The position numbers were made by a program, and so were the translations under genes. A DNA stretch of 64,000 nucleotides from Peronospora farinosa (Eukaryota > Oomycota > Peronosporomycetes > Peronosporales > Peronosporaceae), in NCBI GenBank assembly GCA_947646735.1, contig CANTFK010000994.1:372001-436000 (forward strand), read 5' to 3'. Below, one piece after another: positions 1 through 64,000 of the stretch. The notes below the pieces were generated by a model. It did not search any database. It worked only from the letters and a program-made list of their open reading frames with translations, and was not told the DNA's origin. Position 1 is the stretch's first letter; the number at the start of each line of letters is the position of its first letter.

Positions 1-241
1 CGTAACGATTGTCGGGTATTTCAAGACGATCCACATCCTCATCTTCCTCGTCTTCATCGTCTACAGAGACTCCGTAGAAGGCGCTAGCACGTGGCTCCAC
101 TTCAAAGCCTCTTGTCTCCGGACCACGTGGTACAAAACCCTCGTCTAGTGACACCAAATCATGACCAAGCACCAGTGAATCTTCCAGCGTCTGCTTAAGT
201 TGCTGAAGCTCTGCGTCGCTACTACTGTCATTGAGCGCCAT
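1..241 (-). CDS. N-terminal part of an unidentified acidic protein (runs off left edge)
   Basis: An ATG on the minus strand at 241-239 opens a frame that stays open for 80 codons to the window edge, so only the N-terminus is visible. It begins MALNDSSSDAELQQLKQ, with a short amphipathic stretch, and has a strongly acidic run near residues 60-72 (alternating D and E). There is no signal peptide or membrane segment. I do not recognise the family. The gene is divergent from the P5A ATPase gene, and the two share an upstream region of about 840 bases. The open frame together with biased, non-repetitive composition supports coding, but the short length limits confidence. Confidence 0.6.
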   Translation of the reverse strand, partial: MALNDSSSDAELQQLKQTLEDSLVLGHDLVSLDEGFVPRGPETRGFEVEPRASAFYGVSVDDEDEEDEDVDRLEIPDNRY

Positions 242-1079
242 GGCGCTGCTAGTGGGAAATGCGGAAAATCAGATCTACACGTTTTATGGGAGTCCGAGAA
301 TCAGATCATATTGGAACCGGTATGTGTACCGGTATCGATAGTAGCCGATTGGCTGATTATTTAACATTATAGCCCATTAAAAATCGGAGTGTGCCAGCCA
401 TTCGTTTTGATATGACTGACGATGAGTAAGGAACAAGATCATTTTCTATTTCGTCTCTTCTATTCGACGTTAATGTAGGACGCATGCCGCGGTTACTACA
501 TTGCTGTCTCCTTAGATTGCAGAAGCCAGTGACGATCTTGCACTAAACGGACCAATTCATGTCGATTGCAACTTTTTCGGGTACCAGCTGAGGCTTTACT
601 GTAAACATTTTGTTGTGCATGTTTAGAGTCGAATATCTGTAGTAGTAAAATAATGTGTTTGTAGCTGGTTCGTTGCTCTCTGGTGATGTCATTTTAAACA
701 AGCGTATGTCTGATTCATATGAGGACAATTCTGTTTTACTGAAGAAAACACGACCAAACCACGTACGTGTCTTGTGAGAAAGCTAGTATTCTATATCATA
801 GTGTAATTGTTAGTAGATATTAGGTAGTTACCGTTAAATAAGGCATCGAATGATGATCGTTTATCTGGTTATTCGGACCTCGCTCTCGCGTGACCTGACG
901 AAACAGAAACATATAAGACTACGATGATCTGACGAACCCTTTGATAGCAAATAATTACACTAAGTACGAAAGAGATACAAAATAAAGAGACTAGAATCTC
1001 GTTCCGTACTTAGTGTAGATCATACACGGAAGGAGTAGTTGCTAGCTAAGTTCGCAAAACGCACTTTGACACGCACGAC
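242..1079. promoter_or_regulatory. Shared intergenic region between divergent genes
   Basis: This is AT-rich DNA between two divergent start codons. I see no supported gene in it; a 61-codon minus-strand ORF at 543-728 has no recognisable content. It presumably contains both promoters (inference from position). The one clear structure is the inverted repeat at 956-1017, listed separately. Confidence 0.4.
956..1017. repeat. Imperfect inverted repeat (hairpin) upstream of the ATPase gene
   Basis: The left arm ACACTAAGTACG (957-968) is the exact reverse complement of CGTACTTAGTGT (1005-1016). T956-A1017 adds a pair. After one mismatch and one bulge, the stem continues with AA/TT and GAGAT/ATCTC (972-976 with 996-1000), leaving a 19-base loop. 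It ends 62 bases before the ATPase ATG, so it may lie in the 5' UTR. It could also be a short fold-back element remnant. Confidence 0.7.
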
Positions 1080-4000
1080 ATGACTGTTGTGACTGTCGGC
1101 GTAGCCGATTCGGAGCTGATGTCTGTGGTGTTATACACGCCATTGCCATGGCTTATGCGACTAGATCTTCTCCCTTTCTTATTCCTCTACGTTACGGCAG
1201 TGTATCTGTACATGTTGCGGCCAGAGGATGACGTGGTTCCGTGGATTTTCGGTGCTTTTAGTGTCTTCTGGCACGCGCTGGCGCTACTGAGCACTGAATG
1301 GAGCGTAGATGTGCGTTGCTGGATGTCTTGCTCACGTTTAGCGGCAGTAGTTGCGGACGAGCGTCTTCGGATACTGGCCAAGGTGGAGCCAGCGCTTGCA
1401 ATGTTGCCCAAGCAGCTCTGCGTCTGCCACGTGACGCTTAAGGAGAAGAAAGAGACGTCCAAGGATCAACTTGTGCCTACGCTTTGGTTCTCGTACCAAA
1501 ATGTAAAGTTTTGTCTATACGAGGACGTGGATACCATCAATTGCAGCAATGACAGTCAATTTCGTCGACTTGAATTCCCATCCTCCAGGACGTTAGAGTC
1601 TTATCTGCAGAGTAAAGGCATCATGTCAACGAAGGAGCTACAAGAGGCTCGTGGGAAGTGGGGCAAGAATGATTTTGAATTGCCCATGCCCAAGTTTGCT
1701 GAATTGCTCAAAGAACAACTAGTGGCTCCATTTTTTGTCTTTCAGTTCTTCTGCATGCTGCTATGGTGTCTCGATGAATACATGTACTACTCCCTGCTAA
1801 CGCTGCTAATGCTCGTGATTTTTGAGTGCACGGTCGTTAAGCAGCGTCAGCAAAACATGGACACACTGCTGCATATGCGGCGCCCACCACAGCCGTGCCT
1901 GGTCTTTCGGTCTGGTCGTTGGGGTCAGGTCTTGAGTGACGACCTCGTTCCAGGTGATATCTGCTCCGTTGGCCACAATGGCCATGAACGTGATGCTGTT
2001 GTGCCTTGTGACATATTGCTGCTCCGCGGAAACTGCGTAGTCAACGAATCGATGCTCTCCGGTGAGTCTGTCCCATTGCGCAAGGAAGCTGTTGGTGCAT
2101 CGATTGTGAAGGAAGAGGACAAGCTTAATAATCTTGAGATTGACAACGACTCTAGTATGATGCACAAGAGGCACGTGCTGTATGGCGGCACTAGGATTCT
2201 TCACCACACAACTCCACTCTTGAAGGATATACTGCGTGTTTCTGCGACACCTGACGGAGGTGGTGTTGGATTTGTGCTCAAAACAGGCTTTGGCACGACT
2301 CAAGGAAGTCTGATGCGCACTATTTTGTACTCGTCGCAGCGCGTCACGGCAAACAACTCTGAGGCAATGTGGTTCATCGCTCTTTTGCTCAACTTTGCGG
2401 TGGCAGCAGCAGCCTTTGTGCTCGCACAGGGGTTCAATGATCCAACGCGCAACCAATTTAAGCTTTTTCTTCACTGTATAATGATCATCACGTCAGTCGT
2501 GCCACCAGAGCTCCCCATGGAGCTATCATTAGCAGTGACGAACTCGCTGATTGCACTGACAAAAAGTAACATTTTTTGTACCGAGCCATTTCGAATTCCT
2601 GCTGCTGGTCGGATTGACATCTGCTGCTTCGACAAGACTGGTACATTAACTAGCGACGAGCTTAAGTTGCGTGGTGTCGCGGGGTTGGAAACGCATGCTG
2701 AATCCAAGGATATAAGGAAGCATCGCGGTGAACTGGATATTATTGCATCTGAACTGCTACCTCTTGATACCGAATTGATACTAGCAGGATGCCAATCATT
2801 GGTCCTGCTGAACGGACAGATCGCTGGGGATGCGCTTGAGATGACCGCTGTTCGAAGCATTAACTGGTACTTGACAAGCCGTGAAGGTGAGGAAAAGAGC
2901 CTATCAAGCCTTCAGCCATCGTTATACTCTGCCCGTCGAGGTGAAATTCAAGAAGTTACGATTTTGCGCAGCTTTGCTTTTTCCTCGGAGCTTAAGCGCA
3001 TGACCACAGTTGTATGTGTGCGAAAAGCCGATAATAACGAGCAAGATGAGCAGCGTGTTCTAACAAAAGGCGCGCCCGAGGTACTCGAGTCCATGTTTAC
3101 ATACAAACCTTTATACTACCGGCGGGTGTATCGCCATTATGCCTCCAAAGGATGTCGCGTCTTGGCTTTAGGCTTCCGCGTATTGCCTGTGGAGTACTCT
3201 TCGGACGAGTTGCGACAGAAACCGCGTTGCGAGTTGGAAAGTGCGTTGACATTTGCGGGGTTTATGATTCTAGACTGTCCGCTGAAGGAGGACACAAAGC
3301 GAACTATTCGGGAGCTAATGGTATCGAAACACCGAGTAATCATGGTAACGGGCGATAGTCCTCTGACGGCATGCGATGTAGCCAGACAAGTGGGGATTAA
3401 CGCGGGGTATTCGAAACAGCCACTGATTTTAATGCCTAATGCAGAGGCAGAATCTGTTGAGTGGAAGCCTATTGACGACGGGTCGCCTGGTATTGAAGAG
3501 GAAACTATGCCTTTCAACGTTGAGGAAGTTGAGAAGTTGCAAGTACAAAATGATCTGTGCGTGACGGGCGACGCCATGGCTATGCTTTACAAGCAACAAG
3601 AGAATAGGTGTAATGACAATGCAACTGCGCTCGAGGGATTTCTTACCGTCCTTGAGAAAATGTGCCTTTGCACCACGGTGTTTGCTCGAACATCACCCCA
3701 GCAAAAGGAGCATCTTATCGTGGCAATGAATCGATGCGGCAAGACAACTGCCATGTGCGGCGATGGTACCAACGATGTGGGTGCCTTGAAACAAGCCCAT
3801 ATCGGTATTTCAATTGTAAATTCGTCCACTTCTGAGAGTCATCCTCATGTGGTTGACACAGGAAGAGGAAGTGGTATTGGTGCGAACCAGGATGGCCTTC
3901 GTCACCGGCGACAGCTTGGGCGGGGAGGGCACTCTGTAAATGAGTTGCAGCAGCCTTTATATGGCAGTGATGAGGCACAGATTGTTCGATTGGGAGACGC

Positions 4001-4877
4001 TTCGATTGCGTCACCCTTCACGTCGAAGAGCTCGAGTATTCGTGTGATTATGAAGCTGATCCGCCAAGGGCGATGTACGCTCGTGACCACCATCCAGATG
4101 TACAAGATTCTAGGTATCAACTGTCTTATCACGGCATACTATTTGAGCTCTCTCTTTGTCCACGGTGTAAAGAATGGCGACCAGCAGCTCACAATTTCGG
4201 GGGTAAGTCGTTTCTTATATTGTGGTGAGAGCTGGGAAACGGTGCTAATTATGTGTGGCAACTCATGTGCAGCTGTCCATCGCAATGTTCTTTCTGTTTA
4301 TGTCACGAGCGAAACCCGCGCGAAAGCTCTCACACCAGCGACCACCGTCGGGAGTGTTCCGCATGTCCGTAATGATGTCGATCTTTGGTCAGTTTGTGAT
4401 TCACTTGGCTTTTCTAGCGGCTGCGCTCCACCTGGCCCAACCATTCATCATGCTTGGTGACCCAGCGATGCATCCAGATGGAAAATTTACTCCGAATGTG
4501 GTCAATAGTATCATGTTTCTCATGTCTTCGATTATGCAAGTTAACACTTTCGTGGTTAATTACCACGGGCAGCCATTCATGGAAGGATTCTGGGAAAATA
4601 AGCTGTTTTATCGCACTGCGCTCTTCAACTACGCCGTGTTGGCAATTGTTACTGCAGAGGTATTTACACCTATAAACTCGATGCTGGAGTTGGTGGCAAT
4701 GCCGAACAAACAGGTAAGGAATTCTGTCTTTGTAGCTGTGCAAAAAGACGTTTACAAGCTGATCGATTTTATGGTTTTCAGACTCAGATTGCTGTCGCAG
4801 CTCTTATGGTAGGCGACACGATCGTGACGCTGGCTTTTGAACATGCTGTCCAGATGATTGCTTACGTATCAGGATGA
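1080..4877 (+). CDS. SPF1: P5A-type P-ATPase (Spf1/ATP13A1 family), three exons
   Basis: Exons are 1080-4202, 4273-4713 and 4782-4877, giving 1219 residues, the usual size for P5A ATPases. Introns are GT-AG, 70 and 68 bases. Visible motifs: actuator SGES around residue 328; P5A membrane motif PPELP at about 475, where most P-ATPases have PEGL; phosphorylation motif DKTGT with Asp518; TGDSPLTA at about 757; and GDGTND with Asp895. N-terminal hydrophobic segments match the P5-specific extra helices. Family members sit in the ER membrane and pull out mis-inserted transmembrane helices, and loss disturbs ER protein and sterol homeostasis (family knowledge). The second exon is recognised by the conserved LSIAMFFLFMSRAKP stretch. 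The start is chosen because it gives the canonical hydrophobic N-terminus. Frames join at phase 0 at both introns. The frame ends at TGA 4875-4877. Confidence 0.95.
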
Positions 4878-4965
4878 CTTTTCTCTAGCAAACTTAGCTA
4901 ATACACGAAATTGTGTTGACCAGGCCATTTTTTCTATTTAGTCGACTAAAAAATGTAGACAACCC

Positions 4966-5065
4966 TTTGGGATTGAATTCAAACCTTACTGCATCAAGGT
5001 GTACGTGACAGAGATGGCGATTATCGAAAGTCAGGCCCTTGAAGCTGCGTGGTAAGGCAAACCGA
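4966..5065. repeat. Diverged copy of the tRNA-array spacer segment
   Basis: This stretch, just after the ATPase stop codon, aligns by eye with the spacer inside every long array unit (first copy about 6212-6325). Shared blocks in the same order include CTTACT-CATC-AGGTGT, GAGATG, CAGGCCCTT, then GCTG-GT-GTAAGGCA-ACCGA, with one insertion of about 14 bases in the array copy. It could be read as a short extra ORF (IKVYVTEM... to TAA at 5052-5054), but the ATPase frame already ends at 4877, so I treat it as non-coding repeat homology. Confidence 0.6.
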
Positions 5066-5652
5066 TCGTACAGTAGAGCCTGTCTAATGTAATATTGTCG
5101 GGATTATAAGATTTTATGAGCTAACGGAGGTTATCAGCTGAGCCAGTTCCATACACCGACCACACCAACACGCCAACCCCTACTGACACACAGAAGCACA
5201 ACAACAATCACATCTAAAACATACCCCACGCGGTGTTTAGCACACGACCATGAGGGACAAGGGACACATTTCTTGTGTCTGTGCATAATGTTTAGAAAGT
5301 AAAAATAAGTTAGCATGAATAACGTGCCAGACGCGTTTCGGCCCCCGCCGGGGCCTCGTCAGTGACTTTGCCAATTTACAAGTATAAATTACCCGATCAT
5401 CTTCCTATTTAAAATCTATCACATTTCTAGAAGCATCTAGAAGCATCTACAACATTCCATATATTCCAGCGTAAATTGAAGCTCTGAAGTCGAACCAAGT
5501 GCAACTTGCACTTTCAAACATCTCAAGCCTTTCGTTTTCGCTAAGTTACACTTATTTAGCTGTATCATAGTGTAGAGAATCCGGTGTAGAAAGTTGCAGT
5601 GCGTATCGCTCTTTTAAATATCTCTTTCAGCTTTTGTATGTATGGTCAATTC
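5066..5652. other. Intergenic region between ATPase gene and tRNA array
   Basis: No gene is supported here. A 60-codon minus-strand ORF (5134-5316) has no recognisable content. A GC hairpin, GGCCCC-CGCC-GGGGCC at 5340-5355, stands out in otherwise AT-rich DNA. It is flanked by an ACGCGTTTC box and TCGTCAGTGAC. A 10-base direct repeat TAGAAGCATC occurs twice near 5428-5447. Confidence 0.5.
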
Positions 5653-6108
5653 TGTCTGATACTTGTTTCTTCAGTCAGCGTTTGTCACTCGTCGTCTCTT
5701 TCCACTTGCACTACTTTTTACCGAAGCTGTAGGGAGCTTCAGAACTGATACCAACTAAAGAAAGTTGGAAGCATCTGCTGAAGACGCATACAGCCAGCAC
5801 ATACAAACAGATAGACGGCTTTTTTCGCGCGCTACGCAAGTTATCGCTAGCTCACAAAGCGATGTCACAGGAGAAGCCTATTTCAGGCTTCCGTGATCGA
5901 CTTGCAGCTCTACGTAGATTTTAGCTGGTGATGGACAAGTAGCATTTATTACCTACCTGCAAAGATGCCTTGTATTCTCAACTGACCGGCGTGGCGTTTG
6001 AGCCTTCTTAGACATGGATAGCTATGTTTACGGATGCTTGTTGTCGTTTGGTTGTGTGTGCGAGTAGTCAGCGTTTGTTTGATTGTGGTTTGATAATGTA
6101 GTTCATGT

Positions 6109-6180
6109 GCACCGTTGGTCTAATGGTTAGGATTCATCCCTTCCAAGGATGAGGTCGGGGTTCGATTCCCCGACGGCGCA
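6109..6180 (+). tRNA. tRNA-Gly(UCC), array copy U1
   Basis: This is the reference copy for the UCC type, 72 bases. The acceptor GCACCGT pairs with ACGGCGC except A3 against C70. The anticodon stem CATCC/GGATG closes the loop CTTCCAA, so the anticodon is UCC. The T arm is GGGGTTCGATTCCCC and the discriminator base is A. The D arm GGTCTAATGGTTAGGA is close to eukaryotic Glu/Gly tRNAs, but anticodon, discriminator and G1-C72/C2-G71 pairs fit glycine. There is no intron and no encoded CCA. A T4 Pol III stop lies at 6183-6186. Confidence 0.93.
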
Positions 6181-6182
6181 AG

Positions 6183-6186
6183 TTTT
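6183..6186 (+). terminator. Pol III T4 terminator after tRNA-Gly(UCC) (representative)
   Basis: TTTT begins three bases after the last base of the UCC gene. The same AGTTTT context follows every UCC gene in a long unit; it is absent after the short-unit UCC gene at 16096. Confidence 0.7.
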
Positions 6187-6533
6187 GCCAGCTGTCACTA
6201 CGCTTAGCCTCGCTTGTTGATCGTATTCCCACCTTACTTCATCCAGGTGTTCGTCACTGAGATGAAAGTTATATAGAGACAGGCCCTTGTTTTGTGTCGT
6301 GTAGCTGTGTAGTAAGGCATACCGAGTGCAAGCATTGGCTCTTTCTGTCAGGTGGTGTGTGCAGCTTATGGACTCGGACAGCTTGAAGGGGTTTGTGGGC
6401 TGCACCACCTTCTCCGCCATGTTTGAGGTGCTGTGTGTGCAGGTACGTGCAAGTTGCTAAGGTTGTGTAGGCTGTGATTTTGCAGATGTTTGTATAGTTC
6501 AAGAAGACTTTCTGGAACAGGTCGTGTGACGGC

Positions 6534-6606
6534 GCGCCGTTGGTCTAATGTGTTAGGATTCATCCCTCCCACGGATGAGGTCGGGGTTCGATTCCTCGAC
6601 GGCGCA
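6534..6606 (+). tRNA. tRNA-Gly(CCC), array copy C1
   Basis: This is the reference copy for the CCC type, 73 bases. The acceptor GCGCCGT pairs fully with ACGGCGC. The loop CTCCCAC gives anticodon CCC. The D loop reads AATGTGTTAGG, one base longer than in the UCC gene, which interrupts the usual GG pair. The T stem has one G-U (GGGG with CCTC). It is followed by a conserved hairpin rather than a T run. Confidence 0.88.
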
Positions 6607-6638
6607 CGTCTTCCTTGCGAGACAAGCACGAGGACGTG
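6605..6638 (+). other. Conserved trailer hairpin after tRNA-Gly(CCC) (representative)
   Basis: CACGTC (6605-6610, overlapping the last two tRNA bases) pairs with GACGTG (6633-6638). Inside, CTTG (6614-6617) pairs with CAAG (6623-6626). Both stems are kept through the array while the small loop varies (CGAGA to CGAGC). The hairpin could compete with the mature 3' end or guide trailer processing (inference). Confidence 0.55.
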
Positions 6639-6708
6639 GCTTATCGTGTCTGATACTTGTTTCTTCAGTCAGCGTTTGTCACTCGTCGTCTCTTTCCATT
6701 TGCACTAC

Positions 6709-6713
6709 TTTTT
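6709..6713 (+). terminator. First T run downstream of tRNA-Gly(CCC) (representative)
   Basis: TTTTT here is the first run of four or more T after the CCC gene at 6534-6606, about 100 bases downstream. Other copies also have a T run at this place, though its length and flanks vary. The CCC precursor would therefore carry an unusually long 3' trailer if this is the stop used. Confidence 0.45.
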
Positions 6714-7103
6714 ACCGAAGCTGTAGGGAGCTTCAGAACTGATACCAACTAAAGAAAGTTGGAAGCATCTGCTGAAGACGCATACAGCCAGCACATACAA
6801 ACAGATAGACGGCTTTTTTCGCGCGCTACGCAAGTTATCGCTAGCTCACAAAGCGATGTCACAGGAGAAGCCTATTTCAGGCTTCCGTGATCGACTTGCA
6901 GCTCTACGTAGATTTTAGCTGGTGATGGACAAGTAGCATTTATTACCTACCTGCAAAGATGCCTTGTATTCTCAACTGAGCCGGCGTGGCGTCTGAGCCT
7001 TCTTAGACATGGATAGCTATGTTTATGGATGCTTGTTGTCGTTTGGTTGTGTGTGCGAGTAGTCAGCGTTTGTTTGATTGTGGTTTGATAATGTAGTTCA
7101 TGT

Positions 7104-7175
7104 GCACCGTTGGTCTAATGGTTAGGATTCATCCCTTCCAAGGATGAGGTCGGGGTTCGATTCCCCGACGGCGCA
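7104..7175 (+). tRNA. tRNA-Gly(UCC), copy U2
   Basis: Same as U1; T4 stop at 7178-7181. Confidence 0.93.
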
Positions 7176-7528
7176 AGTTTTGCCAGCTGTCACTACGCTT
7201 AGCCTCGCTTGTTGATCGTATTCCCACCTTACTTCATCCAGGTGTTCGTCACTGAGATGAAAGTTATATGGAGACAGGCCCTTGTTTTGTGTCGTGTAGC
7301 TGTGTAGTAAGGCATACCGAGTGCAAGCATTGGCTCTTTCTGTCAGGTGGTGTGTGCAGCTTATGGACTCGGACAGCTTGAAGGGGTTTGTGGGCTGCAC
7401 CACGTTCTCCGCCATGTTTGAGGTGCTGTGTGTGCAGGTACGTGCAAGTTGCTAAGGTTGTGTAGGCTGTGATTTTGCAGATGTTTGTATAGTTCAAGAA
7501 GACTTTCTGGAACAGGTCGTGTGACGGC

Positions 7529-7601
7529 GCGCCGTTGGTCTAATGTGTTAGGATTCATCCCTCCCACGGATGAGGTCGGGGTTCGATTCCTCGACGGCGC
7601 A
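7529..7601 (+). tRNA. tRNA-Gly(CCC), copy C2
   Basis: Same as C1: 73 bases, extra D-loop base, G-U in the T stem. Confidence 0.87.
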
Positions 7602-8099
7602 CGTCTTCCTTGCGAGACAAGCACGAGGACGTGGCCTATCGTGTCTGATACTTGTTTCTTCAGTCAGCGTTTGTCACTCGTCGTCTCTTTCCATTTGCAC
7701 TACTTTTTACCGAAGCTGTAGGGAGCTTCAGAACTGATACCAACTAAAGAAAGTTGGAAGCATCTGCTGAAGACGCATACAGCCAGCACATACAAACAGA
7801 TAGACGGCTTTTTTCGCGCGCTACGCAAGTTATCGCTAGCTCACAAAGCGATGTCACAGGAGAAGCCCATTTCAGGCTTCCGTGATCGACTTGCAGCTCT
7901 ACGTAGAGTTTAGCTGGTGATGGACAAGTAGCATTGTATTACCTACCTGCAAAGATGCCTTGTATTCTCAACTGAGCCGGCGTGGCGTCTGAGCCTTCTT
8001 AGACATGGATAGCTATGTTTATGGATGTTTGTTGTCGTTTGGTTGTGTGTGCGAGTAGTCAGCGTTTGTTTGATTGTGGTTTGATAATGTAGTTCATGT

Positions 8100-8171
8100 G
8101 CACCGTTGGTCTAATGGTTAGGATTCATCCCTTCCAAGGATGAGGTCGGGGTTCGATTCCCCGACGGCGCA
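8100..8171 (+). tRNA. tRNA-Gly(UCC), copy U3
   Basis: Same as U1; T4 stop at 8174-8177. Confidence 0.93.
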
Positions 8172-8524
8172 AGTTTTGCCAGCTGTCACTACGCTTAGCC
8201 TCGCTTGTTGATCGTATTCCCACCTTACTTCATCCAGGTGTTCGTCACTGAGATGAAAGTTATATGGAGACAGGCCCTTGTTTTGTGTCGTGTAGCTGTG
8301 TAGTAAGGCATACCGAGTGCAAGCATTGGCTCTTTCTGTCAGGTGGTGTGTGCAGCTTATGGACTCGGACAGCTTGAAGGGGTTTGTGGGCTGCACCACC
8401 TTCTCCGCCATGTTTGAGGTGCTGTGTGTGCAGGTACGTGCAAGTTGCTAAGGTTGTGTAGGCTGTGATTTTGCAGATGTTTGTATAGTTCAAGAAGACT
8501 TTCTGGAACAGGTCGTGTGACGGC

Positions 8525-8597
8525 GCGCCGTTGGTCTAATGTGTTAGGATTCATCCCTCCCACGGATGAGGTCGGGGTTCGATTCCTCGACGGCGCA
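8525..8597 (+). tRNA. tRNA-Gly(CCC), copy C3
   Basis: Same as C1: 73 bases, extra D-loop base, G-U in the T stem. Confidence 0.87.
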
Positions 8598-9094
8598 CGT
8601 CTTCCTTGCGAGACAAGCACGAGGACGTGGCCTATCGTGTCTGATACTTGTTTCTTCAGTCAGCGTTTGTCACTCGTCGTCTCTTTCCATTTGCACTACT
8701 TTTTACCGAAGCTGTAGGGAGCTTCAGAACTGATACCAACTAAAGAAAGTTGGAAGCATCTGCTGAAGACGCATACAGCCAGCACATACAAACAGATAGA
8801 CGGCTTTTTTCGCGCGCTACGCAAGTTATCGCTAGCTCACAAAGCGATGTCACAGGAGAAGCCCATTTCAGGCTTCCGTGATCGACTTGCAGCTCTACGT
8901 AGAGTTTAGCTGGTGATGGACAAGTAGCATTTATTACCTACCTGCAAAGCTGCCTTGTATTCTCAACTGAGCCGGCGTGGCGTCTGAGCCTTCTTAGACA
9001 TGGATAGCTATGTTTATGGATGTTTGTTGTCGTTTGGTTGTGTGTGCGAGTAGTCAGCGTTTGTTTGATTGTGGTTTGATAATGTAGTTCATGT

Positions 9095-9166
9095 GCACCG
9101 TTGGTCTAATGGTTAGGATTCATCCCTTCCAAGGATGAGGTCGGGGTTCGATTCCCCGACGGCGCA
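9095..9166 (+). tRNA. tRNA-Gly(UCC), copy U4
   Basis: Same as U1; T4 stop at 9169-9172. Confidence 0.93.
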
Positions 9167-9519
9167 AGTTTTGCCAGCTGTCACTACGCTTAGCCTCGCT
9201 TGTTGATCGTATTCCCACCTTACTTCATCCAGGTGTTCGTCACTGAGATGAAAGTTATATGGAGACAGGCCCTTGTTTTGTGTCGTGTAGCTGTGTAGTA
9301 AGGCATACCGAGTGCAAGCATTGGCTCTTTCTGTCAGGTGGTGTGTGCAGCTTATGGACTCGGACAGCTTGAAGGGGTTTGTGGGCTGCACCACCTTCTC
9401 CGCCATGTTTGAGGTGCTGTGTGTGCAGGTACGTGCAAGTTGCTAAGGTTGTGTAGGCTGTGATTTTGCAGATGTTTGTATAGTTCAAGAAGACTTTCTG
9501 GAACTAGTCGTGTGTCGGC

Positions 9520-9592
9520 GCGCCGTTGGTCTAATGTGTTAGGATTCATCCCTCCCACGGATGAGGTCGGGGTTCGATTCCCCGACGGCGCA
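9520..9592 (+). tRNA. tRNA-Gly(CCC), copy C4
   Basis: 73 bases with the extra D-loop base; T stem fully paired (CCCC). Confidence 0.87.
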
Positions 9593-10091
9593 CGTCTTCC
9601 TTGCGAGACAAGCACGAGGACGTGGCCAATCGTGTCTGATACTTGTTTCTTCAGTCAGCGTTTGTCACTCGTCGTCTCTTTCCATTTGCACTACTTTTTA
9701 CCGAAGCTGTAGGGAGCTTCAGAACTGATACCAACTAAAGAAAGTTGGAAGCTATCTGCTGAAGACGCATACAGCCAGCACATACAAACAGATAGACGGC
9801 TTTTTTCGCGCGCTACGCAAGTTATCGCTAGCTCACAAAGCGATGTCACAGGAGAAGCCTATTTCAGGCTTCCGTGATCGACTTGCAGCTCTACGTAGAT
9901 TTTAGCTGGTGATGGACAAGTAGCATTTATTACCTACCTGCAAAGCTGCCTTGTATTCTTAACTGAGCCGGCGTGGCGTCTGAGCCTTCTTAGACATGGA
10001 TAGCTATGTTTATGGATGCTTGTTGTCGTTTGGTTGCTGTGTGCGAGTAGTCAGCGTTTGTTTGATTGTGGTTTGATAATGTAGTTCATGT

Positions 10092-10163
10092 GCACCGTTG
10101 GTCTAATGGTTAGGATTCATCCCTTCCAAGGATGAGGTCGGGGTTCGATTCCCCGACGGCGCA
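10092..10163 (+). tRNA. tRNA-Gly(UCC), copy U5
   Basis: Same as U1; T4 stop at 10166-10169. Confidence 0.93.
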
Positions 10164-10516
10164 AGTTTTGCCAGCTGTCACTACGCTTAGCCTCGCTTGT
10201 TGATCGTATTCCCACCTTACTTCATCCAGGTGTTCGTCACTGAGATGAAAGTTATATGGAGACAGGCCCTTGTTTTGTGTCGTGTAGCTGTGTAGTAAGG
10301 CATACCGAGTGCAAGCATTGGCTCTTTCTGCCAGGTGGTGTGTGCAGCTTATGGACTCGGACAGCTTGAAGGGGTTTGTGGGCTGCACCACCTTCTCCGC
10401 CATGTTTGAGGTGCTGTGTGTGCAGGTACGTGCAAGTTGCTAAGGTTGTGTAGGCTGTGATTTTGCAGATGTTTGTATAGTTCAAGAAGACTTTCTGGAA
10501 CTAGTCGTGTGTCGGC

Positions 10517-10589
10517 GCGCCGTTGGTCTAATGTGTTAGGATTCATCCCTCCCACGGATGAGGTCGGGGTTCGATTCCCCGACGGCGCA
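10517..10589 (+). tRNA. tRNA-Gly(CCC), copy C5
   Basis: Same as C4: extra D-loop base, T stem fully paired. Confidence 0.87.
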
Positions 10590-11092
10590 CGTCTTCCTTG
10601 CGAGACAAGCACGAGGACGTGGCCAATCGTGTCTGATACTTGTTTCTTCAGTCAGCGTTTGTCACTCGTCGTCTCTTTCCATTTGCACTACTTTTTACCG
10701 AAGCTGTAGGGAGCTTCAGAACTGATACCAACTAAAGAAAGTTGGAAGCTTTGATCTGCTGAAGACGCATACAGCCAGCACATACAAACAGATAGACGGC
10801 TTTTTTCGCGCGCTACGCAAGTTATCGCTAGCTCACAAAGCGATGTCACAGGAGAAGCCTATTTCAGGCTTCCGTGATCGACTTGCAGCTCTACGTAGAT
10901 TTTAGCTGGTGATGGACAAGTAGCATTTATTACCTACCTGCAAAGCTGCCTTGTATTCTTAACTGAGCCGGCGTGGCGTCTGAGCCTTCTTAGACATGGA
11001 TAGCTATGTTTATGGATGCTTGTTGTCGTTTGGTTGCTTGTGTGCGAGTAGTCAGCGTTTGTTTGATTGTGGTTTGATAATGTAGTTCATGT

Positions 11093-11164
11093 GCACCGTT
11101 GGTCTAATGGTTAGGATTCATCCCTTCCAAGGATGAGGTCGGGGTTCGATTCCCCGACGGCGCA
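11093..11164 (+). tRNA. tRNA-Gly(UCC), copy U6
   Basis: Same as U1; T4 stop at 11167-11170. Confidence 0.93.
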
Positions 11165-11517
11165 AGTTTTGCCAGCTGTCACTACGCTTAGCCTCGCTTG
11201 TTGATCGTATTCCCACCTTACTTCATCCAGGTGATCGTCACTGAGATGAAAGTTATATGGAGACAGGCCCTTGTTTTGTGTCGTGTAGCTGTGTAGTAAG
11301 GCATACCGAGTGCAAGCATTGGCTCTTTCTGCCAGGTGGTGTGTGCAGCTTATGGACTCGGACAGCTTGAAGGGGTTTGTGGGCTGCACCACCTTCTCCG
11401 CCATGTTTGAGGTGCTGTGTGTGCAGGTACGTGCAAGTTGCTAAGGTTGTGTAGGCTGTGATTTTGCAGATGTTTGTATAGTTCAAGAAGACTTTCTGGA
11501 ACTAGTCGTGTGTCGGC

Positions 11518-11590
11518 GCGCCGTTGGTCTAATGTGTTAGGATTCATCCCTCCCACGGATGAGGTCGGGGTTCGATTCCCCGACGGCGCA
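11518..11590 (+). tRNA. tRNA-Gly(CCC), copy C6
   Basis: Same as C4. Confidence 0.87.
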
Positions 11591-12092
11591 CGTCTTCCTT
11601 GCGAGACAAGCACGAGGACGTGGCCAATCGTGTCTGATACTTGTTTCTTCAGTCAGCGTTTGTCACTCGTCGTCTCTTTCCATTTGCACTACTTTTTACC
11701 GAAGCTGTAGGGAGCTTCAGAACTGATACCAACTAAAGAAAGTTGGAAGCTTGATCTGCTGAAGACGCATACAGCCAGCACATACAAACAGATAGACGGC
11801 TTTTTTCGCGCGCTACGCAAGTTATCGCTAGCTCACAAAGCGATGTCACAGGAGAAGCCCATTTCAGGCTTCCGTGATCGACTTGCAGCTCTACGTAGAT
11901 TTTAGCTGGTGATGGACAAGTAGCATTTATTACCTACCTGCAAAGCTGCCTTGTATTCTTAACTGAGCCGGCGTGGCGTCTGAGCCTTCTTAGACATGGA
12001 TAGCTATGTTTATGGATGCTTGTTGTCGTTTGGTTGCGTGTGTGCGAGTAGTCAGCGTTTGTTTGATTGTGGTGTGGTAATGTAGTTCATGT

Positions 12093-12164
12093 GCACCGTT
12101 GGTCTAATGGTTAGGATTCATCCCTTCCAAGGATGAGGTCGGGGTTCGATTCCCCGACGGCGCA
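12093..12164 (+). tRNA. tRNA-Gly(UCC), copy U7
   Basis: Same as U1; T4 stop at 12167-12170. Upstream flank reads GGTGTGGTAATG rather than GGTTTGATAATG. Confidence 0.93.
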
Positions 12165-12517
12165 AGTTTTGCCAGCTGTCACTACGCTTAGCCTCGCTTG
12201 TTGATCGTATTCCCACCTTACTTCATCCAGGTGATCGTCACTGAGATGAAAGTTATATGGAGACAGGCCCTTGTTTTGTGTCGTGTAGCTGTGTAGTAAG
12301 GCATACCGAGTGCAAGCATTGGCTCTTTCTGTCAGGTGGTGTGTGCAGCTTATGGACTCGGACAGCTTGAAGGGGTTTGTGGGCTGCACCACCTTCTCCG
12401 CCATGTTTGAGGTGCTGTGTGTGCAGGTACGTGCAAGTTGCTAAGGTTGTGTAGGCTGTGATTTTGCAGATGTTTGTATAGTTCAAGAAGACTTTCTGGA
12501 ACTAGTCGTGTGTCGGC

Positions 12518-12590
12518 GCGCCGTTGGTCTAATGTGTTAGGATTCATCCCTCCCACGGATGAGGTCGGGGTTCGATTCCCCGACGGCGCA
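12518..12590 (+). tRNA. tRNA-Gly(CCC), copy C7
   Basis: Same as C4. Confidence 0.87.
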
Positions 12591-13087
12591 CGTCTTCCTT
12601 GCGAGACAAGCACGAGGACGTGGCCAATCGTGTCTGATACTTGTTTCTTCAGTCAGCGTTTGTCACTCGTCGTCTCTTTCCATTTGCACTACTTTTTACC
12701 GAAGCTGTAGGGAGCTTCAGAACTGATACCAACTAAAGAAAGTTGGAAGCATCTGCTGAAGACGCATACAGCCAGCACATACAAACAGATAGACGGCTTT
12801 TTTCGCGCGCTACACAAGTTATCGCTAGCTCACAAAGCGATGTCACAGGAGAAGCCCATTTCAGGCTTCCGTGATCGACTTGCAGCTCTACGTAGAGTTT
12901 AGCTGGTGATGGACAAGTAGCATTTATTACCTACCTGCAAAGCTGCCTTGTATTCTTAACTGAGCCGGCGTGGCGTCTGAGCCTTCTTAGACATGGATAG
13001 CTATGTTTATGGATGCTTGTTGTCGTTTGGTTGTGTGTGCGAGTAGTCAGCGTTTGTTTGATTGTGGTGTGGTAATGTAGTTCATGT

Positions 13088-13159
13088 GCACCGTTGGTCT
13101 AATGGTTAGGATTCATCCCTTCCAAGGATGAGGTCGGGGTTCGATTCCCCGACGGCGCA
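13088..13159 (+). tRNA. tRNA-Gly(UCC), copy U8
   Basis: Same as U1; T4 stop at 13162-13165. Confidence 0.93.
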
Positions 13160-13513
13160 AGTTTTGCCAGCTGTCACTACGCTTAGCCTCGCTTGTTGAT
13201 CGTATTCCCACCTTACTTCATCCAGGTGATCGTCACTGAGATGAAAGTTATATGGAGACAGGCCCTTGTTTTGTGTCGTGTAGCTGTGTAGTAAGGCATA
13301 CCGAGTGCAAGCATTGGCTCTTTCTGCCAGGTGGTGTGTGCAGCTTATGGACTCGGACAGCTTGAAAGGGGTTTGTGGGCTGCACCACCTTCTCCGCCAT
13401 GTTTGAGGTGCTGTGTGTGCAGGTACGTGCAAGTTGCTAAGGTTGTGTAGGCTGTGATTTTGCAGATGTTTGTATAGTTGAAGAAGACTTTCTGGAACAG
13501 GTCGTGTGTCGGC

Positions 13514-13586
13514 GCGCCGTTGGTCTAATGTGTTAGGATTCATCCCTCCCACGGATGAGGTCGGGGTTCGATTCCTCGACGGCGCA
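13514..13586 (+). tRNA. tRNA-Gly(CCC), copy C8
   Basis: Same as C1: extra D-loop base and G-U in the T stem. Confidence 0.87.
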
Positions 13587-14091
13587 CGTCTTCCTTGCGA
13601 GACAAGCACGAGGACGTGGCCAATCGTGTCTGATACTTGTTTCTTCAGTCAGCGTTTGTCACTCGTCGTCTCTTTCCATTTGCACTACTTTTTACCGAAG
13701 CTGTAGGGAGCTTCAGAACTGATACCAACTAAAGAAAGTTGGAAGCTTTAGAATCTGCTGAAGACGCATACAGCCAGCACATACAAACAGATAGACGGCT
13801 CTTTTCGCGCGCTACACAAGTTATCGCTAGCTCACAAAGCGATGTCACAGGAGAAGCCCATTTCAGGCTTCCGTGATCGACTTGCAGCTCTACGTAGAGT
13901 TTAGCTGGTGATGGACAAGTAGCATTTATTACCTACCTGCAAAGCTGCCTTGTATTCTTAACTGAGCCGGCGTGGCGTCTGAGCCTTCTTAGACATGGAT
14001 AGCTATGTTTATGGATGCTTGTTGTCGTTTGGTTGCGTGTGTGCGAGTAGTCAGCGTTTGTTTGATTGTGGTGTGATAATGTAGTTCATGT

Positions 14092-14163
14092 GCACCGTTG
14101 GTCTAATGGTTAGGATTCATCCCTTCCAAGGATGAGGTCGGGGTTCGATTCCCCGACGGCGCA
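14092..14163 (+). tRNA. tRNA-Gly(UCC), copy U9
   Basis: Same as U1; T4 stop at 14166-14169. Confidence 0.93.
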
Positions 14164-14515
14164 AGTTTTGCCAGCTGTCACTACGCTTAGCCTCGCTTGT
14201 TGATCGTATTCCCACCTTACTTCATCCAGGTGATCGTCACTGAGATGAAAGTTATATGGAGACAGGCCCTTGTTTTGTGTCGTGTAGCTGTGTAGTAAGG
14301 CATACCGAGTGCAAGCATTGGCTCTTTCTGCCAGGTGGTGTGTGCAGCTTATGGACTCGGACAGCTTGAAGGGGTTTGTGGGCTGCACCACCTTCTCCGC
14401 CATGTTTGAGGTGCTGTGGTGCGGGTACGTGCAAGTTGCTAAGGTTGTGTAGGCTGTGATTTTGCAGATGTTTGTATAGTTCAAGAAGACTTTCTGGAAC
14501 AAGTCGTGTGTCGGC

Positions 14516-14587
14516 GCGCCGTTGGTCTAATGGTTAGGATTCATCCCTCCCACGGATGAGGTCGGGGTTCGATTCCCCGACGGCGCA
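14516..14587 (+). tRNA. tRNA-Gly(CCC), copy C9
   Basis: First CCC copy with the normal 72-base form: D loop AATGGTTAGG, T stem fully paired, acceptor fully paired. Confidence 0.93.
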
Positions 14588-15092
14588 CGTCTTCCTTGCG
14601 AGACAAGCACGAGGACGTGGCCAATCGTGTCTGATACTTGTTTCTTCAGTCAGCGTTTGTCACTCGTCGTCTCTTTCCATTTGCACTACTTTTTACCGAA
14701 GCTGTAGGGAGCTTCAGAACTGATACCAACTAAAGAAAGTTGGAAGCTTTAGAATCTGCTGAAGACGCATACAGCCAGCACATACAAACAGATAGACGGC
14801 TCTTTTCGCGCGCTACGCAAGTTATCGCTAGCTCACAAAGCGATGTCACAGGAGAAGCCCATTTCAGGCTTCCGTGATCGACTTGCAGCTCTACGTAGAG
14901 TTTAGCTGGTGATGGACAAGTAGCATTTTTTACCTACCTGCAAAGCTGCCTTGTATTCTCAACTGAGCCGGCGTGGCGTCTGAGCCTTCTTAGACATGGA
15001 TAGCTATGTTTATGGATGCTTGTTGTCGTTTGGTTGCGTGTGTGCGAGTAGTCAGCGTTTGTTTGATTGTGGTTTGGTAATGTAGTTCATGT

Positions 15093-15164
15093 GCACCGTT
15101 GGTCTAATGGTTAGGATTCATCCCTTCCAAGGATGAGGTCGGGGTTCGATTCCCCGACGGCGCA
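15093..15164 (+). tRNA. tRNA-Gly(UCC), copy U10
   Basis: Same as U1; T4 stop at 15167-15170. Confidence 0.93.
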
Positions 15165-15517
15165 AGTTTTGCCAGCTGTCACTACGCTTAGCCTCGCTTG
15201 TTGATCGTATTCCCACCTTACTTCATCCAGGTGATCGTCACTGAGATGAAAGTTATATGGAGACAGGCCCTTGTTTTGTGTCGTGTAGCTGTGTAGTAAG
15301 GCATACCGAGTGCAAGCATTGGCTCTTTCTGTCAGGTGGTGTGTGCAGCTTATGGACTCGGACAGCTTGAAGGGGTTTGTGGGCTGCACCACGTTCTCCG
15401 CCATGTTTGAGGTGCTGTGTGTGCAGGTACGTGCAAGTTGCTAAGGTTGTGTAGGCTGTGATTTTGCAGATGTTTGTATAGTTGAAGAAGACTTTCTGGA
15501 ACTAGTCGTGTGTCGGC

Positions 15518-15590
15518 GCGCCGTTGGTCTAATGTGTTAGGATTCATCCCTCCCACGGATGAGGTCGGGGTTCGATTCCCCGACGGCGCA
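15518..15590 (+). tRNA. tRNA-Gly(CCC), copy C10
   Basis: Same as C4; last copy with the extra D-loop base. Confidence 0.87.
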
Positions 15591-16095
15591 CGTCTTCCTT
15601 GCGAGACAAGCACGAGGACGTGGCCAATCGTGTCTGATACTTGTTTCTTCAGTCAGCGTTTGTCACTCGTCGTCTCTTTCCATTTGCACTACTTTTTACC
15701 GAAGCTGTAGGGAGCTTCAGAACTGATACTAACTAATAAAAGTTGGAAGCTTTAGAATCGGCTGAAGACGCATACAGCCAGCACATACAAACAGATAGAC
15801 GGCTCTTTTCGCGCGCTACACAAGTTATCGCTAGCTCACAAAGCGATGTCACAGGAGAAGCCCATTTCAGGCTTCCGTGATCGACTTGCAGCTCTACGTA
15901 GAGTTTAGCTGGTGATGGACAAGTAGCATTGTTTATCTACCTGCAAAGCTGCCTTGTATTCTCAACTGAGCCGGCGTGGCGTCTGAGCCTTCTTAGACAT
16001 GGATAGCTATGTTTATGGATGTTTGTTGTCGTTTGGTTGCGTGTGTGCGAGTAGTCAGCGTTTGTTTGATTGTGGTTTGATAATGTAGTTCATGT

Positions 16096-16167
16096 GCACC
16101 GTTGGTCTAATGGTTAGGATTCATCCCTTCCAAGGATGAGGTCGGGGTTCGATTCCCCGACGGCGCA
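16096..16167 (+). tRNA. tRNA-Gly(UCC), copy U11, short-unit hybrid
   Basis: The UCC gene body is joined directly to the CCC-type trailer (CGTCTTCC...). Spacer A and the T4 stop are missing, so the crossover lay downstream of the anticodon. Confidence 0.92.
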
Positions 16168-16671
16168 CGTCTTCCTTGCGAGACAAGCACGAGGACGTGG
16201 CCAATCGTGTCTGATACTTGTTTCTTCAGTCAGCGTTTGTCACTCGTCGTCTCTTTCCATTTGCACTGTTTTTTACCGAATCTGTAGGGAGCTTCAGAAC
16301 TGATACTAACTAATAGAAAGTTGGAAGCTTTAGAATCGGCTGAAGACGCATACACCCAGCACAAACAAACAGATAGACGGCTCTTTTCGCGCGCTACACA
16401 AGTTATCGCTAGCTCACAAAGCGATGTCACAGGAGAAGCCCATTTCAGGCTTCCGTGATCGACTTGCAGCTCTACGTAGATTTTAGCTGGTGATGGACAA
16501 GTAGCATTGTTTATCTACCTGCAAAGCTGCCTTGTATTCTCAACTGAGCCGGCGTGGCGTCTGAGCCTTCTTAGACATGGATAGCTATGTTTATGGATGT
16601 TTGTTGTCGTTTGGTTGTGTGTGCGAGTAGTCAGCGTTTGTTTGATTGTGGTTTGATAATGTAGTTCATGT

Positions 16672-16743
16672 GCACCGTTGGTCTAATGGTTAGGATTCAT
16701 CCCTTCCAAGGATGAGGTCGGGGTTCGATTCCCCGACGGCGCA
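16672..16743 (+). tRNA. tRNA-Gly(UCC), copy U12
   Basis: Same as U1; T4 stop at 16746-16749. Confidence 0.93.
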
Positions 16744-17097
16744 AGTTTTGCCAGCTGTCACTACGCTTAGCCTCGCTTGTTGATCGTATTCCCACCTTAC
16801 TTCATCCAGGTGATCGTCACTGAGAGGAAAGTTATATGGAGACAGGCCCTTGTTTTGTGTCGTGTAGCTGTGTAGTAAGGCATACCGAGTGCAAGCATTG
16901 GCTCTTTCTGCCAGGTGGTGTGTGCAGCTTATGGACTCGGACAGCTTGAAAGGGGTTTGTGGGCTGCACCACCTTCTCCGCCATGTTTGAGGTGCTGTGC
17001 GCGCGGGTACGTGCAAGTTGCTAAGGTTGTGTAGGCTGTGATTTTGCAGATGTTTGTATAGTTGAAGAAGGCTTTCTGGAACAAGTCGTGTGTCGGC

Positions 17098-17169
17098 GCG
17101 CCGTTGGTCTAATGGTTAGGATTCATCCCTCCCACGGATGAGGTCGGGGTTCGATTCCCCGACGGCGCA
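17098..17169 (+). tRNA. tRNA-Gly(CCC), copy C11
   Basis: 72-base form, all stems paired, as C9. Confidence 0.93.
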
Positions 17170-17673
17170 CGTCTTCCTTGCGAGCCAAGCACGAGGACGT
17201 GGCCAATCGTGTCTGATACTTGTTTCTTCAGTCAGCGTTTGTCACTCGTCGTCTCTTTCCATTTGCACTACTTTTTACCGAATCTGTAGGGAGCTTCAGA
17301 ACTGATACTAACTAATAGAAAGTTGGAAGCTTTAGAATCGGCTGAAGACGCATACACCCAGCACAAACAAACAGATAGACGGCTCTTTTCGCGCGCTACA
17401 CAAGTTATCGCTAGCTCACAAAGCGATGTCACAGGAGAAGCCCATTTCAGGCTTCCGTGATCGACTTGCAGCTCTACGTAGATTTTAGCTGGTGATGGAC
17501 AAGTAGCATTGTTTATCTACCTGCAAAGCTGCCTTGTATTCTCAACTGAGCCGGCGTGGCGTCTGAGCCTTCTTAGACATGGATAGCTATGTTTATGGAT
17601 GTTTGTTGTCGTTTGGTTGTGTGTGCGAGTAGTCAGCGTTTGTTTGATTGTGGTTTGATAATGTAGTTCATGT

Positions 17674-17745
17674 GCACCGTTGGTCTAATGGTTAGGATTC
17701 ATCCCTTCCAAGGATGAGGTCGGGGTTCGATTCCCCGACGGCGCA
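17674..17745 (+). tRNA. tRNA-Gly(UCC), copy U13
   Basis: Same as U1; T4 stop at 17748-17751. Confidence 0.93.
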
Positions 17746-18099
17746 AGTTTTGCCAGCTGTCACTACGCTTAGCCTCGCTTGTTGATCGTATTCCCACCTT
17801 ACTTCATCCAGGTGATCGTCACTGAGAGGAAAGTTATATGGAGACAGGCCCTTGTTTTGTGTCGTGTAGCTGTGTAGTAAGGCATACCGAGTGCAAGCAT
17901 TGGCTCTTTCTGTCAGGTGGTGTGTGCAGCTTATGGACTCGGACAGCTTGAAAGGGGTTTGTGGGCTGCACCACGTTCTCCGCCATGTTTGAGGTGCTGT
18001 GTGTGCAGGTACGTGCAAGTTGCTAAGGTTGTGTAGGCTGTGATTCTGCAGATGTTTGTATAGTTCAAGAAGACTTTCTGGAACAGGTCGTGTGACGGC

Positions 18100-18171
18100 G
18101 CGCCGTTGGTCTAATGGTTAGGATTCATCCCTCCCACGGATGAGGTCGGGGTTCGATTCCTCGACGGCGCA
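18100..18171 (+). tRNA. tRNA-Gly(CCC), copy C12
   Basis: 72-base form with normal D loop but the G-U pair in the T stem (CCTC), a combination of C1 and C9 features. Confidence 0.91.
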
Positions 18172-18674
18172 CGTCTTCCTTGCGAGCCAAGCACGAGGAC
18201 GTGGCCAATCGTGTCTGATACTTGTTTCTTCAGTCAGCGTTTGTCACTCGTCGTCTCTTTCTATTTGCACTGTTTTTTACCGAATCTGTAGGGAGCTTCA
18301 GAACTGATACTAACTAATAAAAGTTGGAAGCTTTAGAATCGGCTGAAGACGCATACACCCAGCACAAACAAACAGATAGACGGCTCTTTTCGCGCGCTAC
18401 ACAAGTTATCGCTAGCTCACAAAGCGATGTCACAGGAGAAGCCCATTTCAGGCTTCCGTGATCGACTTGCAGCTCTACGTAGATTTTAGCTGGTGATGGA
18501 CAAGTAGCATTGTTTATCTACCTGCAAAGCTGCCTTGTATTCTCAACTGAGCCGGCGTGGCGTCTGAGCCTTCTTAGACATGGATAGCTATGTTTATGGA
18601 TGTTTGTTGTCGTTTGGTTGTGTGTGCGAGTAGTCAGCGTTTGTTTGATTGTGGTTTGATAATGTAGTTCATGT

Positions 18675-18746
18675 GCACCGTTGGTCTAATGGTTAGGATT
18701 CATCCCTTCCAAGGATGAGGTCGGGGTTCGATTCCCCGACGGCGCA
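18675..18746 (+). tRNA. tRNA-Gly(UCC), copy U14
   Basis: Same as U1; T4 stop at 18749-18752. Confidence 0.93.
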
Positions 18747-19100
18747 AGTTTTGCCAGCTGTCACTACGCTTAGCCTCGCTTGTTGATCGTATTCCCACCT
18801 TACTTCATCCAGGTGATCGTCACTGAGAGGAAAGTTATATGAAGACAGGCCCTTGTATTGTGTCGTGTAGCTGTGTAGTAAGGCATACCGAGTGCAAGCA
18901 TTGGCTCTTTCTGCCAGGTGGTGTGTGCAGCTTATGGACTCGGACAGCTTGAAAGAGGTTTGTGGGCTGCACCACCTTCTCCGCCATGTATGAGGTGCTG
19001 TGCGCGTGGGTACGTGCAAGTGGCTAAGGTTGTGTAGGCTGTGATTTTGCAGATGTTTGTATAGTTGAAGAAGGCTTTCTGGAACAAGTCGTGTGTCGGC

Positions 19101-19172
19101 GCGCCGTTGGTCTAATGGTTAGGATTCATCCCTCCCACGGATGAGGTCGGGGTTCGATTCCCCAACGGCGCA
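19101..19172 (+). tRNA. tRNA-Gly(CCC), copy C13
   Basis: 72-base form; the 3' side reads CCCAACGGCGCA, a G-to-A change that breaks the outermost T-stem pair. Confidence 0.88.
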
Positions 19173-19676
19173 CGTCTTACTTGCGAGCCAAGCACGAGGA
19201 CGTGGCCAATCGTGCCTGATACTTGTTTCTTCAGGCAGCGTTTGTCACTCGTCGTCTCTTTCTATTTGCACTGTTTTTTACCGAATCTGTAGGGAGCTTC
19301 AGAACTGATACTAACTAATAGAAAGTTGGAAGCTTTAGAATCGGCTGAAGAGCATACACCCAGCACAAACAAACAGATAGACGGCTCTTTTCGCGCGCTA
19401 CACAAGTTATCGCTAGCTCACAAAGCGATGTCACAGGAGAAGCCTATTTCAGGCTTCCGTCAATCGACTTGCAGCTCTACGTAGATTTTAGCTGGTGATG
19501 GACAAGTAGCATTGTTTATCTACCTGCAAAGCTGCCTTGTATTCTCAACTGAGCCGGCGTGGCGTCTGAGCCTTCTTAGACATGGATAGCTATGTTTATG
19601 GATGTTTGTTGTCGTTTGGTTGTGTGTGCGAGTAGTCAGCGTTTGTTTGATTGTGGTTTGATAATGTAGTTCATGT

Positions 19677-19748
19677 GCACCGTTGGTCTAATGGTTAGGA
19701 TTCATCCCTTCCAAGGATGAGGTCGGGGTTCGATTCCCCGACGGCGCA
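19677..19748 (+). tRNA. tRNA-Gly(UCC), copy U15
   Basis: Same as U1; T4 stop at 19751-19754. Confidence 0.93.
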
Positions 19749-20102
19749 AGTTTTGCCAGCTGTCACTACGCTTAGCCTCGCTTGTTGATCGTATTCCCAC
19801 CTTACTTCATCCAGGTGATCGTCACTGAGAGGAAAGTTATATGAAGACAGGCCCTTGTATTGTGTCGTGTAGCTGTGTAGTAAGGCATACCGAGTGCAAG
19901 CATTGGCTCTTTCTGCCAGGTGGCGTGTGCAGCTTATGGACTCGGACAGCTTGAAAGAGGTTTGTGGGCTGCACCACCTTCTCCGCCATGTATGAGGTGC
20001 TGTGCGCGTGGGTACGTGCAAGTGGCTAAGGTTGTGTAGGCTGTGATTTTGCAGATGTTTGTATAGTTGAAGAAGGCTTTCTGGAACAAGTCGTGTGTCG
20101 GC

Positions 20103-20174
20103 GCGCCGTTGGTCTAATGGTTAGGATTCATCCCTCCCACGGATGAGGTCGGGGTTCGATTCCCCGACGGCGCA
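20103..20174 (+). tRNA. tRNA-Gly(CCC), copy C14
   Basis: As C9. Confidence 0.93.
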
Positions 20175-20688
20175 CGTCTTCCTTGCGAGCCAAGCACGAG
20201 GACGTGGCCAATCGTGCCTGATACTTGTTTCTTCAGTCAGCGTTTGTCACTCGTCGTCTCTTTCTATTTGCATTGTTTTTTACCGAATCTGTAGGGAGCT
20301 TCAGAACTGATACTAACTAAAGAAAGTTGGAAGCTTTAGAATCGGCTGAAGACGCATACACCCAGCACAAACAAACAGATAGACGGCTCTTTTCGCGCGC
20401 TACACAAGTTATCGCTAGCTCACAAAGCGATGTCACAGGAGAAGCCTATTTCAGGCTTCCGTCAATCGACTTGCAGCTCTACGTAGATTTTAGCTGGTGA
20501 TGGACAAGTAGCATTGTTTATCTACCTGCAAAGCTGCCTTGTATTCTCAACTGAGCCGGCGTGGCGTCTGAGCCTTCTTAGACATGGATAGCTATGTTTA
20601 TGGATGTTTGTTGTCGTTTGGTTGTGTGTGCGAGTAGTCAGCGTTTGTTTGATTGTGGTTTGATAATGTAGTTCATGTGCACCGTTGG

Positions 20689-20760
20689 TCTAATGGTTAG
20701 GATTCATCCCTCCCACGGATGAGGTCGGGGTTCGATTCCCCGACGGCGCACGTCTTCCTT
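20689..20760 (+). tRNA. tRNA-Gly(CCC), copy C15, short-unit chimera
   Basis: The 5' flank and GCACCGT acceptor are of the UCC gene (A3-C70 mismatch); the anticodon loop CTCCCAC and the trailer are of the CCC gene. The crossover lies between base 3 and the anticodon. Confidence 0.92.
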
Positions 20761-21263
20761 GCGAGCCAAGCACGAGGACGTGGCCAATCGTGTCTGATAC
20801 TTGTTTCTTCAGTCAGCGTTTGTCACTCGTCGTCTCTTTCCATTTGCACTGTTTTCTGTATAGGGAGCCGAATCTGTAGGGAGCTTCAGAACTGATACTA
20901 ACTAATAAAAGTCGGAAGCTTTAGAATCGGCTGAAGACGCATACACCCAGCACAAACAAACAGATAGACGGCTCTTTTCGCGCGCTACACAAGTTATCGC
21001 TAGCTCACAAAGCGATGTCACAGGAGAAGCCTATTTCAGGCTTCCGTCAATCGACTTGCAGCTCTACGTAGATTTTAGCTGGTGATGGACAAGTAGCATT
21101 GTTTATCTACCTGCAAAGCTGCCTTGTATTCTCAACTGAGCCGGCGTGGCGTCTGAGCCTTCTTAGACATGGATAGCTATGTTTATGGATGCTTGTTGTC
21201 GTTTGGTTGTGTGTGCGAGTAGTCAGCGTTTGTTTGATTGTGGTTTGATAATGTAGTTCATGT

Positions 21264-21335
21264 GCACCGTTGGTCTAATGGTTAGGATTCATCCCTCCCA
21301 CGGATGAGGTCGGGGTTCGATTCCCCGACGGCGCA
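21264..21335 (+). tRNA. tRNA-Gly(CCC), copy C16, short-unit chimera
   Basis: Same chimeric form as C15. Confidence 0.92.
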
Positions 21336-21844
21336 CGTCTTCCTTGCGAGCCAAGCACGAGGACGTGGCCAATCGTGTCTGATACTTGTTTCTTCAGTCA
21401 GCGTTTGTCACTCGTCGTCTCTTTCCATTTGCACTATTTTTTTAGGGCCGAAGCTGTAGGGAGCTTCAGAACTGATACTAACTAATAGAAAGTTGGAAGC
21501 TTTAGAATCGGCTGAAGACGCATACACCCAGCACAAACAAACAGATAGACGGCTCTTTTCGCGCGCTACACAAGTTATCGCTAGCTCACAAAGCGATGTC
21601 ACAGGAGAAGCCTATTTCAGGCTTCCGTCAATCGACTTGCAGCTCTACGTAGATTTTAGCTGGTGATGGACAAGTAGCATTGTTTATCTACCTGCAAAGC
21701 TGCCTTGTATTCTCAACTGAGCCGGCGTGGCGTCTGAGCCTTCTTAGACATGGATAGCTATGTTTATGGATGTTTGTTGTCGTTTGGTTGTGTGTGCGAG
21801 TAGTCAGCGTTTGTTTGATTGTGGTTTGATAATGTAGTTCATGT

Positions 21845-21916
21845 GCACCGTTGGTCTAATGGTTAGGATTCATCCCTTCCAAGGATGAGGTCGGGGTTCG
21901 ATTCCCCGACGGCGCA
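21845..21916 (+). tRNA. tRNA-Gly(UCC), copy U16
   Basis: Same as U1; T4 stop at 21919-21922. Lone long unit within the short-unit block. Confidence 0.93.
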
Positions 21917-22270
21917 AGTTTTGCCAGCTGTCACTACGCTTAGCCTCGCTTGTTGATCGTATTCCCACCTTACTTCATCCAGGTGATCGTCACTGAGAGG
22001 AAAGTTATATGAAGACAGGCCCTTGTATTGTGTCGTGTAGCTGTGTAGTAAGGCATACCGAGTGCAAGCATTAGCTCTTTCTGCCAGGTGGCGTGTGCAG
22101 CTTATGGACTCGGACAGCTTGAAAGGGGTTTGTGGGCTGCACCACCTTCTCCGCCATGTATGAGGTGCTGTGCGCGTGGGTACGTGCAAGTGGCTAAGGT
22201 TGTGTAGGCTGTGATTTTGCAGATGTTTGTATAGTTGAAGAAGGCTTTCTGGAACAAGTCGTGTGTCGGC

Positions 22271-22342
22271 GCGCCGTTGGTCTAATGGTTAGGATTCATC
22301 CCTCCCACGGATGAGGTCGGGGTTCGATTCCCCGACGGCGCA
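22271..22342 (+). tRNA. tRNA-Gly(CCC), copy C17
   Basis: As C9. Confidence 0.93.
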
Positions 22343-22848
22343 CGTCTTCCTTGCGAGCCAAGCACGAGGACGTGGCCAATCGTGCCTGATACTTGTTTCT
22401 TCAGTCAGCGTTTGTCACTCGTCGTCTCTTTCTATTTGCATTGTTTTTTAGCCGAATCTGTAGGGAGCTTCAGAACTGATACTAACTAATAGAAAGTTGG
22501 AAGCTTTAGAATCGGCTGAAGACGCATACACCCAGCACAAACAAACAGATAGACGGCTCTTTTCGCGCGCTACACAAGTTATCGCTAGCTCACAAAGCGA
22601 TGTCACAGGAGAAGCCTATTTCAGGCTTCCGTCAATCGACTTGCAGCTCTACGTAGATTTTAGCTGGTGATGGACAAGTAGCATTGTTTATCTACCTGCA
22701 AAGCTGCCTTGTATTCTCAACTGAGCCGGCGTGGCGTCTGAGCCTTCTTAGACATGGATAGCTATGTTTATGGATGCTTGTTGTCGTTTGGTTGTGTGTG
22801 CGAGTAGTCAGCGTTTGTTTGATTGTGGTTTGATAATGTAGTTCATGT

Positions 22849-22920
22849 GCACCGTTGGTCTAATGGTTAGGATTCATCCCTCCCACGGATGAGGTCGGGG
22901 TTCGATTCCCCGACGGCGCA
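22849..22920 (+). tRNA. tRNA-Gly(CCC), copy C18, short-unit chimera
   Basis: Same chimeric form as C15. Confidence 0.92.
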
Positions 22921-23433
22921 CGTCTTCCTTGCGAGCCAAGCACGAGGACGTGGCCAATCGTGTCTGATACTTGTTTCTTCAGTCAGCGTTTGTCACTCGT
23001 CGTCTCTTTCCATTTGCACTGTTTTCTGTATAGGGAGCCGAATCTGTAGGGAGCTTCAGAACTGATACTAACTAATAAAAGTCGGAAGCTTTAGAATCGG
23101 CTGAAGACGCATACACCCAGCACAAACAAACAGATAGACGGCTCTTTTCGCGCGCTACACAAGTTATCGCTAGCTCACAAAGCGATGTCACAGGAGAAGC
23201 CTATTTCAGGCTTCCGTCAATCGACTTGCAGCTCTACGTAGATTTTAGCTGGTGATGGACAAGTAGCATTGTTTATCTACCTGCAAAGCTGCCTTGTATT
23301 CTCAACTGAGCCGGCGTGGCGTCTGAGCCTTCTTAGACATGGATAGCTATGTTTATGGATGCTTGTTGTCGTTTGGTTGTGTGTGCGAGTAGTCAGCGTT
23401 TGTTTGATTGTGGTTTGATAATGTAGTTCATGT

Positions 23434-23505
23434 GCACCGTTGGTCTAATGGGTAGGATTCATCCCTCCCACGGATGAGGTCGGGGTTCGATTCCCCGACG
23501 GCGCA
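23434..23505 (+). tRNA. tRNA-Gly(CCC), copy C19, short-unit chimera
   Basis: Chimeric form of C15 with a D-loop change (AATGGGTAGG). Confidence 0.9.
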
Positions 23506-24009
23506 CGTCTTCCTTGCGAGCCAATCACGAGGACGTGGCCAATCGTGTCTGATACTTGTTTCTTCAGTCAGCGTTTGTCACTCGTCGTCTCTTTCCATTT
23601 GCACTACTTTTTAGCCGAAGCTGTAGGGAGCTTCAGAACTGATACCAACTAAAGAAAGTTGGAAGCTTTGATCTGCTGAAGACGCATACATCCAGCACAT
23701 ACAAACAGATAGACGGCTTCTTTTCGCGCGCTACGCAAGTTATCGCTAGCTCACAAAGCGATGTCACAGGAGAAGCCTATTTCAGGCTTCCGTGATCGAC
23801 TTGCAGCTCTACGTAGATTTTAGCTGGTGATGGACAAGTAGCATTGTATTACCTACCTGCAAAGCTGCCTTGTATTCTTAACTGAGCCGGCGTGGCGTCT
23901 GAGCCTTCTTAGACATGGATAGCTATGTTTATGGATGTTTGTTGTCGTTTGGTTGTGTGTGCGAGTAGTCAGCGTTTGTTTGATTGTGGTTTGATAATGT
24001 AGTTCATGT

Positions 24010-24081
24010 GCACCGTTGGTCTAATGGTTAGGATTCATCCCTCCCACGGATGAGGTCGGGGTTCGATTCCCCGACGGCGCA
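24010..24081 (+). tRNA. tRNA-Gly(CCC), copy C20, short-unit chimera
   Basis: Same chimeric form as C15; preceded by a left-type spacer B. Confidence 0.92.
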
Positions 24082-24594
24082 CGTCTTCCTTGCGAGCCAA
24101 GCACGAGGACGTGGCCAATCGTGTCTGATACTTGTTTCTTCAGTCAGCGTTTGTCACTCGTCGTCTCTTTCCATTTGCACTGTTTTCTGTATAGGGAGCC
24201 GAATCTGTAGGGAGCTTCAGAACTGATACTAACTAATAAAAGTCGGAAGCTTTAGAATCGGCTGAAGACGCATACACCCAGCACAAACAAACAGATAGAC
24301 GGCTCTTTTCGCGCGCTACACAAGTTATCGCTAGCTCACAAAGCGATGTCACAGGAGAAGCCTATTTCAGGCTTCCGTCAATCGACTTGCAGCTCTACGT
24401 AGATTTTAGCTGGTGATGGACAAGTAGCATTGTTTATCTACCTGCAAAGCTGCCTTGTATTCTCAACTGAGCCGGCGTGGCGTCTGAGCCTTCTTAGACA
24501 TGGATAGCTATGTTTATGGATGTTTGTTGTCGTTTGCTTGTGTGTGCGAGTAGTCAGCGTTTGTTTGATTGTGGTTTGATAATGTAGTTCATGT

Positions 24595-24666
24595 GCACCG
24601 TTGGTCTAATGGTTAGGATTCATCCCTCCCACGGATGAGGTCGGGGTTCGATTCCCCGACGGCGCA
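24595..24666 (+). tRNA. tRNA-Gly(CCC), copy C21, short-unit chimera
   Basis: Same chimeric form as C15. Confidence 0.92.
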
Positions 24667-25163
24667 CGTCTTCCTTGCGAGCCAATCACGAGGACGTGGC
24701 CAATCGTGTCTGATACTTGTTTCTTCAGTCAGCGTTTGTCACTCGTCGTCTCTTTCCATTTGCACTACTTTTTACCGAAGCTGTAGGGAGCTTCAGAACT
24801 GATACCAACTAAAGAAAGTTGGAAGCATCTGCTGAAGACGCATACACCAGCACATACAAACAGATAGACGGCTTTTTTCGCGCGCTACGCAAGTTATCGC
24901 TAGATCACAAAGCGATGTCACAGGAGAAGCCTACTTCAGGCTTCCGTGATCGACTTGCAGCTCTACGTAGATTTTAGCTGGTGATGGACAAGTAGCATTT
25001 ATTACCTACCTGCAAAGCTGCCTTGTATTCTTAACTGACCGGCGTGGCGTTTGAGCCTTCTTAGACATGAATAGCTATGTTTATGGATGCTTGTTGTCGT
25101 TTGGTTGCTTGTGTGCGAGTAGTCAGCGTTTGTTTGATCGTGGTGTGGTAATGTAGTTCATGT

Positions 25164-25235
25164 GCACCGTTGGTCTAATGGTTAGGATTCATCCCTCCCA
25201 CGGATGAGGTCGGGGTTCGATTCCCCGACGGCGCA
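25164..25235 (+). tRNA. tRNA-Gly(CCC), copy C22, short-unit chimera
   Basis: Same chimeric form as C15; preceded by a left-type spacer B. Confidence 0.92.
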
Positions 25236-25747
25236 CGTCTTCCTTGCGAGCCAAGCACGAGGACGTGGCCAATCGTGTCTGATACTTGTTTCTTCAGTCA
25301 GCGTTTGTCACTCGTCGTCTCTTTCCATTTGCACTGTTTTCTGTATAGGAGCCGAATCTGTAGGGAGCTTCAGAACTGATACTAACTAATAAAAGTCGGA
25401 AGCTTTAGAATCGGCTGAAGACGCATACACCCAGCACAAACAAACAGATAGACGGCTCTTTTCGCGCGCTACACAAGTTATCGCTAGCTCACAAAGCGAT
25501 GTCACAGGAGAAGCCTATTTCAGGCTTCCGTCAATCGACTTGCAGCTCTACGTAGATTTTAGCTGGTGATGGACAAGTAGCATTGTTTATCTACCTGCAA
25601 AGCTGCCTTGTATTCTCAACTGAGCCGGCGTGGCGTCTGAGCCTTCTTAGACATGGATAGCTATGTTTATGGATGCTTGTTGTCGTTTGGTTGTGTGTGC
25701 GAGTAGTCAGCGTTTCTTTGATTGTGGTTTGATAATGTAGTTCATGT

Positions 25748-25819
25748 GCACCGTTGGTCTAATGGGTAGGATTCATCCCTCCCACGGATGAGGTCGGGGT
25801 TCGATTCCCCGACGGCGCA
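25748..25819 (+). tRNA. tRNA-Gly(CCC), copy C23, short-unit chimera
   Basis: Chimeric, with the same AATGGGTAGG D-loop change as C19. Confidence 0.9.
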
Positions 25820-26332
25820 CGTCTTCCTTGCGAGCCAAGCACGAGGACGTGGCCAATCGTGTCTGATACTTGTTTCTTCAGTCAGCGTTTGTCACTCGTC
25901 GTCTCTTTCCATTTGCACTGTTTTCTGTATAGGGAGCCGAATCTGTAGGGAGCTTCAGAACTGATACTAACTAATAAAAGTCGGAAGCTTTAGAATCGGC
26001 TGAAGACGCATACAGCCAGCACAGACAAACAGATAGACGGCTCTTTTCGCGCGCTACACAAGTTATCGCTAGCTCACAAAGCGATGTCACAGGAGAAGCC
26101 TATTTCAGGCTTCCGTCAATCGACTTGCAGCTCTACGTAGATTTTAGCTGGTGATGGACAAGTAGCATTGTTTATCTACCTGCAAAGCTGCCTTGTATTC
26201 TCAACTGAGCCGGCGTGGCGTCTGAGCCTTCTTAGACATGGATAGCTATGTTTATGGATGTTTGTTGTCGTTTGGTTGTGTGTGCGAGTAGTCAGCGTTT
26301 GTTTGATTGTGGTTTGATAATGTAGTTCATGT

Positions 26333-26404
26333 GCACCGTTGGTCTAATGGTTAGGATTCATCCCTCCCACGGATGAGGTCGGGGTTCGATTCCCCGACGG
26401 CGCA
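26333..26404 (+). tRNA. tRNA-Gly(CCC), copy C24, short-unit chimera
   Basis: Same chimeric form as C15. Confidence 0.92.
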
Positions 26405-26917
26405 CGTCTTCCTTGCGAGCCAAGCACGAGGACGTGGCCAATCGTGTCTGATACTTGTTTCTTCAGTCAGCGTTTGTCACTCGTCGTCTCTTTCTATTTG
26501 CACTGTTTTCTGTATAGGGAGCCGAATCTGTAGGGAGCTTCAGAACTGATACTAACTAATAAAAGTCGGAAGCTTTAGAATCGGCTGAAGACGCATACAG
26601 CCAGCACAAACAAACAGATAGACGGCTCTTTTCGCGCGCTACACAAGTTATCGCTAGCTCACAAAGCGATGTCACAGGAGAAGCCTATTTCAGGCTTCCG
26701 TCAATCGACTTGCAGCTCTACGTAGATTTTAGCTGGTGATGGACAAGTAGCATTGTTTATCTACCTGCAAAGCTGCCTTGTATTCTCAACTGAGCCGGCG
26801 TGGCGTCTGAGCCTTCTTAGACATGGATAGCTATGTTTATGGATGCTTGTTGTCGTTTGGTTGTGTGTGCGAGTAGTCAGCGTTTGTTTGATTGTGGTTT
26901 GATAATGTAGTTCATGT

Positions 26918-26989
26918 GCACCGTTGGTCTAATGGTTAGGATTCATCCCTCCCACGGATGAGGTCGGGGTTCGATTCCCCGACGGCGCA
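26918..26989 (+). tRNA. tRNA-Gly(CCC), copy C25, short-unit chimera
   Basis: Same chimeric form as C15; last short unit. Confidence 0.92.
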
Positions 26990-27495
26990 CGTCTTCCTTG
27001 CGAGCCAAGCACGAGGACGTGGCCAATCGTGTCTGATACTTGTTTCTTCAGTCAGCGTTTGTCACTCGTCGTCTCTTTCTATTTGCATTGTTTTTTAGGC
27101 CGAATCTGTAGGGAGCTTCAGAACTGATACTAACTAATAAAAGTCGGAAGCTTTAGAATCGGCTGAAGACGCATACACCCAGCACAAACAAACAGATAGA
27201 CGGCTCTTTTCGCGCGCTACACAAGTTATCGCTAGCTCACAAAGCGATGTCACAGGAGAAGCCTATTTCAGGCTTCCGTCAATCGACTTGCAGCTCTACG
27301 TAGATTTTAGCTGGTGATGGACAAGTAGCATTGTTTATCTACCTGCAAAGCTGCCTTGTATTCTCAACTGAGCCGGCGTGGCGTCTGAGCCTTCTTAGAC
27401 ATGGATAGCTATGTTTATGGATGCTTGTTGTCGTTTGGTTGTGTGTGCGAGTAGTCAGCGTTTGTTTGATTGTGGTTTGATAATGTAGTTCATGT

Positions 27496-27567
27496 GCACC
27501 GTTGGTCTAATGGTTAGGATTCATCCCTTCCAAGGATGAGGTCGGGGTTCGATTCCCCGACGGCGCA
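27496..27567 (+). tRNA. tRNA-Gly(UCC), copy U17
   Basis: Same as U1; T4 stop at 27570-27573. Long units resume here. Confidence 0.93.
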
Positions 27568-27921
27568 AGTTTTGCCAGCTGTCACTACGCTTAGCCTCGC
27601 TTGTTGATCGTATTCCCACCTTACTTCATCCAGGTGATCGTCACTGAGAGGAAAGTTATATGGAGACAGGCCCTTGTATTGTGTCGTGTAGCTGTGTAGT
27701 AAGGCATACCGAGTGCAAGCATTGGCTCTTTCTGCCAGGTGCGTGTGTGCAGCTTATGGACTCGGACAGCTTGAAAGAGGTTTGTGGGCTGCACCACCTT
27801 CTCCGCCATGTATGAGGTGCTGTGCGCGCGGGTACGTGCAAGTGGCTAAGGTTGTGTAGGCTGTGATTTTTCAGATGTTTGTATTGTTGAAGAAGACTTT
27901 CGGAACAGTTCGTGTATCGGC

Positions 27922-27993
27922 GCGCCGTTGGTCTAATGGTTAGGATTCATCCCTCCCACGGATGAGGTCGGGGTTCGATTCCCCGACGGCGCA
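27922..27993 (+). tRNA. tRNA-Gly(CCC), copy C26
   Basis: As C9. Confidence 0.93.
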
Positions 27994-28506
27994 CGTCTTC
28001 CTTGCGAGCCAAGCACGAGGACGTGGCCAATCGTGTCTGATACTTGTTTCTTCAGTCAGCGTTTGTCACTCGTCGTCTCTTTCTATTTGCATTGTTTTCT
28101 GTATAGGGAGCCGAATCTGTAGGGAGCTTCAGAACTGATACTAACTAATAAAAGTCGGAAGCTTTAGAATCGGCTGAAGACGCATACACCCAGCACAAAC
28201 AAACAGATAGACGGCTCTTTTCGCGCGCTACACAAGTTATCGCTAGCTCACAAAGCGATGTCACAGGAGAAGCCTATTTCAGGCTTCCGTCAATCGACTT
28301 GCAGCTCTACGTAGATTTTAGCTGGTGATGGACAAGTAGCATTGTTTATCTGCCTGCAAAGCTGCCTTGTATTCTCAACTGAGCCGGCGTGGCGTCTGAG
28401 CCTTCTTAGACATGGATAGCTATGTTTATGGATGCTTGTTGTCGTTTGGTTGTGTGTGCGAGTAGTCAGCGTTTGTTTGATTGTGGTTTGATAATGTAGT
28501 TCATGT

Positions 28507-28578
28507 GCACCGTTGGTCTAATGGTTAGGATTCATCCCTTCCAAGGATGAGGTCGGGGTTCGATTCCCCGACGGCGCA
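28507..28578 (+). tRNA. tRNA-Gly(UCC), copy U18
   Basis: Same as U1; T4 stop at 28581-28584. Confidence 0.93.
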
Positions 28579-28932
28579 AGTTTTGCCAGCTGTCACTACG
28601 CTTAGCCTCGCTTGTTGATCGTATTCCCACCTTACTTCATCCAGGTGATCGTCACTGAGAGGAAAGTTATATGAAGACAGGCCCTTGTATTGTGTCGTGT
28701 AGCTGTGTAGTAAGGCATACCGAGTGCAAGCATTAGCTCTTTCTGCCAGGTGCGTGTGTGCAGCTTATGGACTCGGACAGCTTGAAAGGGGTTTGTGGGC
28801 TGCACCACCTTCTCCGCCATGTATGAGGTGCTGTGCGCGCGGGTACGTGCAAGTGGCTAAGGTTGTGTAGGCTGTGATTTTGCAGATGTTTGTATTGTTG
28901 AAGAAGACTTTCGGAACAGTTCGTGTATCGGC

Positions 28933-29004
28933 GCGCCGTTGGTCTAATGGTTAGGATTCATCCCTCCCACGGATGAGGTCGGGGTTCGATTCCCCGACGG
29001 CGCA
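28933..29004 (+). tRNA. tRNA-Gly(CCC), copy C27
   Basis: As C9. Confidence 0.93.
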
Positions 29005-29516
29005 CGTCTTCCTTGCGAGCCAAGCACGAGGACGTGGCCAATCGTGTCTGATACTTGTTTCTTCAGTCAGCGTTTGTCACTCGTCGTCTCTTTCTATTTG
29101 CACTGTTTTCTGTATAGGGACCGAATCTGTAGGGAGCTTCAGAACTGATACTAACTAATAAAAGTCGGAAGCTTTAGAATCGGCTGAAGACGCATACAGC
29201 CAGCACAAACAAACAGATAGACGGCTCTTTTCGCGCGCTACACAAGTTATCGCTAGCTCACAAAGCGATGTCACAGGAGAAGCCTATTTCAGGCTTCCGT
29301 CAATCGACTTGCAGCTCTACGTAGATTTTAGCTGGTGATGGACAAGTAGCATTGTTTATCTACCTGCAAAGCTGCCTTGTATTCTCAACTGAGCCGGCGT
29401 GGCGTCTGAGCCTTCTTAGACATGGATAGCTATGTTTATGGATGCTTGTTGTCGTTTGGTTGTGTGTGCGAGTAGTCAGCGTTTGTTTGATTGTGGTTTG
29501 ATAATGTAGTTCATGT

Positions 29517-29588
29517 GCACCGTTGGTCTAATGGTTAGGATTCATCCCTTCCAAGGATGAGGTCGGGGTTCGATTCCCCGACGGCGCA
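29517..29588 (+). tRNA. tRNA-Gly(UCC), copy U19
   Basis: Same as U1; T4 stop at 29591-29594. Confidence 0.93.
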
Positions 29589-29942
29589 AGTTTTGCCAGC
29601 TGTCACTACGCTTAGCCTCGCTTGTTGATCGTATTCCCACCTTACTTCATCCAGGTGATCGTCACTGAGAGGAAAGTTATATGAAGACAGGCCCTTGTTT
29701 TGTGTCGTGTAGCTGTGTAGTAAGGCATACCGAGTGCAAGCATTAGCTCTTTCTTCCAGGTGCTTGTGTGCAGCTTATGGACTCGGACAGCTTGAAGGAG
29801 GTTTGTGGGCTGCACCAACTTCTCCGCCATGTATGAGGTGCTGTGCGCGCGGGTACGTGCAAGTGGCTAAGGTTGTGTAGGCTGTGATTTTGCAGATGTT
29901 TGTATTGTTGAAGAAGACTTTCGGAACAGTTCGTGTATCGGC

Positions 29943-30014
29943 GCGCCGTTGGTCTAATGGTTAGGATTCATCCCTCCCACGGATGAGGTCGGGGTTCGAT
30001 TCCCCGACGGCGCA
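29943..30014 (+). tRNA. tRNA-Gly(CCC), copy C28
   Basis: As C9. Confidence 0.93.
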
Positions 30015-30525
30015 CGTCTTCCTTGCGAGCCAAGCACGAGGACGTGGCCAATCGTGTCTGATACTTGTTTCTTCAGTCAGCGTTTGTCACTCGTCGTCTC
30101 TTTCTATTTGCACTGTTTTTGTTAGGGAGCCGAATCTGTAGGGAGCTTCAGAACTGATACTAACTAATAAAAGTCGGAAGCTTTAGAATCGGCTGAAGAC
30201 GCATACAGCCAGCACAAACAAACAGATAGACGGCTCTTTTCGCGCGCTACACAAGTTATCGCTAGCTCACAAAGCGATGTCACAGGAGAAGCCTATTTCA
30301 GGCTTCCGTCAATCGACTTGCAGCTCTACGTAGATTTTAGCTGGTGATGGACAAGTAGCATTGTTTATCTGCCTGCAAAGCTGCCTTGTATTCTCAACTG
30401 AGCCGGCGTGGCGTCTGAGCCTTCTTAGACATGGATAGCTATGTTTATGGATGCTTGTTGTCGTTTGGTTGTGTGTGCGAGTAGTCAGCGTTTGTTTGAT
30501 TGTGGTTTGATAATGTAGTTCATGT

Positions 30526-30597
30526 GCACCGTTGGTCTAATGGTTAGGATTCATCCCTTCCAAGGATGAGGTCGGGGTTCGATTCCCCGACGGCGCA
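30526..30597 (+). tRNA. tRNA-Gly(UCC), copy U20
   Basis: Same as U1; T4 stop at 30600-30603. Confidence 0.93.
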
Positions 30598-30951
30598 AGT
30601 TTTGCCAGCTGTCACTACGCTTAGCCTCGCTTGTTGATCGTATTCCCACCTTACTTCATCCAGGTGATCGTCACTGAGAGGAAAGTTATATGAAGACAGG
30701 CCCTTGTATTGTGTCGTGTAGCTGTGTAGTAAGGCATACCGAGTGCAAGCATTAGCTCTTTCTTCCAGGTGCCTGTGTGCAGCTTATGGACTCGGACAGC
30801 TTGAAAGGGGTTTGTGGGCTGCACCAACTTCTCCGCCATGTATGAGGTGCTGTGCGCGCGGGTACGTGCAAGTGGCTAAGGTTGTGTAGGCTGTGATTTT
30901 GCAGATGTTTGTATTGTTGAAGAAGACTTTCGGAACAGTTCGTGTATCGGC

Positions 30952-31023
30952 GCGCCGTTGGTCTAATGGTTAGGATTCATCCCTCCCACGGATGAGGTCG
31001 GGGTTCGATTCCCCGACGGCGCA
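30952..31023 (+). tRNA. tRNA-Gly(CCC), copy C29
   Basis: As C9. Confidence 0.93.
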
Positions 31024-31529
31024 CGTCTTCCTTGCGAGCCAAGCACGAGGACGTGGCCAATCGTGTCTGATACTTGTTTCTTCAGTCAGCGTTTGTCACT
31101 CGTCGTCTCTTTCTATTTGCATTGTTTTTTAGGCCGAATCTGTAGGGAGCTTCAGAACTGATACTAACTAATAAAAGTCGGAAGCTTTAGAATCGGCTGA
31201 AGACGCATACACCCAGCACAAACAAACAGATAGACGGCTCTTTTCGCGCGCTACACAAGTTATCGCTAGCTCACAAAGCGATGTCACAGGAGAAGCCTAT
31301 TTCAGGCTTCCGTCAATCGACTTGCAGCTCTACGTAGATTTTAGCTGGTGATGGACAAGTAGCATTGTTTATCTACCTGCAAAGCTGCCTTGTATTCTCA
31401 ACTGAGCCGGCGTGGCGTCTGAGCCTTCTTAGACATGGATAGCTATGTTTATGGATGTTTGTTGTCGTTTGGTTGTGTGTGCGAGTAGTCAGCGTTTGTT
31501 TGATTGTGGTTTGATAATGTAGTTCATGT

Positions 31530-31601
31530 GCACCGTTGGTCTAATGGTTAGGATTCATCCCTTCCAAGGATGAGGTCGGGGTTCGATTCCCCGACGGCGC
31601 A
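31530..31601 (+). tRNA. tRNA-Gly(UCC), copy U21
   Basis: Same as U1; T4 stop at 31604-31607. Confidence 0.93.
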
Positions 31602-31957
31602 AGTTTTGCCAGCTGTCACTACGCTTAGCCTCGCTTGTTGATCGTATTCCCACCTTACTTCATCCAGGTGATCGTCACTGAGAGGAAAGTTATATGAAGA
31701 CAGGCCCTTGTATTGTGTCGTGTAGCTGTGTAGTAAGGCATACCGAGTGCAAGCATTAGCTCTTTCTTCCAGGTGCTTGTGTGCAGCTTATGGACTCGGA
31801 CAGCTTGAAAGAGGTTTGTGGGCTGCACCAACTTCTCCGCCATGTATGAGGTGCTGTGCGCGCGGGTACGTGCAAGTGGCTAAGGTTGTGTAGGCTGTGA
31901 TTTTGCAGATGTTTGTATAGTTGAAGAAGGCTTTCTGGAACAAGTTCGTGTGTCGGC

Positions 31958-32029
31958 GCGCCGTTGGTCTAATGGTTAGGATTCATCCCTCCCACGGATG
32001 AGGTCGGGGTTCGATTCCCCGACGGCGCA
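31958..32029 (+). tRNA. tRNA-Gly(CCC), copy C30
   Basis: As C9. Confidence 0.93.
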
Positions 32030-32538
32030 CGTCTTCCTTGCGAGCCAAGCACGAGGACGTGGCCAATCGTGTCTGATACTTGTTTCTTCAGTCAGCGTTT
32101 GTCACTCGTCGTCTCTTTCTATTTGCACTGTTTTTGTTAGGGCCGAATCTGTAGGGAGCTTCAGAACTGATACTAACTAATAAAAGTTGGAAGCTTTAGA
32201 ATCGGCTGAAGACGCATACACCCAGCACAAACAAACAGATAGACGGCTCTTTTCGCGCGCTACACAAGTTATCGCTAGCTCACAAAGCGATGTCACAGGA
32301 GAAGCCTATTTCAGGCTTCCGTCAATCGACTTGCAGCTCTACGTAGATTTTAGCTGGTGATGGACAAGTAGCATTGTTTATCTACCTGCAAAGCTGCCTT
32401 GTATTCTCAACTGAGCCGGCGTGGCGTCTGAGCCTTCTTAGACATGGATAGCTATGTTTATGGATGTTTGTTGTCGTTTGGTTGTGTGTGCGAGTAGTCA
32501 GCGTTTGTTTGATTGTGGTTTGATAATGTAGTTCATGT

Positions 32539-32610
32539 GCACCGTTGGTCTAATGGTTAGGATTCATCCCTTCCAAGGATGAGGTCGGGGTTCGATTCCC
32601 CGACGGCGCA
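32539..32610 (+). tRNA. tRNA-Gly(UCC), copy U22
   Basis: Same as U1; T4 stop at 32613-32616. Confidence 0.93.
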
Positions 32611-32966
32611 AGTTTTGCCAGCTGTCACTACGCTTAGCCTCGCTTGTTGATCGTATTCCCACCTTACTTCATCCAGGTGATCGTCACTGAGAGGAAAGTT
32701 ATATGAAGACAGGCCCTTGTATTGTGTCGTGTAGCTGTGTAGTAAGGCATACCGAGTGCAAGCATTGGCTCTTTCTGCCAGGTGCGTGTGTGCAGCTTAT
32801 GGACTCGGACAGCTTGAAAGAGGTTTGTGGGCTGCACCAACTTCTCCGCCATGTATGAGGTGCTGTGCGCGCGGGTACGTGCAAGTGGCTAAGGTTGTGT
32901 AGGCTGTGATTTTGCAGATGTTTGTATTGTTGAAGAAGGCTTTCTGGAACAAGTTCGTGTGTCGGC

Positions 32967-33038
32967 GCGCCGTTGGTCTAATGGTTAGGATTCATCCCTC
33001 CCACGGATGAGGTCGGGGTTCGATTCCCCGACGGCGCA
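32967..33038 (+). tRNA. tRNA-Gly(CCC), copy C31
   Basis: As C9. Confidence 0.93.
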
Positions 33039-33549
33039 CGTCTTCCTTGCGAGCCAAGCACGAGGACGTGGCCAATCGTGTCTGATACTTGTTTCTTCAG
33101 TCAGCGTTTGTCACTCGTCGTCTCTTTCTATTTGCACTGTTTTTGTTAGGGAGCCGAATCTGTAGGGAGCTTCAGAACTGATACTAACTAATAAAAGTTG
33201 GAAGCTTTAGAATCGGCTGAAGACGCATACACCCAGCACAAACAAACAGATAGACGGCTCTTTTCGCGCGCTACACAAGTTATCGCTAGCTCACAAAGCG
33301 ATGTCACAGGAGAAGCCTATTTCAGGCTTCCGTCAATCGACTTGCAGCTCTACGTAGATTTTAGCTGGTGATGGACAAGTAGCATTGTTTATCTACCTGC
33401 AAAGCTGCCTTGTATTCTCAACTGAGCCGGCGTGGCGTCTGAGCCTTCTTAGACATGGATAGCTATGTTTATGGATGTTTGTTGTCGTTTGGTTGTGTGT
33501 GCGAGTAGTCAGCGTTTGTTTGATTGTGGTTTGATAATGTAGTTCATGT

Positions 33550-33621
33550 GCACCGTTGGTCTAATGGTTAGGATTCATCCCTTCCAAGGATGAGGTCGGG
33601 GTTCGATTCCCCGACGGCGCA
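33550..33621 (+). tRNA. tRNA-Gly(UCC), copy U23
   Basis: Same as U1; T4 stop at 33624-33627. Confidence 0.93.
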
Positions 33622-33977
33622 AGTTTTGCCAGCTGTCACTACGCTTAGCCTCGCTTGTTGATCGTATTCCCACCTTACTTCATCCAGGTGATCGTCACTG
33701 AGAGGAAAGTTATATGAAGACAGGCCCTTGTATTGTGTCGTGTAGCTGTGTAGTAAGGCATACCGAGTGCAAGCATTGGCTCTTTCTGCCAGGTGGCTTG
33801 TGTGCAGCTTATGGACTCGGACAGCTTGAAAGAGGTTTGTGGGCTGCACCAACTTCTCCGCCATGTATGAGGTGCTGTGCGCGCGGGTACGTGCAAGTGG
33901 CTAAGGTTGTGTAGGCTGTGATTTTGCAGATGTTTGTATTGTTGAAGAAGGCTTTCTGGAACAGTTCGTGTATCGGC

Positions 33978-34049
33978 GCGCCGTTGGTCTAATGGTTAGG
34001 ATTCATCCCTCCCACGGATGAGGTCGGGGTTCGATTCCCCGACGGCGCA
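33978..34049 (+). tRNA. tRNA-Gly(CCC), copy C32
   Basis: As C9. Confidence 0.93.
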
Positions 34050-34561
34050 CGTCTTCCTTGCGAGCCAAGCACGAGGACGTGGCCAATCGTGTCTGATACT
34101 TGTTTCTTCAGTCAGCGTTTGTCACTCGTCGTCTCTTTCTATTTGCACTGTTTTTGTATAGGGAGCCGAATCTGTAGGGAGCTTCAGAACTGATACTAAC
34201 TAATAAAAGTTGGAAGCTTTAGAATCGGCTGAAGACGCATACAGCCAGCACAAACAAACAGATAGACGGCTCTTTTCGCGCGCTACACAAGTTATCGCTA
34301 GCTCACAAAGCGATGTCACAGGAGAAGCCTATTTCAGGCTTCCGTCAATCGACTTGCAGCTCTACGTAGATTTTAGCTGGTGATGGACAAGTAGCATTGT
34401 TTATCTACCTGCAAAGCTGCCTTGTATTCTCAACTGAGCCGGCGTGGCGTCTGAGCCTTCTTAGACATGGATAGCTATGTTTATGGATGTTTGTTGTCGT
34501 TTGGTTGTGTGTGCGAGTAGTCAGCGTTTGTTTGATTGTGGTTTGATAATGTAGTTCATGT

Positions 34562-34633
34562 GCACCGTTGGTCTAATGGTTAGGATTCATCCCTTCCAAG
34601 GATGAGGTCGGGGTTCGATTCCCCGACGGCGCA
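34562..34633 (+). tRNA. tRNA-Gly(UCC), copy U24
   Basis: Same as U1; T4 stop at 34636-34639. Confidence 0.93.
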
Positions 34634-34988
34634 AGTTTTGCCAGCTGTCACTACGCTTAGCCTCGCTTGTTGATCGTATTCCCACCTTACTTCATCCAGG
34701 TGATCGTCACTGAGAGGAAAGTTATATGAAGACAGGCCCTTGTATTGTGTCGTGTAGCTGTGTAGTAAGGCATACCGAGTGCAAGCATTAGCTCTTTCTG
34801 CCAGGTGGTTGTGTGCAGCTTATGGACTCGGACAGCTTGAAAGAGGTTTGTGGGCTGCACCAACTTCTCCGCCATGTATGAGGTGCTGTGCGCGCGGGTA
34901 CGTGCAAGTGGCTAAGGTTGTGTAGGCTGTGATTTTGCAGATGTTTGTATTGTTGAAGAAGACTTTCTGGAACAGTTCGTGTATCGGC

Positions 34989-35060
34989 GCGCCGTTGGTC
35001 TAATGGTTAGGATTCATCCCTCCCACGGATGAGGTCGGGGTTCGATTCCCCGACGGCGCA
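34989..35060 (+). tRNA. tRNA-Gly(CCC), copy C33
   Basis: As C9. Confidence 0.93.
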
Positions 35061-35573
35061 CGTCTTCCTTGCGAGCCAAGCACGAGGACGTGGCCAATCG
35101 TGTCTGATACTTGTTTCTTCAGTCAGCGTTTGTCACTCGTCGTCTCTTTCTATTTGCACTGTTTTCTGTTTAGGGAGCCGAATCTGTAGGGAGCTTCAGA
35201 ACTGATACTAACTAATAAAAGTTGGAAGCTTTAGAATCGGCTGAAGACGCATACAGCCAGCACAAACAAACAGATAGACGGCTCTTTTCGCGCGCTACAC
35301 AAGTTATCGCTAGCTCACAAAGCGATGTCACAGGAGAAGCCTATTTCAGGCTTCCGTCAATCGACTTGCAGCTCTACGTAGATTTTAGCTGGTGATGGAC
35401 AAGTAGCATTGTTTATCTACCTGCAAAGCTGCCTTGTATTCTCAACTGAGCCGGCGTGGCGTCTGAGCCTTCTTAGACATGGATAGCTATGTTTATGGAT
35501 GTTTGTTGTCGTTTGGTTGTGTGTGCGAGTAGTCAGCGTTTGTTTGATTGTGGTTTGATAATGTAGTTCATGT

Positions 35574-35645
35574 GCACCGTTGGTCTAATGGTTAGGATTC
35601 ATCCCTTCCAAGGATGAGGTCGGGGTTCGATTCCCCGACGGCGCA
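35574..35645 (+). tRNA. tRNA-Gly(UCC), copy U25
   Basis: Same as U1; T4 stop at 35648-35651. Confidence 0.93.
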
Positions 35646-36000
35646 AGTTTTGCCAGCTGTCACTACGCTTAGCCTCGCTTGTTGATCGTATTCCCACCTT
35701 ACTTCATCCAGGTGATCGTCACTGAGAGGAAAGTTATATGAAGACAGGCCCTTGTATTGTGTCGTGTAGCTGTGTAGTAAGGCATACCGAGTGCAAGCAT
35801 TGGCTCTTTCTGCCAGGTGCTTGTGTGCAGCTTATGGACTCGGACAGCTTGAAAGAGGTTTGTGGGCTGCACCAACTTCTCCGCCATGTATGAGGTGCTG
35901 TGCGCGCGGGTACGTGCAAGTGGCTAAGGTTGTGTAGGCTGTGATTTTGCAGATGTTTGTATAGTTGAAGAAGGCTTTCTGGAACAAGTCGTGTGTCGGC

Positions 36001-36072
36001 GCGCCGTTGGTCTAATGGTTAGGATTCATCCCTCCCACGGATGAGGTCGGGGTTCGATTCCCCGACGGCGCA
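36001..36072 (+). tRNA. tRNA-Gly(CCC), copy C34
   Basis: As C9. Confidence 0.93.
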
Positions 36073-36585
36073 CGTCTTCCTTGCGAGCCAAGCACGAGGA
36101 CGTGGCCAATCGTGTCTGATACTTGTTTCTTCAGTCAGCGTTTGTCACTCGTCGTCTCTTTCTATTTGCACTGTTTTCTGTATAGGGAGCCGAATCTGTA
36201 GGGAGCTTCAGAACTGATACTAACTAATAAAAGTTGGAAGCTTTAGAATCGGCTGAAGACGCATACAGCCAGCACAAACAAACAGATAGACGGCTCTTTT
36301 CGCGCGCTACACAAGTTATCGCTAGCTCACAAAGCGATGTCACAGGAGAAGCCTATTTCAGGCTTCCGTCAATCGACTTGCAGCTCTACGTAGATTTTAG
36401 CTGGTGATGGACAAGTAGCATTGTTTATCTACCTGCAAAGCTGCCTTGTATTCTCAACTGAGCCGGCGTGGCGTCTGAGCCTTCTTAGACATGGATAGCT
36501 ATGTTTATGGATGTTTGTTGTCGTTTGGTTGTGTGTGCGAGTAGTCAGCGTTTGTTTGATTGTGGTTTGATAATGTAGTTCATGT

Positions 36586-36657
36586 GCACCGTTGGTCTAA
36601 TGGTTAGGATTCATCCCTTCCAAGGATGAGGTCGGGGTTCGATTCCCCGACGGCGCA
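36586..36657 (+). tRNA. tRNA-Gly(UCC), copy U26
   Basis: Same as U1; T4 stop at 36660-36663. Confidence 0.93.
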
Positions 36658-37014
36658 AGTTTTGCCAGCTGTCACTACGCTTAGCCTCGCTTGTTGATCG
36701 TATTCCCACCTTACTTCATCCAGGTGATCGTCACTGAGAGGAAAGTTATATGAAGACAGGCCCTTGTATTGTGTCGTGTAGCTGTGTAGTAAGGCATACC
36801 GAGTGCAAGCATTAGCTCTTTCTGCCAGGTGGCTTGTGTGCAGCTTATGGACTCGGACAGCTTGAAAGAGGTTTGTGGGCTGCACCAACTTCTCCGCCAT
36901 GTATGAGGTGCTGTGCGCGCGGGTACGTGCAAGTGGCTAAGGTTGTGTAGGCTGTGATTTTGCAGATGTTTGTATTGTTGAAGAAGGCTTTCTGGAACAA
37001 GTTCGTGTGTCGGC

Positions 37015-37086
37015 GCGCCGTTGGTCTAATGGTTAGGATTCATCCCTCCCACGGATGAGGTCGGGGTTCGATTCCCCGACGGCGCA
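37015..37086 (+). tRNA. tRNA-Gly(CCC), copy C35
   Basis: As C9. Confidence 0.93.
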
Positions 37087-37599
37087 CGTCTTCCTTGCGA
37101 GCCAAGCACGAGGACGTGGCCAATCGTGTCTGATACTTGTTTCTTCAGTCAGCGTTTGTCACTCGTCGTCTCTTTCTATTTGCACTGTTTTCTGTATAGG
37201 GAGCCGAATCTGTAGGGAGCTTCAGAACTGATACTAACTAATAAAAGTTGGAAGCTTTAGAATCGGCTGAAGACGCATACAGCCAGCACAAACAAACAGA
37301 TAGACGGCTCTTTTCGCGCGCTACACAAGTTATCGCTAGCTCACAAAGCGATGTCACAGGAGAAGCCTATTTCAGGCTTCCGTCAATCGACTTGCAGCTC
37401 TACGTAGATTTTAGCTGGTGATGGACAAGTAGCATTGTTTATCTGCCTGCAAAGCTGCCTTGTATTCTCAACTGAGCCGGCGTGGCGTCTGAGCCTTCTT
37501 AGACATGGATAGCTATGTTTATGGATGCTTGTTGTCGTTTGGTTGTGTGTGCGAGTAGTCAGCGTTTGTTTGATTGTGGTTTGATAATGTAGTTCATGT

Positions 37600-37671
37600 G
37601 CACCGTTGGTCTAATGGTTAGGATTCATCCCTTCCAAGGATGAGGTCGGGGTTCGATTCCCCGACGGCGCA
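37600..37671 (+). tRNA. tRNA-Gly(UCC), copy U27
   Basis: Same as U1; T4 stop at 37674-37677. Confidence 0.93.
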
Positions 37672-38026
37672 AGTTTTGCCAGCTGTCACTACGCTTAGCC
37701 TCGCTTGTTGATCGTATTCCCACCTTTCTTCATCCAGGTGATCGTCACTGAGAGGAAAGTTATATGAAGACAGGCCTTTGTATTGTGTCGTGTAGCTGTG
37801 TAGTAAGGCATACCGAGTGCAAGCATTAGCTCTTTCTGCCAGGTGGCTTGTGTGCAGCTTATGGACTCGGACAGCTTGAAAGAGGTTTGTGGGCTGCACC
37901 AACTTCTCCGCCATGTATGAGGTGCTGTGCGCGCGGGTACGTGCAAGTGGCTAAGGTTGTGTAGGCTGTGATTTTTCAGGTGTTTGTATTGTTGAAGAAG
38001 ACTTTCGGAACAGTTCGTGTATCGGC

Positions 38027-38098
38027 GCGCCGTTGGTCTAATGGTTAGGATTCATCCCTCCCACGGATGAGGTCGGGGTTCGATTCCCCGACGGCGCA
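38027..38098 (+). tRNA. tRNA-Gly(CCC), copy C36
   Basis: As C9. Confidence 0.93.
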
Positions 38099-38611
38099 CG
38101 TCTTCCTTGCGAGCCAAGCACGAGGACGTGGCCAATCGTGTCTGATACTTGTTTCTTCAGTCAGCGTTTGTCACTCGTCGTCTCTTTCCATTTGCACTGT
38201 TTTCTGTATAGGGAGCCGAATCTGTAGGGAGCTTCAGAACTGATACTAACTAATAAAAGTCGGAAGCTTTAGAATCGGCTGAAGACGCATACAGCCAGCA
38301 CAAACAAACAGATAGACGGCTCTTTTCGCGCGCTACACAAGTTATCGCTAGCTCACAAAGCGATGTCACAGGAGAAGCCTATTTCAGGCTTCCGTCAATC
38401 GACTTGCAGCTCTACGTAGATTTTAGCTGGTGATGGACAAGTAGCATTGTTTATCTGCCTGCAAAGCTGCCTTGTATTCTCAACTGAGCCGGCGTGGCGT
38501 CTGAGCCTTCTTAGACATGGATAGCTATGTTTATGGATGCTTGTTGTCGTTTGGTTGTGTGTGCGAGTAGTCAGCGTTTGTTTGATTGTGGTTTGATAAT
38601 GTAGTTCATGT

Positions 38612-38683
38612 GCACCGTTGGTCTAATGGTTAGGATTCATCCCTTCCAAGGATGAGGTCGGGGTTCGATTCCCCGACGGCGCA
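38612..38683 (+). tRNA. tRNA-Gly(UCC), copy U28
   Basis: Same as U1; T4 stop at 38686-38689. Last UCC gene. Confidence 0.93.
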
Positions 38684-39038
38684 AGTTTTGCCAGCTGTCA
38701 CTACGCTTAGCCTCGCTTGTTGATCGTATTCCCACCTTTCTTCATCCAGGTGATCGTCACTGAGAGGAAAGTTATATGAAGACAGGCCTTTGTATTGTGT
38801 CGTGTAGCTGTGTAGTAAGGCATACCGAGTGCAAGCATTAGCTCTTTCTGCCAGGTGGCTTGTGTGCAGCTTATGGACTCGGACAGCTTGAAAGAGGTTT
38901 GTGGGCTGCACCAACTTCTCCGCCATGTATGAGGTGCTGTGCGCGCGGGTACGTGCAAGTGGCTAAGGTTGTGTAGGCTGTGATTTTTCAGGTGTTTGTA
39001 TTGTTGAAGAAGGCTTTCGGAACAGTTCGTGTATCGGC

Positions 39039-39110
39039 GCGCCGTTGGTCTAATGGTTAGGATTCATCCCTCCCACGGATGAGGTCGGGGTTCGATTCCC
39101 CGACGGCGCA
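39039..39110 (+). tRNA. tRNA-Gly(CCC), copy C37
   Basis: As C9; last complete tRNA gene of the array. Confidence 0.93.
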
Positions 39111-39510
39111 CGTCTTCCTTGCGAGCCAAGCACGAGGACGTGGCCAATCGTGTCTGATACTTGTTTCTTCAGTCAGCGTTTGTCACTCGTCGTCTCTTTC
39201 CATTTGCACTGTTTTCTGTTTAGGGAGCCGAATCTGTAGGGAGCTTCAGAACTGATACTAACTAATAAAAGTTGGAAGCTTTAGAATCGGCTGAAGACGC
39301 ATACAGCCAGCACAAACAAACAGATAGACGGCTCTTTTCGCGCGCTACACAAGTTATCGCTAGCTCACAAAGCGATGTCACAGGAGAAGCCTATTTCAGG
39401 CTTCCGTCAATCGACTTGCAGCTCTACGTAGATTTTAGCTGGTGATGGACAAGTAGCATTGTTTATCTACCTGCAAAGCTGCCTTGTATTCTCAACTGAG
39501 CCGGCGTGGC

Positions 39511-39568
39511 GCCGCCCCGGTGGGGGGGGGGGGGGGGGGGGTTGGGGGAAGTTGCTGGGGTTGGGTGG
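39511..39568. repeat. 20-base G run and G-rich junction in the last array unit
   Basis: The array sequence stops matching after CCGGCGTGGC (39501-39510). It is followed by a GC-rich stretch, a run of 20 G (39522-39541), and a G-enriched version of the end of spacer A (GTTGCT, then GGGG for AAGG). About 470 bp of normal unit, including a UCC gene, are missing. This could be a true G tract or low-quality consensus at an assembly join. Confidence 0.75.
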
Positions 39569-39631
39569 GGTGTGATTTTTCAGGTGTTTGTATTGTTGAA
39601 GAAGCTTTTCTGGAACAGGGCGTGTGTCGGC

Positions 39632-39668
39632 GCGCCGTTGGTCTAATGGTTAGGATTCATCCCTCCCA
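39632..39668 (+). pseudogene. Truncated tRNA-Gly(CCC), end of array
   Basis: GCGCCGTTGG... matches the CCC gene up to CCCTCCCA in the anticodon loop and then switches to unrelated DNA at 39669. The anticodon stem 3' side, T arm and acceptor 3' side are absent, so it cannot fold as a tRNA. Confidence 0.9.
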
Positions 39669-39715
39669 GTGCTTTACCGAACTTTTAAACCTTACGGTTG
39701 TTCACGGCACACAAC

Positions 39716-40351
39716 ATGGCGCCTCCTGGCAATGAGTCACAGACTCTACGGGAACTCATTGAAGGCGAACTTGACGAAGCGGTTGATTACGAAAGTGACA
39801 CCATCTTTGTGGGACCCAATGAATCCCCTTTTAACCACCCTTACGGGTGAAGATGACAGTAGTATGCACCGAATCCGATCCCTAAACGTGGTGATGCAGA
39901 TGCGCTAACAGCGTTACGTGACCCGCCTGACGTATCATCAACGGCGACAGTGCCAACCCACTCGACGAACAACAGCAGCAGAACATTAATCAAGAGGAAG
40001 GCGCCAAGCGCCAGACGAAGAATATGGCTAGGCTTCAGGGCCACCGACAGTATAGGTTCAAGCCACCTACAGTGGAAGAACGCCTTAATAAGGCATCTGG
40101 TCATTCGCTCTCTTGCTGGGTCATTAGACCTGAGGACATTTCACCCGAGGATGACGCTACGCGAATGGCTCTTCGACAACGCTATCTACAACCTCCATAT
40201 AACTACGCAAAGCCAATACTTGGCACGCCTCACTAGGCAAGTGCGCGGTGCACCAGTTCCTCCCATAAAGGGTGTTAACATCCTTCTATTCGCGGGAGAA
40301 ACCGAGGAGGAAGAAGATGCGGCTTTTAGCCGCTGGGCGCATTATGCGTGA
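39716..40351 (+). pseudogene. Decayed ORF of unknown origin, probably mobile-element derived
   Basis: One frame runs from ATG 39716 for 44 codons (acidic, starting MAPPGNESQTLRELIEGEL). It meets three close stops near 39848-39862, then stays open to TGA at 40349-40351, ending in an acidic EEEED stretch. Proline- and basic-rich segments lie between. I do not recognise the family. The position between a truncated tRNA and a Gypsy relic, plus the internal stops, suggest a dead mobile-element gene, possibly gag-like. On the opposite strand there is no better frame. Confidence 0.4.
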
Positions 40352-40531
40352 CGTTTAAGCAGCATGTGGGCTCTACGGGAAAGTGCCGATGTGGCAAATG
40401 TTCGTCTCGAACGAAAAATGCGTTACGATTACGCCAAACCGAAGGCCCGGGGAAAATTGAAATCCCAACGAACGCATTATGCGTCTGCTACCCATCACTT
40501 AAGTGTGTCGACTACACCTGTAGCCGCGAGT

Positions 40532-40798
40532 TCACGACAGGCCGAGGCCGCTAATTTGCCTACCCTCATCACTACTGTTGCGAAGCGTCATCGCCAACAG
40601 GTTGGCCCTGCGCACGACGTTCAAAAACGTCCACGGCGTATAGTCAATCCTGCCGAAGGGAAACCTCAAACTTCCATGAGTTTTACGACGATACTGGTTT
40701 TGAACATGGCGGCGACGCTTCTGCAGTAGACGTTTTACATAAAACTGAAGGTCCTCCTGCTCATCGAGCAATGCCAAAGGGGGCCGGTGTACCGGCAC
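40532..40798 (-). pseudogene. Gypsy chromodomain remnant
   Basis: The frame contains FYVKRLLQKRRRHVQNQY, resembling the first strand and basic stretch of the chromodomain at the C-terminus of oomycete-type chromoviral integrases. The tryptophan-rich second half is disrupted. Family members use this domain to target chromatin marks (family knowledge). Confidence 0.6.
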
Positions 40799-40905
40799 AA
40801 GTTCATGCCGAAGCTACTTCAAGAGGTGAAGTATCTCCGTGAGACTGTGCAGACGATGAATATCCGCCTCGAGTCGCTGAAGCAGAGTCGGACCCGAGGG
40901 GAGGG

Positions 40906-41205
40906 TCAGCTTGACCTTTTGGTGCAGATGATGCGTCCCGCGGCAATGTCGATGAGCTCGGCGAGAGAGTAAGCGTCTATTTGGGACGGATCCCGATATG
41001 TTTTGAGCATGCCGACGTAGAGCACGGGATGTGTACGCAATTTGCGCGGAAAAGTAAGCATATACGCTAGGCCTTTCTTGGCCACGACTGTAAAGGATCC
41101 GATGAAGCGCGGACGCAACTTTGTCTTAAAGACAGCAGATACTACATTGGTAGGTAGGTTTCTTAGCATTAAGTAAGACGTGGTCTCCGACCTCATAATA
41201 ATCAA
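40906..41205 (-). pseudogene. Gypsy integrase C-terminal segment
   Basis: A 99-codon frame includes KLRPRFIGSFTVVAKKGLAY and HPVLYVGMLKTYRDPSQ. These correspond to the GPY/F-type SH3-like module at the end of Ty3/Gypsy integrases. Confidence 0.75.
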
Positions 41206-41482
41206 TACAACTTCTTCCTTAGCATCCGCATTTCCTTTTGTTTGCCTTGGCTATCAGCCAATGCGTTTTGCACATGTCGTAAGACATTTAGTCGCTTGCG
41301 AGAAACACATTCACATGTTTCTTAACAGTATTATAAATGACATCAGCAAGCCGATCGGCAACCTCTCCCCCACCAACCACTCGGTGGTAGCGTTAACGGA
41401 ACGCGTGGGTGTGTGTGGCCATTCACATAGAACGGAGTGTAGCCGGTAGAGGCGTGCACGGAGTTATTGAGTGCAAACTCAA

Positions 41483-42204
41483 CTACAGGGAGAATAAAGC
41501 TCCATCGCTTTGGCGTTTAGCACAAACGCTGCGGAGGATATCTTCAACAACGCGATTTACGCGTTCGGTTTGACCATCGGTCTGCGGATGATCTGCTGTG
41601 GACATGTCCAAACGGGTTCCCAGCACCTGGAAGACGGACTTCCAAAACTTACTCGTAGAACGAGGATCACGGTCAGAAACAATTGCCACAAGCAAGCCAT
41701 GTTGGCGAAACACTCGATTGATAGCAGATCCGCTGTGCCTTCACCATCGATCGAGTCTATCACAGCATCTAAGTGAGCCATCTTGCTCAAGCGGTCAACA
41801 AAGACCACAATACCTGTGTTGCCACGCGAATCTTTCGGTAGGCCAAATACAAAATCCATACTAATGGACTCCCAGCACCCAGTAAGAATTGGCAAACTAT
41901 CCAGTGGCGCTGCCGAATGGGGCGAGGGTTTTACCCGTTGGCACGTTTCACAAGTACACACATATGTGCTTACCCATTTATATAATTTGAACCACCAGTA
42001 ACTTTGGCATACTGCCCCATAGGTCTTTTCACGACCCAAATGACCCCCGATGGCGGTTTCATGTACCTCATAGAGGATACGATACTTCAGGTCCTCATCA
42101 TGAGGAAACACAATCCGCGGAGGATCCGCCACATCTGTACAATAGTACAATAACCCCTGATAGATAGAATATCGATGGAGGCTTGCACGTAATCGTGCCG
42201 ACAA
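41483..42204 (-). pseudogene. Gypsy integrase remnant
   Basis: The 42204-41557 frame has an HHCC zinc module (H...GGHLGREKT...CETCQRVKP) and the first catalytic Asp in SISMDFVFGLP. A frame change near 41700 moves the rest to 41713-41483, which holds SDRDPRSTSKFW and the HPQTDGQTERVNRVVED segment containing the catalytic Glu. Confidence 0.87.
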
Positions 42205-42225
42205 TTTAATGTCCGAGTCTTTAAA

Positions 42226-42813
42226 CTAATCACTTCCAAGAGCATGTAGCAGCGCTATACAATGATCATCTTTAGCATACACCGATCGAATGAGATTAAT
42301 GATAGAAGACGTCAACGTCGTGTCATAAGCAAGCTCGTAGTCAGGTCTGCGTGACAACGCATCAGCCAAAACATTTTGCTTGTCCGGCTTATATTTTACC
42401 TCGAGATTATATTCGGCAAAGAATGACAGCCATCTGGCCATTCTATGCGAGAGATGCGGCGACTGAGTCGCAGTGCGTAAAGACGCATGATCGTTATAGA
42501 TCACAAAAGGCTATGAGCCCAGCAGATGAACTCTGAATTTGACCAGGGCATACTTCATCGCAAGTAGCTCTTTGTCATGAGCTGTGTAGTTCTTCTCTGC
42601 AGCTTTCAGCTGGAGAGATTCAAAAGCGATCACACGCTCACGACCTTCATCATCTGTTTGTAACAGAGCACTGCCAATGGCAAAGTCTGACGCGTCACAT
42701 ATGACGCTAAACGGTCGGTCAGGATCCGGCAAAGCTAAAGTGGGAGAATGAAGAAGGCTAGCTTTCACCGCTTGAAAAGCATCCTTATGTTCGGCATGCC
42801 AACACCATTCCAC
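42226..42813 (-). pseudogene. Gypsy RNase H remnant
   Basis: The first frame (42813-42511) has ICDASDFAIGSALLQ and YTAHDKELLAM, the Ty3-type RNase H start and catalytic Glu region. A stop near 42511 interrupts it. The second frame (42504-42226) continues with NDHASLRTATQSPHLSHRMA and the ADALSRRPDYEL tether segment. Confidence 0.85.
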
Positions 42814-42899
42814 ATCCTTTTTAAAGAGATTGATAATGGCCGAGCCATATCAGCGTAATTTTTGCTGTACTTATGCAAGTAATTGGCAAGGCCAAGCCA

Positions 42900-43540
42900 T
42901 TTACGCATGTCATTCTGAGACTATAGAACGGGACAATCGACTATGGCTTTGACCTTAGCGGGATCTGCAGGGAGGCCTCGCTATCCGATAAAGCACCCTA
43001 AAAAGGGGAACTCTTCGGCCCCGAAGATGCGCTTCGATGCATTAGCATATAGCTTATTAGTTCGCATGCACTCGAGCACATCTAGTAAATGAGCAATATG
43101 GTTCTCGGTATCCGAACGCCCATGTTCAGCACAACTATGGACAAAAATGTCATCAAAGTACGCGGTGCATAATTTCGATGGGGTCGAAACAAGTGCGTCA
43201 CCAAACGGCTAAACGTAGCCGGAGCATTCGACAGCCCCTGGGGCATCACCATTCACTCCCAGAGCATACCGCTCGGAGTACTAACAGCAGTGAGCGGAAT
43301 ATCGCTAGCTTGCATGAGCAATTGGTAATAACCATCGACTACGTCGAGCGCACTGTACATGGTACAACAGACCATATTTTTCTGAAGAACATCCTTTCTA
43401 GGTATCGGTGTCTGTGCAGGTATAGTGGCTGCATTGAGCTGATTATAAGCATGAACAATACGCCACTTACCATTCGGTTTCTTGACACAGAAAGTGGGTG
43501 TAGAGTGCGGAGATTTGCTCTCGCGCACCATACACGCCAC
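42900..43540 (-). pseudogene. Gypsy reverse transcriptase remnant
   Basis: The frame 43540-43253 carries RT fingers and palm motifs (FCVKKPNGKWRIVHAYNQLN, then SALDVVDGYYQL). Further on in a shifted frame, the catalytic YFDDI motif is readable at 43160-43146. At least one frame break lies between these blocks. Confidence 0.85.
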
Positions 43541-44750
43541 GTGCTTTGCACGAAAGAATTCGTCAATGAAGTCACACTATTCTTTGGGTAAAGGCCACTG
43601 CCGTGTTACGCAGTATTTGGTTCTGGTAACCAAGTCAATTGCATGACGTACACCTCTATCAGGAGGTAGAACAGACGTTGGATCATGGAACATCACGTTC
43701 TGAAATTTCTTAACTAAAGGGTAGTAAGGATCTGAAGAATTCTTCAAAATAGATATTACACTACGTGCACTAAGTGCCGCCTTTGTATCTTTAAGGGCTG
43801 CCTCATCGGCAAGCGAAGATTAGTTCAACTCGAGGTTAGATCGAATGACCACCATATCGGATAGATCACCAGCCTTCAAGGCTTGATGAAACTCATCCAC
43901 AGACATTTTGTCTAGCTCTTAAAGAGAATTTAATGATGGGAGGATCTCAAGGAAAACTTCACCATCTACATCACCTGTCCCTCCGATGACCAGGGTGTAC
44001 AACTGGTCATTGACATTACTATGCGATAAAACAGACGCTTTGCGTCTCGCAGCCGCCATCTGGCGACGCTGCCGTCTCATTGACGAGACCGTACTTTTTA
44101 AAGTACTTGAGATACCATCATCCCCAAGGTCAACAGACCCCTTGTCATTCACCTGCCCTATGCGAGGGCCGATATCATTACCGACATCCAGTGGGTCAAT
44201 GACTTCACTAACAAGGTCATCGACCTTCACTTGCTCTATACGAGAGCCGATGTCATTACCGACATCCAGTGAATCGCATTTACAGCCAATATCACTAACA
44301 AGGTCATCGATCTTAACTTGCTCTTTACGAGAGCCGATGTCATTACCGACATCCAGTAAATCAATATTACTTTAAGTATCACTCAGCGGAGTACGTGCCG
44401 TTCCACTAGGTGTCACTGAGCTCTGCTCGACACTATTATTGTTGACATCGGAGTTTATCAACTCAGACACTCCAATGTCCAGCACACTAACTGAATCAGT
44501 TAATGGCTCGCGCCAATAGCACTTTTGTTTCCTAGCAAAGGTGGGTTCATGACTATCCAAAGCTTCGCTAAGAACATTGCGCGTTGCGACTATAGTTTTG
44601 AATCTTCAATCCAAATATGGCTCATGGCGTTCTAGCCAGGCCATAACATACCGAGAATGAGATCATATCTCGAGTCCAAATCTAGGACAAGACAGCGTTC
44701 AACATTATAATTGTTAGTATTGAGTTACTTCAGAAGACTTACCCATCACT

Positions 44751-45029
44751 TTACCTTAATATTGCAAGGTTGAAGTCTAAGAACTTCACACCTAAGTTCC
44801 ACGGAACTTTAGGAACGGTGACACGTACACCTGTTGCGAGGCGCTCGGTTATCTCTTGCGCTTCTAGCGCCTCAGCATACAGCTGACTACCTTTAAAGGA
44901 ACGACGTCGGACATAATTACCTGACGCCCCTGAGTCAATTAAAATTGACCATGGTTTCTCAAAACCCTTAACGGTTGCCGACACAACCAACAAGCCTGGC
45001 TTGTAATCTTGTTCTATGGGAGCATCCAC
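44751..45029 (-). pseudogene. Gypsy aspartic protease remnant
   Basis: The retropepsin signature ILIDSGASGNYV is visible near residues 29-40 of this 92-codon frame, matching the DSGA active site of Ty3/Gypsy proteases. The frame ends before reaching the RT domain. Confidence 0.8.
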
Positions 45030-45339
45030 ATAACCACCTGGGGCTGAGCCCTGTTTACCTTTACCTCCTAAAGATCCAACAGAACTTAGTTCTTTCCCAG
45101 TAGGGCGCCCCGCGCCTACTGGGAGTTGACGTTTTCCCCTGCCGTGCTCGCCTTTTGGCTACGAGTAGGATTTCGGCTCTGCCGATTTGAACGTTGACTT
45201 CGCAACGGACAGCTATGGCGGAGGTGCCTAGTGCTTCCGCACATGTAAAATCTACGGATGTTACCTTGCTGCTCAGCAGCTTGAAGCTCAGCTTCTTCAG
45301 CCTGGCTGAGGTCTATGGGTTCGGCCTTATTAAAGGCAT

Positions 45340-46015
45340 TTAAATTATACCTTGGTAGACCATAGCAAGCAGATTGGAGTTGAACTCAGCGCTAAACTCT
45401 ATGCTCACTGCCTCTTCGAAAGTCGAAGGCTGGACACGAAAAAAATCTTTTCTGACGACCCCAGTACGAATTCCTTCCATAAAGATGGTTACTCGGACTT
45501 CCTCTGCCAGAGAGTCCTGCTGCATAGCAGCAATGAGAGTTCGTAACTCTTGGAAATAGTCCGACAATTCTTTCTTACCCTAAGAAGTGGGAGCGCACAC
45601 GATAAACCTGATTAGGCGGTGCAAACACGCAGGTTAATTGCTTTTTAAGCATCTCCCATGTGGGAAATGCAGCATTTACAGAGACACCGCTCGTTAGAGC
45701 CCATTCTCTAGCTTTTCCACCGAGTTTCGAAATGTCCAAGCCAGATCGTTGCTTCTCTGACACGAGCATGGCGGCATCCATTGCCATTTCAACCTCTCGG
45801 ATCCAGAGGAGAAGATTTTCTCCCTCCTTCCCCTCAAAAGTTATAACGTTTAAAACGAGTGGGCGAGCCTTTGGCTCTAAATCGAACACAGGAGCCGGGA
45901 TGTAGTGCGTTGTCGCAGCTGACGCTGCCTGGTCGTGGACCTGCCCAAGTAGCGTTACCTCACAACGCATAAAGGCTTCAAGGCGAGCATTGAGGACCTC
46001 CAGACCTTGGGCCAA
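45340..46015 (-). pseudogene. Gypsy gag remnant
   Basis: Two pieces in different frames (46015-45575 and 45567-45340) form a capsid-like region. The first has the typical [17 protein letters not shown] segment and a helical capsid-like part ending YRVRSHFLG. The second continues with DYFQELRTLIAAM. A stop and frame change at about 45570 separate them. Downstream, at about 45250-45209, the zinc knuckle is degenerate: the CGSTRHLRHSC part remains but the first Cys is lost. Confidence 0.8.
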
Positions 46016-46020
46016 AAGAA

Positions 46021-47053
46021 CCTCGATTTGATCGGGCCCAACGAATGCAGAATATGTATCTAGCGCGAGTCATTGAGCCTCCGAGAGGTGATTTTGACTA
46101 CAAAGGGTCAGTCTTAGAGACTCAGGTGTAGGATTGACTTTACGTTCTACAAAGGGTAGCGGAGCTACACAGCTCTTAAGCCAGAGGAAGACTTTTTAGG
46201 CTGAAAGCCTCTTAGTTCTATAGAACTAATTAGAGTTGACGGCTTAAAGCCACTTAGTTCTAAGGAACTAATCAAATGACTTAGAAGTCACCCTGTTCGA
46301 AGAAACTAGGAGGGACTTCTAGTCTACAAGCAATGAGCTTAAGGTTCAGAAAACCAACGCACAGAGTGCAAGAACAAGCTAGGAGCATAAAGGTTCATGA
46401 AACCAACGCACGAAGTGCACAGGAGAATAAGTCTTAGAGAGACTTGCGTTCTTAAACTCAAAATGAGAAGTGATGTTATTTACGCATTACTATTTTATGA
46501 ATAGTCCTACTTTAAGTACCCTACACTAGATTAATTACTATTATAGTAATCACAGTATGTCATTGTCTGTTATTTGGATATGGAATCCTCCAATCATCAG
46601 TGTATGTTGTACTTAGTACTACTGTATCAGTTATGAAACCGATATTGATAGTATAAGGTATTACTGATACCCTATAATATCACTCATCTATATTGCCCCT
46701 TTTTACAGGATCGGTATTAAGAATACATGATATGCAATATAAAAACTTCAGCCGTAATGTGCTTTCGGTATAATGTTACAACCACAATGTAGCCCCATTA
46801 CAATAACCTTAGAGCTATGCATGCTTGTTCCAGGAATGCATATGCTAGCTGCGGAAGTGTTCATTGTGGTTTAATGGAAATGAATATTCTTATCGTCATC
46901 GTCGTCTTTCGTCCACTAGGTGCTGAACATTCTGACAATCAGATTTTTGATAAATTTGGGGGAGGCTGGTTCTCTATAAAGTGGGGGATGATTAGCACGT
47001 CCATATTTACATTTTTCCTACTGTAAATAAACGAAACGACTCATTCTGGAGTC
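46021..47053. other. Stem-rich, AT-rich non-coding DNA between Gypsy relic and radA
   Basis: This stretch contains an 18-base perfect palindrome TTAGTTCTATAGAACTAA (46212-46229) and a related inverted repeat TTAGTTC-TAAG-GAACTAA (46254-46271). Together they form a diverged tandem pair of about 42 bp units. Two copies of AACCAACGCAC followed by AGTGCA lie near 46351 and 46400. The first part is probably leftover LTR or leader of the Gypsy element. A 69-codon plus ORF at 46817-47026 has no recognisable content. The radA promoter should lie near the right end. Confidence 0.45.
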
Positions 47054-49011
47054 ATGTGGGTATCAAAGCTGCGAAGATCAGCTGCAACTCGTCTCACGCG
47101 TCCTGCCAATGCCTTTGCCTCGTGCAGCCACGTCAGAACCGTTTATGTCAATCATTTAAGAGTCTCCAAAGTAGTTGCTCCTTGTTCTCTTTACTATCGT
47201 AGATTTGCAACTTCGTCCAACAGCTTTCAGTGTCAATCCTGTGGCCACACTTTTGTCAAGTGGCAGGGCCAGTGCTCGTCGTGCTCACAGTGGGGCTCTG
47301 TAGTATCCGCCAAGCCTGTGGAGCCATTGTTTCGACAGTCAAACGCCGCATCCTTCGTTAAATCCAAGCCGAAGCGTGCTGTGGCCTGGTCCACAAAACG
47401 CGACGACGTCTTTGAAGAGGACGTCCCTTATGCTCTACGAATGAACGATGTTGTGTTGGGCACGTCCGTAGATCGCATTGAATTATCAGAACGCGAGTTG
47501 GTAGGTTGAAGTCTACGAATACGGAGTTGTATAGCAAAGGCTCTTGACATTTGGTTGTTGACCTAGAATTGGGTGCTAGGAGGAGGCTTAGTGGCCGGCT
47601 CGATGACGCTAGTAGCAGGAAATCCTGGTGTCGGCAAGAGCACGGTGCGTCAACTGGTGCATGGAAACTCTGAGAGTGGATATGAAGTTATTTGCTGATG
47701 TTGTGCGTCTTATAGCTAGCACTGCAGATGGCAAACATGCTTGCAAGTGGGCCGGCGATGCAGGCGCGTGGAGTGCTATATGTATCGGGTGAAGAGAGTG
47801 TGCTTCAAGTGCGGATGCGAGCCGAGCGGCTTGGATCTGTGAGCAACAGTTTGTTTGTGGCTAGTGAGACCAATCTGGACTCGGTTTTCCAGTTGTTGGA
47901 ACAAGGCAACGGACATGATGCGGGCAGTGATGATTACAAAGGATATGGTGCTGTTGTAGTGGACTCAATTCAGACTATCTATGCAGAAGACATTGCCTCG
48001 CCGGCCGGTTCAGTGAACCAAGTGAAAGAGTGCACTCTTCGCTTGCTTCGATTAGCAAAGTCACGCAACGTGCCAGTGATACTAATAGGGCACGTCACTA
48101 AAAGTGGCGACATCGCTGGTCCTAGGGTGCTTGAGCACATTGTGGACACTGTGCTGCAGCTGGAGGGCGACCCGCAGAGTGCCCGTCGATTCTTGCGTTG
48201 CCAAAAAAATCGCTTCGGTAATACTAGTGAGGTTGGTGTCTTCAACATGACTGACGAGGGCCTTAAGCCGCTGCTTAATCCTCTCATGGCATTTGTTTCG
48301 TCACATGACGAGGATGAGGACGATGGTGACTATTCTGACAGCATCGAGGAACCCGAGATTCAACCGCTTGACGGATGCTCTATTACCATTGCTATGGAAG
48401 GCAAGCGGCCAATTCCTATCGAGATTCAGGCCCTGGCAAACCGAGCACACAACGTAAATGCTGTGCATGGTGGTGGTCAGTCTTTCTCACGCGTACGCGG
48501 TGTGGGTGTAGCCTTTGACAAGCTACTCCTCTTATTCGCCGTTTTGGAAAAACGAGCAAGAGTTTCTTGCCGCAATCAGAGCGTGTTTGTGAACATCGCG
48601 GAGGGTTACACTATTCAGGAACCTGCTGCCGACTTAGCTTTGGCAGTAGCTTTGGCTAGCTCTGTTCTTGGCCGTCCTGTATTGGAGCGAACAGCGTTTC
48701 TTGGAGAGGTATCGTTATCCGGCCATTTGCGCCCAGTTAAAATGCTTGAATCGCGGCTCACAGCAGCACAGAAAATTGGATTGGAGGTCTGCGTGATTCC
48801 TAAAGAGCATGATCAAGCCACGCGTCGCGCACTGCGTAAAAAGTTTGCAGACACGCTAACAATCATCGAAGTATCGACGCTACTACAGGCTTTGAAGATC
48901 GCGTTTCGTGCTCCAGCAACTGCGTCGTTCTTTTCCAGCAGAGCTTCAACTGCGGCGGAAGACAGCACATTGCAGGCTACATTGGCTCCGGACAAGATGC
49001 AAAACATGTAG
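47054..49011 (+). CDS. radA: RadA/Sms-type DNA repair ATPase, organelle-targeted, three exons
   Basis: Exons 47054-47500, 47566-47643 and 47716-49011 join in phase 0 and give 606 residues. A basic, Ser/Arg-rich leader of about 55 residues suggests mitochondrial import. Then come a four-Cys zinc finger (Cys60, 63, 74, 77), Walker A GNPGVGKST (167-175, encoded by the tiny second exon), the RadA-specific KNRFG motif (339-343), and a C-terminal Lon-protease-like domain (about 420-570). Bacterial RadA is a DnaB-like helicase that drives branch migration in recombinational repair; homologues occur in plants and some other eukaryotes (family knowledge). It is about 150 residues longer than the bacterial protein, mostly from the leader and an acidic insert (DEDEDDGDYSD near 370). 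The gene ends 61 bases from a convergent minus-strand gene. Confidence 0.92.
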
Positions 49012-49072
49012 TATTTATTCCGTCATAAGGTTCCAGCCCGCCAATAGTGTTTTTCCTCTTCTTCCTGCACAT

Positions 49073-49700
49073 TCACCTCCGCGTCGTGTTACTACTGCGC
49101 TTTGCCTGACCCTCAACTAATGCACGTAAGGGAAGCCCTAACTTGTCTTCCAGCGAGATAGTAGAGCTCGTCTCCGTCTGTTTCGACATCTTGCCGGTTA
49201 CCGGCTTGGGCGGATGCGCAGCCTGGTACTTTGCGTTGCCGTTGCGCCCTGTTTTCTTGGTTTTCTGCTTCGAATCAATCTTAGGTCCAAGCACGCGTCC
49301 AGTCTTCAGCACAATGTGGTTTCCAACCGCTGTCACTTTGGCATGTGGTCGGTAGGTCGCAAGCTTTATCTTGGACTTGTTATAAGCTCGCTCATCGTCC
49401 AATTTCAAGCCCACTACACAGCCAATAGTTACACATTAGCTTACAATTGACCCCAAAGTCTGCTTATTGAAGACAAATCCACGTACAAGTCGCCTGTATC
49501 GCCTCGATCTGCTGCGCCGTCAAGCGGTCGCCTGCACGCAGTTTACGCTGGTAAAACTTCTGCATCGCCTCCGCCTTGTTGGACACAATCTTACCGCCAT
49601 GCCATGCAATCCGACGCGCATTGCTGCCATTGCGACTTGATGGTACGGAGCTCGTCTTCACGTGCGACAAGACGGCGACACGCTGCTGCTGCTGCTGCAT
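49073..49700 (-). CDS. Small basic protein of unknown function, two exons
   Basis: Exons are 49700-49487 and 49413-49073 (intron GTACGT...GTGTAG, 73 bases), giving 184 residues. The start is the ATG directly before five CAG codons (MQQQQQRVAVL). A longer upstream frame is just the AAT microsatellite. The joined sequence is Lys/Arg-rich with no membrane or signal segment and includes an Ala-Met-Gln-Lys-rich helix (KAEAMQKFYQRKLRAGDRL). I do not recognise a family; the charge suggests RNA or ribosome contact (weak inference). The head is 157 bases from the divergent MutY gene and the tail is close to the convergent radA. Confidence 0.75.
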
Positions 49701-49721
49701 TATTATTATTATTATTATTAA
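49682..49721. repeat. Adjacent trinucleotide repeats at a start codon
   Basis: Five GCT units (49682-49696) abut seven ATT units (49699-49719). On the minus strand these read as an AAT run in the 5' leader, running into the ATG and then five CAG (Gln) codons. Confidence 0.9.
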
Positions 49722-49857
49722 TCCGTTATTGTAAAAAATATTCAGCGAATTGTTTTTTTTAGAATAGATAAAAAGTGGCGTATATACTGTCAAGTTGACT
49801 GAAAAATATTATTGTCCCGTATTTTATTCATCAGCCAGCACCAAACAATAATTAAAA

Positions 49858-51886
49858 ATGCCGTTGAGTGGTGCAAGTGAACCGGACCTTGAAGACCTGA
49901 TCAAGAGCGACGTCCCTGACGCAGTGGCATCGAATCCAAAGCTCTTTTCCACTCATCACAACGATTTGCGACATGATTTTCAGTCTTCTGAGCTATTGGC
50001 CATTCGCATGGAGCTGCTGAAATGGTATGACGTATATCGCCGGAAACTTCCATGGCGAGGAGATCCACCGCCGTATTTAACAACTGCAACGCACACCAGT
50101 CAGAAGAAAGCGAAGAAATATGTTGTGACAGGAAAGAAAACAGGTTTGGACGAGTTTATAAAGACGCCAATTGTTACAGAGTCAGAGCAGGAGCAGAATG
50201 TCAATTGGAGTGTCGCTGCAAGTGCTACAACCAACTATGACAGTGAATTGAAGGCAAGGAAGGTGACACCGTACGAGACGTGGGTATCCGAGATTATGCT
50301 ACAGCAAACGCGCGTTGACACTGTGGTCGAGTACTTCTTGCGCTGGATCGACAGGTTTCCTACTGTGGCTACTCTTGCTGAAGCCAATGAAGACGTACGT
50401 TGCTAGCATATTCGAATGTACACTGAAACTCAATCAAAAGCTGATGATTGTACGTTAATTGTAATGTAATTGCAGGATGTAAACGCTTTGTGGGCAGGAT
50501 TGGGGTACTATCGACGTGCTAGGATGTTGCACGCTGGTGCAAAGTATGTGATGGAGAAATATGAAGGCGAGTTGCCGTCCACAGTTGACCAATTGCTAAC
50601 GATTCCAGGGATTGGCCCATACACGGCAGGTTCGTAGAAGCTATGTAGCGCTTTCTTGCTGCCTTGGTCTTGTGAGCTCAATTCGCGGTTTATCTTTGCA
50701 CGACAGGCGCTATCGCATCCATCGCCTTTGGCAACCGTGAGCCACTAGTAGACGGCAATGTGATTCGAGTGATGGCCCGAATACGAGCTGTTGGTGCAGA
50801 CCCGAAGAATAAGCAGCTTATTAAATTTTCTTGGAAGGCAGCAAGCGAGCTTGTAGGCGAGTGCGATCGCCCGGGAGCGTTGAACCAGGCACTAATGGAA
50901 CTTGGGGCTACAATCTGCACCATTCAAGTAGCGCATCGATTTTTTACTGCCTTAACTATTGGTTTCAGGGACTTCTGTTTTTACACAAAACTATGTTTGT
51001 TCTAGAACCCCCAATGCTTAGACTGCCCTGTCAAGTCGGTGTGTCTTGCATTGGAAGACACAAATGCTGTCAAGCTCAAGTACGAAAGTTCTACCTCCGC
51101 CAAAGTATCTGCTGATGAATGTTCGATCTGTGATTACACGCGTGTTTCGGAGTGGAACACAAATCTGACTGGAGTGAGCTTAGTTGCGTGCGTTTTGGAC
51201 AATGACGAATACTAAATTGTGGCATTGTTGTGTGTGTGGGCACAGGTCACCAAGTACCCGCTGAAAGCAAAGAAGAACGACTCAAAACAGGAAGTCATTT
51301 GCATTGCAGTAGTTTCTACACCGGTCGAGAATCCAGTAGCGCCTAAGCGAAAGGCCGCGAACAGCATCGACGACACTTCTCGGTCTGACTGGAAGTTTTT
51401 GATGTCGAAACGTCCCAAGGGAGGCCTATTGGCTGGACAATGGGAGTTTCTTCATACAAAGGTATGACACAATGAGCAGTGGTATGCACTTGTCTTATAA
51501 GTTCTTATGTTCCTTGCGTTGTGCAGATGAGTGATGGCGACATAATTCCCCCTTATGCAAAGCGTAAGGCTTTCATAAACACCAGGCTCATGAATGTACT
51601 CGAAGCTTCGGCACTTTCTAAATCCAGTAGACGTGACGTCGGTGAGCTTATTCACATCTTCTCGCACGTGAAGCATTACATGGGCATCGAGCACCTGCAC
51701 TTTAAGTCTGAGCCTCAGCTGGTGGCAGGAACCAAATCCGAGGAAGTGCGCTGGATGACAAATGCCGAGATGCAGCAATTGGGTATCACTACGGGCGTCA
51801 AGAAGATTTTGCAACGCATTCTTCATCCAAACAAGACCAAAAGTAGCAGCGTCTCACATGTCACACATGACAAGAAGGGCGCTTGA
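49858..51886 (+). CDS. MUTYH: A/G-specific adenine DNA glycosylase (MutY/MUTYH), six exons
   Basis: Exons 49858-50394, 50476-50629, 50707-50927, 51006-51173, 51246-51461 and 51527-51886 join in frame to 551 residues, the size of human MUTYH. The enzyme removes adenine mispaired with 8-oxoguanine, starting base excision repair. Key residues: catalytic Glu145 in [10 protein letters not shown]; helix-hairpin-helix [10 protein letters not shown] (about 222-231); catalytic Asp246 in VDGNVIRV; and a 4Fe-4S cluster from Cys301, 308, 311 and 317 (C-x6-C-x2-C-x5-C). The C-terminal part (from about 360) fits the NUDIX-like 8-oxoG recognition domain. A basic, low-complexity insert at about 70-135 separates two parts of the catalytic domain. 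All introns are GT-AG, 65-81 bases. The NAA60-like gene follows on the same strand. Confidence 0.93.
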
Positions 51887-51968
51887 AAACCATCAAGTCG
51901 TATTTTCAACAATAGATGATGAAATCTCACAGGTTACTGTGAAAACTAGTGTACACAAAAATACCACC

Positions 51969-52745
51969 ATGTATGCGTTTTCACCGACTCGACAAAAACA
52001 TACGCGACAACACGACAATAGTCCGACAATTGAATTCGTCGCAAAGATGACCGAAGTAGCAGCAAAAGTAGCAGCAAAAGTAGCAGCAAAAGAGCTGATT
52101 CCACGTGAGGTTACGGTACAGATTGCGAGCGATATAGACGACGTCAATGGGATGAAAGTGGAGGCATCACCTGAGCGTGTCATTTATTTCCGAGATTTAA
52201 ATTCGTGGGATATTCCACAAGTGCGTCAACTGCATGAGAAATGGTTTCCCATTCGTTACAATCAGTCGTTTTATGACGGTGCAGCAAAAGGTCTTTGGAT
52301 GGAAACAGGTGGTTCATTATTTGCACGTCTAGTGGTGGAAATGCAGCCCTCGATGCAGTTGATACAGCCACATTTGGAAGACCGACGAGCTGAAACTATT
52401 CTTGGTGTGGTGACGGCCAGTACGCTGCCTTTAAGTAAAGTGGACGACCCGGGTTTAATTGCATCGGATGACTGGGAACACACTGAAATCATGTACATCT
52501 TGACATTGGGTACTAGGGTATCTGTTAGAAGGATGGGTATTGCTTCGGCCTTGATACAGGAATGCATTGCTCAAGCTTGTCGTCAACCACAGTGTGGAGC
52601 CGTCTATCTTCATGTAAAAGCCGACAACTTGAATGCTCGACATTTTTATGAGAAGAATGGGTTCAAAAACTTGCGGTTTTTGCAAGGTACAGCTTTGATA
52701 GGAAAGAGACATGACGTTTGGTATTTTGACGATGATGAGTATTGA
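51969..52745 (+). CDS. NAA60: GNAT N-acetyltransferase, NAA60-like
   Basis: The frame is open from 51762, but its first part overlaps the last MutY exon. I place the start at ATG 51969 (context ACCACCATG), giving 258 residues; ATG 52047 is also possible. The GNAT core includes YILTLGTRVSVRRMGIASAL (acetyl-CoA loop R-x-M-G-I-A) and AVYLHVKADNLNARHFYEKN, typical of NAA60, which acetylates N-termini of membrane proteins on Golgi or organelle membranes (family knowledge). The N-terminus carries three copies of a 12-base repeat encoding AAKV. No intron is visible. It lies 82 bases after the MutY stop codon. Confidence 0.8.
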   Translation: MYAFSPTRQKHTRQHDNSPTIEFVAKMTEVAAKVAAKVAAKELIPREVTVQIASDIDDVNGMKVEASPERVIYFRDLNSWDIPQVRQLHEKWFPIRYNQSFYDGAAKGLWMETGGSLFARLVVEMQPSMQLIQPHLEDRRAETILGVVTASTLPLSKVDDPGLIASDDWEHTEIMYILTLGTRVSVRRMGIASALIQECIAQACRQPQCGAVYLHVKADNLNARHFYEKNGFKNLRFLQGTALIGKRHDVWYFDDDEY

Positions 52746-53205
52746 TGACGTTTTGTAGATTACTACATGATTGACGGTGTTCGGCATGATGCAGTTCTAT
52801 ACATTTGCTATGTGAATGGTGCTGCCCCACGAAGTGATTGGTTTGATCTCATTACAAGGTACGAACGAAGACGACAACGAAGCTGGAAAATCTAGAAGTC
52901 TTCTCACTCTTTTCGGTTGCTGTTGGTACAGACCGCTGTTAGCATTGTTTTCGATCGCTTCATTTGGCTGGAAAAAGCTTGTCGAGGGGTTTACTGTGGA
53001 GTTCCACCAAAAAACTTGCCCCGACGCTACTTTCAGCTCCGCTTGAGTCAGCAAAGTTAGTCTTGGTATTAATTAAGCAACAAACGAACATGTACCCTAA
53101 AGCCACGGTAGTTTTTCTCTTTCGACGCGAATAGTAGCGTTGACGAGGAACGGAGCGATGCAACAATGATGATGTACACGACATGTTGATCTGGCTCCTT
53201 TCACA
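52746..53205. other. Unassigned intergenic stretch
   Basis: Overlapping ORFs on both strands (plus 52816-53046, minus 52797-53054) are mutual shadows, and neither shows a known motif. The plus ORF has a hydrophobic, Cys-containing centre (FGCCWYRPLLALFSIASFGW), so a small membrane protein cannot be excluded. It contains a possible donor GTACGAAC at about 52858. Confidence 0.3.
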
Positions 53206-53688
53206 ATGTCTTCTTCACAGGTGTTTTCAAGCGATAGATGCCAAACGCTGCGCCTTCACCATTTCTCCATGAATGAAGCAACTTCTTTCTGCGATTTCTC
53301 AGCTTTGTCTCGGCGTCTGAAACAACTGCGACTTCACTGTGCAGTTCTCCGGGAAGCAAGCCACGACTCGTCGTCGTACTGCAGCCCTGCAGAATACTAG
53401 CACCTGCGTTTTGGTGTACCCAGAAGATAGGAGGATGCTAGTGCTGACTACACATTGTTTCGCGAGAACAGGCCCAGCGGGACGAAAGTACGCGTGGAAA
53501 TGGAAATTGCTTCGGATGAGCCCAAACTTCCTCATTGCTCGCCTTCTCCAATGCTCGTCAAGTTGGATGCTCGTCAACTGATATTAGATGTTGACTTTTA
53601 TGCGGTGTCAGAAAAGGAATTTGCAGCGTCTGTAGCAACGCAAATCCGCTTGATCAGTTCCAGACTCACACCAGCCACTGATAGGTGA
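53206..53688 (+). CDS. Hypothetical protein, tentative two-exon model
   Basis: Two coding-like pieces are visible. The first starts at ATG 53206 and has a helical stretch (FCDFSALSRRLKQLRLHCA). The second runs to TGA at 53686-53688 and has a mixed alpha/beta-looking sequence (LDARQLILDVDFYAVSEKEF). They can be joined at phase 0 by a weak donor GTTCTC near 53341 and an acceptor AG just before GAGGATGCT near 53430, giving about 130 residues. I do not recognise it. The true start may lie further upstream, since TTCACAG before GTGTTTTC could itself be a splice acceptor. It is convergent with the photolyase-like gene. Confidence 0.4.
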
Positions 53689-53793
53689 TGGTGTTGTTCG
53701 GTATTGATGACGAAAACAGGCAGCTGAGCACGTAACGACATTTCCATACGATGGGACATCATACAGTTGCCAAATACATCGCCCTCTCCTCGA

Positions 53794-55812
53794 TCATGGA
53801 CGTAGCTGCAGTTTTGGCTGCGATGCGATTTCGCCTTCTAAAGCATGTTGGAATTGTCGAACATCTTCTAGTTTTGCAATTTCCTTCCCGTCGCTGATCT
53901 CATTGATGCTGGTCGATCCAAGACGAAATAGCTGTTTCCATACGACAACTACAGCATCAGGAGAACAGTTCGAACCGAGCGCACACTGAGAAATGAGAGA
54001 CTCAATTGTCTGCAAGATACAAGAGGACCACAATTGTTAGGCAACCAACTAAAGTACCTCCATTTACAGCTTACCGCAATCGCCGCTCGACATGACACGC
54101 TCCACGTTAAAATTCGGAAAGCCCAGTAAACAACCAAGAGGGGGTGTAGATACTGCTGCTCGATGAACAACTTTTGGATTTCATTCCAGTAGAGATCCTT
54201 TGTTCGTGCACTTTCTAGCTCGTACGGATCGTAGAGAGCTGCACCTTTCACCTCGCCCTTAGACTTCTCCGTAATGCTGGCTGCGCTGTAAGCCCATGTA
54301 GGCAGTAGCTTCCGATAAGTATCCCTATACAACGACGAATTCGTTAACATCTTCTTAACCCAAAAGGTATAATTTCAAAGACTATGACTTACAAAGCAGA
54401 ACTGCGAGGAGCTGAGATATTCAATCCCGTAATGATTTCACTTGTACAAAGCGACGTAATATCTGGGTGAGCTATTTCACTCAGCCGGAAACATTCGCTA
54501 CCAGCAGCAGAAGTAGACCACAGGGATAAATACAGAACATAATCGCGTTCTTTGCCTAAGTACTTCATGGCTCGCGATCGCATAACCTGGCGTGAAAACA
54601 CTTGTTAGCACAGATACTTTACAACGAAATAGTATGACACATAAGATCCTCTTTAATACTTACCTTTCGCATCGCGAGCGCTTTTCGTTCTAGAGGGGAT
54701 GCTGGTGTGGGGCATGAATCAATTGCTTCATCTATCCGCCGTAGAACATAGCCAGCGAATAGTGTACCATGGCGAATAAATGGCAACAGACTTAACACCC
54801 CTCCACCGCGCAACTCTGTCTGAATAGCTGGTTGGTTATCTGAACCTGTCAAAAGCTGGCTAAGCTTCTGGAGTCCTTCTCCTTCACTAAATCGCCGCAT
54901 CTGAGTACTCGATTGCGCGTTCTCTGCCTTGACAACTAGCCAGTTGATTTCTTCCAAGTGAAGCCGTTGCAAAATAGTGAACAGCATTTCTACACGTTGT
55001 TGATTGACGACTGGATCTGGAGCGCCCACACGAGGTAAGGGACTAAAGACATATGTTTCATTGCGAGGCTCAACAAATGGCGCATACTCGGCTCCGAACT
55101 GTTTTTCACTCGCAAAGATAACGCTATGCTCGAGCGTCCTCTGCAGCTTCAGCGATAGTTGATAGGCAGGGCAACATGTTGTCGAATCCATAGACAGGAA
55201 CGACCACGAGCAAGATGAACGATTCAGATTTAGATAATGAGCCAAGTACACCATATCCCTTCTGCTCGGAGGGTCAAACATGGCGTCTACCACTACCGCG
55301 TGTGGTTCAAATGCATCCAGCAACTCGTACAGCGGGTTGGTTGTCAACGAGAGCGAATGCTTATCATTTAAAGTTGTCGACATCTCACTTTCTTTAGCTG
55401 TAAATCCATAGAATGGAACCCCAGCCTGCTTGAACTGCTGATACAATTCGACAAACGTGTATCTCGCGTACGCGTCGCTCGCTGTCATTGCGTGACAAAC
55501 CGGGTAGATAATAGAAGCCGACACAAAACATACAGCTACCAACGGTGCCGCTAAACGTCGCGAAAGCATGATGGCTGCTTCTAGTCCATAATTTCCCTGC
55601 ATCACTCGCAGCGTATTATGCATCCAATACACAATGGGCTGGTTCTTCGCCCCAATGACACTTGTTTTCCTGCCAGAGTTTCGAGGAACAAACCACAACT
55701 TTCGTCGTTCCTCAAGTTGAGGTGGCCACTGATCAAATAGCATCGAATTTTCCACAGACTTAGAAACGTCGTGCTTATCCTTTGCGACTGAATGCTCATC
55801 GTAATGATGCAT
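53794..55812 (-). CDS. Divergent class II photolyase-like protein, four exons
   Basis: Exons 55812-54664, 54586-54393, 54324-54075 and 54009-53794 join in frame to 602 residues. The N-terminal part (from about residue 55) has the photolyase alpha/beta fold start (QPIVYWMHNTLRVMQGNYGL). The third exon has the class II-like run YELESARTKDLYWNEIQKLF followed by YWAFRILTW. Class II enzymes use FAD and blue light to repair cyclobutane pyrimidine dimers. Here several usually conserved positions differ: Lys in place of His in the TxD motif, and Val-Val before YWA where Arg-Met is usual. Light-dependent repair is therefore uncertain. The protein is longer than typical class II photolyases, with a C-terminal tail of about 70 residues. 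The start overlaps the last 17 bases of the upstream gene in another frame. Confidence 0.75.
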
Positions 55813-56479
55813 TGTCTTGTACCAGTAACGTCTCCACCTGATCCTCCATCTCAGCGTGTTTACCTAAACAATCGCTCACTCGTTCCTTCTGAGCCAGCAG
55901 TTCTTCTGGACGTTTGACAGCAGTTGCTGTTTCCCATGGCGGTGCAAAATTCACACCAATAAAGCCAGAAGGCTGCGTCTTTTCCACGTCATCCTCGTCC
56001 TTGTCAGTAGAAGCTGCCGTCACAACTCCATGAGCAGCATCTGCAGCTACAACTTCAACATGTTGCTCTTGTCTTTTATGCTCTTGTTCCATCGCAGCAG
56101 TATCTCGTTGTCTCTCTTCCGTCTTTATCTCAAACTCTTTTTTCTTCTCGTTAGCAGCTTTCGTCGTTTCCAAATCTTCACTCTCTGTACTGTTCCTAAT
56201 AAACACATCAATTGCTTCCAGCTAATGTCAGTTACAGCGATCAGTTAGCAGTAGAACCACCAATAACACCAATTATAGATAGTCCATCCGTACCATGCTC
56301 TGAGAAATGGGCTCTGGGTACTGATCCAGAACGCGCACAAACCCACCGTTTCGTACTTGATAAAGTCGAAGTGGCGTGTCATTATGAGGTAAATTTCCCA
56401 TTGCCCGTTGCTGTTCCAGCGTCGCGAGCTGCTCGGAGATCCGACGCGCTTTGACCGCTTCCGGGAGCGACGACGACAT
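55796..56479 (-). CDS. Charged coiled-coil protein of unknown function, two exons
   Basis: Exons 56479-56294 and 56221-55796 (72-base intron GTACGG...CATTAG) give 203 residues. The start MSSSLPEAVKARR is preferred over an upstream in-frame Met because it begins a soluble helix. Residues 1-60 contain a helical RISEQLATLEQQRAM segment and VRNGGFVRVLDQYPEP. Residues about 70-120 are Glu/Lys/Gln-rich and likely coiled coil. A GFIGVNFAPPWET motif follows. I do not recognise the family. Its stop overlaps the photolyase-like start. Confidence 0.72.
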
Positions 56480-56866
56480 TATGAATGGATACTTAACTAA
56501 GTACTTTGGTACACAAAACCTCTTGAAACCGATATACAGCCGAGTCCTGAGAACCGACATACGGTCGGTATCTTGAATAGAAATGGAAACGAAAGACAAC
56601 GTTACGGCACTAAGTTGCAGTGTCTGTAGCCACAATCACGAGCAAGTAGGTGCCCGTCAATTTAATGGAATAGAAAATCGAGATTAGGTTTAGTAGCATC
56701 TTGTATTTCTAGCTGAGATTTCGTGTCAAATTAGCATCTTCCTAACGGTGGATTCTAAATGATACGTAATCTAGGGTATCAAGTGTACCATTTGTGGACA
56801 TACCGGTAAAAGTCGTTCGTACAAGGGTTTTAAGGTGATGATAATTGATCTGGCAATACTATTTTT

Positions 56867-57649
56867 ATGACTGATGCATTGACAATGAGCGGATTATTGA
56901 ACCTCTATGATTTTATGTTGAAGACGTTTACGGCGTTCGAATTCACAGTGCAGGGATTCGACTGTTTTAAGCAAGACGAGATGATTGTTCATACTGTGAC
57001 AGCCTTAGAACGAGCAAATTTATCTCTGTGGACATTTATTCAAATCTTGCGAGGAAGAATCTTTCCCAATATGGCAAAAGTGCTGCCGGATGACCCGACA
57101 TCGCGACATTTAGTCGCATTCGGTTCGAAGTAAAAGTTATTGCAGCTTCTGCTGCTTCGAATAGCAATTTGTACTGATATGATGCATATGCATTGGACCT
57201 GTCTCCCTTTTTCCATGTAGTTGGCGATGGACCGATGGGCATCACACGCTGGCGACCTGCCACCGAGGAAAGCGGTCAAGTCGCTATCATTGAGTACTTG
57301 GGCATCGTCGGTAATAAGCGGCGGCAGGGCTATGCAAAGCGTTTCCTCCGTGTAGTCATAAAGGTGAGACATTCGACTGCTGGCGCACGTTGCACTTGTA
57401 GCCACTGATAGGAGACTCTTTGCTGCGTTGCAGGACATTGAAGCTATGTACGCGCAGCAGCCGACGCACCCGCAGTCGCTAATCGCATATGTACCTCAGT
57501 ATGACACTTTCGCAGGTGTGAGGTTGTTTCAGTCATTAGGCTTTCAGCCGACTCCGAAGGAGGAGATGGCGTATGACAGCTCCTTGTTACGGATGCGGAT
57601 AGCATGGATGCAGCCGCTTCTAGACTATCAACCGCGAGCGAAGGATTAA
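56867..57649 (+). CDS. GNAT-family N-acetyltransferase, three exons
   Basis: Exons 56867-57122, 57221-57363 and 57434-57649 join in frame to 204 residues. The first join recreates LVAFVGDGPMGITRW, the usual beta2-beta3 region of GNAT enzymes (ElaA/YitI-like arrangement with an upstream LRGRIF helix). The second exon holds the acetyl-CoA motif IIEYLGIVGNKRRQGYA with R-R-Q-G-Y-A. The last exon completes the fold (FQSLGFQPTPKEEM). The substrate is unknown. The first 50 residues are unlike other GNATs, so the start, or an extra intron there, is uncertain. It is divergent from the coiled-coil gene (388 bases apart). Confidence 0.78.
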
Positions 57650-59733
57650 GTGGAAGTCTTAGCTGTTACACCGCTCCCAAAAGTTGTAATCATCTCACGT
57701 TAAAGAACGGCATGTTGTATCTTCTCGGCTTGCACGCGACATGCAGACATGATGAGGTTCAGACTGTCTACGAAATCCTTATGATTGTTTAAGATATGTC
57801 TGTGGGAGTAATCTCCTGATCTTCTGCCATGACTACGTCGTTCTCTGATGCAGTTGCTCATTCTACTGGCTCAAAACCGGACGGACTTCACGGGGACGTT
57901 TTAAAAGAACACGTGGGACCATTTGACCAAACCCGAGCACATGCAGGAGGCATATGGCGCCTTTTAAGTGAAGCCGGGTACCAGATCAGCTGTCTTAGAC
58001 TTGGGAAGTAGCGACATGCAGACATGATACAAGTGCATATGAATGTCTGGTCACCTATCCCAGCAGTGTCTTAAGCTGTGAAACAGATAATGTGCAACGC
58101 TCGATCGATGATGAACTGGCCTTTTAGGGCCTTTTTGCAGAGACTGTTGCCTTTCTTGTCGAAACTGAGCCGACTTTGTAGACGAGGCGATTGACTGCTA
58201 ACGCCAACTTTGTTGACAGAAGCTTCTCCACGTTTGCATTCACTAGATCAACACTTAATGCCAATGCTTGGTCTTAGCTAAAAGGGAACATTGTTAGTAA
58301 ACTTCCTATTCGAATCTTTTTACATGAAGAACGTCTAATTTATGATTTAGATTCGTTTTTCTAGGACTGACTCATGATTCAGATTTACGATTCAGATTCA
58401 TGATTCATGAATAAATATAGAGTTTGTCAACGGAATAATGAATGTATAGAAAACAACTAATGGAGATGAACGAACTTGCTTCTGATATCACTCACAGATT
58501 GATGTTACAGAAGATAGAGCTTCTTTCAGGTTGAAAAATTCTTTTTTATGGTTTTTAACGAGTTCTGAATACATCATTTGTTTTTTTGGGAGTCTAAAAG
58601 GGTGATCAAGGCTATGGGCAATAAATTATATGATTTATGAATCATGAATCTGAAAGGAGGTAAAATAGGAGGTCTAACTATTAGTTTCTTAGAGGAGACT
58701 GGAAGGCAGGTCGTTGAGGTTGCTAGAAAATGTCGTTGAGTTGAACCATGTTTTAATGAGATGTGTAAGAAGAGATAACATGTTTACGCGCTCTTAACGA
58801 GCTTTAAATAGATTGACCAACCCGTTGTCGGATGTGGCAACTCTATTTGGCATCAAAAGTGTAGCTAACAAAGATGCTGATGATGTAAACATTTTCAAAG
58901 CAAATTCTGTTGGATCACCAAGAGTCCATTCGAACATTAAGAAGAGCGTATCCGCGAGCTAAAAGCGTGTACACGCCCCCATGAAGGCAAGGATGGATAC
59001 AACTCGCCGCAACGAGGTCAAGCGTAATTTTTCGAGCATGCCAAAACTTTTGCCGACGCTCCCATTAAAATAGATACACGAATGAAATTACACTGCTAGT
59101 GTCAAGGTGGAACATCTTCATCTGATTACTTGACATTAGCTAGCCCTATATGAGATTCGAGTCGAAGCGTAGCTTTCAGTCAAGATAATGGCAAGCGATG
59201 AATGGATCTTTACTTGATTATCATTGTCATCGCCAGCGCAGTCATCCATGAACCGAAAAGATACTGACATTTGATGATACGCCATGAGCACTAATGCCTT
59301 ATCACGCGGGGAAGTCGCTTGCCTTTTACTCGAAATTAAGTAACAAAGTAATACGATTAAGAGGTCAAACCATTGAAATTTGTGTTCCAAAGCATCCCCA
59401 TAGCAGCAAGTTATTGTCAGAACATTTAAACTGCTTACAATGGGGATGGTGGACCTCACCCAGCGCTAGATTCTCCGTGCTATTCCAGCGCAGCTGAAAG
59501 TTTTGACCCATGGCCTATTGAAGCTTGGTATCTGAGAGATACTTAATCAAATGGAGAAACTTAAGTAAATTGCGCCTGTTCGTTAACAATCTCGTAACTT
59601 GGCAATTTTAGAGATAACGGATGTCAACTTATTAAAAAACCGTTGAGCGCACGCACCCATGTACCAAAAGAGGTTCACTTCACTTCCTGCCTTGTGGCTG
59701 GCACCCAACCACTGCACGTGAACTCTTCCACCT
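57650..59733. other. Gene-poor 2 kb region
   Basis: No gene is supported. A 60-codon plus ORF (57829-58011) and a 107-codon minus ORF (59136-59459) have no recognisable motif. A plus frame near 58835-58965 is coding-like for about 45 codons but has no clear start and ends in a stop, so it may be a gene fragment. A MITE-like inverted repeat element lies at 58393-58652. Confidence 0.4.
58393..58652. mobile_element. MITE-like element with 16-bp terminal inverted repeats (candidate)
   Basis: CAGATTCATGATTCAT (58393-58408) is the exact reverse complement of ATGAATCATGAATCTG (58637-58652). The 260 bp between outer ends is AT-rich and non-coding. Internal sub-repeats of GATTCA extend the left side outward (from about 58370). 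No obvious target-site duplication is seen. The arms are low complexity, so chance or local duplication is possible. Confidence 0.4.
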
Positions 59734-61203
59734 TTGCAATCCATGGCGTCCACCACATCTAGACACCATCGCAGCAATATAAAGGACCGTCACGGTTTCT
59801 TCCACTTGTGTGGGTCTCCCATTCGCACACACACGAAAGGACTTGACTACATCCACAATAAGCCGCAGTCTTCTACTCAAGTGCGACCTGTAGAGCTACC
59901 AACGGACGTCAACACACCGCTAATGCAGCGGCGTCTTGGCAACAAGAGCATCAAGCAAAAGCAGCGTCAGGAGGAGGCGGACGCTACCATGGTGACGCTT
60001 GCTAGACAACTTGGCCACGAAGGCGGTGCCTTCTATTACGACAGCTTTTGCGGCGTGGAAAGAAGCTCTACGCACATCGACAGCGACGCTCCCATGTCCT
60101 GCATGGCCGACGAAGGCAGCAACAACTCGTTGAGACTTGACGGTGCACGACAGGCTGGTATCCCACTCTATCTGTCGAACTGGTTTGACCCGAACAATGA
60201 CTTGAACCAACGTCATCGACAGACAAACGTCGTCATGACACGAGAGGAACCCGAGTCTGAATTGGTGGCCAGTGACAAAATGATGTCCGATAACAAAGAG
60301 GAGTGTTTTCTCAAGCCGTATCAGAACGTTGACATGGCCAACGTGATCATTGGCCGTGTAATTGGTGAAGGAGCTTTTGGCAAGGTGTTTAAAGCTTCGT
60401 GGAAGGGTCAGAATGTGGCTGTGAAGGTGCTTATTCGAAAAAACTTGAGTGCTGACGTCGTGCGGGAGTTTGAGACGGAAGTAAAAATCATGAGCTTCCT
60501 ACACCACCCAAATATCTGTATGCTACTTGGGGCGTGTCTTGCCCCCGAGAACCGAGCTTTAGTGATCGAGCTCGTGGAACAAGGCTCGCTCTGGGCAGTA
60601 CTACGTACACAACGACAACAGATTACAGATGAGATGCGTGCTCGATTTGTATATGATACTGCGCGCGGCATGAGCTACTTGCACCACTTCGAGCTGCCAA
60701 TCCTGCATCGGGACATGAAAAGTCCCAATCTGCTCGTCGAGCGCGATTATTCGATCAAGATCTCGGACTTTGGCCTTTCACGCGTCAAGGCACAGATCCA
60801 GACCATGACAGGCAACTGTGGCACTGTGCAATGGATGGCGTACGTGACTTTTGAGAAACAAAACCCCTGACTTGTATCTTGAAGAGACACTTACATGACT
60901 TTGCTCTTGTGTTACATGTACAGACCAGAAGTGTTAGGCAACCGGAAGTACACTGAGAAGGCAGACGTTTTCTCGTTTGGCATCGTGGTGTGGGAAATCT
61001 TCACGGGCCAGTGCCCGTACGACGGCATGACGCAAATTCAGGTGGCGCTGGGTGTGCTCAACCACGACCTGCGTCCACCGATCCCTCGCTCGTGCCCGCG
61101 CTTTTTTGCACGGCTGATCCGGTCGTGCTGGATACGCGAACCGAGTTTGCGTCCGTCCTTTTCGGACCTCATGCGCACCTTTGAACACTACGTCGCGCAT
61201 TAA
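59734..61203 (+). CDS. TKL-type (MAP3K-like) protein kinase, two exons
   Basis: Exons 59734-60839 and 60924-61203 (84-base intron GTACGTG...TACAG) join inside the activation segment, recreating TVQWMAPEVL, for 461 residues. The N-terminal 200 residues are Ser/Thr/Gln-rich without a recognised domain. The kinase domain (about 205-455) has GEGAFGKVF (from about 211), catalytic Lys231 in VAVKVL, HRD at 325-327 followed by MKSPNLLV, and DFG at 345-347. The HRDMKSPN and GTVQWMAPE wording is typical of tyrosine-kinase-like kinases related to Raf/MLK, a family expanded in oomycetes (family knowledge). All catalytic residues are present, so it should be active. Substrate and pathway are unknown. There is no membrane segment. 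Confidence 0.92.
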
Positions 61204-62016
61204 AGCGACTGAATGAGTTAACAAGACATGGATGACGCCTTTGGTAGGAGAAACGATATGTGCCGCCTTTGAAACGTTAGGGGTGCGAAAGGGAAGGCGT
61301 CGCGCCTAGCGGCGTCGTCACTTACTATTTAGATGACGAGCGGGTAAGTTTTAAGGCAGTACAAGATACTTCAGTACTACAGATTGATGAACGTATATAT
61401 GACGAGCCCGGGTGTTAATGGCAATTCAGCAGATGTAATCACTGACTTTATGTAAGCTCGCAACTAGTCCTAGAAACATCATAGGAAGTATGTCGCACTG
61501 TAACCCAGGCGCTATGAAATGTCGACAGCCGAAAAAAAACACCTGCAGTTCGACAGAAATTGTTTTGCATTTTCGTAGCACGTTCCTGGAACGGTCAGTA
61601 GAGTACTAATGAAACGTCGAGGCGTTGTCATGTATGCGTCATCGTATAAACCTATATTAGGCAATATATCCGAATCTTAAGACCAATTTATCCTAGAATA
61701 AGCTAAAGTAGCTGCTCAGTGCGATGCGATGGGAAGGATTTGGGTCTGAATGGATGACAGATGGATTCGAAGATCCCTTTTTTTTTTCTCCTGAGCAGAC
61801 GCAGGCGACGGACGGAGAGAACTTGGAGAATCGAGAAGAACAAAGCAGCAGGAGGGAGAGACCCATAGTCTTAAAGTGAAGCTATTTATCTGTCTGTCTG
61901 TCTTCTTGGAGCGTTACGTGGTTAACGCAGCGTCTGCTCGACACTTGAGACGTGGAGCAACGGTGGAGGGGGGAGCAGATTGACGAGGAAGTCGATCACT
62001 TTACGATACGACAAGA
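61204..62016. other. Intergenic region between kinase and coiled-coil gene
   Basis: No gene is seen. It contains a T run (about 61778-61787) and short CTGT repeats near 61892. A purine-rich stretch (61800-61860) precedes the next gene, whose promoter should lie here. Confidence 0.45.
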
Positions 62017-64000
62017 ATGAGTGCAAAATACGACGAGTTGTTGCGTCTTGTGGTGGCGCTTAGTGACGCCTGTAAGCAGGACAAGAATGTACTGAAGGAC
62101 GGTGAACTTGTGGATGCACTAGAGACACATGGTCGACACATTGCACGGCTTGGCAAGCAGCAGAACAAGATGAAAGAGAAGACGCAGAGGATCACCATGT
62201 TGTTGCCTCTTGGAAGCAACAAGACGGTCAAGATAATCGAGGAAAAGGTGCTAGATGGAGAAAATGAGGCTGTTAAGGAAACTATCAAGCGCAGGAAACA
62301 CTTGATGGATACAGAGCCCAAGATCGATCCATTAGACTACAGTCACAAACTTGACGCTTTGGACATGTTCCCGTCTATCGAGGTGCAACTGAAATCGAAG
62401 CGAGTATGCACGGACAAGTGTATCGCTTCCCTGCAGAGTACCCCCAAGCAGGATGTTGTGATGGTTTCTACCGACACGGTGGACTCTTACCGATCTACTA
62501 CTGTGGCGGTCGCGGCCAAGGAGAACGCGGTCATGGTGAGTCCACTCAAGATGCATCAGTATAACCACATACAACGATCTGTGTCATCTGAGCTGAAGGC
62601 CTCAGAAGCTGTGCGAGCAGCTTCGCCGCTCAAACAACTATATCGCGCAGCCTCCCCAAACAGTGGGGATCTGTCAGCGTCCTCGACTTCGACCATGGCG
62701 TCGTATTATGACATGCACGACGAGCACGATGTGTACCCTGAAACGACGCAGCGTTACGCTCGCTCGGCGACGAATCGCACATCTTCCTTCGAATCAATGG
62801 ACTGGGCGTCATCAGATGATGGCGTCAGTGACGAGTCCATGCAGTTCCGTAGAATTGCGAATGACGAACAGCAGCAGTCATCCGTTGTCAGGATGCTGCC
62901 CCACCCGAGTCCAACCCACGATGCCGACGAACGGCTAAATTTTCCTGAATTACATTCAGAACGCAACGGTGACGCCTACTATCTAGCAAAAGAAAGTGAA
63001 CCTACCTCTGAGTCATCATCTCGCGTCACGCCTGTGAAACAGAAGCACAATTCTCCTGTTGCACCCAACTCGACGGAAGTCGTGATGGAGGTTCTGTACG
63101 GTATAATGGAGCACAACGAGAACTTTAAGTGGTTGATAGACCCAAGTAACCAGGCTCGTGTAGCCAAGCTGGTCGAGTACCACTTGAGGGACCAGCACAA
63201 TGATGGCGCGTCCATTCATGCTTTTGAAGATAAGCAATTTATTAATGAACTTCGGGCGCACGTGGACGGATTGATCCATGAGAATTTAAAGATCAAGACA
63301 GAGAACGTTCGACTTATGGAGAAAAGCTCACAGTTTGCGGTTGGAGTCAAGAATGTAGAGAAACTTGAGAGGCAACTCGCGACGAGCGAGGAGGCTTTCA
63401 ACATGCAGGAGGAATATCACCGTGAAACTGAAGCGGTCTTTCAAAGTGAGCGAGAGAACAAGTTAAGGCTCGTGTCAAGTCTTCAGCATGATCTTGAAAA
63501 GAAGGATTCTCAGATCACGTTGCTCGCTGAAAATGGCGTTGATTCGCCTGCGAACGGCGATATCATTTGTAACCCAGAGATATATCGACTTAAGAACACA
63601 GTGATGGAAAAGAACCGTGAGATCTGCCGTCTCAATTTTCAGCTATCGACGAAGCAGCAACTTGTCGACGAGATAGCCAAGAAAGTTGTACAGCAACTAG
63701 AGACTACATTGAACATTTCGTCTGGTGAGACCCTTTCGACGCTCGCCAATGGCCTCCGTCTCGATATGGACATGTTCCTGTTCAGTAATATCGCGGAGAA
63801 GCTTGAGACAATTGAGGAGCTAAAGGCTGCTTTATTGTCCATGGAGCGTGAAGTGAGTGGACTGGAATCTCGGGTGGTCAAGAAGGCACGCGACAATTTA
63901 CTGTTGAAAACGAAGTTCAAGTCAATGTCCGAGCGCCTGACTGAGGCTAACGTGAACATGTCTCGCGTTCAGGCGGAGAACGACTGTTTGGTGGCGTCAT
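62017..64000 (+). CDS. Large coiled-coil protein, 5' part (runs off right edge)
   Basis: From ATG 62017 (context AAGAATG) one frame is open without interruption to the window edge, at least 661 codons. It starts MSAKYDELLRLVVALSDACKQD. A linker of about 260 residues is Ser-rich and acidic. A small helical module is around 360-390 (VVMEVLYGIMEHNENFKWLI). From about 415 it is Glu/Lys/Leu-rich with heptad-like spacing (for example KLERQLATSEEAFNMQEEYH), so a long coiled coil is expected. No motor or enzymatic motif is visible in this part. Such proteins often serve in cytoskeletal, centrosomal or flagellar structures (inference). I do not recognise a specific family. Confidence 0.85.
   Translation, partial: MSAKYDELLRLVVALSDACKQDKNVLKDGELVDALETHGRHIARLGKQQNKMKEKTQRITMLLPLGSNKTVKIIEEKVLDGENEAVKETIKRRKHLMDTEPKIDPLDYSHKLDALDMFPSIEVQLKSKRVCTDKCIASLQSTPKQDVVMVSTDTVDSYRSTTVAVAAKENAVMVSPLKMHQYNHIQRSVSSELKASEAVRAASPLKQLYRAASPNSGDLSASSTSTMASYYDMHDEHDVYPETTQRYARSATNRTSSFESMDWASSDDGVSDESMQFRRIANDEQQQSSVVRMLPHPSPTHDADERLNFPELHSERNGDAYYLAKESEPTSESSSRVTPVKQKHNSPVAPNSTEVVMEVLYGIMEHNENFKWLIDPSNQARVAKLVEYHLRDQHNDGASIHAFEDKQFINELRAHVDGLIHENLKIKTENVRLMEKSSQFAVGVKNVEKLERQLATSEEAFNMQEEYHRETEAVFQSERENKLRLVSSLQHDLEKKDSQITLLAENGVDSPANGDIICNPEIYRLKNTVMEKNREICRLNFQLSTKQQLVDEIAKKVVQQLETTLNISSGETLSTLANGLRLDMDMFLFSNIAEKLETIEELKAALLSMEREVSGLESRVVKKARDNLLLKTKFKSMSERLTEANVNMSRVQAENDCLVAS

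Follow-up and report, generated by a model that had tools for sequence, protein, structure and literature searches.

A tandem array of 65 glycine tRNA genes in an oomycete, probably the sole source of cytosolic tRNA-Gly(UCC) and tRNA-Gly(CCC)

Introduction

Tandem arrays of tRNA genes are on record for two oomycetes, Phytophthora infestans (PMC9584435) and Peronospora effusa (PMC11540230), and the earlier note on the locus studied here was thus mistaken in regarding such an array as undescribed for an organism of this type. According to the cited portions of these reports, about two-thirds of the tRNA families of P. infestans are on one chromosome and the growth of the arrays is ascribed to unequal crossing-over (PMC9584435), while in P. 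effusa some 99.6% of the tRNA genes, which number over 6,000, belong to 33-39 clusters per isolate (PMC11540230). Almost all tRNA genes of Entamoeba histolytica are likewise organized in tandem arrays of multi-gene units (PMC2652664).

We have analysed a 64,000-nucleotide stretch of DNA (the window) that contains a long array of tRNA-Gly genes. Its units are arranged head to tail, as are the one-, two- and three-gene units of P. infestans, and the groupings Gln CTG/TTG, Ser-Trp-Thr and Leu-AAG of that species match arrays or clusters in the present assembly; in contrast, the cited portion of the P. infestans report makes no mention of a Gly UCC/CCC unit, which is present here, or of hybrids from crossover within genes, which the Gly array appears to contain (PMC9584435). 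The best-studied cluster of P. effusa resembles the Gly array in having an invariant tRNA body and a more variable spacer, and ORFs of about 300 nt lie between genes in both; however, the P. effusa clusters were filed as SINE-like, whereas the Gly array has a spacer confined to one locus and seems to contain all the cytosolic Gly-UCC/CCC genes (PMC11540230). Short tandem repeats separate the genes of E. histolytica and E. dispar (PMC2652664) but not those of the Gly array, as Tandem Repeats Finder, run with periods of at most 500, yields no repeat with a score of at least 50 within 5653-39668. Finally, the Ser/Tyr (SYY) cluster of Arabidopsis is also tandem, with genes for more than one tRNA; those genes are presented as redundant and silent in most tissues (PMC12308677), whereas for the Gly array we found no dispersed cytosolic UCC/CCC genes.

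Results

ARAGORN identifies 65 tRNA-Gly genes in the window, all on the + strand, at 6108-39111; the Rfam model RF00005 gives 65 matches at identical places (55.9-63 bits). The anticodon is UCC in 28 of these genes and CCC in 37. Typing the flanks of all 65 genes resolves 38 units, 27 with two genes (27 UCC and 27 CCC in all) and 11 with one; units of both kinds follow each other head to tail, within the range of one to three genes per unit of oomycete tandem arrays. The three approaches agree with one another and with the gene, strand and unit counts of the earlier note. With its 38 units and a further, truncated one at the right end, the array extends over 5653..39668 (+): repeat-like sequence begins at 5653 (contig position 377653), and 39668 is the final array base. 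As an example, the two-gene unit at 6607..7601 (+) consists of a long spacer, a Gly-UCC gene, a short spacer and a Gly-CCC gene. Across units the long spacers measure 497-513 bp and the short, UCC-to-CCC spacers 352-357 bp; unit length is about 570-1,014 bp. As previously claimed, there is no other gene between the units: 19 ORFs of at least 90 aa occur in the array region, all on the - strand and recurring with the units, and none is a supported gene. A reading of the spacers as protein-coding, from these antisense ORFs and from an exon-like stretch picked out by eye, was dropped, given that only 6 of 26 short spacers have an antisense frame that stays open over at least 115 codons and that spacer length varies (352-357 bp).

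The bodies of the 28 Gly-UCC genes (the first at 6109..6180, +, with a TTTT just downstream) are identical, and all carry an A3-C70 mismatch in the acceptor stem, which is shared by the 10 hybrid CCC genes described below. The first of the 37 Gly-CCC genes (6534..6606, +; 55.9 bits) represents a left-block variant that has one additional D-loop base as well as a change in the T stem, and whose minimum-energy fold differs from the cloverleaf. Within 100 nt downstream, TTTT is absent for the 37 CCC genes and for the one UCC hybrid, and sampled genes of the Gly-GCC, Lys and Leu arrays are likewise without TTTT that near (distances exclude locus L014).

In 11 of 11 one-gene units the 5' flank is of the UCC type and the 3' flank of the CCC type. 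One of these hybrids has a UCC gene (16096..16167, +). The ten others, which combine A3 and a UCC-type 5' flank with a CCC anticodon and a CCC-type 3' flank, all fall in the stretch 20679..26989 (+), with starts at 20679, 21264, 22849, 23434, 24010, 24595, 25164, 25748, 26333 and 26918; a two-gene unit (21845, 22271) interrupts the series. From this arrangement of flanks and anticodons we read the hybrids as products of crossovers within tRNA bodies. Hybrid flanks are also found in 73 of the 106 genes of a Gln array in the same assembly, where the acceptor pair is broken (G2-G71) in 77 genes; hybrid flanks accompany this mismatch in 73 cases. No earlier report of hybrid tRNA genes in arrays was recognised among the open-licence PMC papers listed.

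The delimited stretches of the array are all distinct (36/36), which rules out one unit copied by software. Mean unit divergence climbs from 0.89% to 4.83% with rank distance, near units being more alike; for the long spacers, the relation between distance and similarity has a Mantel r of 0.55, with none of 2000 permutations as high. The decay is imperfect, in that some long spacers have their nearest neighbour many units away. Similar copies with divergence graded by distance are the pattern of a tandem array, one that exchange between copies would produce. Variable columns number 0 of 72 in the UCC bodies, 2 of 73 in the CCC bodies and 73 of 874 in the spacers (Fisher p = 0.005 for UCC alone, p = 0.001 for UCC and CCC together, values that overstate the certainty, the sites of related units being interdependent); the columns adjoining the UCC gene are also almost invariant. 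The unit alignment has 25 rows of two-gene length and leaves out the first unit; one row, 2,003 bp long, spans two units because the anchor is absent from one of them. The spacer analyses refer to 26 of 27 short-spacer rows and to 36 long-spacer rows, the dropped short-spacer row being one of 930 bp that hides a variant gene at 19101.

Pattern searches covered the whole assembly (46.85 Mb). All matches to the body pattern TGGTCTAATGGNTAGGATTC (57/57; the pattern omits nine 73-nt variants and counts the cut gene at the right edge) and all matches to a 3'-half pattern (65/65) are inside the array, so that by both this tRNA family is confined to one place. With anticodon-arm patterns, the array provides 28 of 41 UCC matches and 37 of 44 CCC matches; reversed-pattern controls gave 67 (UCC), 11 (CCC) and 17 (GCC) matches. 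When all 20 loci with off-array matches were scanned, a tRNA-Gly was recognized in one, on contig C259. Considered as a second Gly-UCC gene, it was set aside as mitochondrial-type, because it adjoins a tRNA-Tyr and its surroundings have a GC content of mostly 14-28%, beside DNA of 53-61% GC; a related stretch on contig C12 (95% over 80 bp) holds no tRNA gene according to ARAGORN. Since the patterns found no other cytosolic-type Gly-UCC/CCC gene in the assembly, the array is probably the whole supply of both, and among the roles put forward earlier the supply of glycine tRNA is the best supported. As a claim to be the only source this falls short of proof, because tRNA genes that contain an intron, or whose B box or variable loop is unusual, escape the patterns, and because arrays may be missing from the assembly or collapsed in it. 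The RF00005 scan of the genome is unusable as a census, since 63 of 2736 candidates were scored and none is listed from the array's contig. The Gly codons of 27 ORFs from the window and other retrieved loci, transposon ORFs possibly among them, total 966 (GGT+GGC 578, GGA 257, GGG 131); the Gly gene sets, with roughly 100 GCC genes (an estimate from array length and a 396-bp unit), 28 UCC and 37 CCC genes, are near this demand.

The assembly contains at least six further tandem tRNA arrays. The Gly-GCC genes have a separate array on contig C272 (their pattern occurs at 114 places; among 100 listed, 85 are on C272), and the arrays on C247, C49, C58 and C229 reach contig ends. The B-box pattern GGTTCRAWTCC has 673 matches in the genome versus 34 for a reversed control, a count that is only a rough pointer to the number of tRNA genes. 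In 6 of 20 candidate array stretches (L017, L024-L028) tRNA genes are absent.

The left edge of the array is a clean one, and the gene flanking it is a P5A-type ATPase at 1080..4877 (+; more than one exon, end placed by eye); a diverged relic of the short spacer (76% over 71 bp), in which no tRNA gene was recognised, is located at 4971..5041 (+). At the right edge there is a suspect seam (39512..39575, +), with a run of 20 G at 39522, G-rich mismatches just to its right, and a net loss of about 420 bp of the unit. The last Gly-CCC gene, which is outside the count of 65, is cut just after the anticodon, with 37 nt left (39632..39668, +), and abuts dispersed retroelement-related DNA (39669..46300, no strand assigned; right limit approximate, by eye) that includes an integrase zinc-binding ORF at 41557-42204 on the - strand; the search for dispersed repeats scored 40 of 280 candidates. 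Because of this seam, the deletion and the cut gene, the copy number is provisional. In the right neighbour gene (47054..49011, +), the second ORF (47728-49011) matches AAA_25, ChlI and Lon_C; we take it to be RadA-like. A flanking GNAT protein has its closest relative in Peronospora effusa (94%, with 66% of the query covered), followed by other Peronosporaceae, as expected of an oomycete host.

Discussion

Judging from the sequence, we believe, with a probability of about 80%, that we are dealing with a tandem tRNA gene array of the oomycete type, which is probably where all cytosolic tRNA-Gly(UCC) and tRNA-Gly(CCC), the readers of GGA and GGG, come from. Weighing against this are the lack of a near TTTT downstream of the CCC genes, the A3-C70 mismatch, the fold of the left-block CCC variant and the imperfect decay of similarity with distance. 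In standard tRNA genes, internal A and B boxes direct transcription by RNA polymerase III, and the same would apply to these genes given their standard structure. Unequal exchange between copies would expand, contract and homogenise the array, with working tRNA bodies presumably retained by selection while the spacers drift. Exchange is possible also inside the tRNA body, because UCC and CCC genes share long identical tracts: it would remove the short spacer, fuse two genes into one and shift the UCC:CCC ratio, which is 27:27 in the two-gene units and 28:37 overall.

Other readings have to be weighed against this one. The P. effusa clusters were proposed to be SINE-like, that is, tRNA-derived non-autonomous retroelements (PMC11540230); on this reading the genes of the Gly array would not be working tRNA genes. 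P. effusa is a related organism, the units of the Gly array fall within the published range of 284-1,070 bp, and some contain ORFs of the kind seen in those clusters (PMC11540230); however, we consider this origin highly improbable here, as the tRNA bodies are complete and undecayed, the patterns located no cytosolic-type Gly-UCC/CCC gene besides them, and the array spacers are found nowhere else: all genome matches (short 28, long 39) are in the array, with no dispersed copy and just the diverged relic beside it. Moreover, the P. effusa families themselves are each at one place and likely unable to mobilise (PMC11540230). The array might instead be a satellite, as the earlier note suggested, made of selfish or neutral repeats that happen to hold tRNA genes, with most copies silent and one or a few working. 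Its dynamics, with distance-graded divergence, do fit, the correlation of tRNA gene number with codon use is only modest in P. infestans (PMC9584435), and the Arabidopsis cluster, silent in most tissues, provides a precedent (PMC12308677); but bodies that vary less than spacers, and gene sets not far off codon demand, speak against it, leaving this a possible if less favoured explanation.

That the real array is much shorter or longer, or wrongly joined, seems to us unlikely, and the worry about an assembly artefact is answered only in part. The clean left edge and the distinct, graded copies argue for a genuine array, and P. infestans tRNA gene numbers are borne out by read depth (PMC9584435), but the copy number stays provisional with a right edge of this kind, other arrays run to contig ends, and two P. 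effusa assemblies differ widely (7,391 vs 270 tRNA genes; PMC9584435). A role as chromatin barrier or as source of tRNA fragments is improbable: nuclear or chromatin organisation has been raised for the P. infestans arrays (PMC9584435), and in P. infestans infection a Gly tRNA fragment reaches its peak at 48 h (PMC4272539), but an ordinary tRNA locus could have either of these as a side effect.

New here, with respect to the published arrays, are an array that is probably the whole Gly-UCC/CCC supply, spacers confined to one locus, 11 hybrid genes, and A3-C70 in all 28 UCC genes. Very tentatively, and more as a conjecture than as an expectation, crossover inside tRNA bodies may keep making hybrid genes in oomycete isoacceptor arrays and so reset their ratios, in which case the acceptor pair would be broken in a large fraction of what are counted as tRNA genes. 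As A3-C70 is fixed in every UCC gene, the only GGA-reading tRNA would then either tolerate the mismatch or undergo post-transcriptional correction, such as C-to-U editing of position 70.

The array bears on a disagreement in the literature, in which such clusters are treated as tRNA genes for P. infestans but as SINE-like elements for P. effusa: if it does hold all the genes for an essential tRNA, it is not to be dismissed as a retroelement, nor masked as one. The hybrid genes would mark sites of exchange and would explain how two-gene units are converted to one-gene units; they are also a warning that oomycete tRNA gene counts may include many structurally compromised copies.

Structure of the array and its hybrid genes

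In both the ARAGORN and the Rfam results, 65 tRNA-Gly genes lie between positions 6108 and 39111 of the window, all on the + strand; 28 have the anticodon UCC and 37 have CCC. The extent (5653-39668), gene counts and number of units (38) that the earlier note had assigned to the array are correct. Twenty-seven units carry two genes, in the order long spacer (497-513 bp), UCC gene, short spacer (352-357 bp), CCC gene, and the other 11 carry a single gene. Flank typing shows that all 11 single genes are hybrids, flanked on the 5' side as UCC genes are and on the 3' side as CCC genes are; in 10 of them a CCC anticodon is combined with the A3 of the UCC gene, and only the gene at 16096 has the anticodon UCC. 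Since the UCC gene and the right-block type of CCC gene differ at positions 3, 34 and 38 only, the exchange points would lie in the identical tracts between 3 and 34 (ten genes) or past 38 (one gene), and at least two exchange events are required. The simplest account of the one-gene units would be loss of the short spacer through exchange within the tRNA body.

Such exchange is apparently not peculiar to the Gly array, because hybrid genes are also found in a Gln array on another contig (C247:171001-193462). There ARAGORN identifies 106 Gln-type genes in irregular order in the joined stretch (105 when run locus by locus), of which 53 have the anticodon TTG, 52 have CTG and one has a four-base anticodon. 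Pair 2-71 is C-G in the parental TTG type and G-C in the parental CTG type; a G2-G71 mismatch is present in 77 of the 106, and in 73 of these it occurs together with a CTG-type 5' flank and a TTG-type 3' flank. The acceptor stem is paired throughout in 27 of the 106. We infer that the Gln hybrids represent the converse outcome of such exchange, namely a short one-gene unit that later multiplied.

Divergence among copies and edges of the array

All 36 delimited stretches of the array differ from one another. The mean divergence of two-gene units rises from 0.89% between neighbours to 4.83% for the farthest-apart pair, and for the long spacers the Mantel correlation is r = 0.55, a value reached in none of 2000 permutations; certain long spacers have their closest relative many units away. 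Divergence growing with distance is the expected product of recurrent unequal exchange. Variable columns number 0 of 72 in UCC bodies, 2 of 73 in CCC bodies and 73 of 874 in spacers; as sites are not independent, the corresponding p-values (0.005 and 0.001) support a low variability of the bodies, short of proof.

To the left of the array, a relic of the short spacer (4971-5041; 76% over 71 bp) indicates either that the array formerly extended further or that the unit arose from sequence at that place. At the right edge (39512-39668), a run of 20 G at 39522 is followed by G-rich mismatches, with a net absence of about 420 bp of the unit; no other run of G or C in the window reaches a length of 7. 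The final CCC gene is truncated directly past the anticodon at 39668, at the start of a dispersed element whose match begins at window positions 39667-39670 in all 39 other copies scored (40 of 280 candidates were scored), and the missing 3' half of this gene was not found elsewhere by exact search. Either the end of the element together with a deletion cut the array, or the assembly contains a join error. Further right, a retroelement-related stretch includes three copies of an 87-bp repeat (44127-44378).

As for the flanking proteins, the GNAT protein is closest to one of Peronospora effusa (94% identity over 66% of the query), followed by an unnamed protein (83%) and, as the next named relative, P. 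destructor (78%). For the ORF at 54622-55812 (- strand), the nearest match is an unnamed protein (88% identity), and Phytophthora and Peronosclerospora follow; a more distant relative is named photolyase/cryptochrome, and a Pfam search with this ORF gave no match. The organism is taken to be a downy mildew within or close to Peronospora.

Supply of glycine tRNA genes

The assembly searched comprises 46.85 Mb in 274 contigs, the window being bases 372001-436000 of a 998-kb contig. Every one of 57 matches to the tRNA body pattern and of 65 matches to the 3'-half pattern lies within the array. The anticodon-arm patterns gave 41 matches for UCC (28 being the array) and 44 for CCC (37 being the array); when all 20 off-array matches were fetched and scanned, a tRNA-Gly was recognized in only one, on contig C259. 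The remainder resemble noise, as reversed control patterns match 67 (UCC) and 11 (CCC) times. The C259 gene, a tRNA-Gly(UCC) adjoining a tRNA-Tyr (L032/L049), is of mitochondrial type, judging from its AT-rich setting (mostly 14-28% GC), which stops near 79.5-80 kb, with 53-61% GC from there. A fragment related to this stretch occurs on contig C12 (L031/L050); both adjoin DNA whose GC content is ordinary, and are likely mitochondrial DNA within nuclear contigs. The array is thus the apparent sole source of cytosolic-type Gly-UCC/CCC genes, within the reach of patterns that miss intron-bearing or unusual-B-box genes and of an assembly that may be incomplete.

Gly-GCC genes make up an array of their own on contig C272, which among the matches listed extends from about 47.2 kb to about 86.4 kb and has a unit of about 396 bp. 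At its edge (L029, C272:45001-55000), 3 of 20 Gly genes have the anticodon ACC, which to our knowledge is rarely met among eukaryotes.

Expression signals and the A3-C70 mismatch

The array genes conform to the A- and B-box consensus. A TTTT lies within about 2 nt of the ARAGORN gene end in 27 of the 28 UCC genes, and none occurs within 100 nt downstream of any of the 37 CCC genes or of the UCC hybrid. This absence is no sign that the CCC genes are dead, because the sampled genes of the Gly-GCC, Lys and Leu arrays likewise have no TTTT so near. The right-block CCC gene folds with its acceptor stem paired; the third acceptor pair is open in the UCC gene and in both kinds of hybrid, and the best fold of the left-block CCC variant, which has an extra D-loop base and a T-stem change, is not a cloverleaf. 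All 28 UCC genes have A3-C70. Among 27 ORFs of at least 250 codons from the window and the fetched loci, Gly is encoded by GGT 311, GGC 267, GGA 257 and GGG 131 times; with GGA at about 27%, a working UCC tRNA is required. Since an A-C pair can look like a G-U wobble pair, tolerance of the mismatch seems more likely than editing.

Relation to known arrays

Besides Gly-UCC/CCC, tandem arrays of Gln, Lys, Leu, Ala-His, Asp and Gly-GCC genes are found in the assembly, and Ser, Trp and Thr genes form a looser cluster. In the Ala-His array (L019, C49:132001-140448), Ala-AGC and His-GTG genes abut directly, in eight 774-bp units that reach the contig end. For Phytophthora infestans, the published account gives 7,519 chromosomal tRNA genes, about 64% in one-gene arrays and 36% in units of two or three genes; about two-thirds of the tRNA families are each confined to one chromosome (PMC9584435). 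For P. effusa, 33-39 clusters per isolate, labelled SINE-like, are described, which together account for about 99.6% of the tRNA genes, more than 6,000 in number (PMC11540230). An abundant small RNA from tRNA-GlyCCC1 is reported for P. sojae (PMC5177647). The Gln CTG/TTG, Ser-Trp-Thr and Leu-AAG groupings are common to P. infestans and, as arrays or clusters, to the assembly studied here; the organisation of tRNA genes in arrays is therefore probably inherited.

The Gly array is real as assembled and is a member of an already known kind; what is worth following in it are the hybrid tRNA genes, the apparent status as sole source, and the fixed A3-C70 mismatch.
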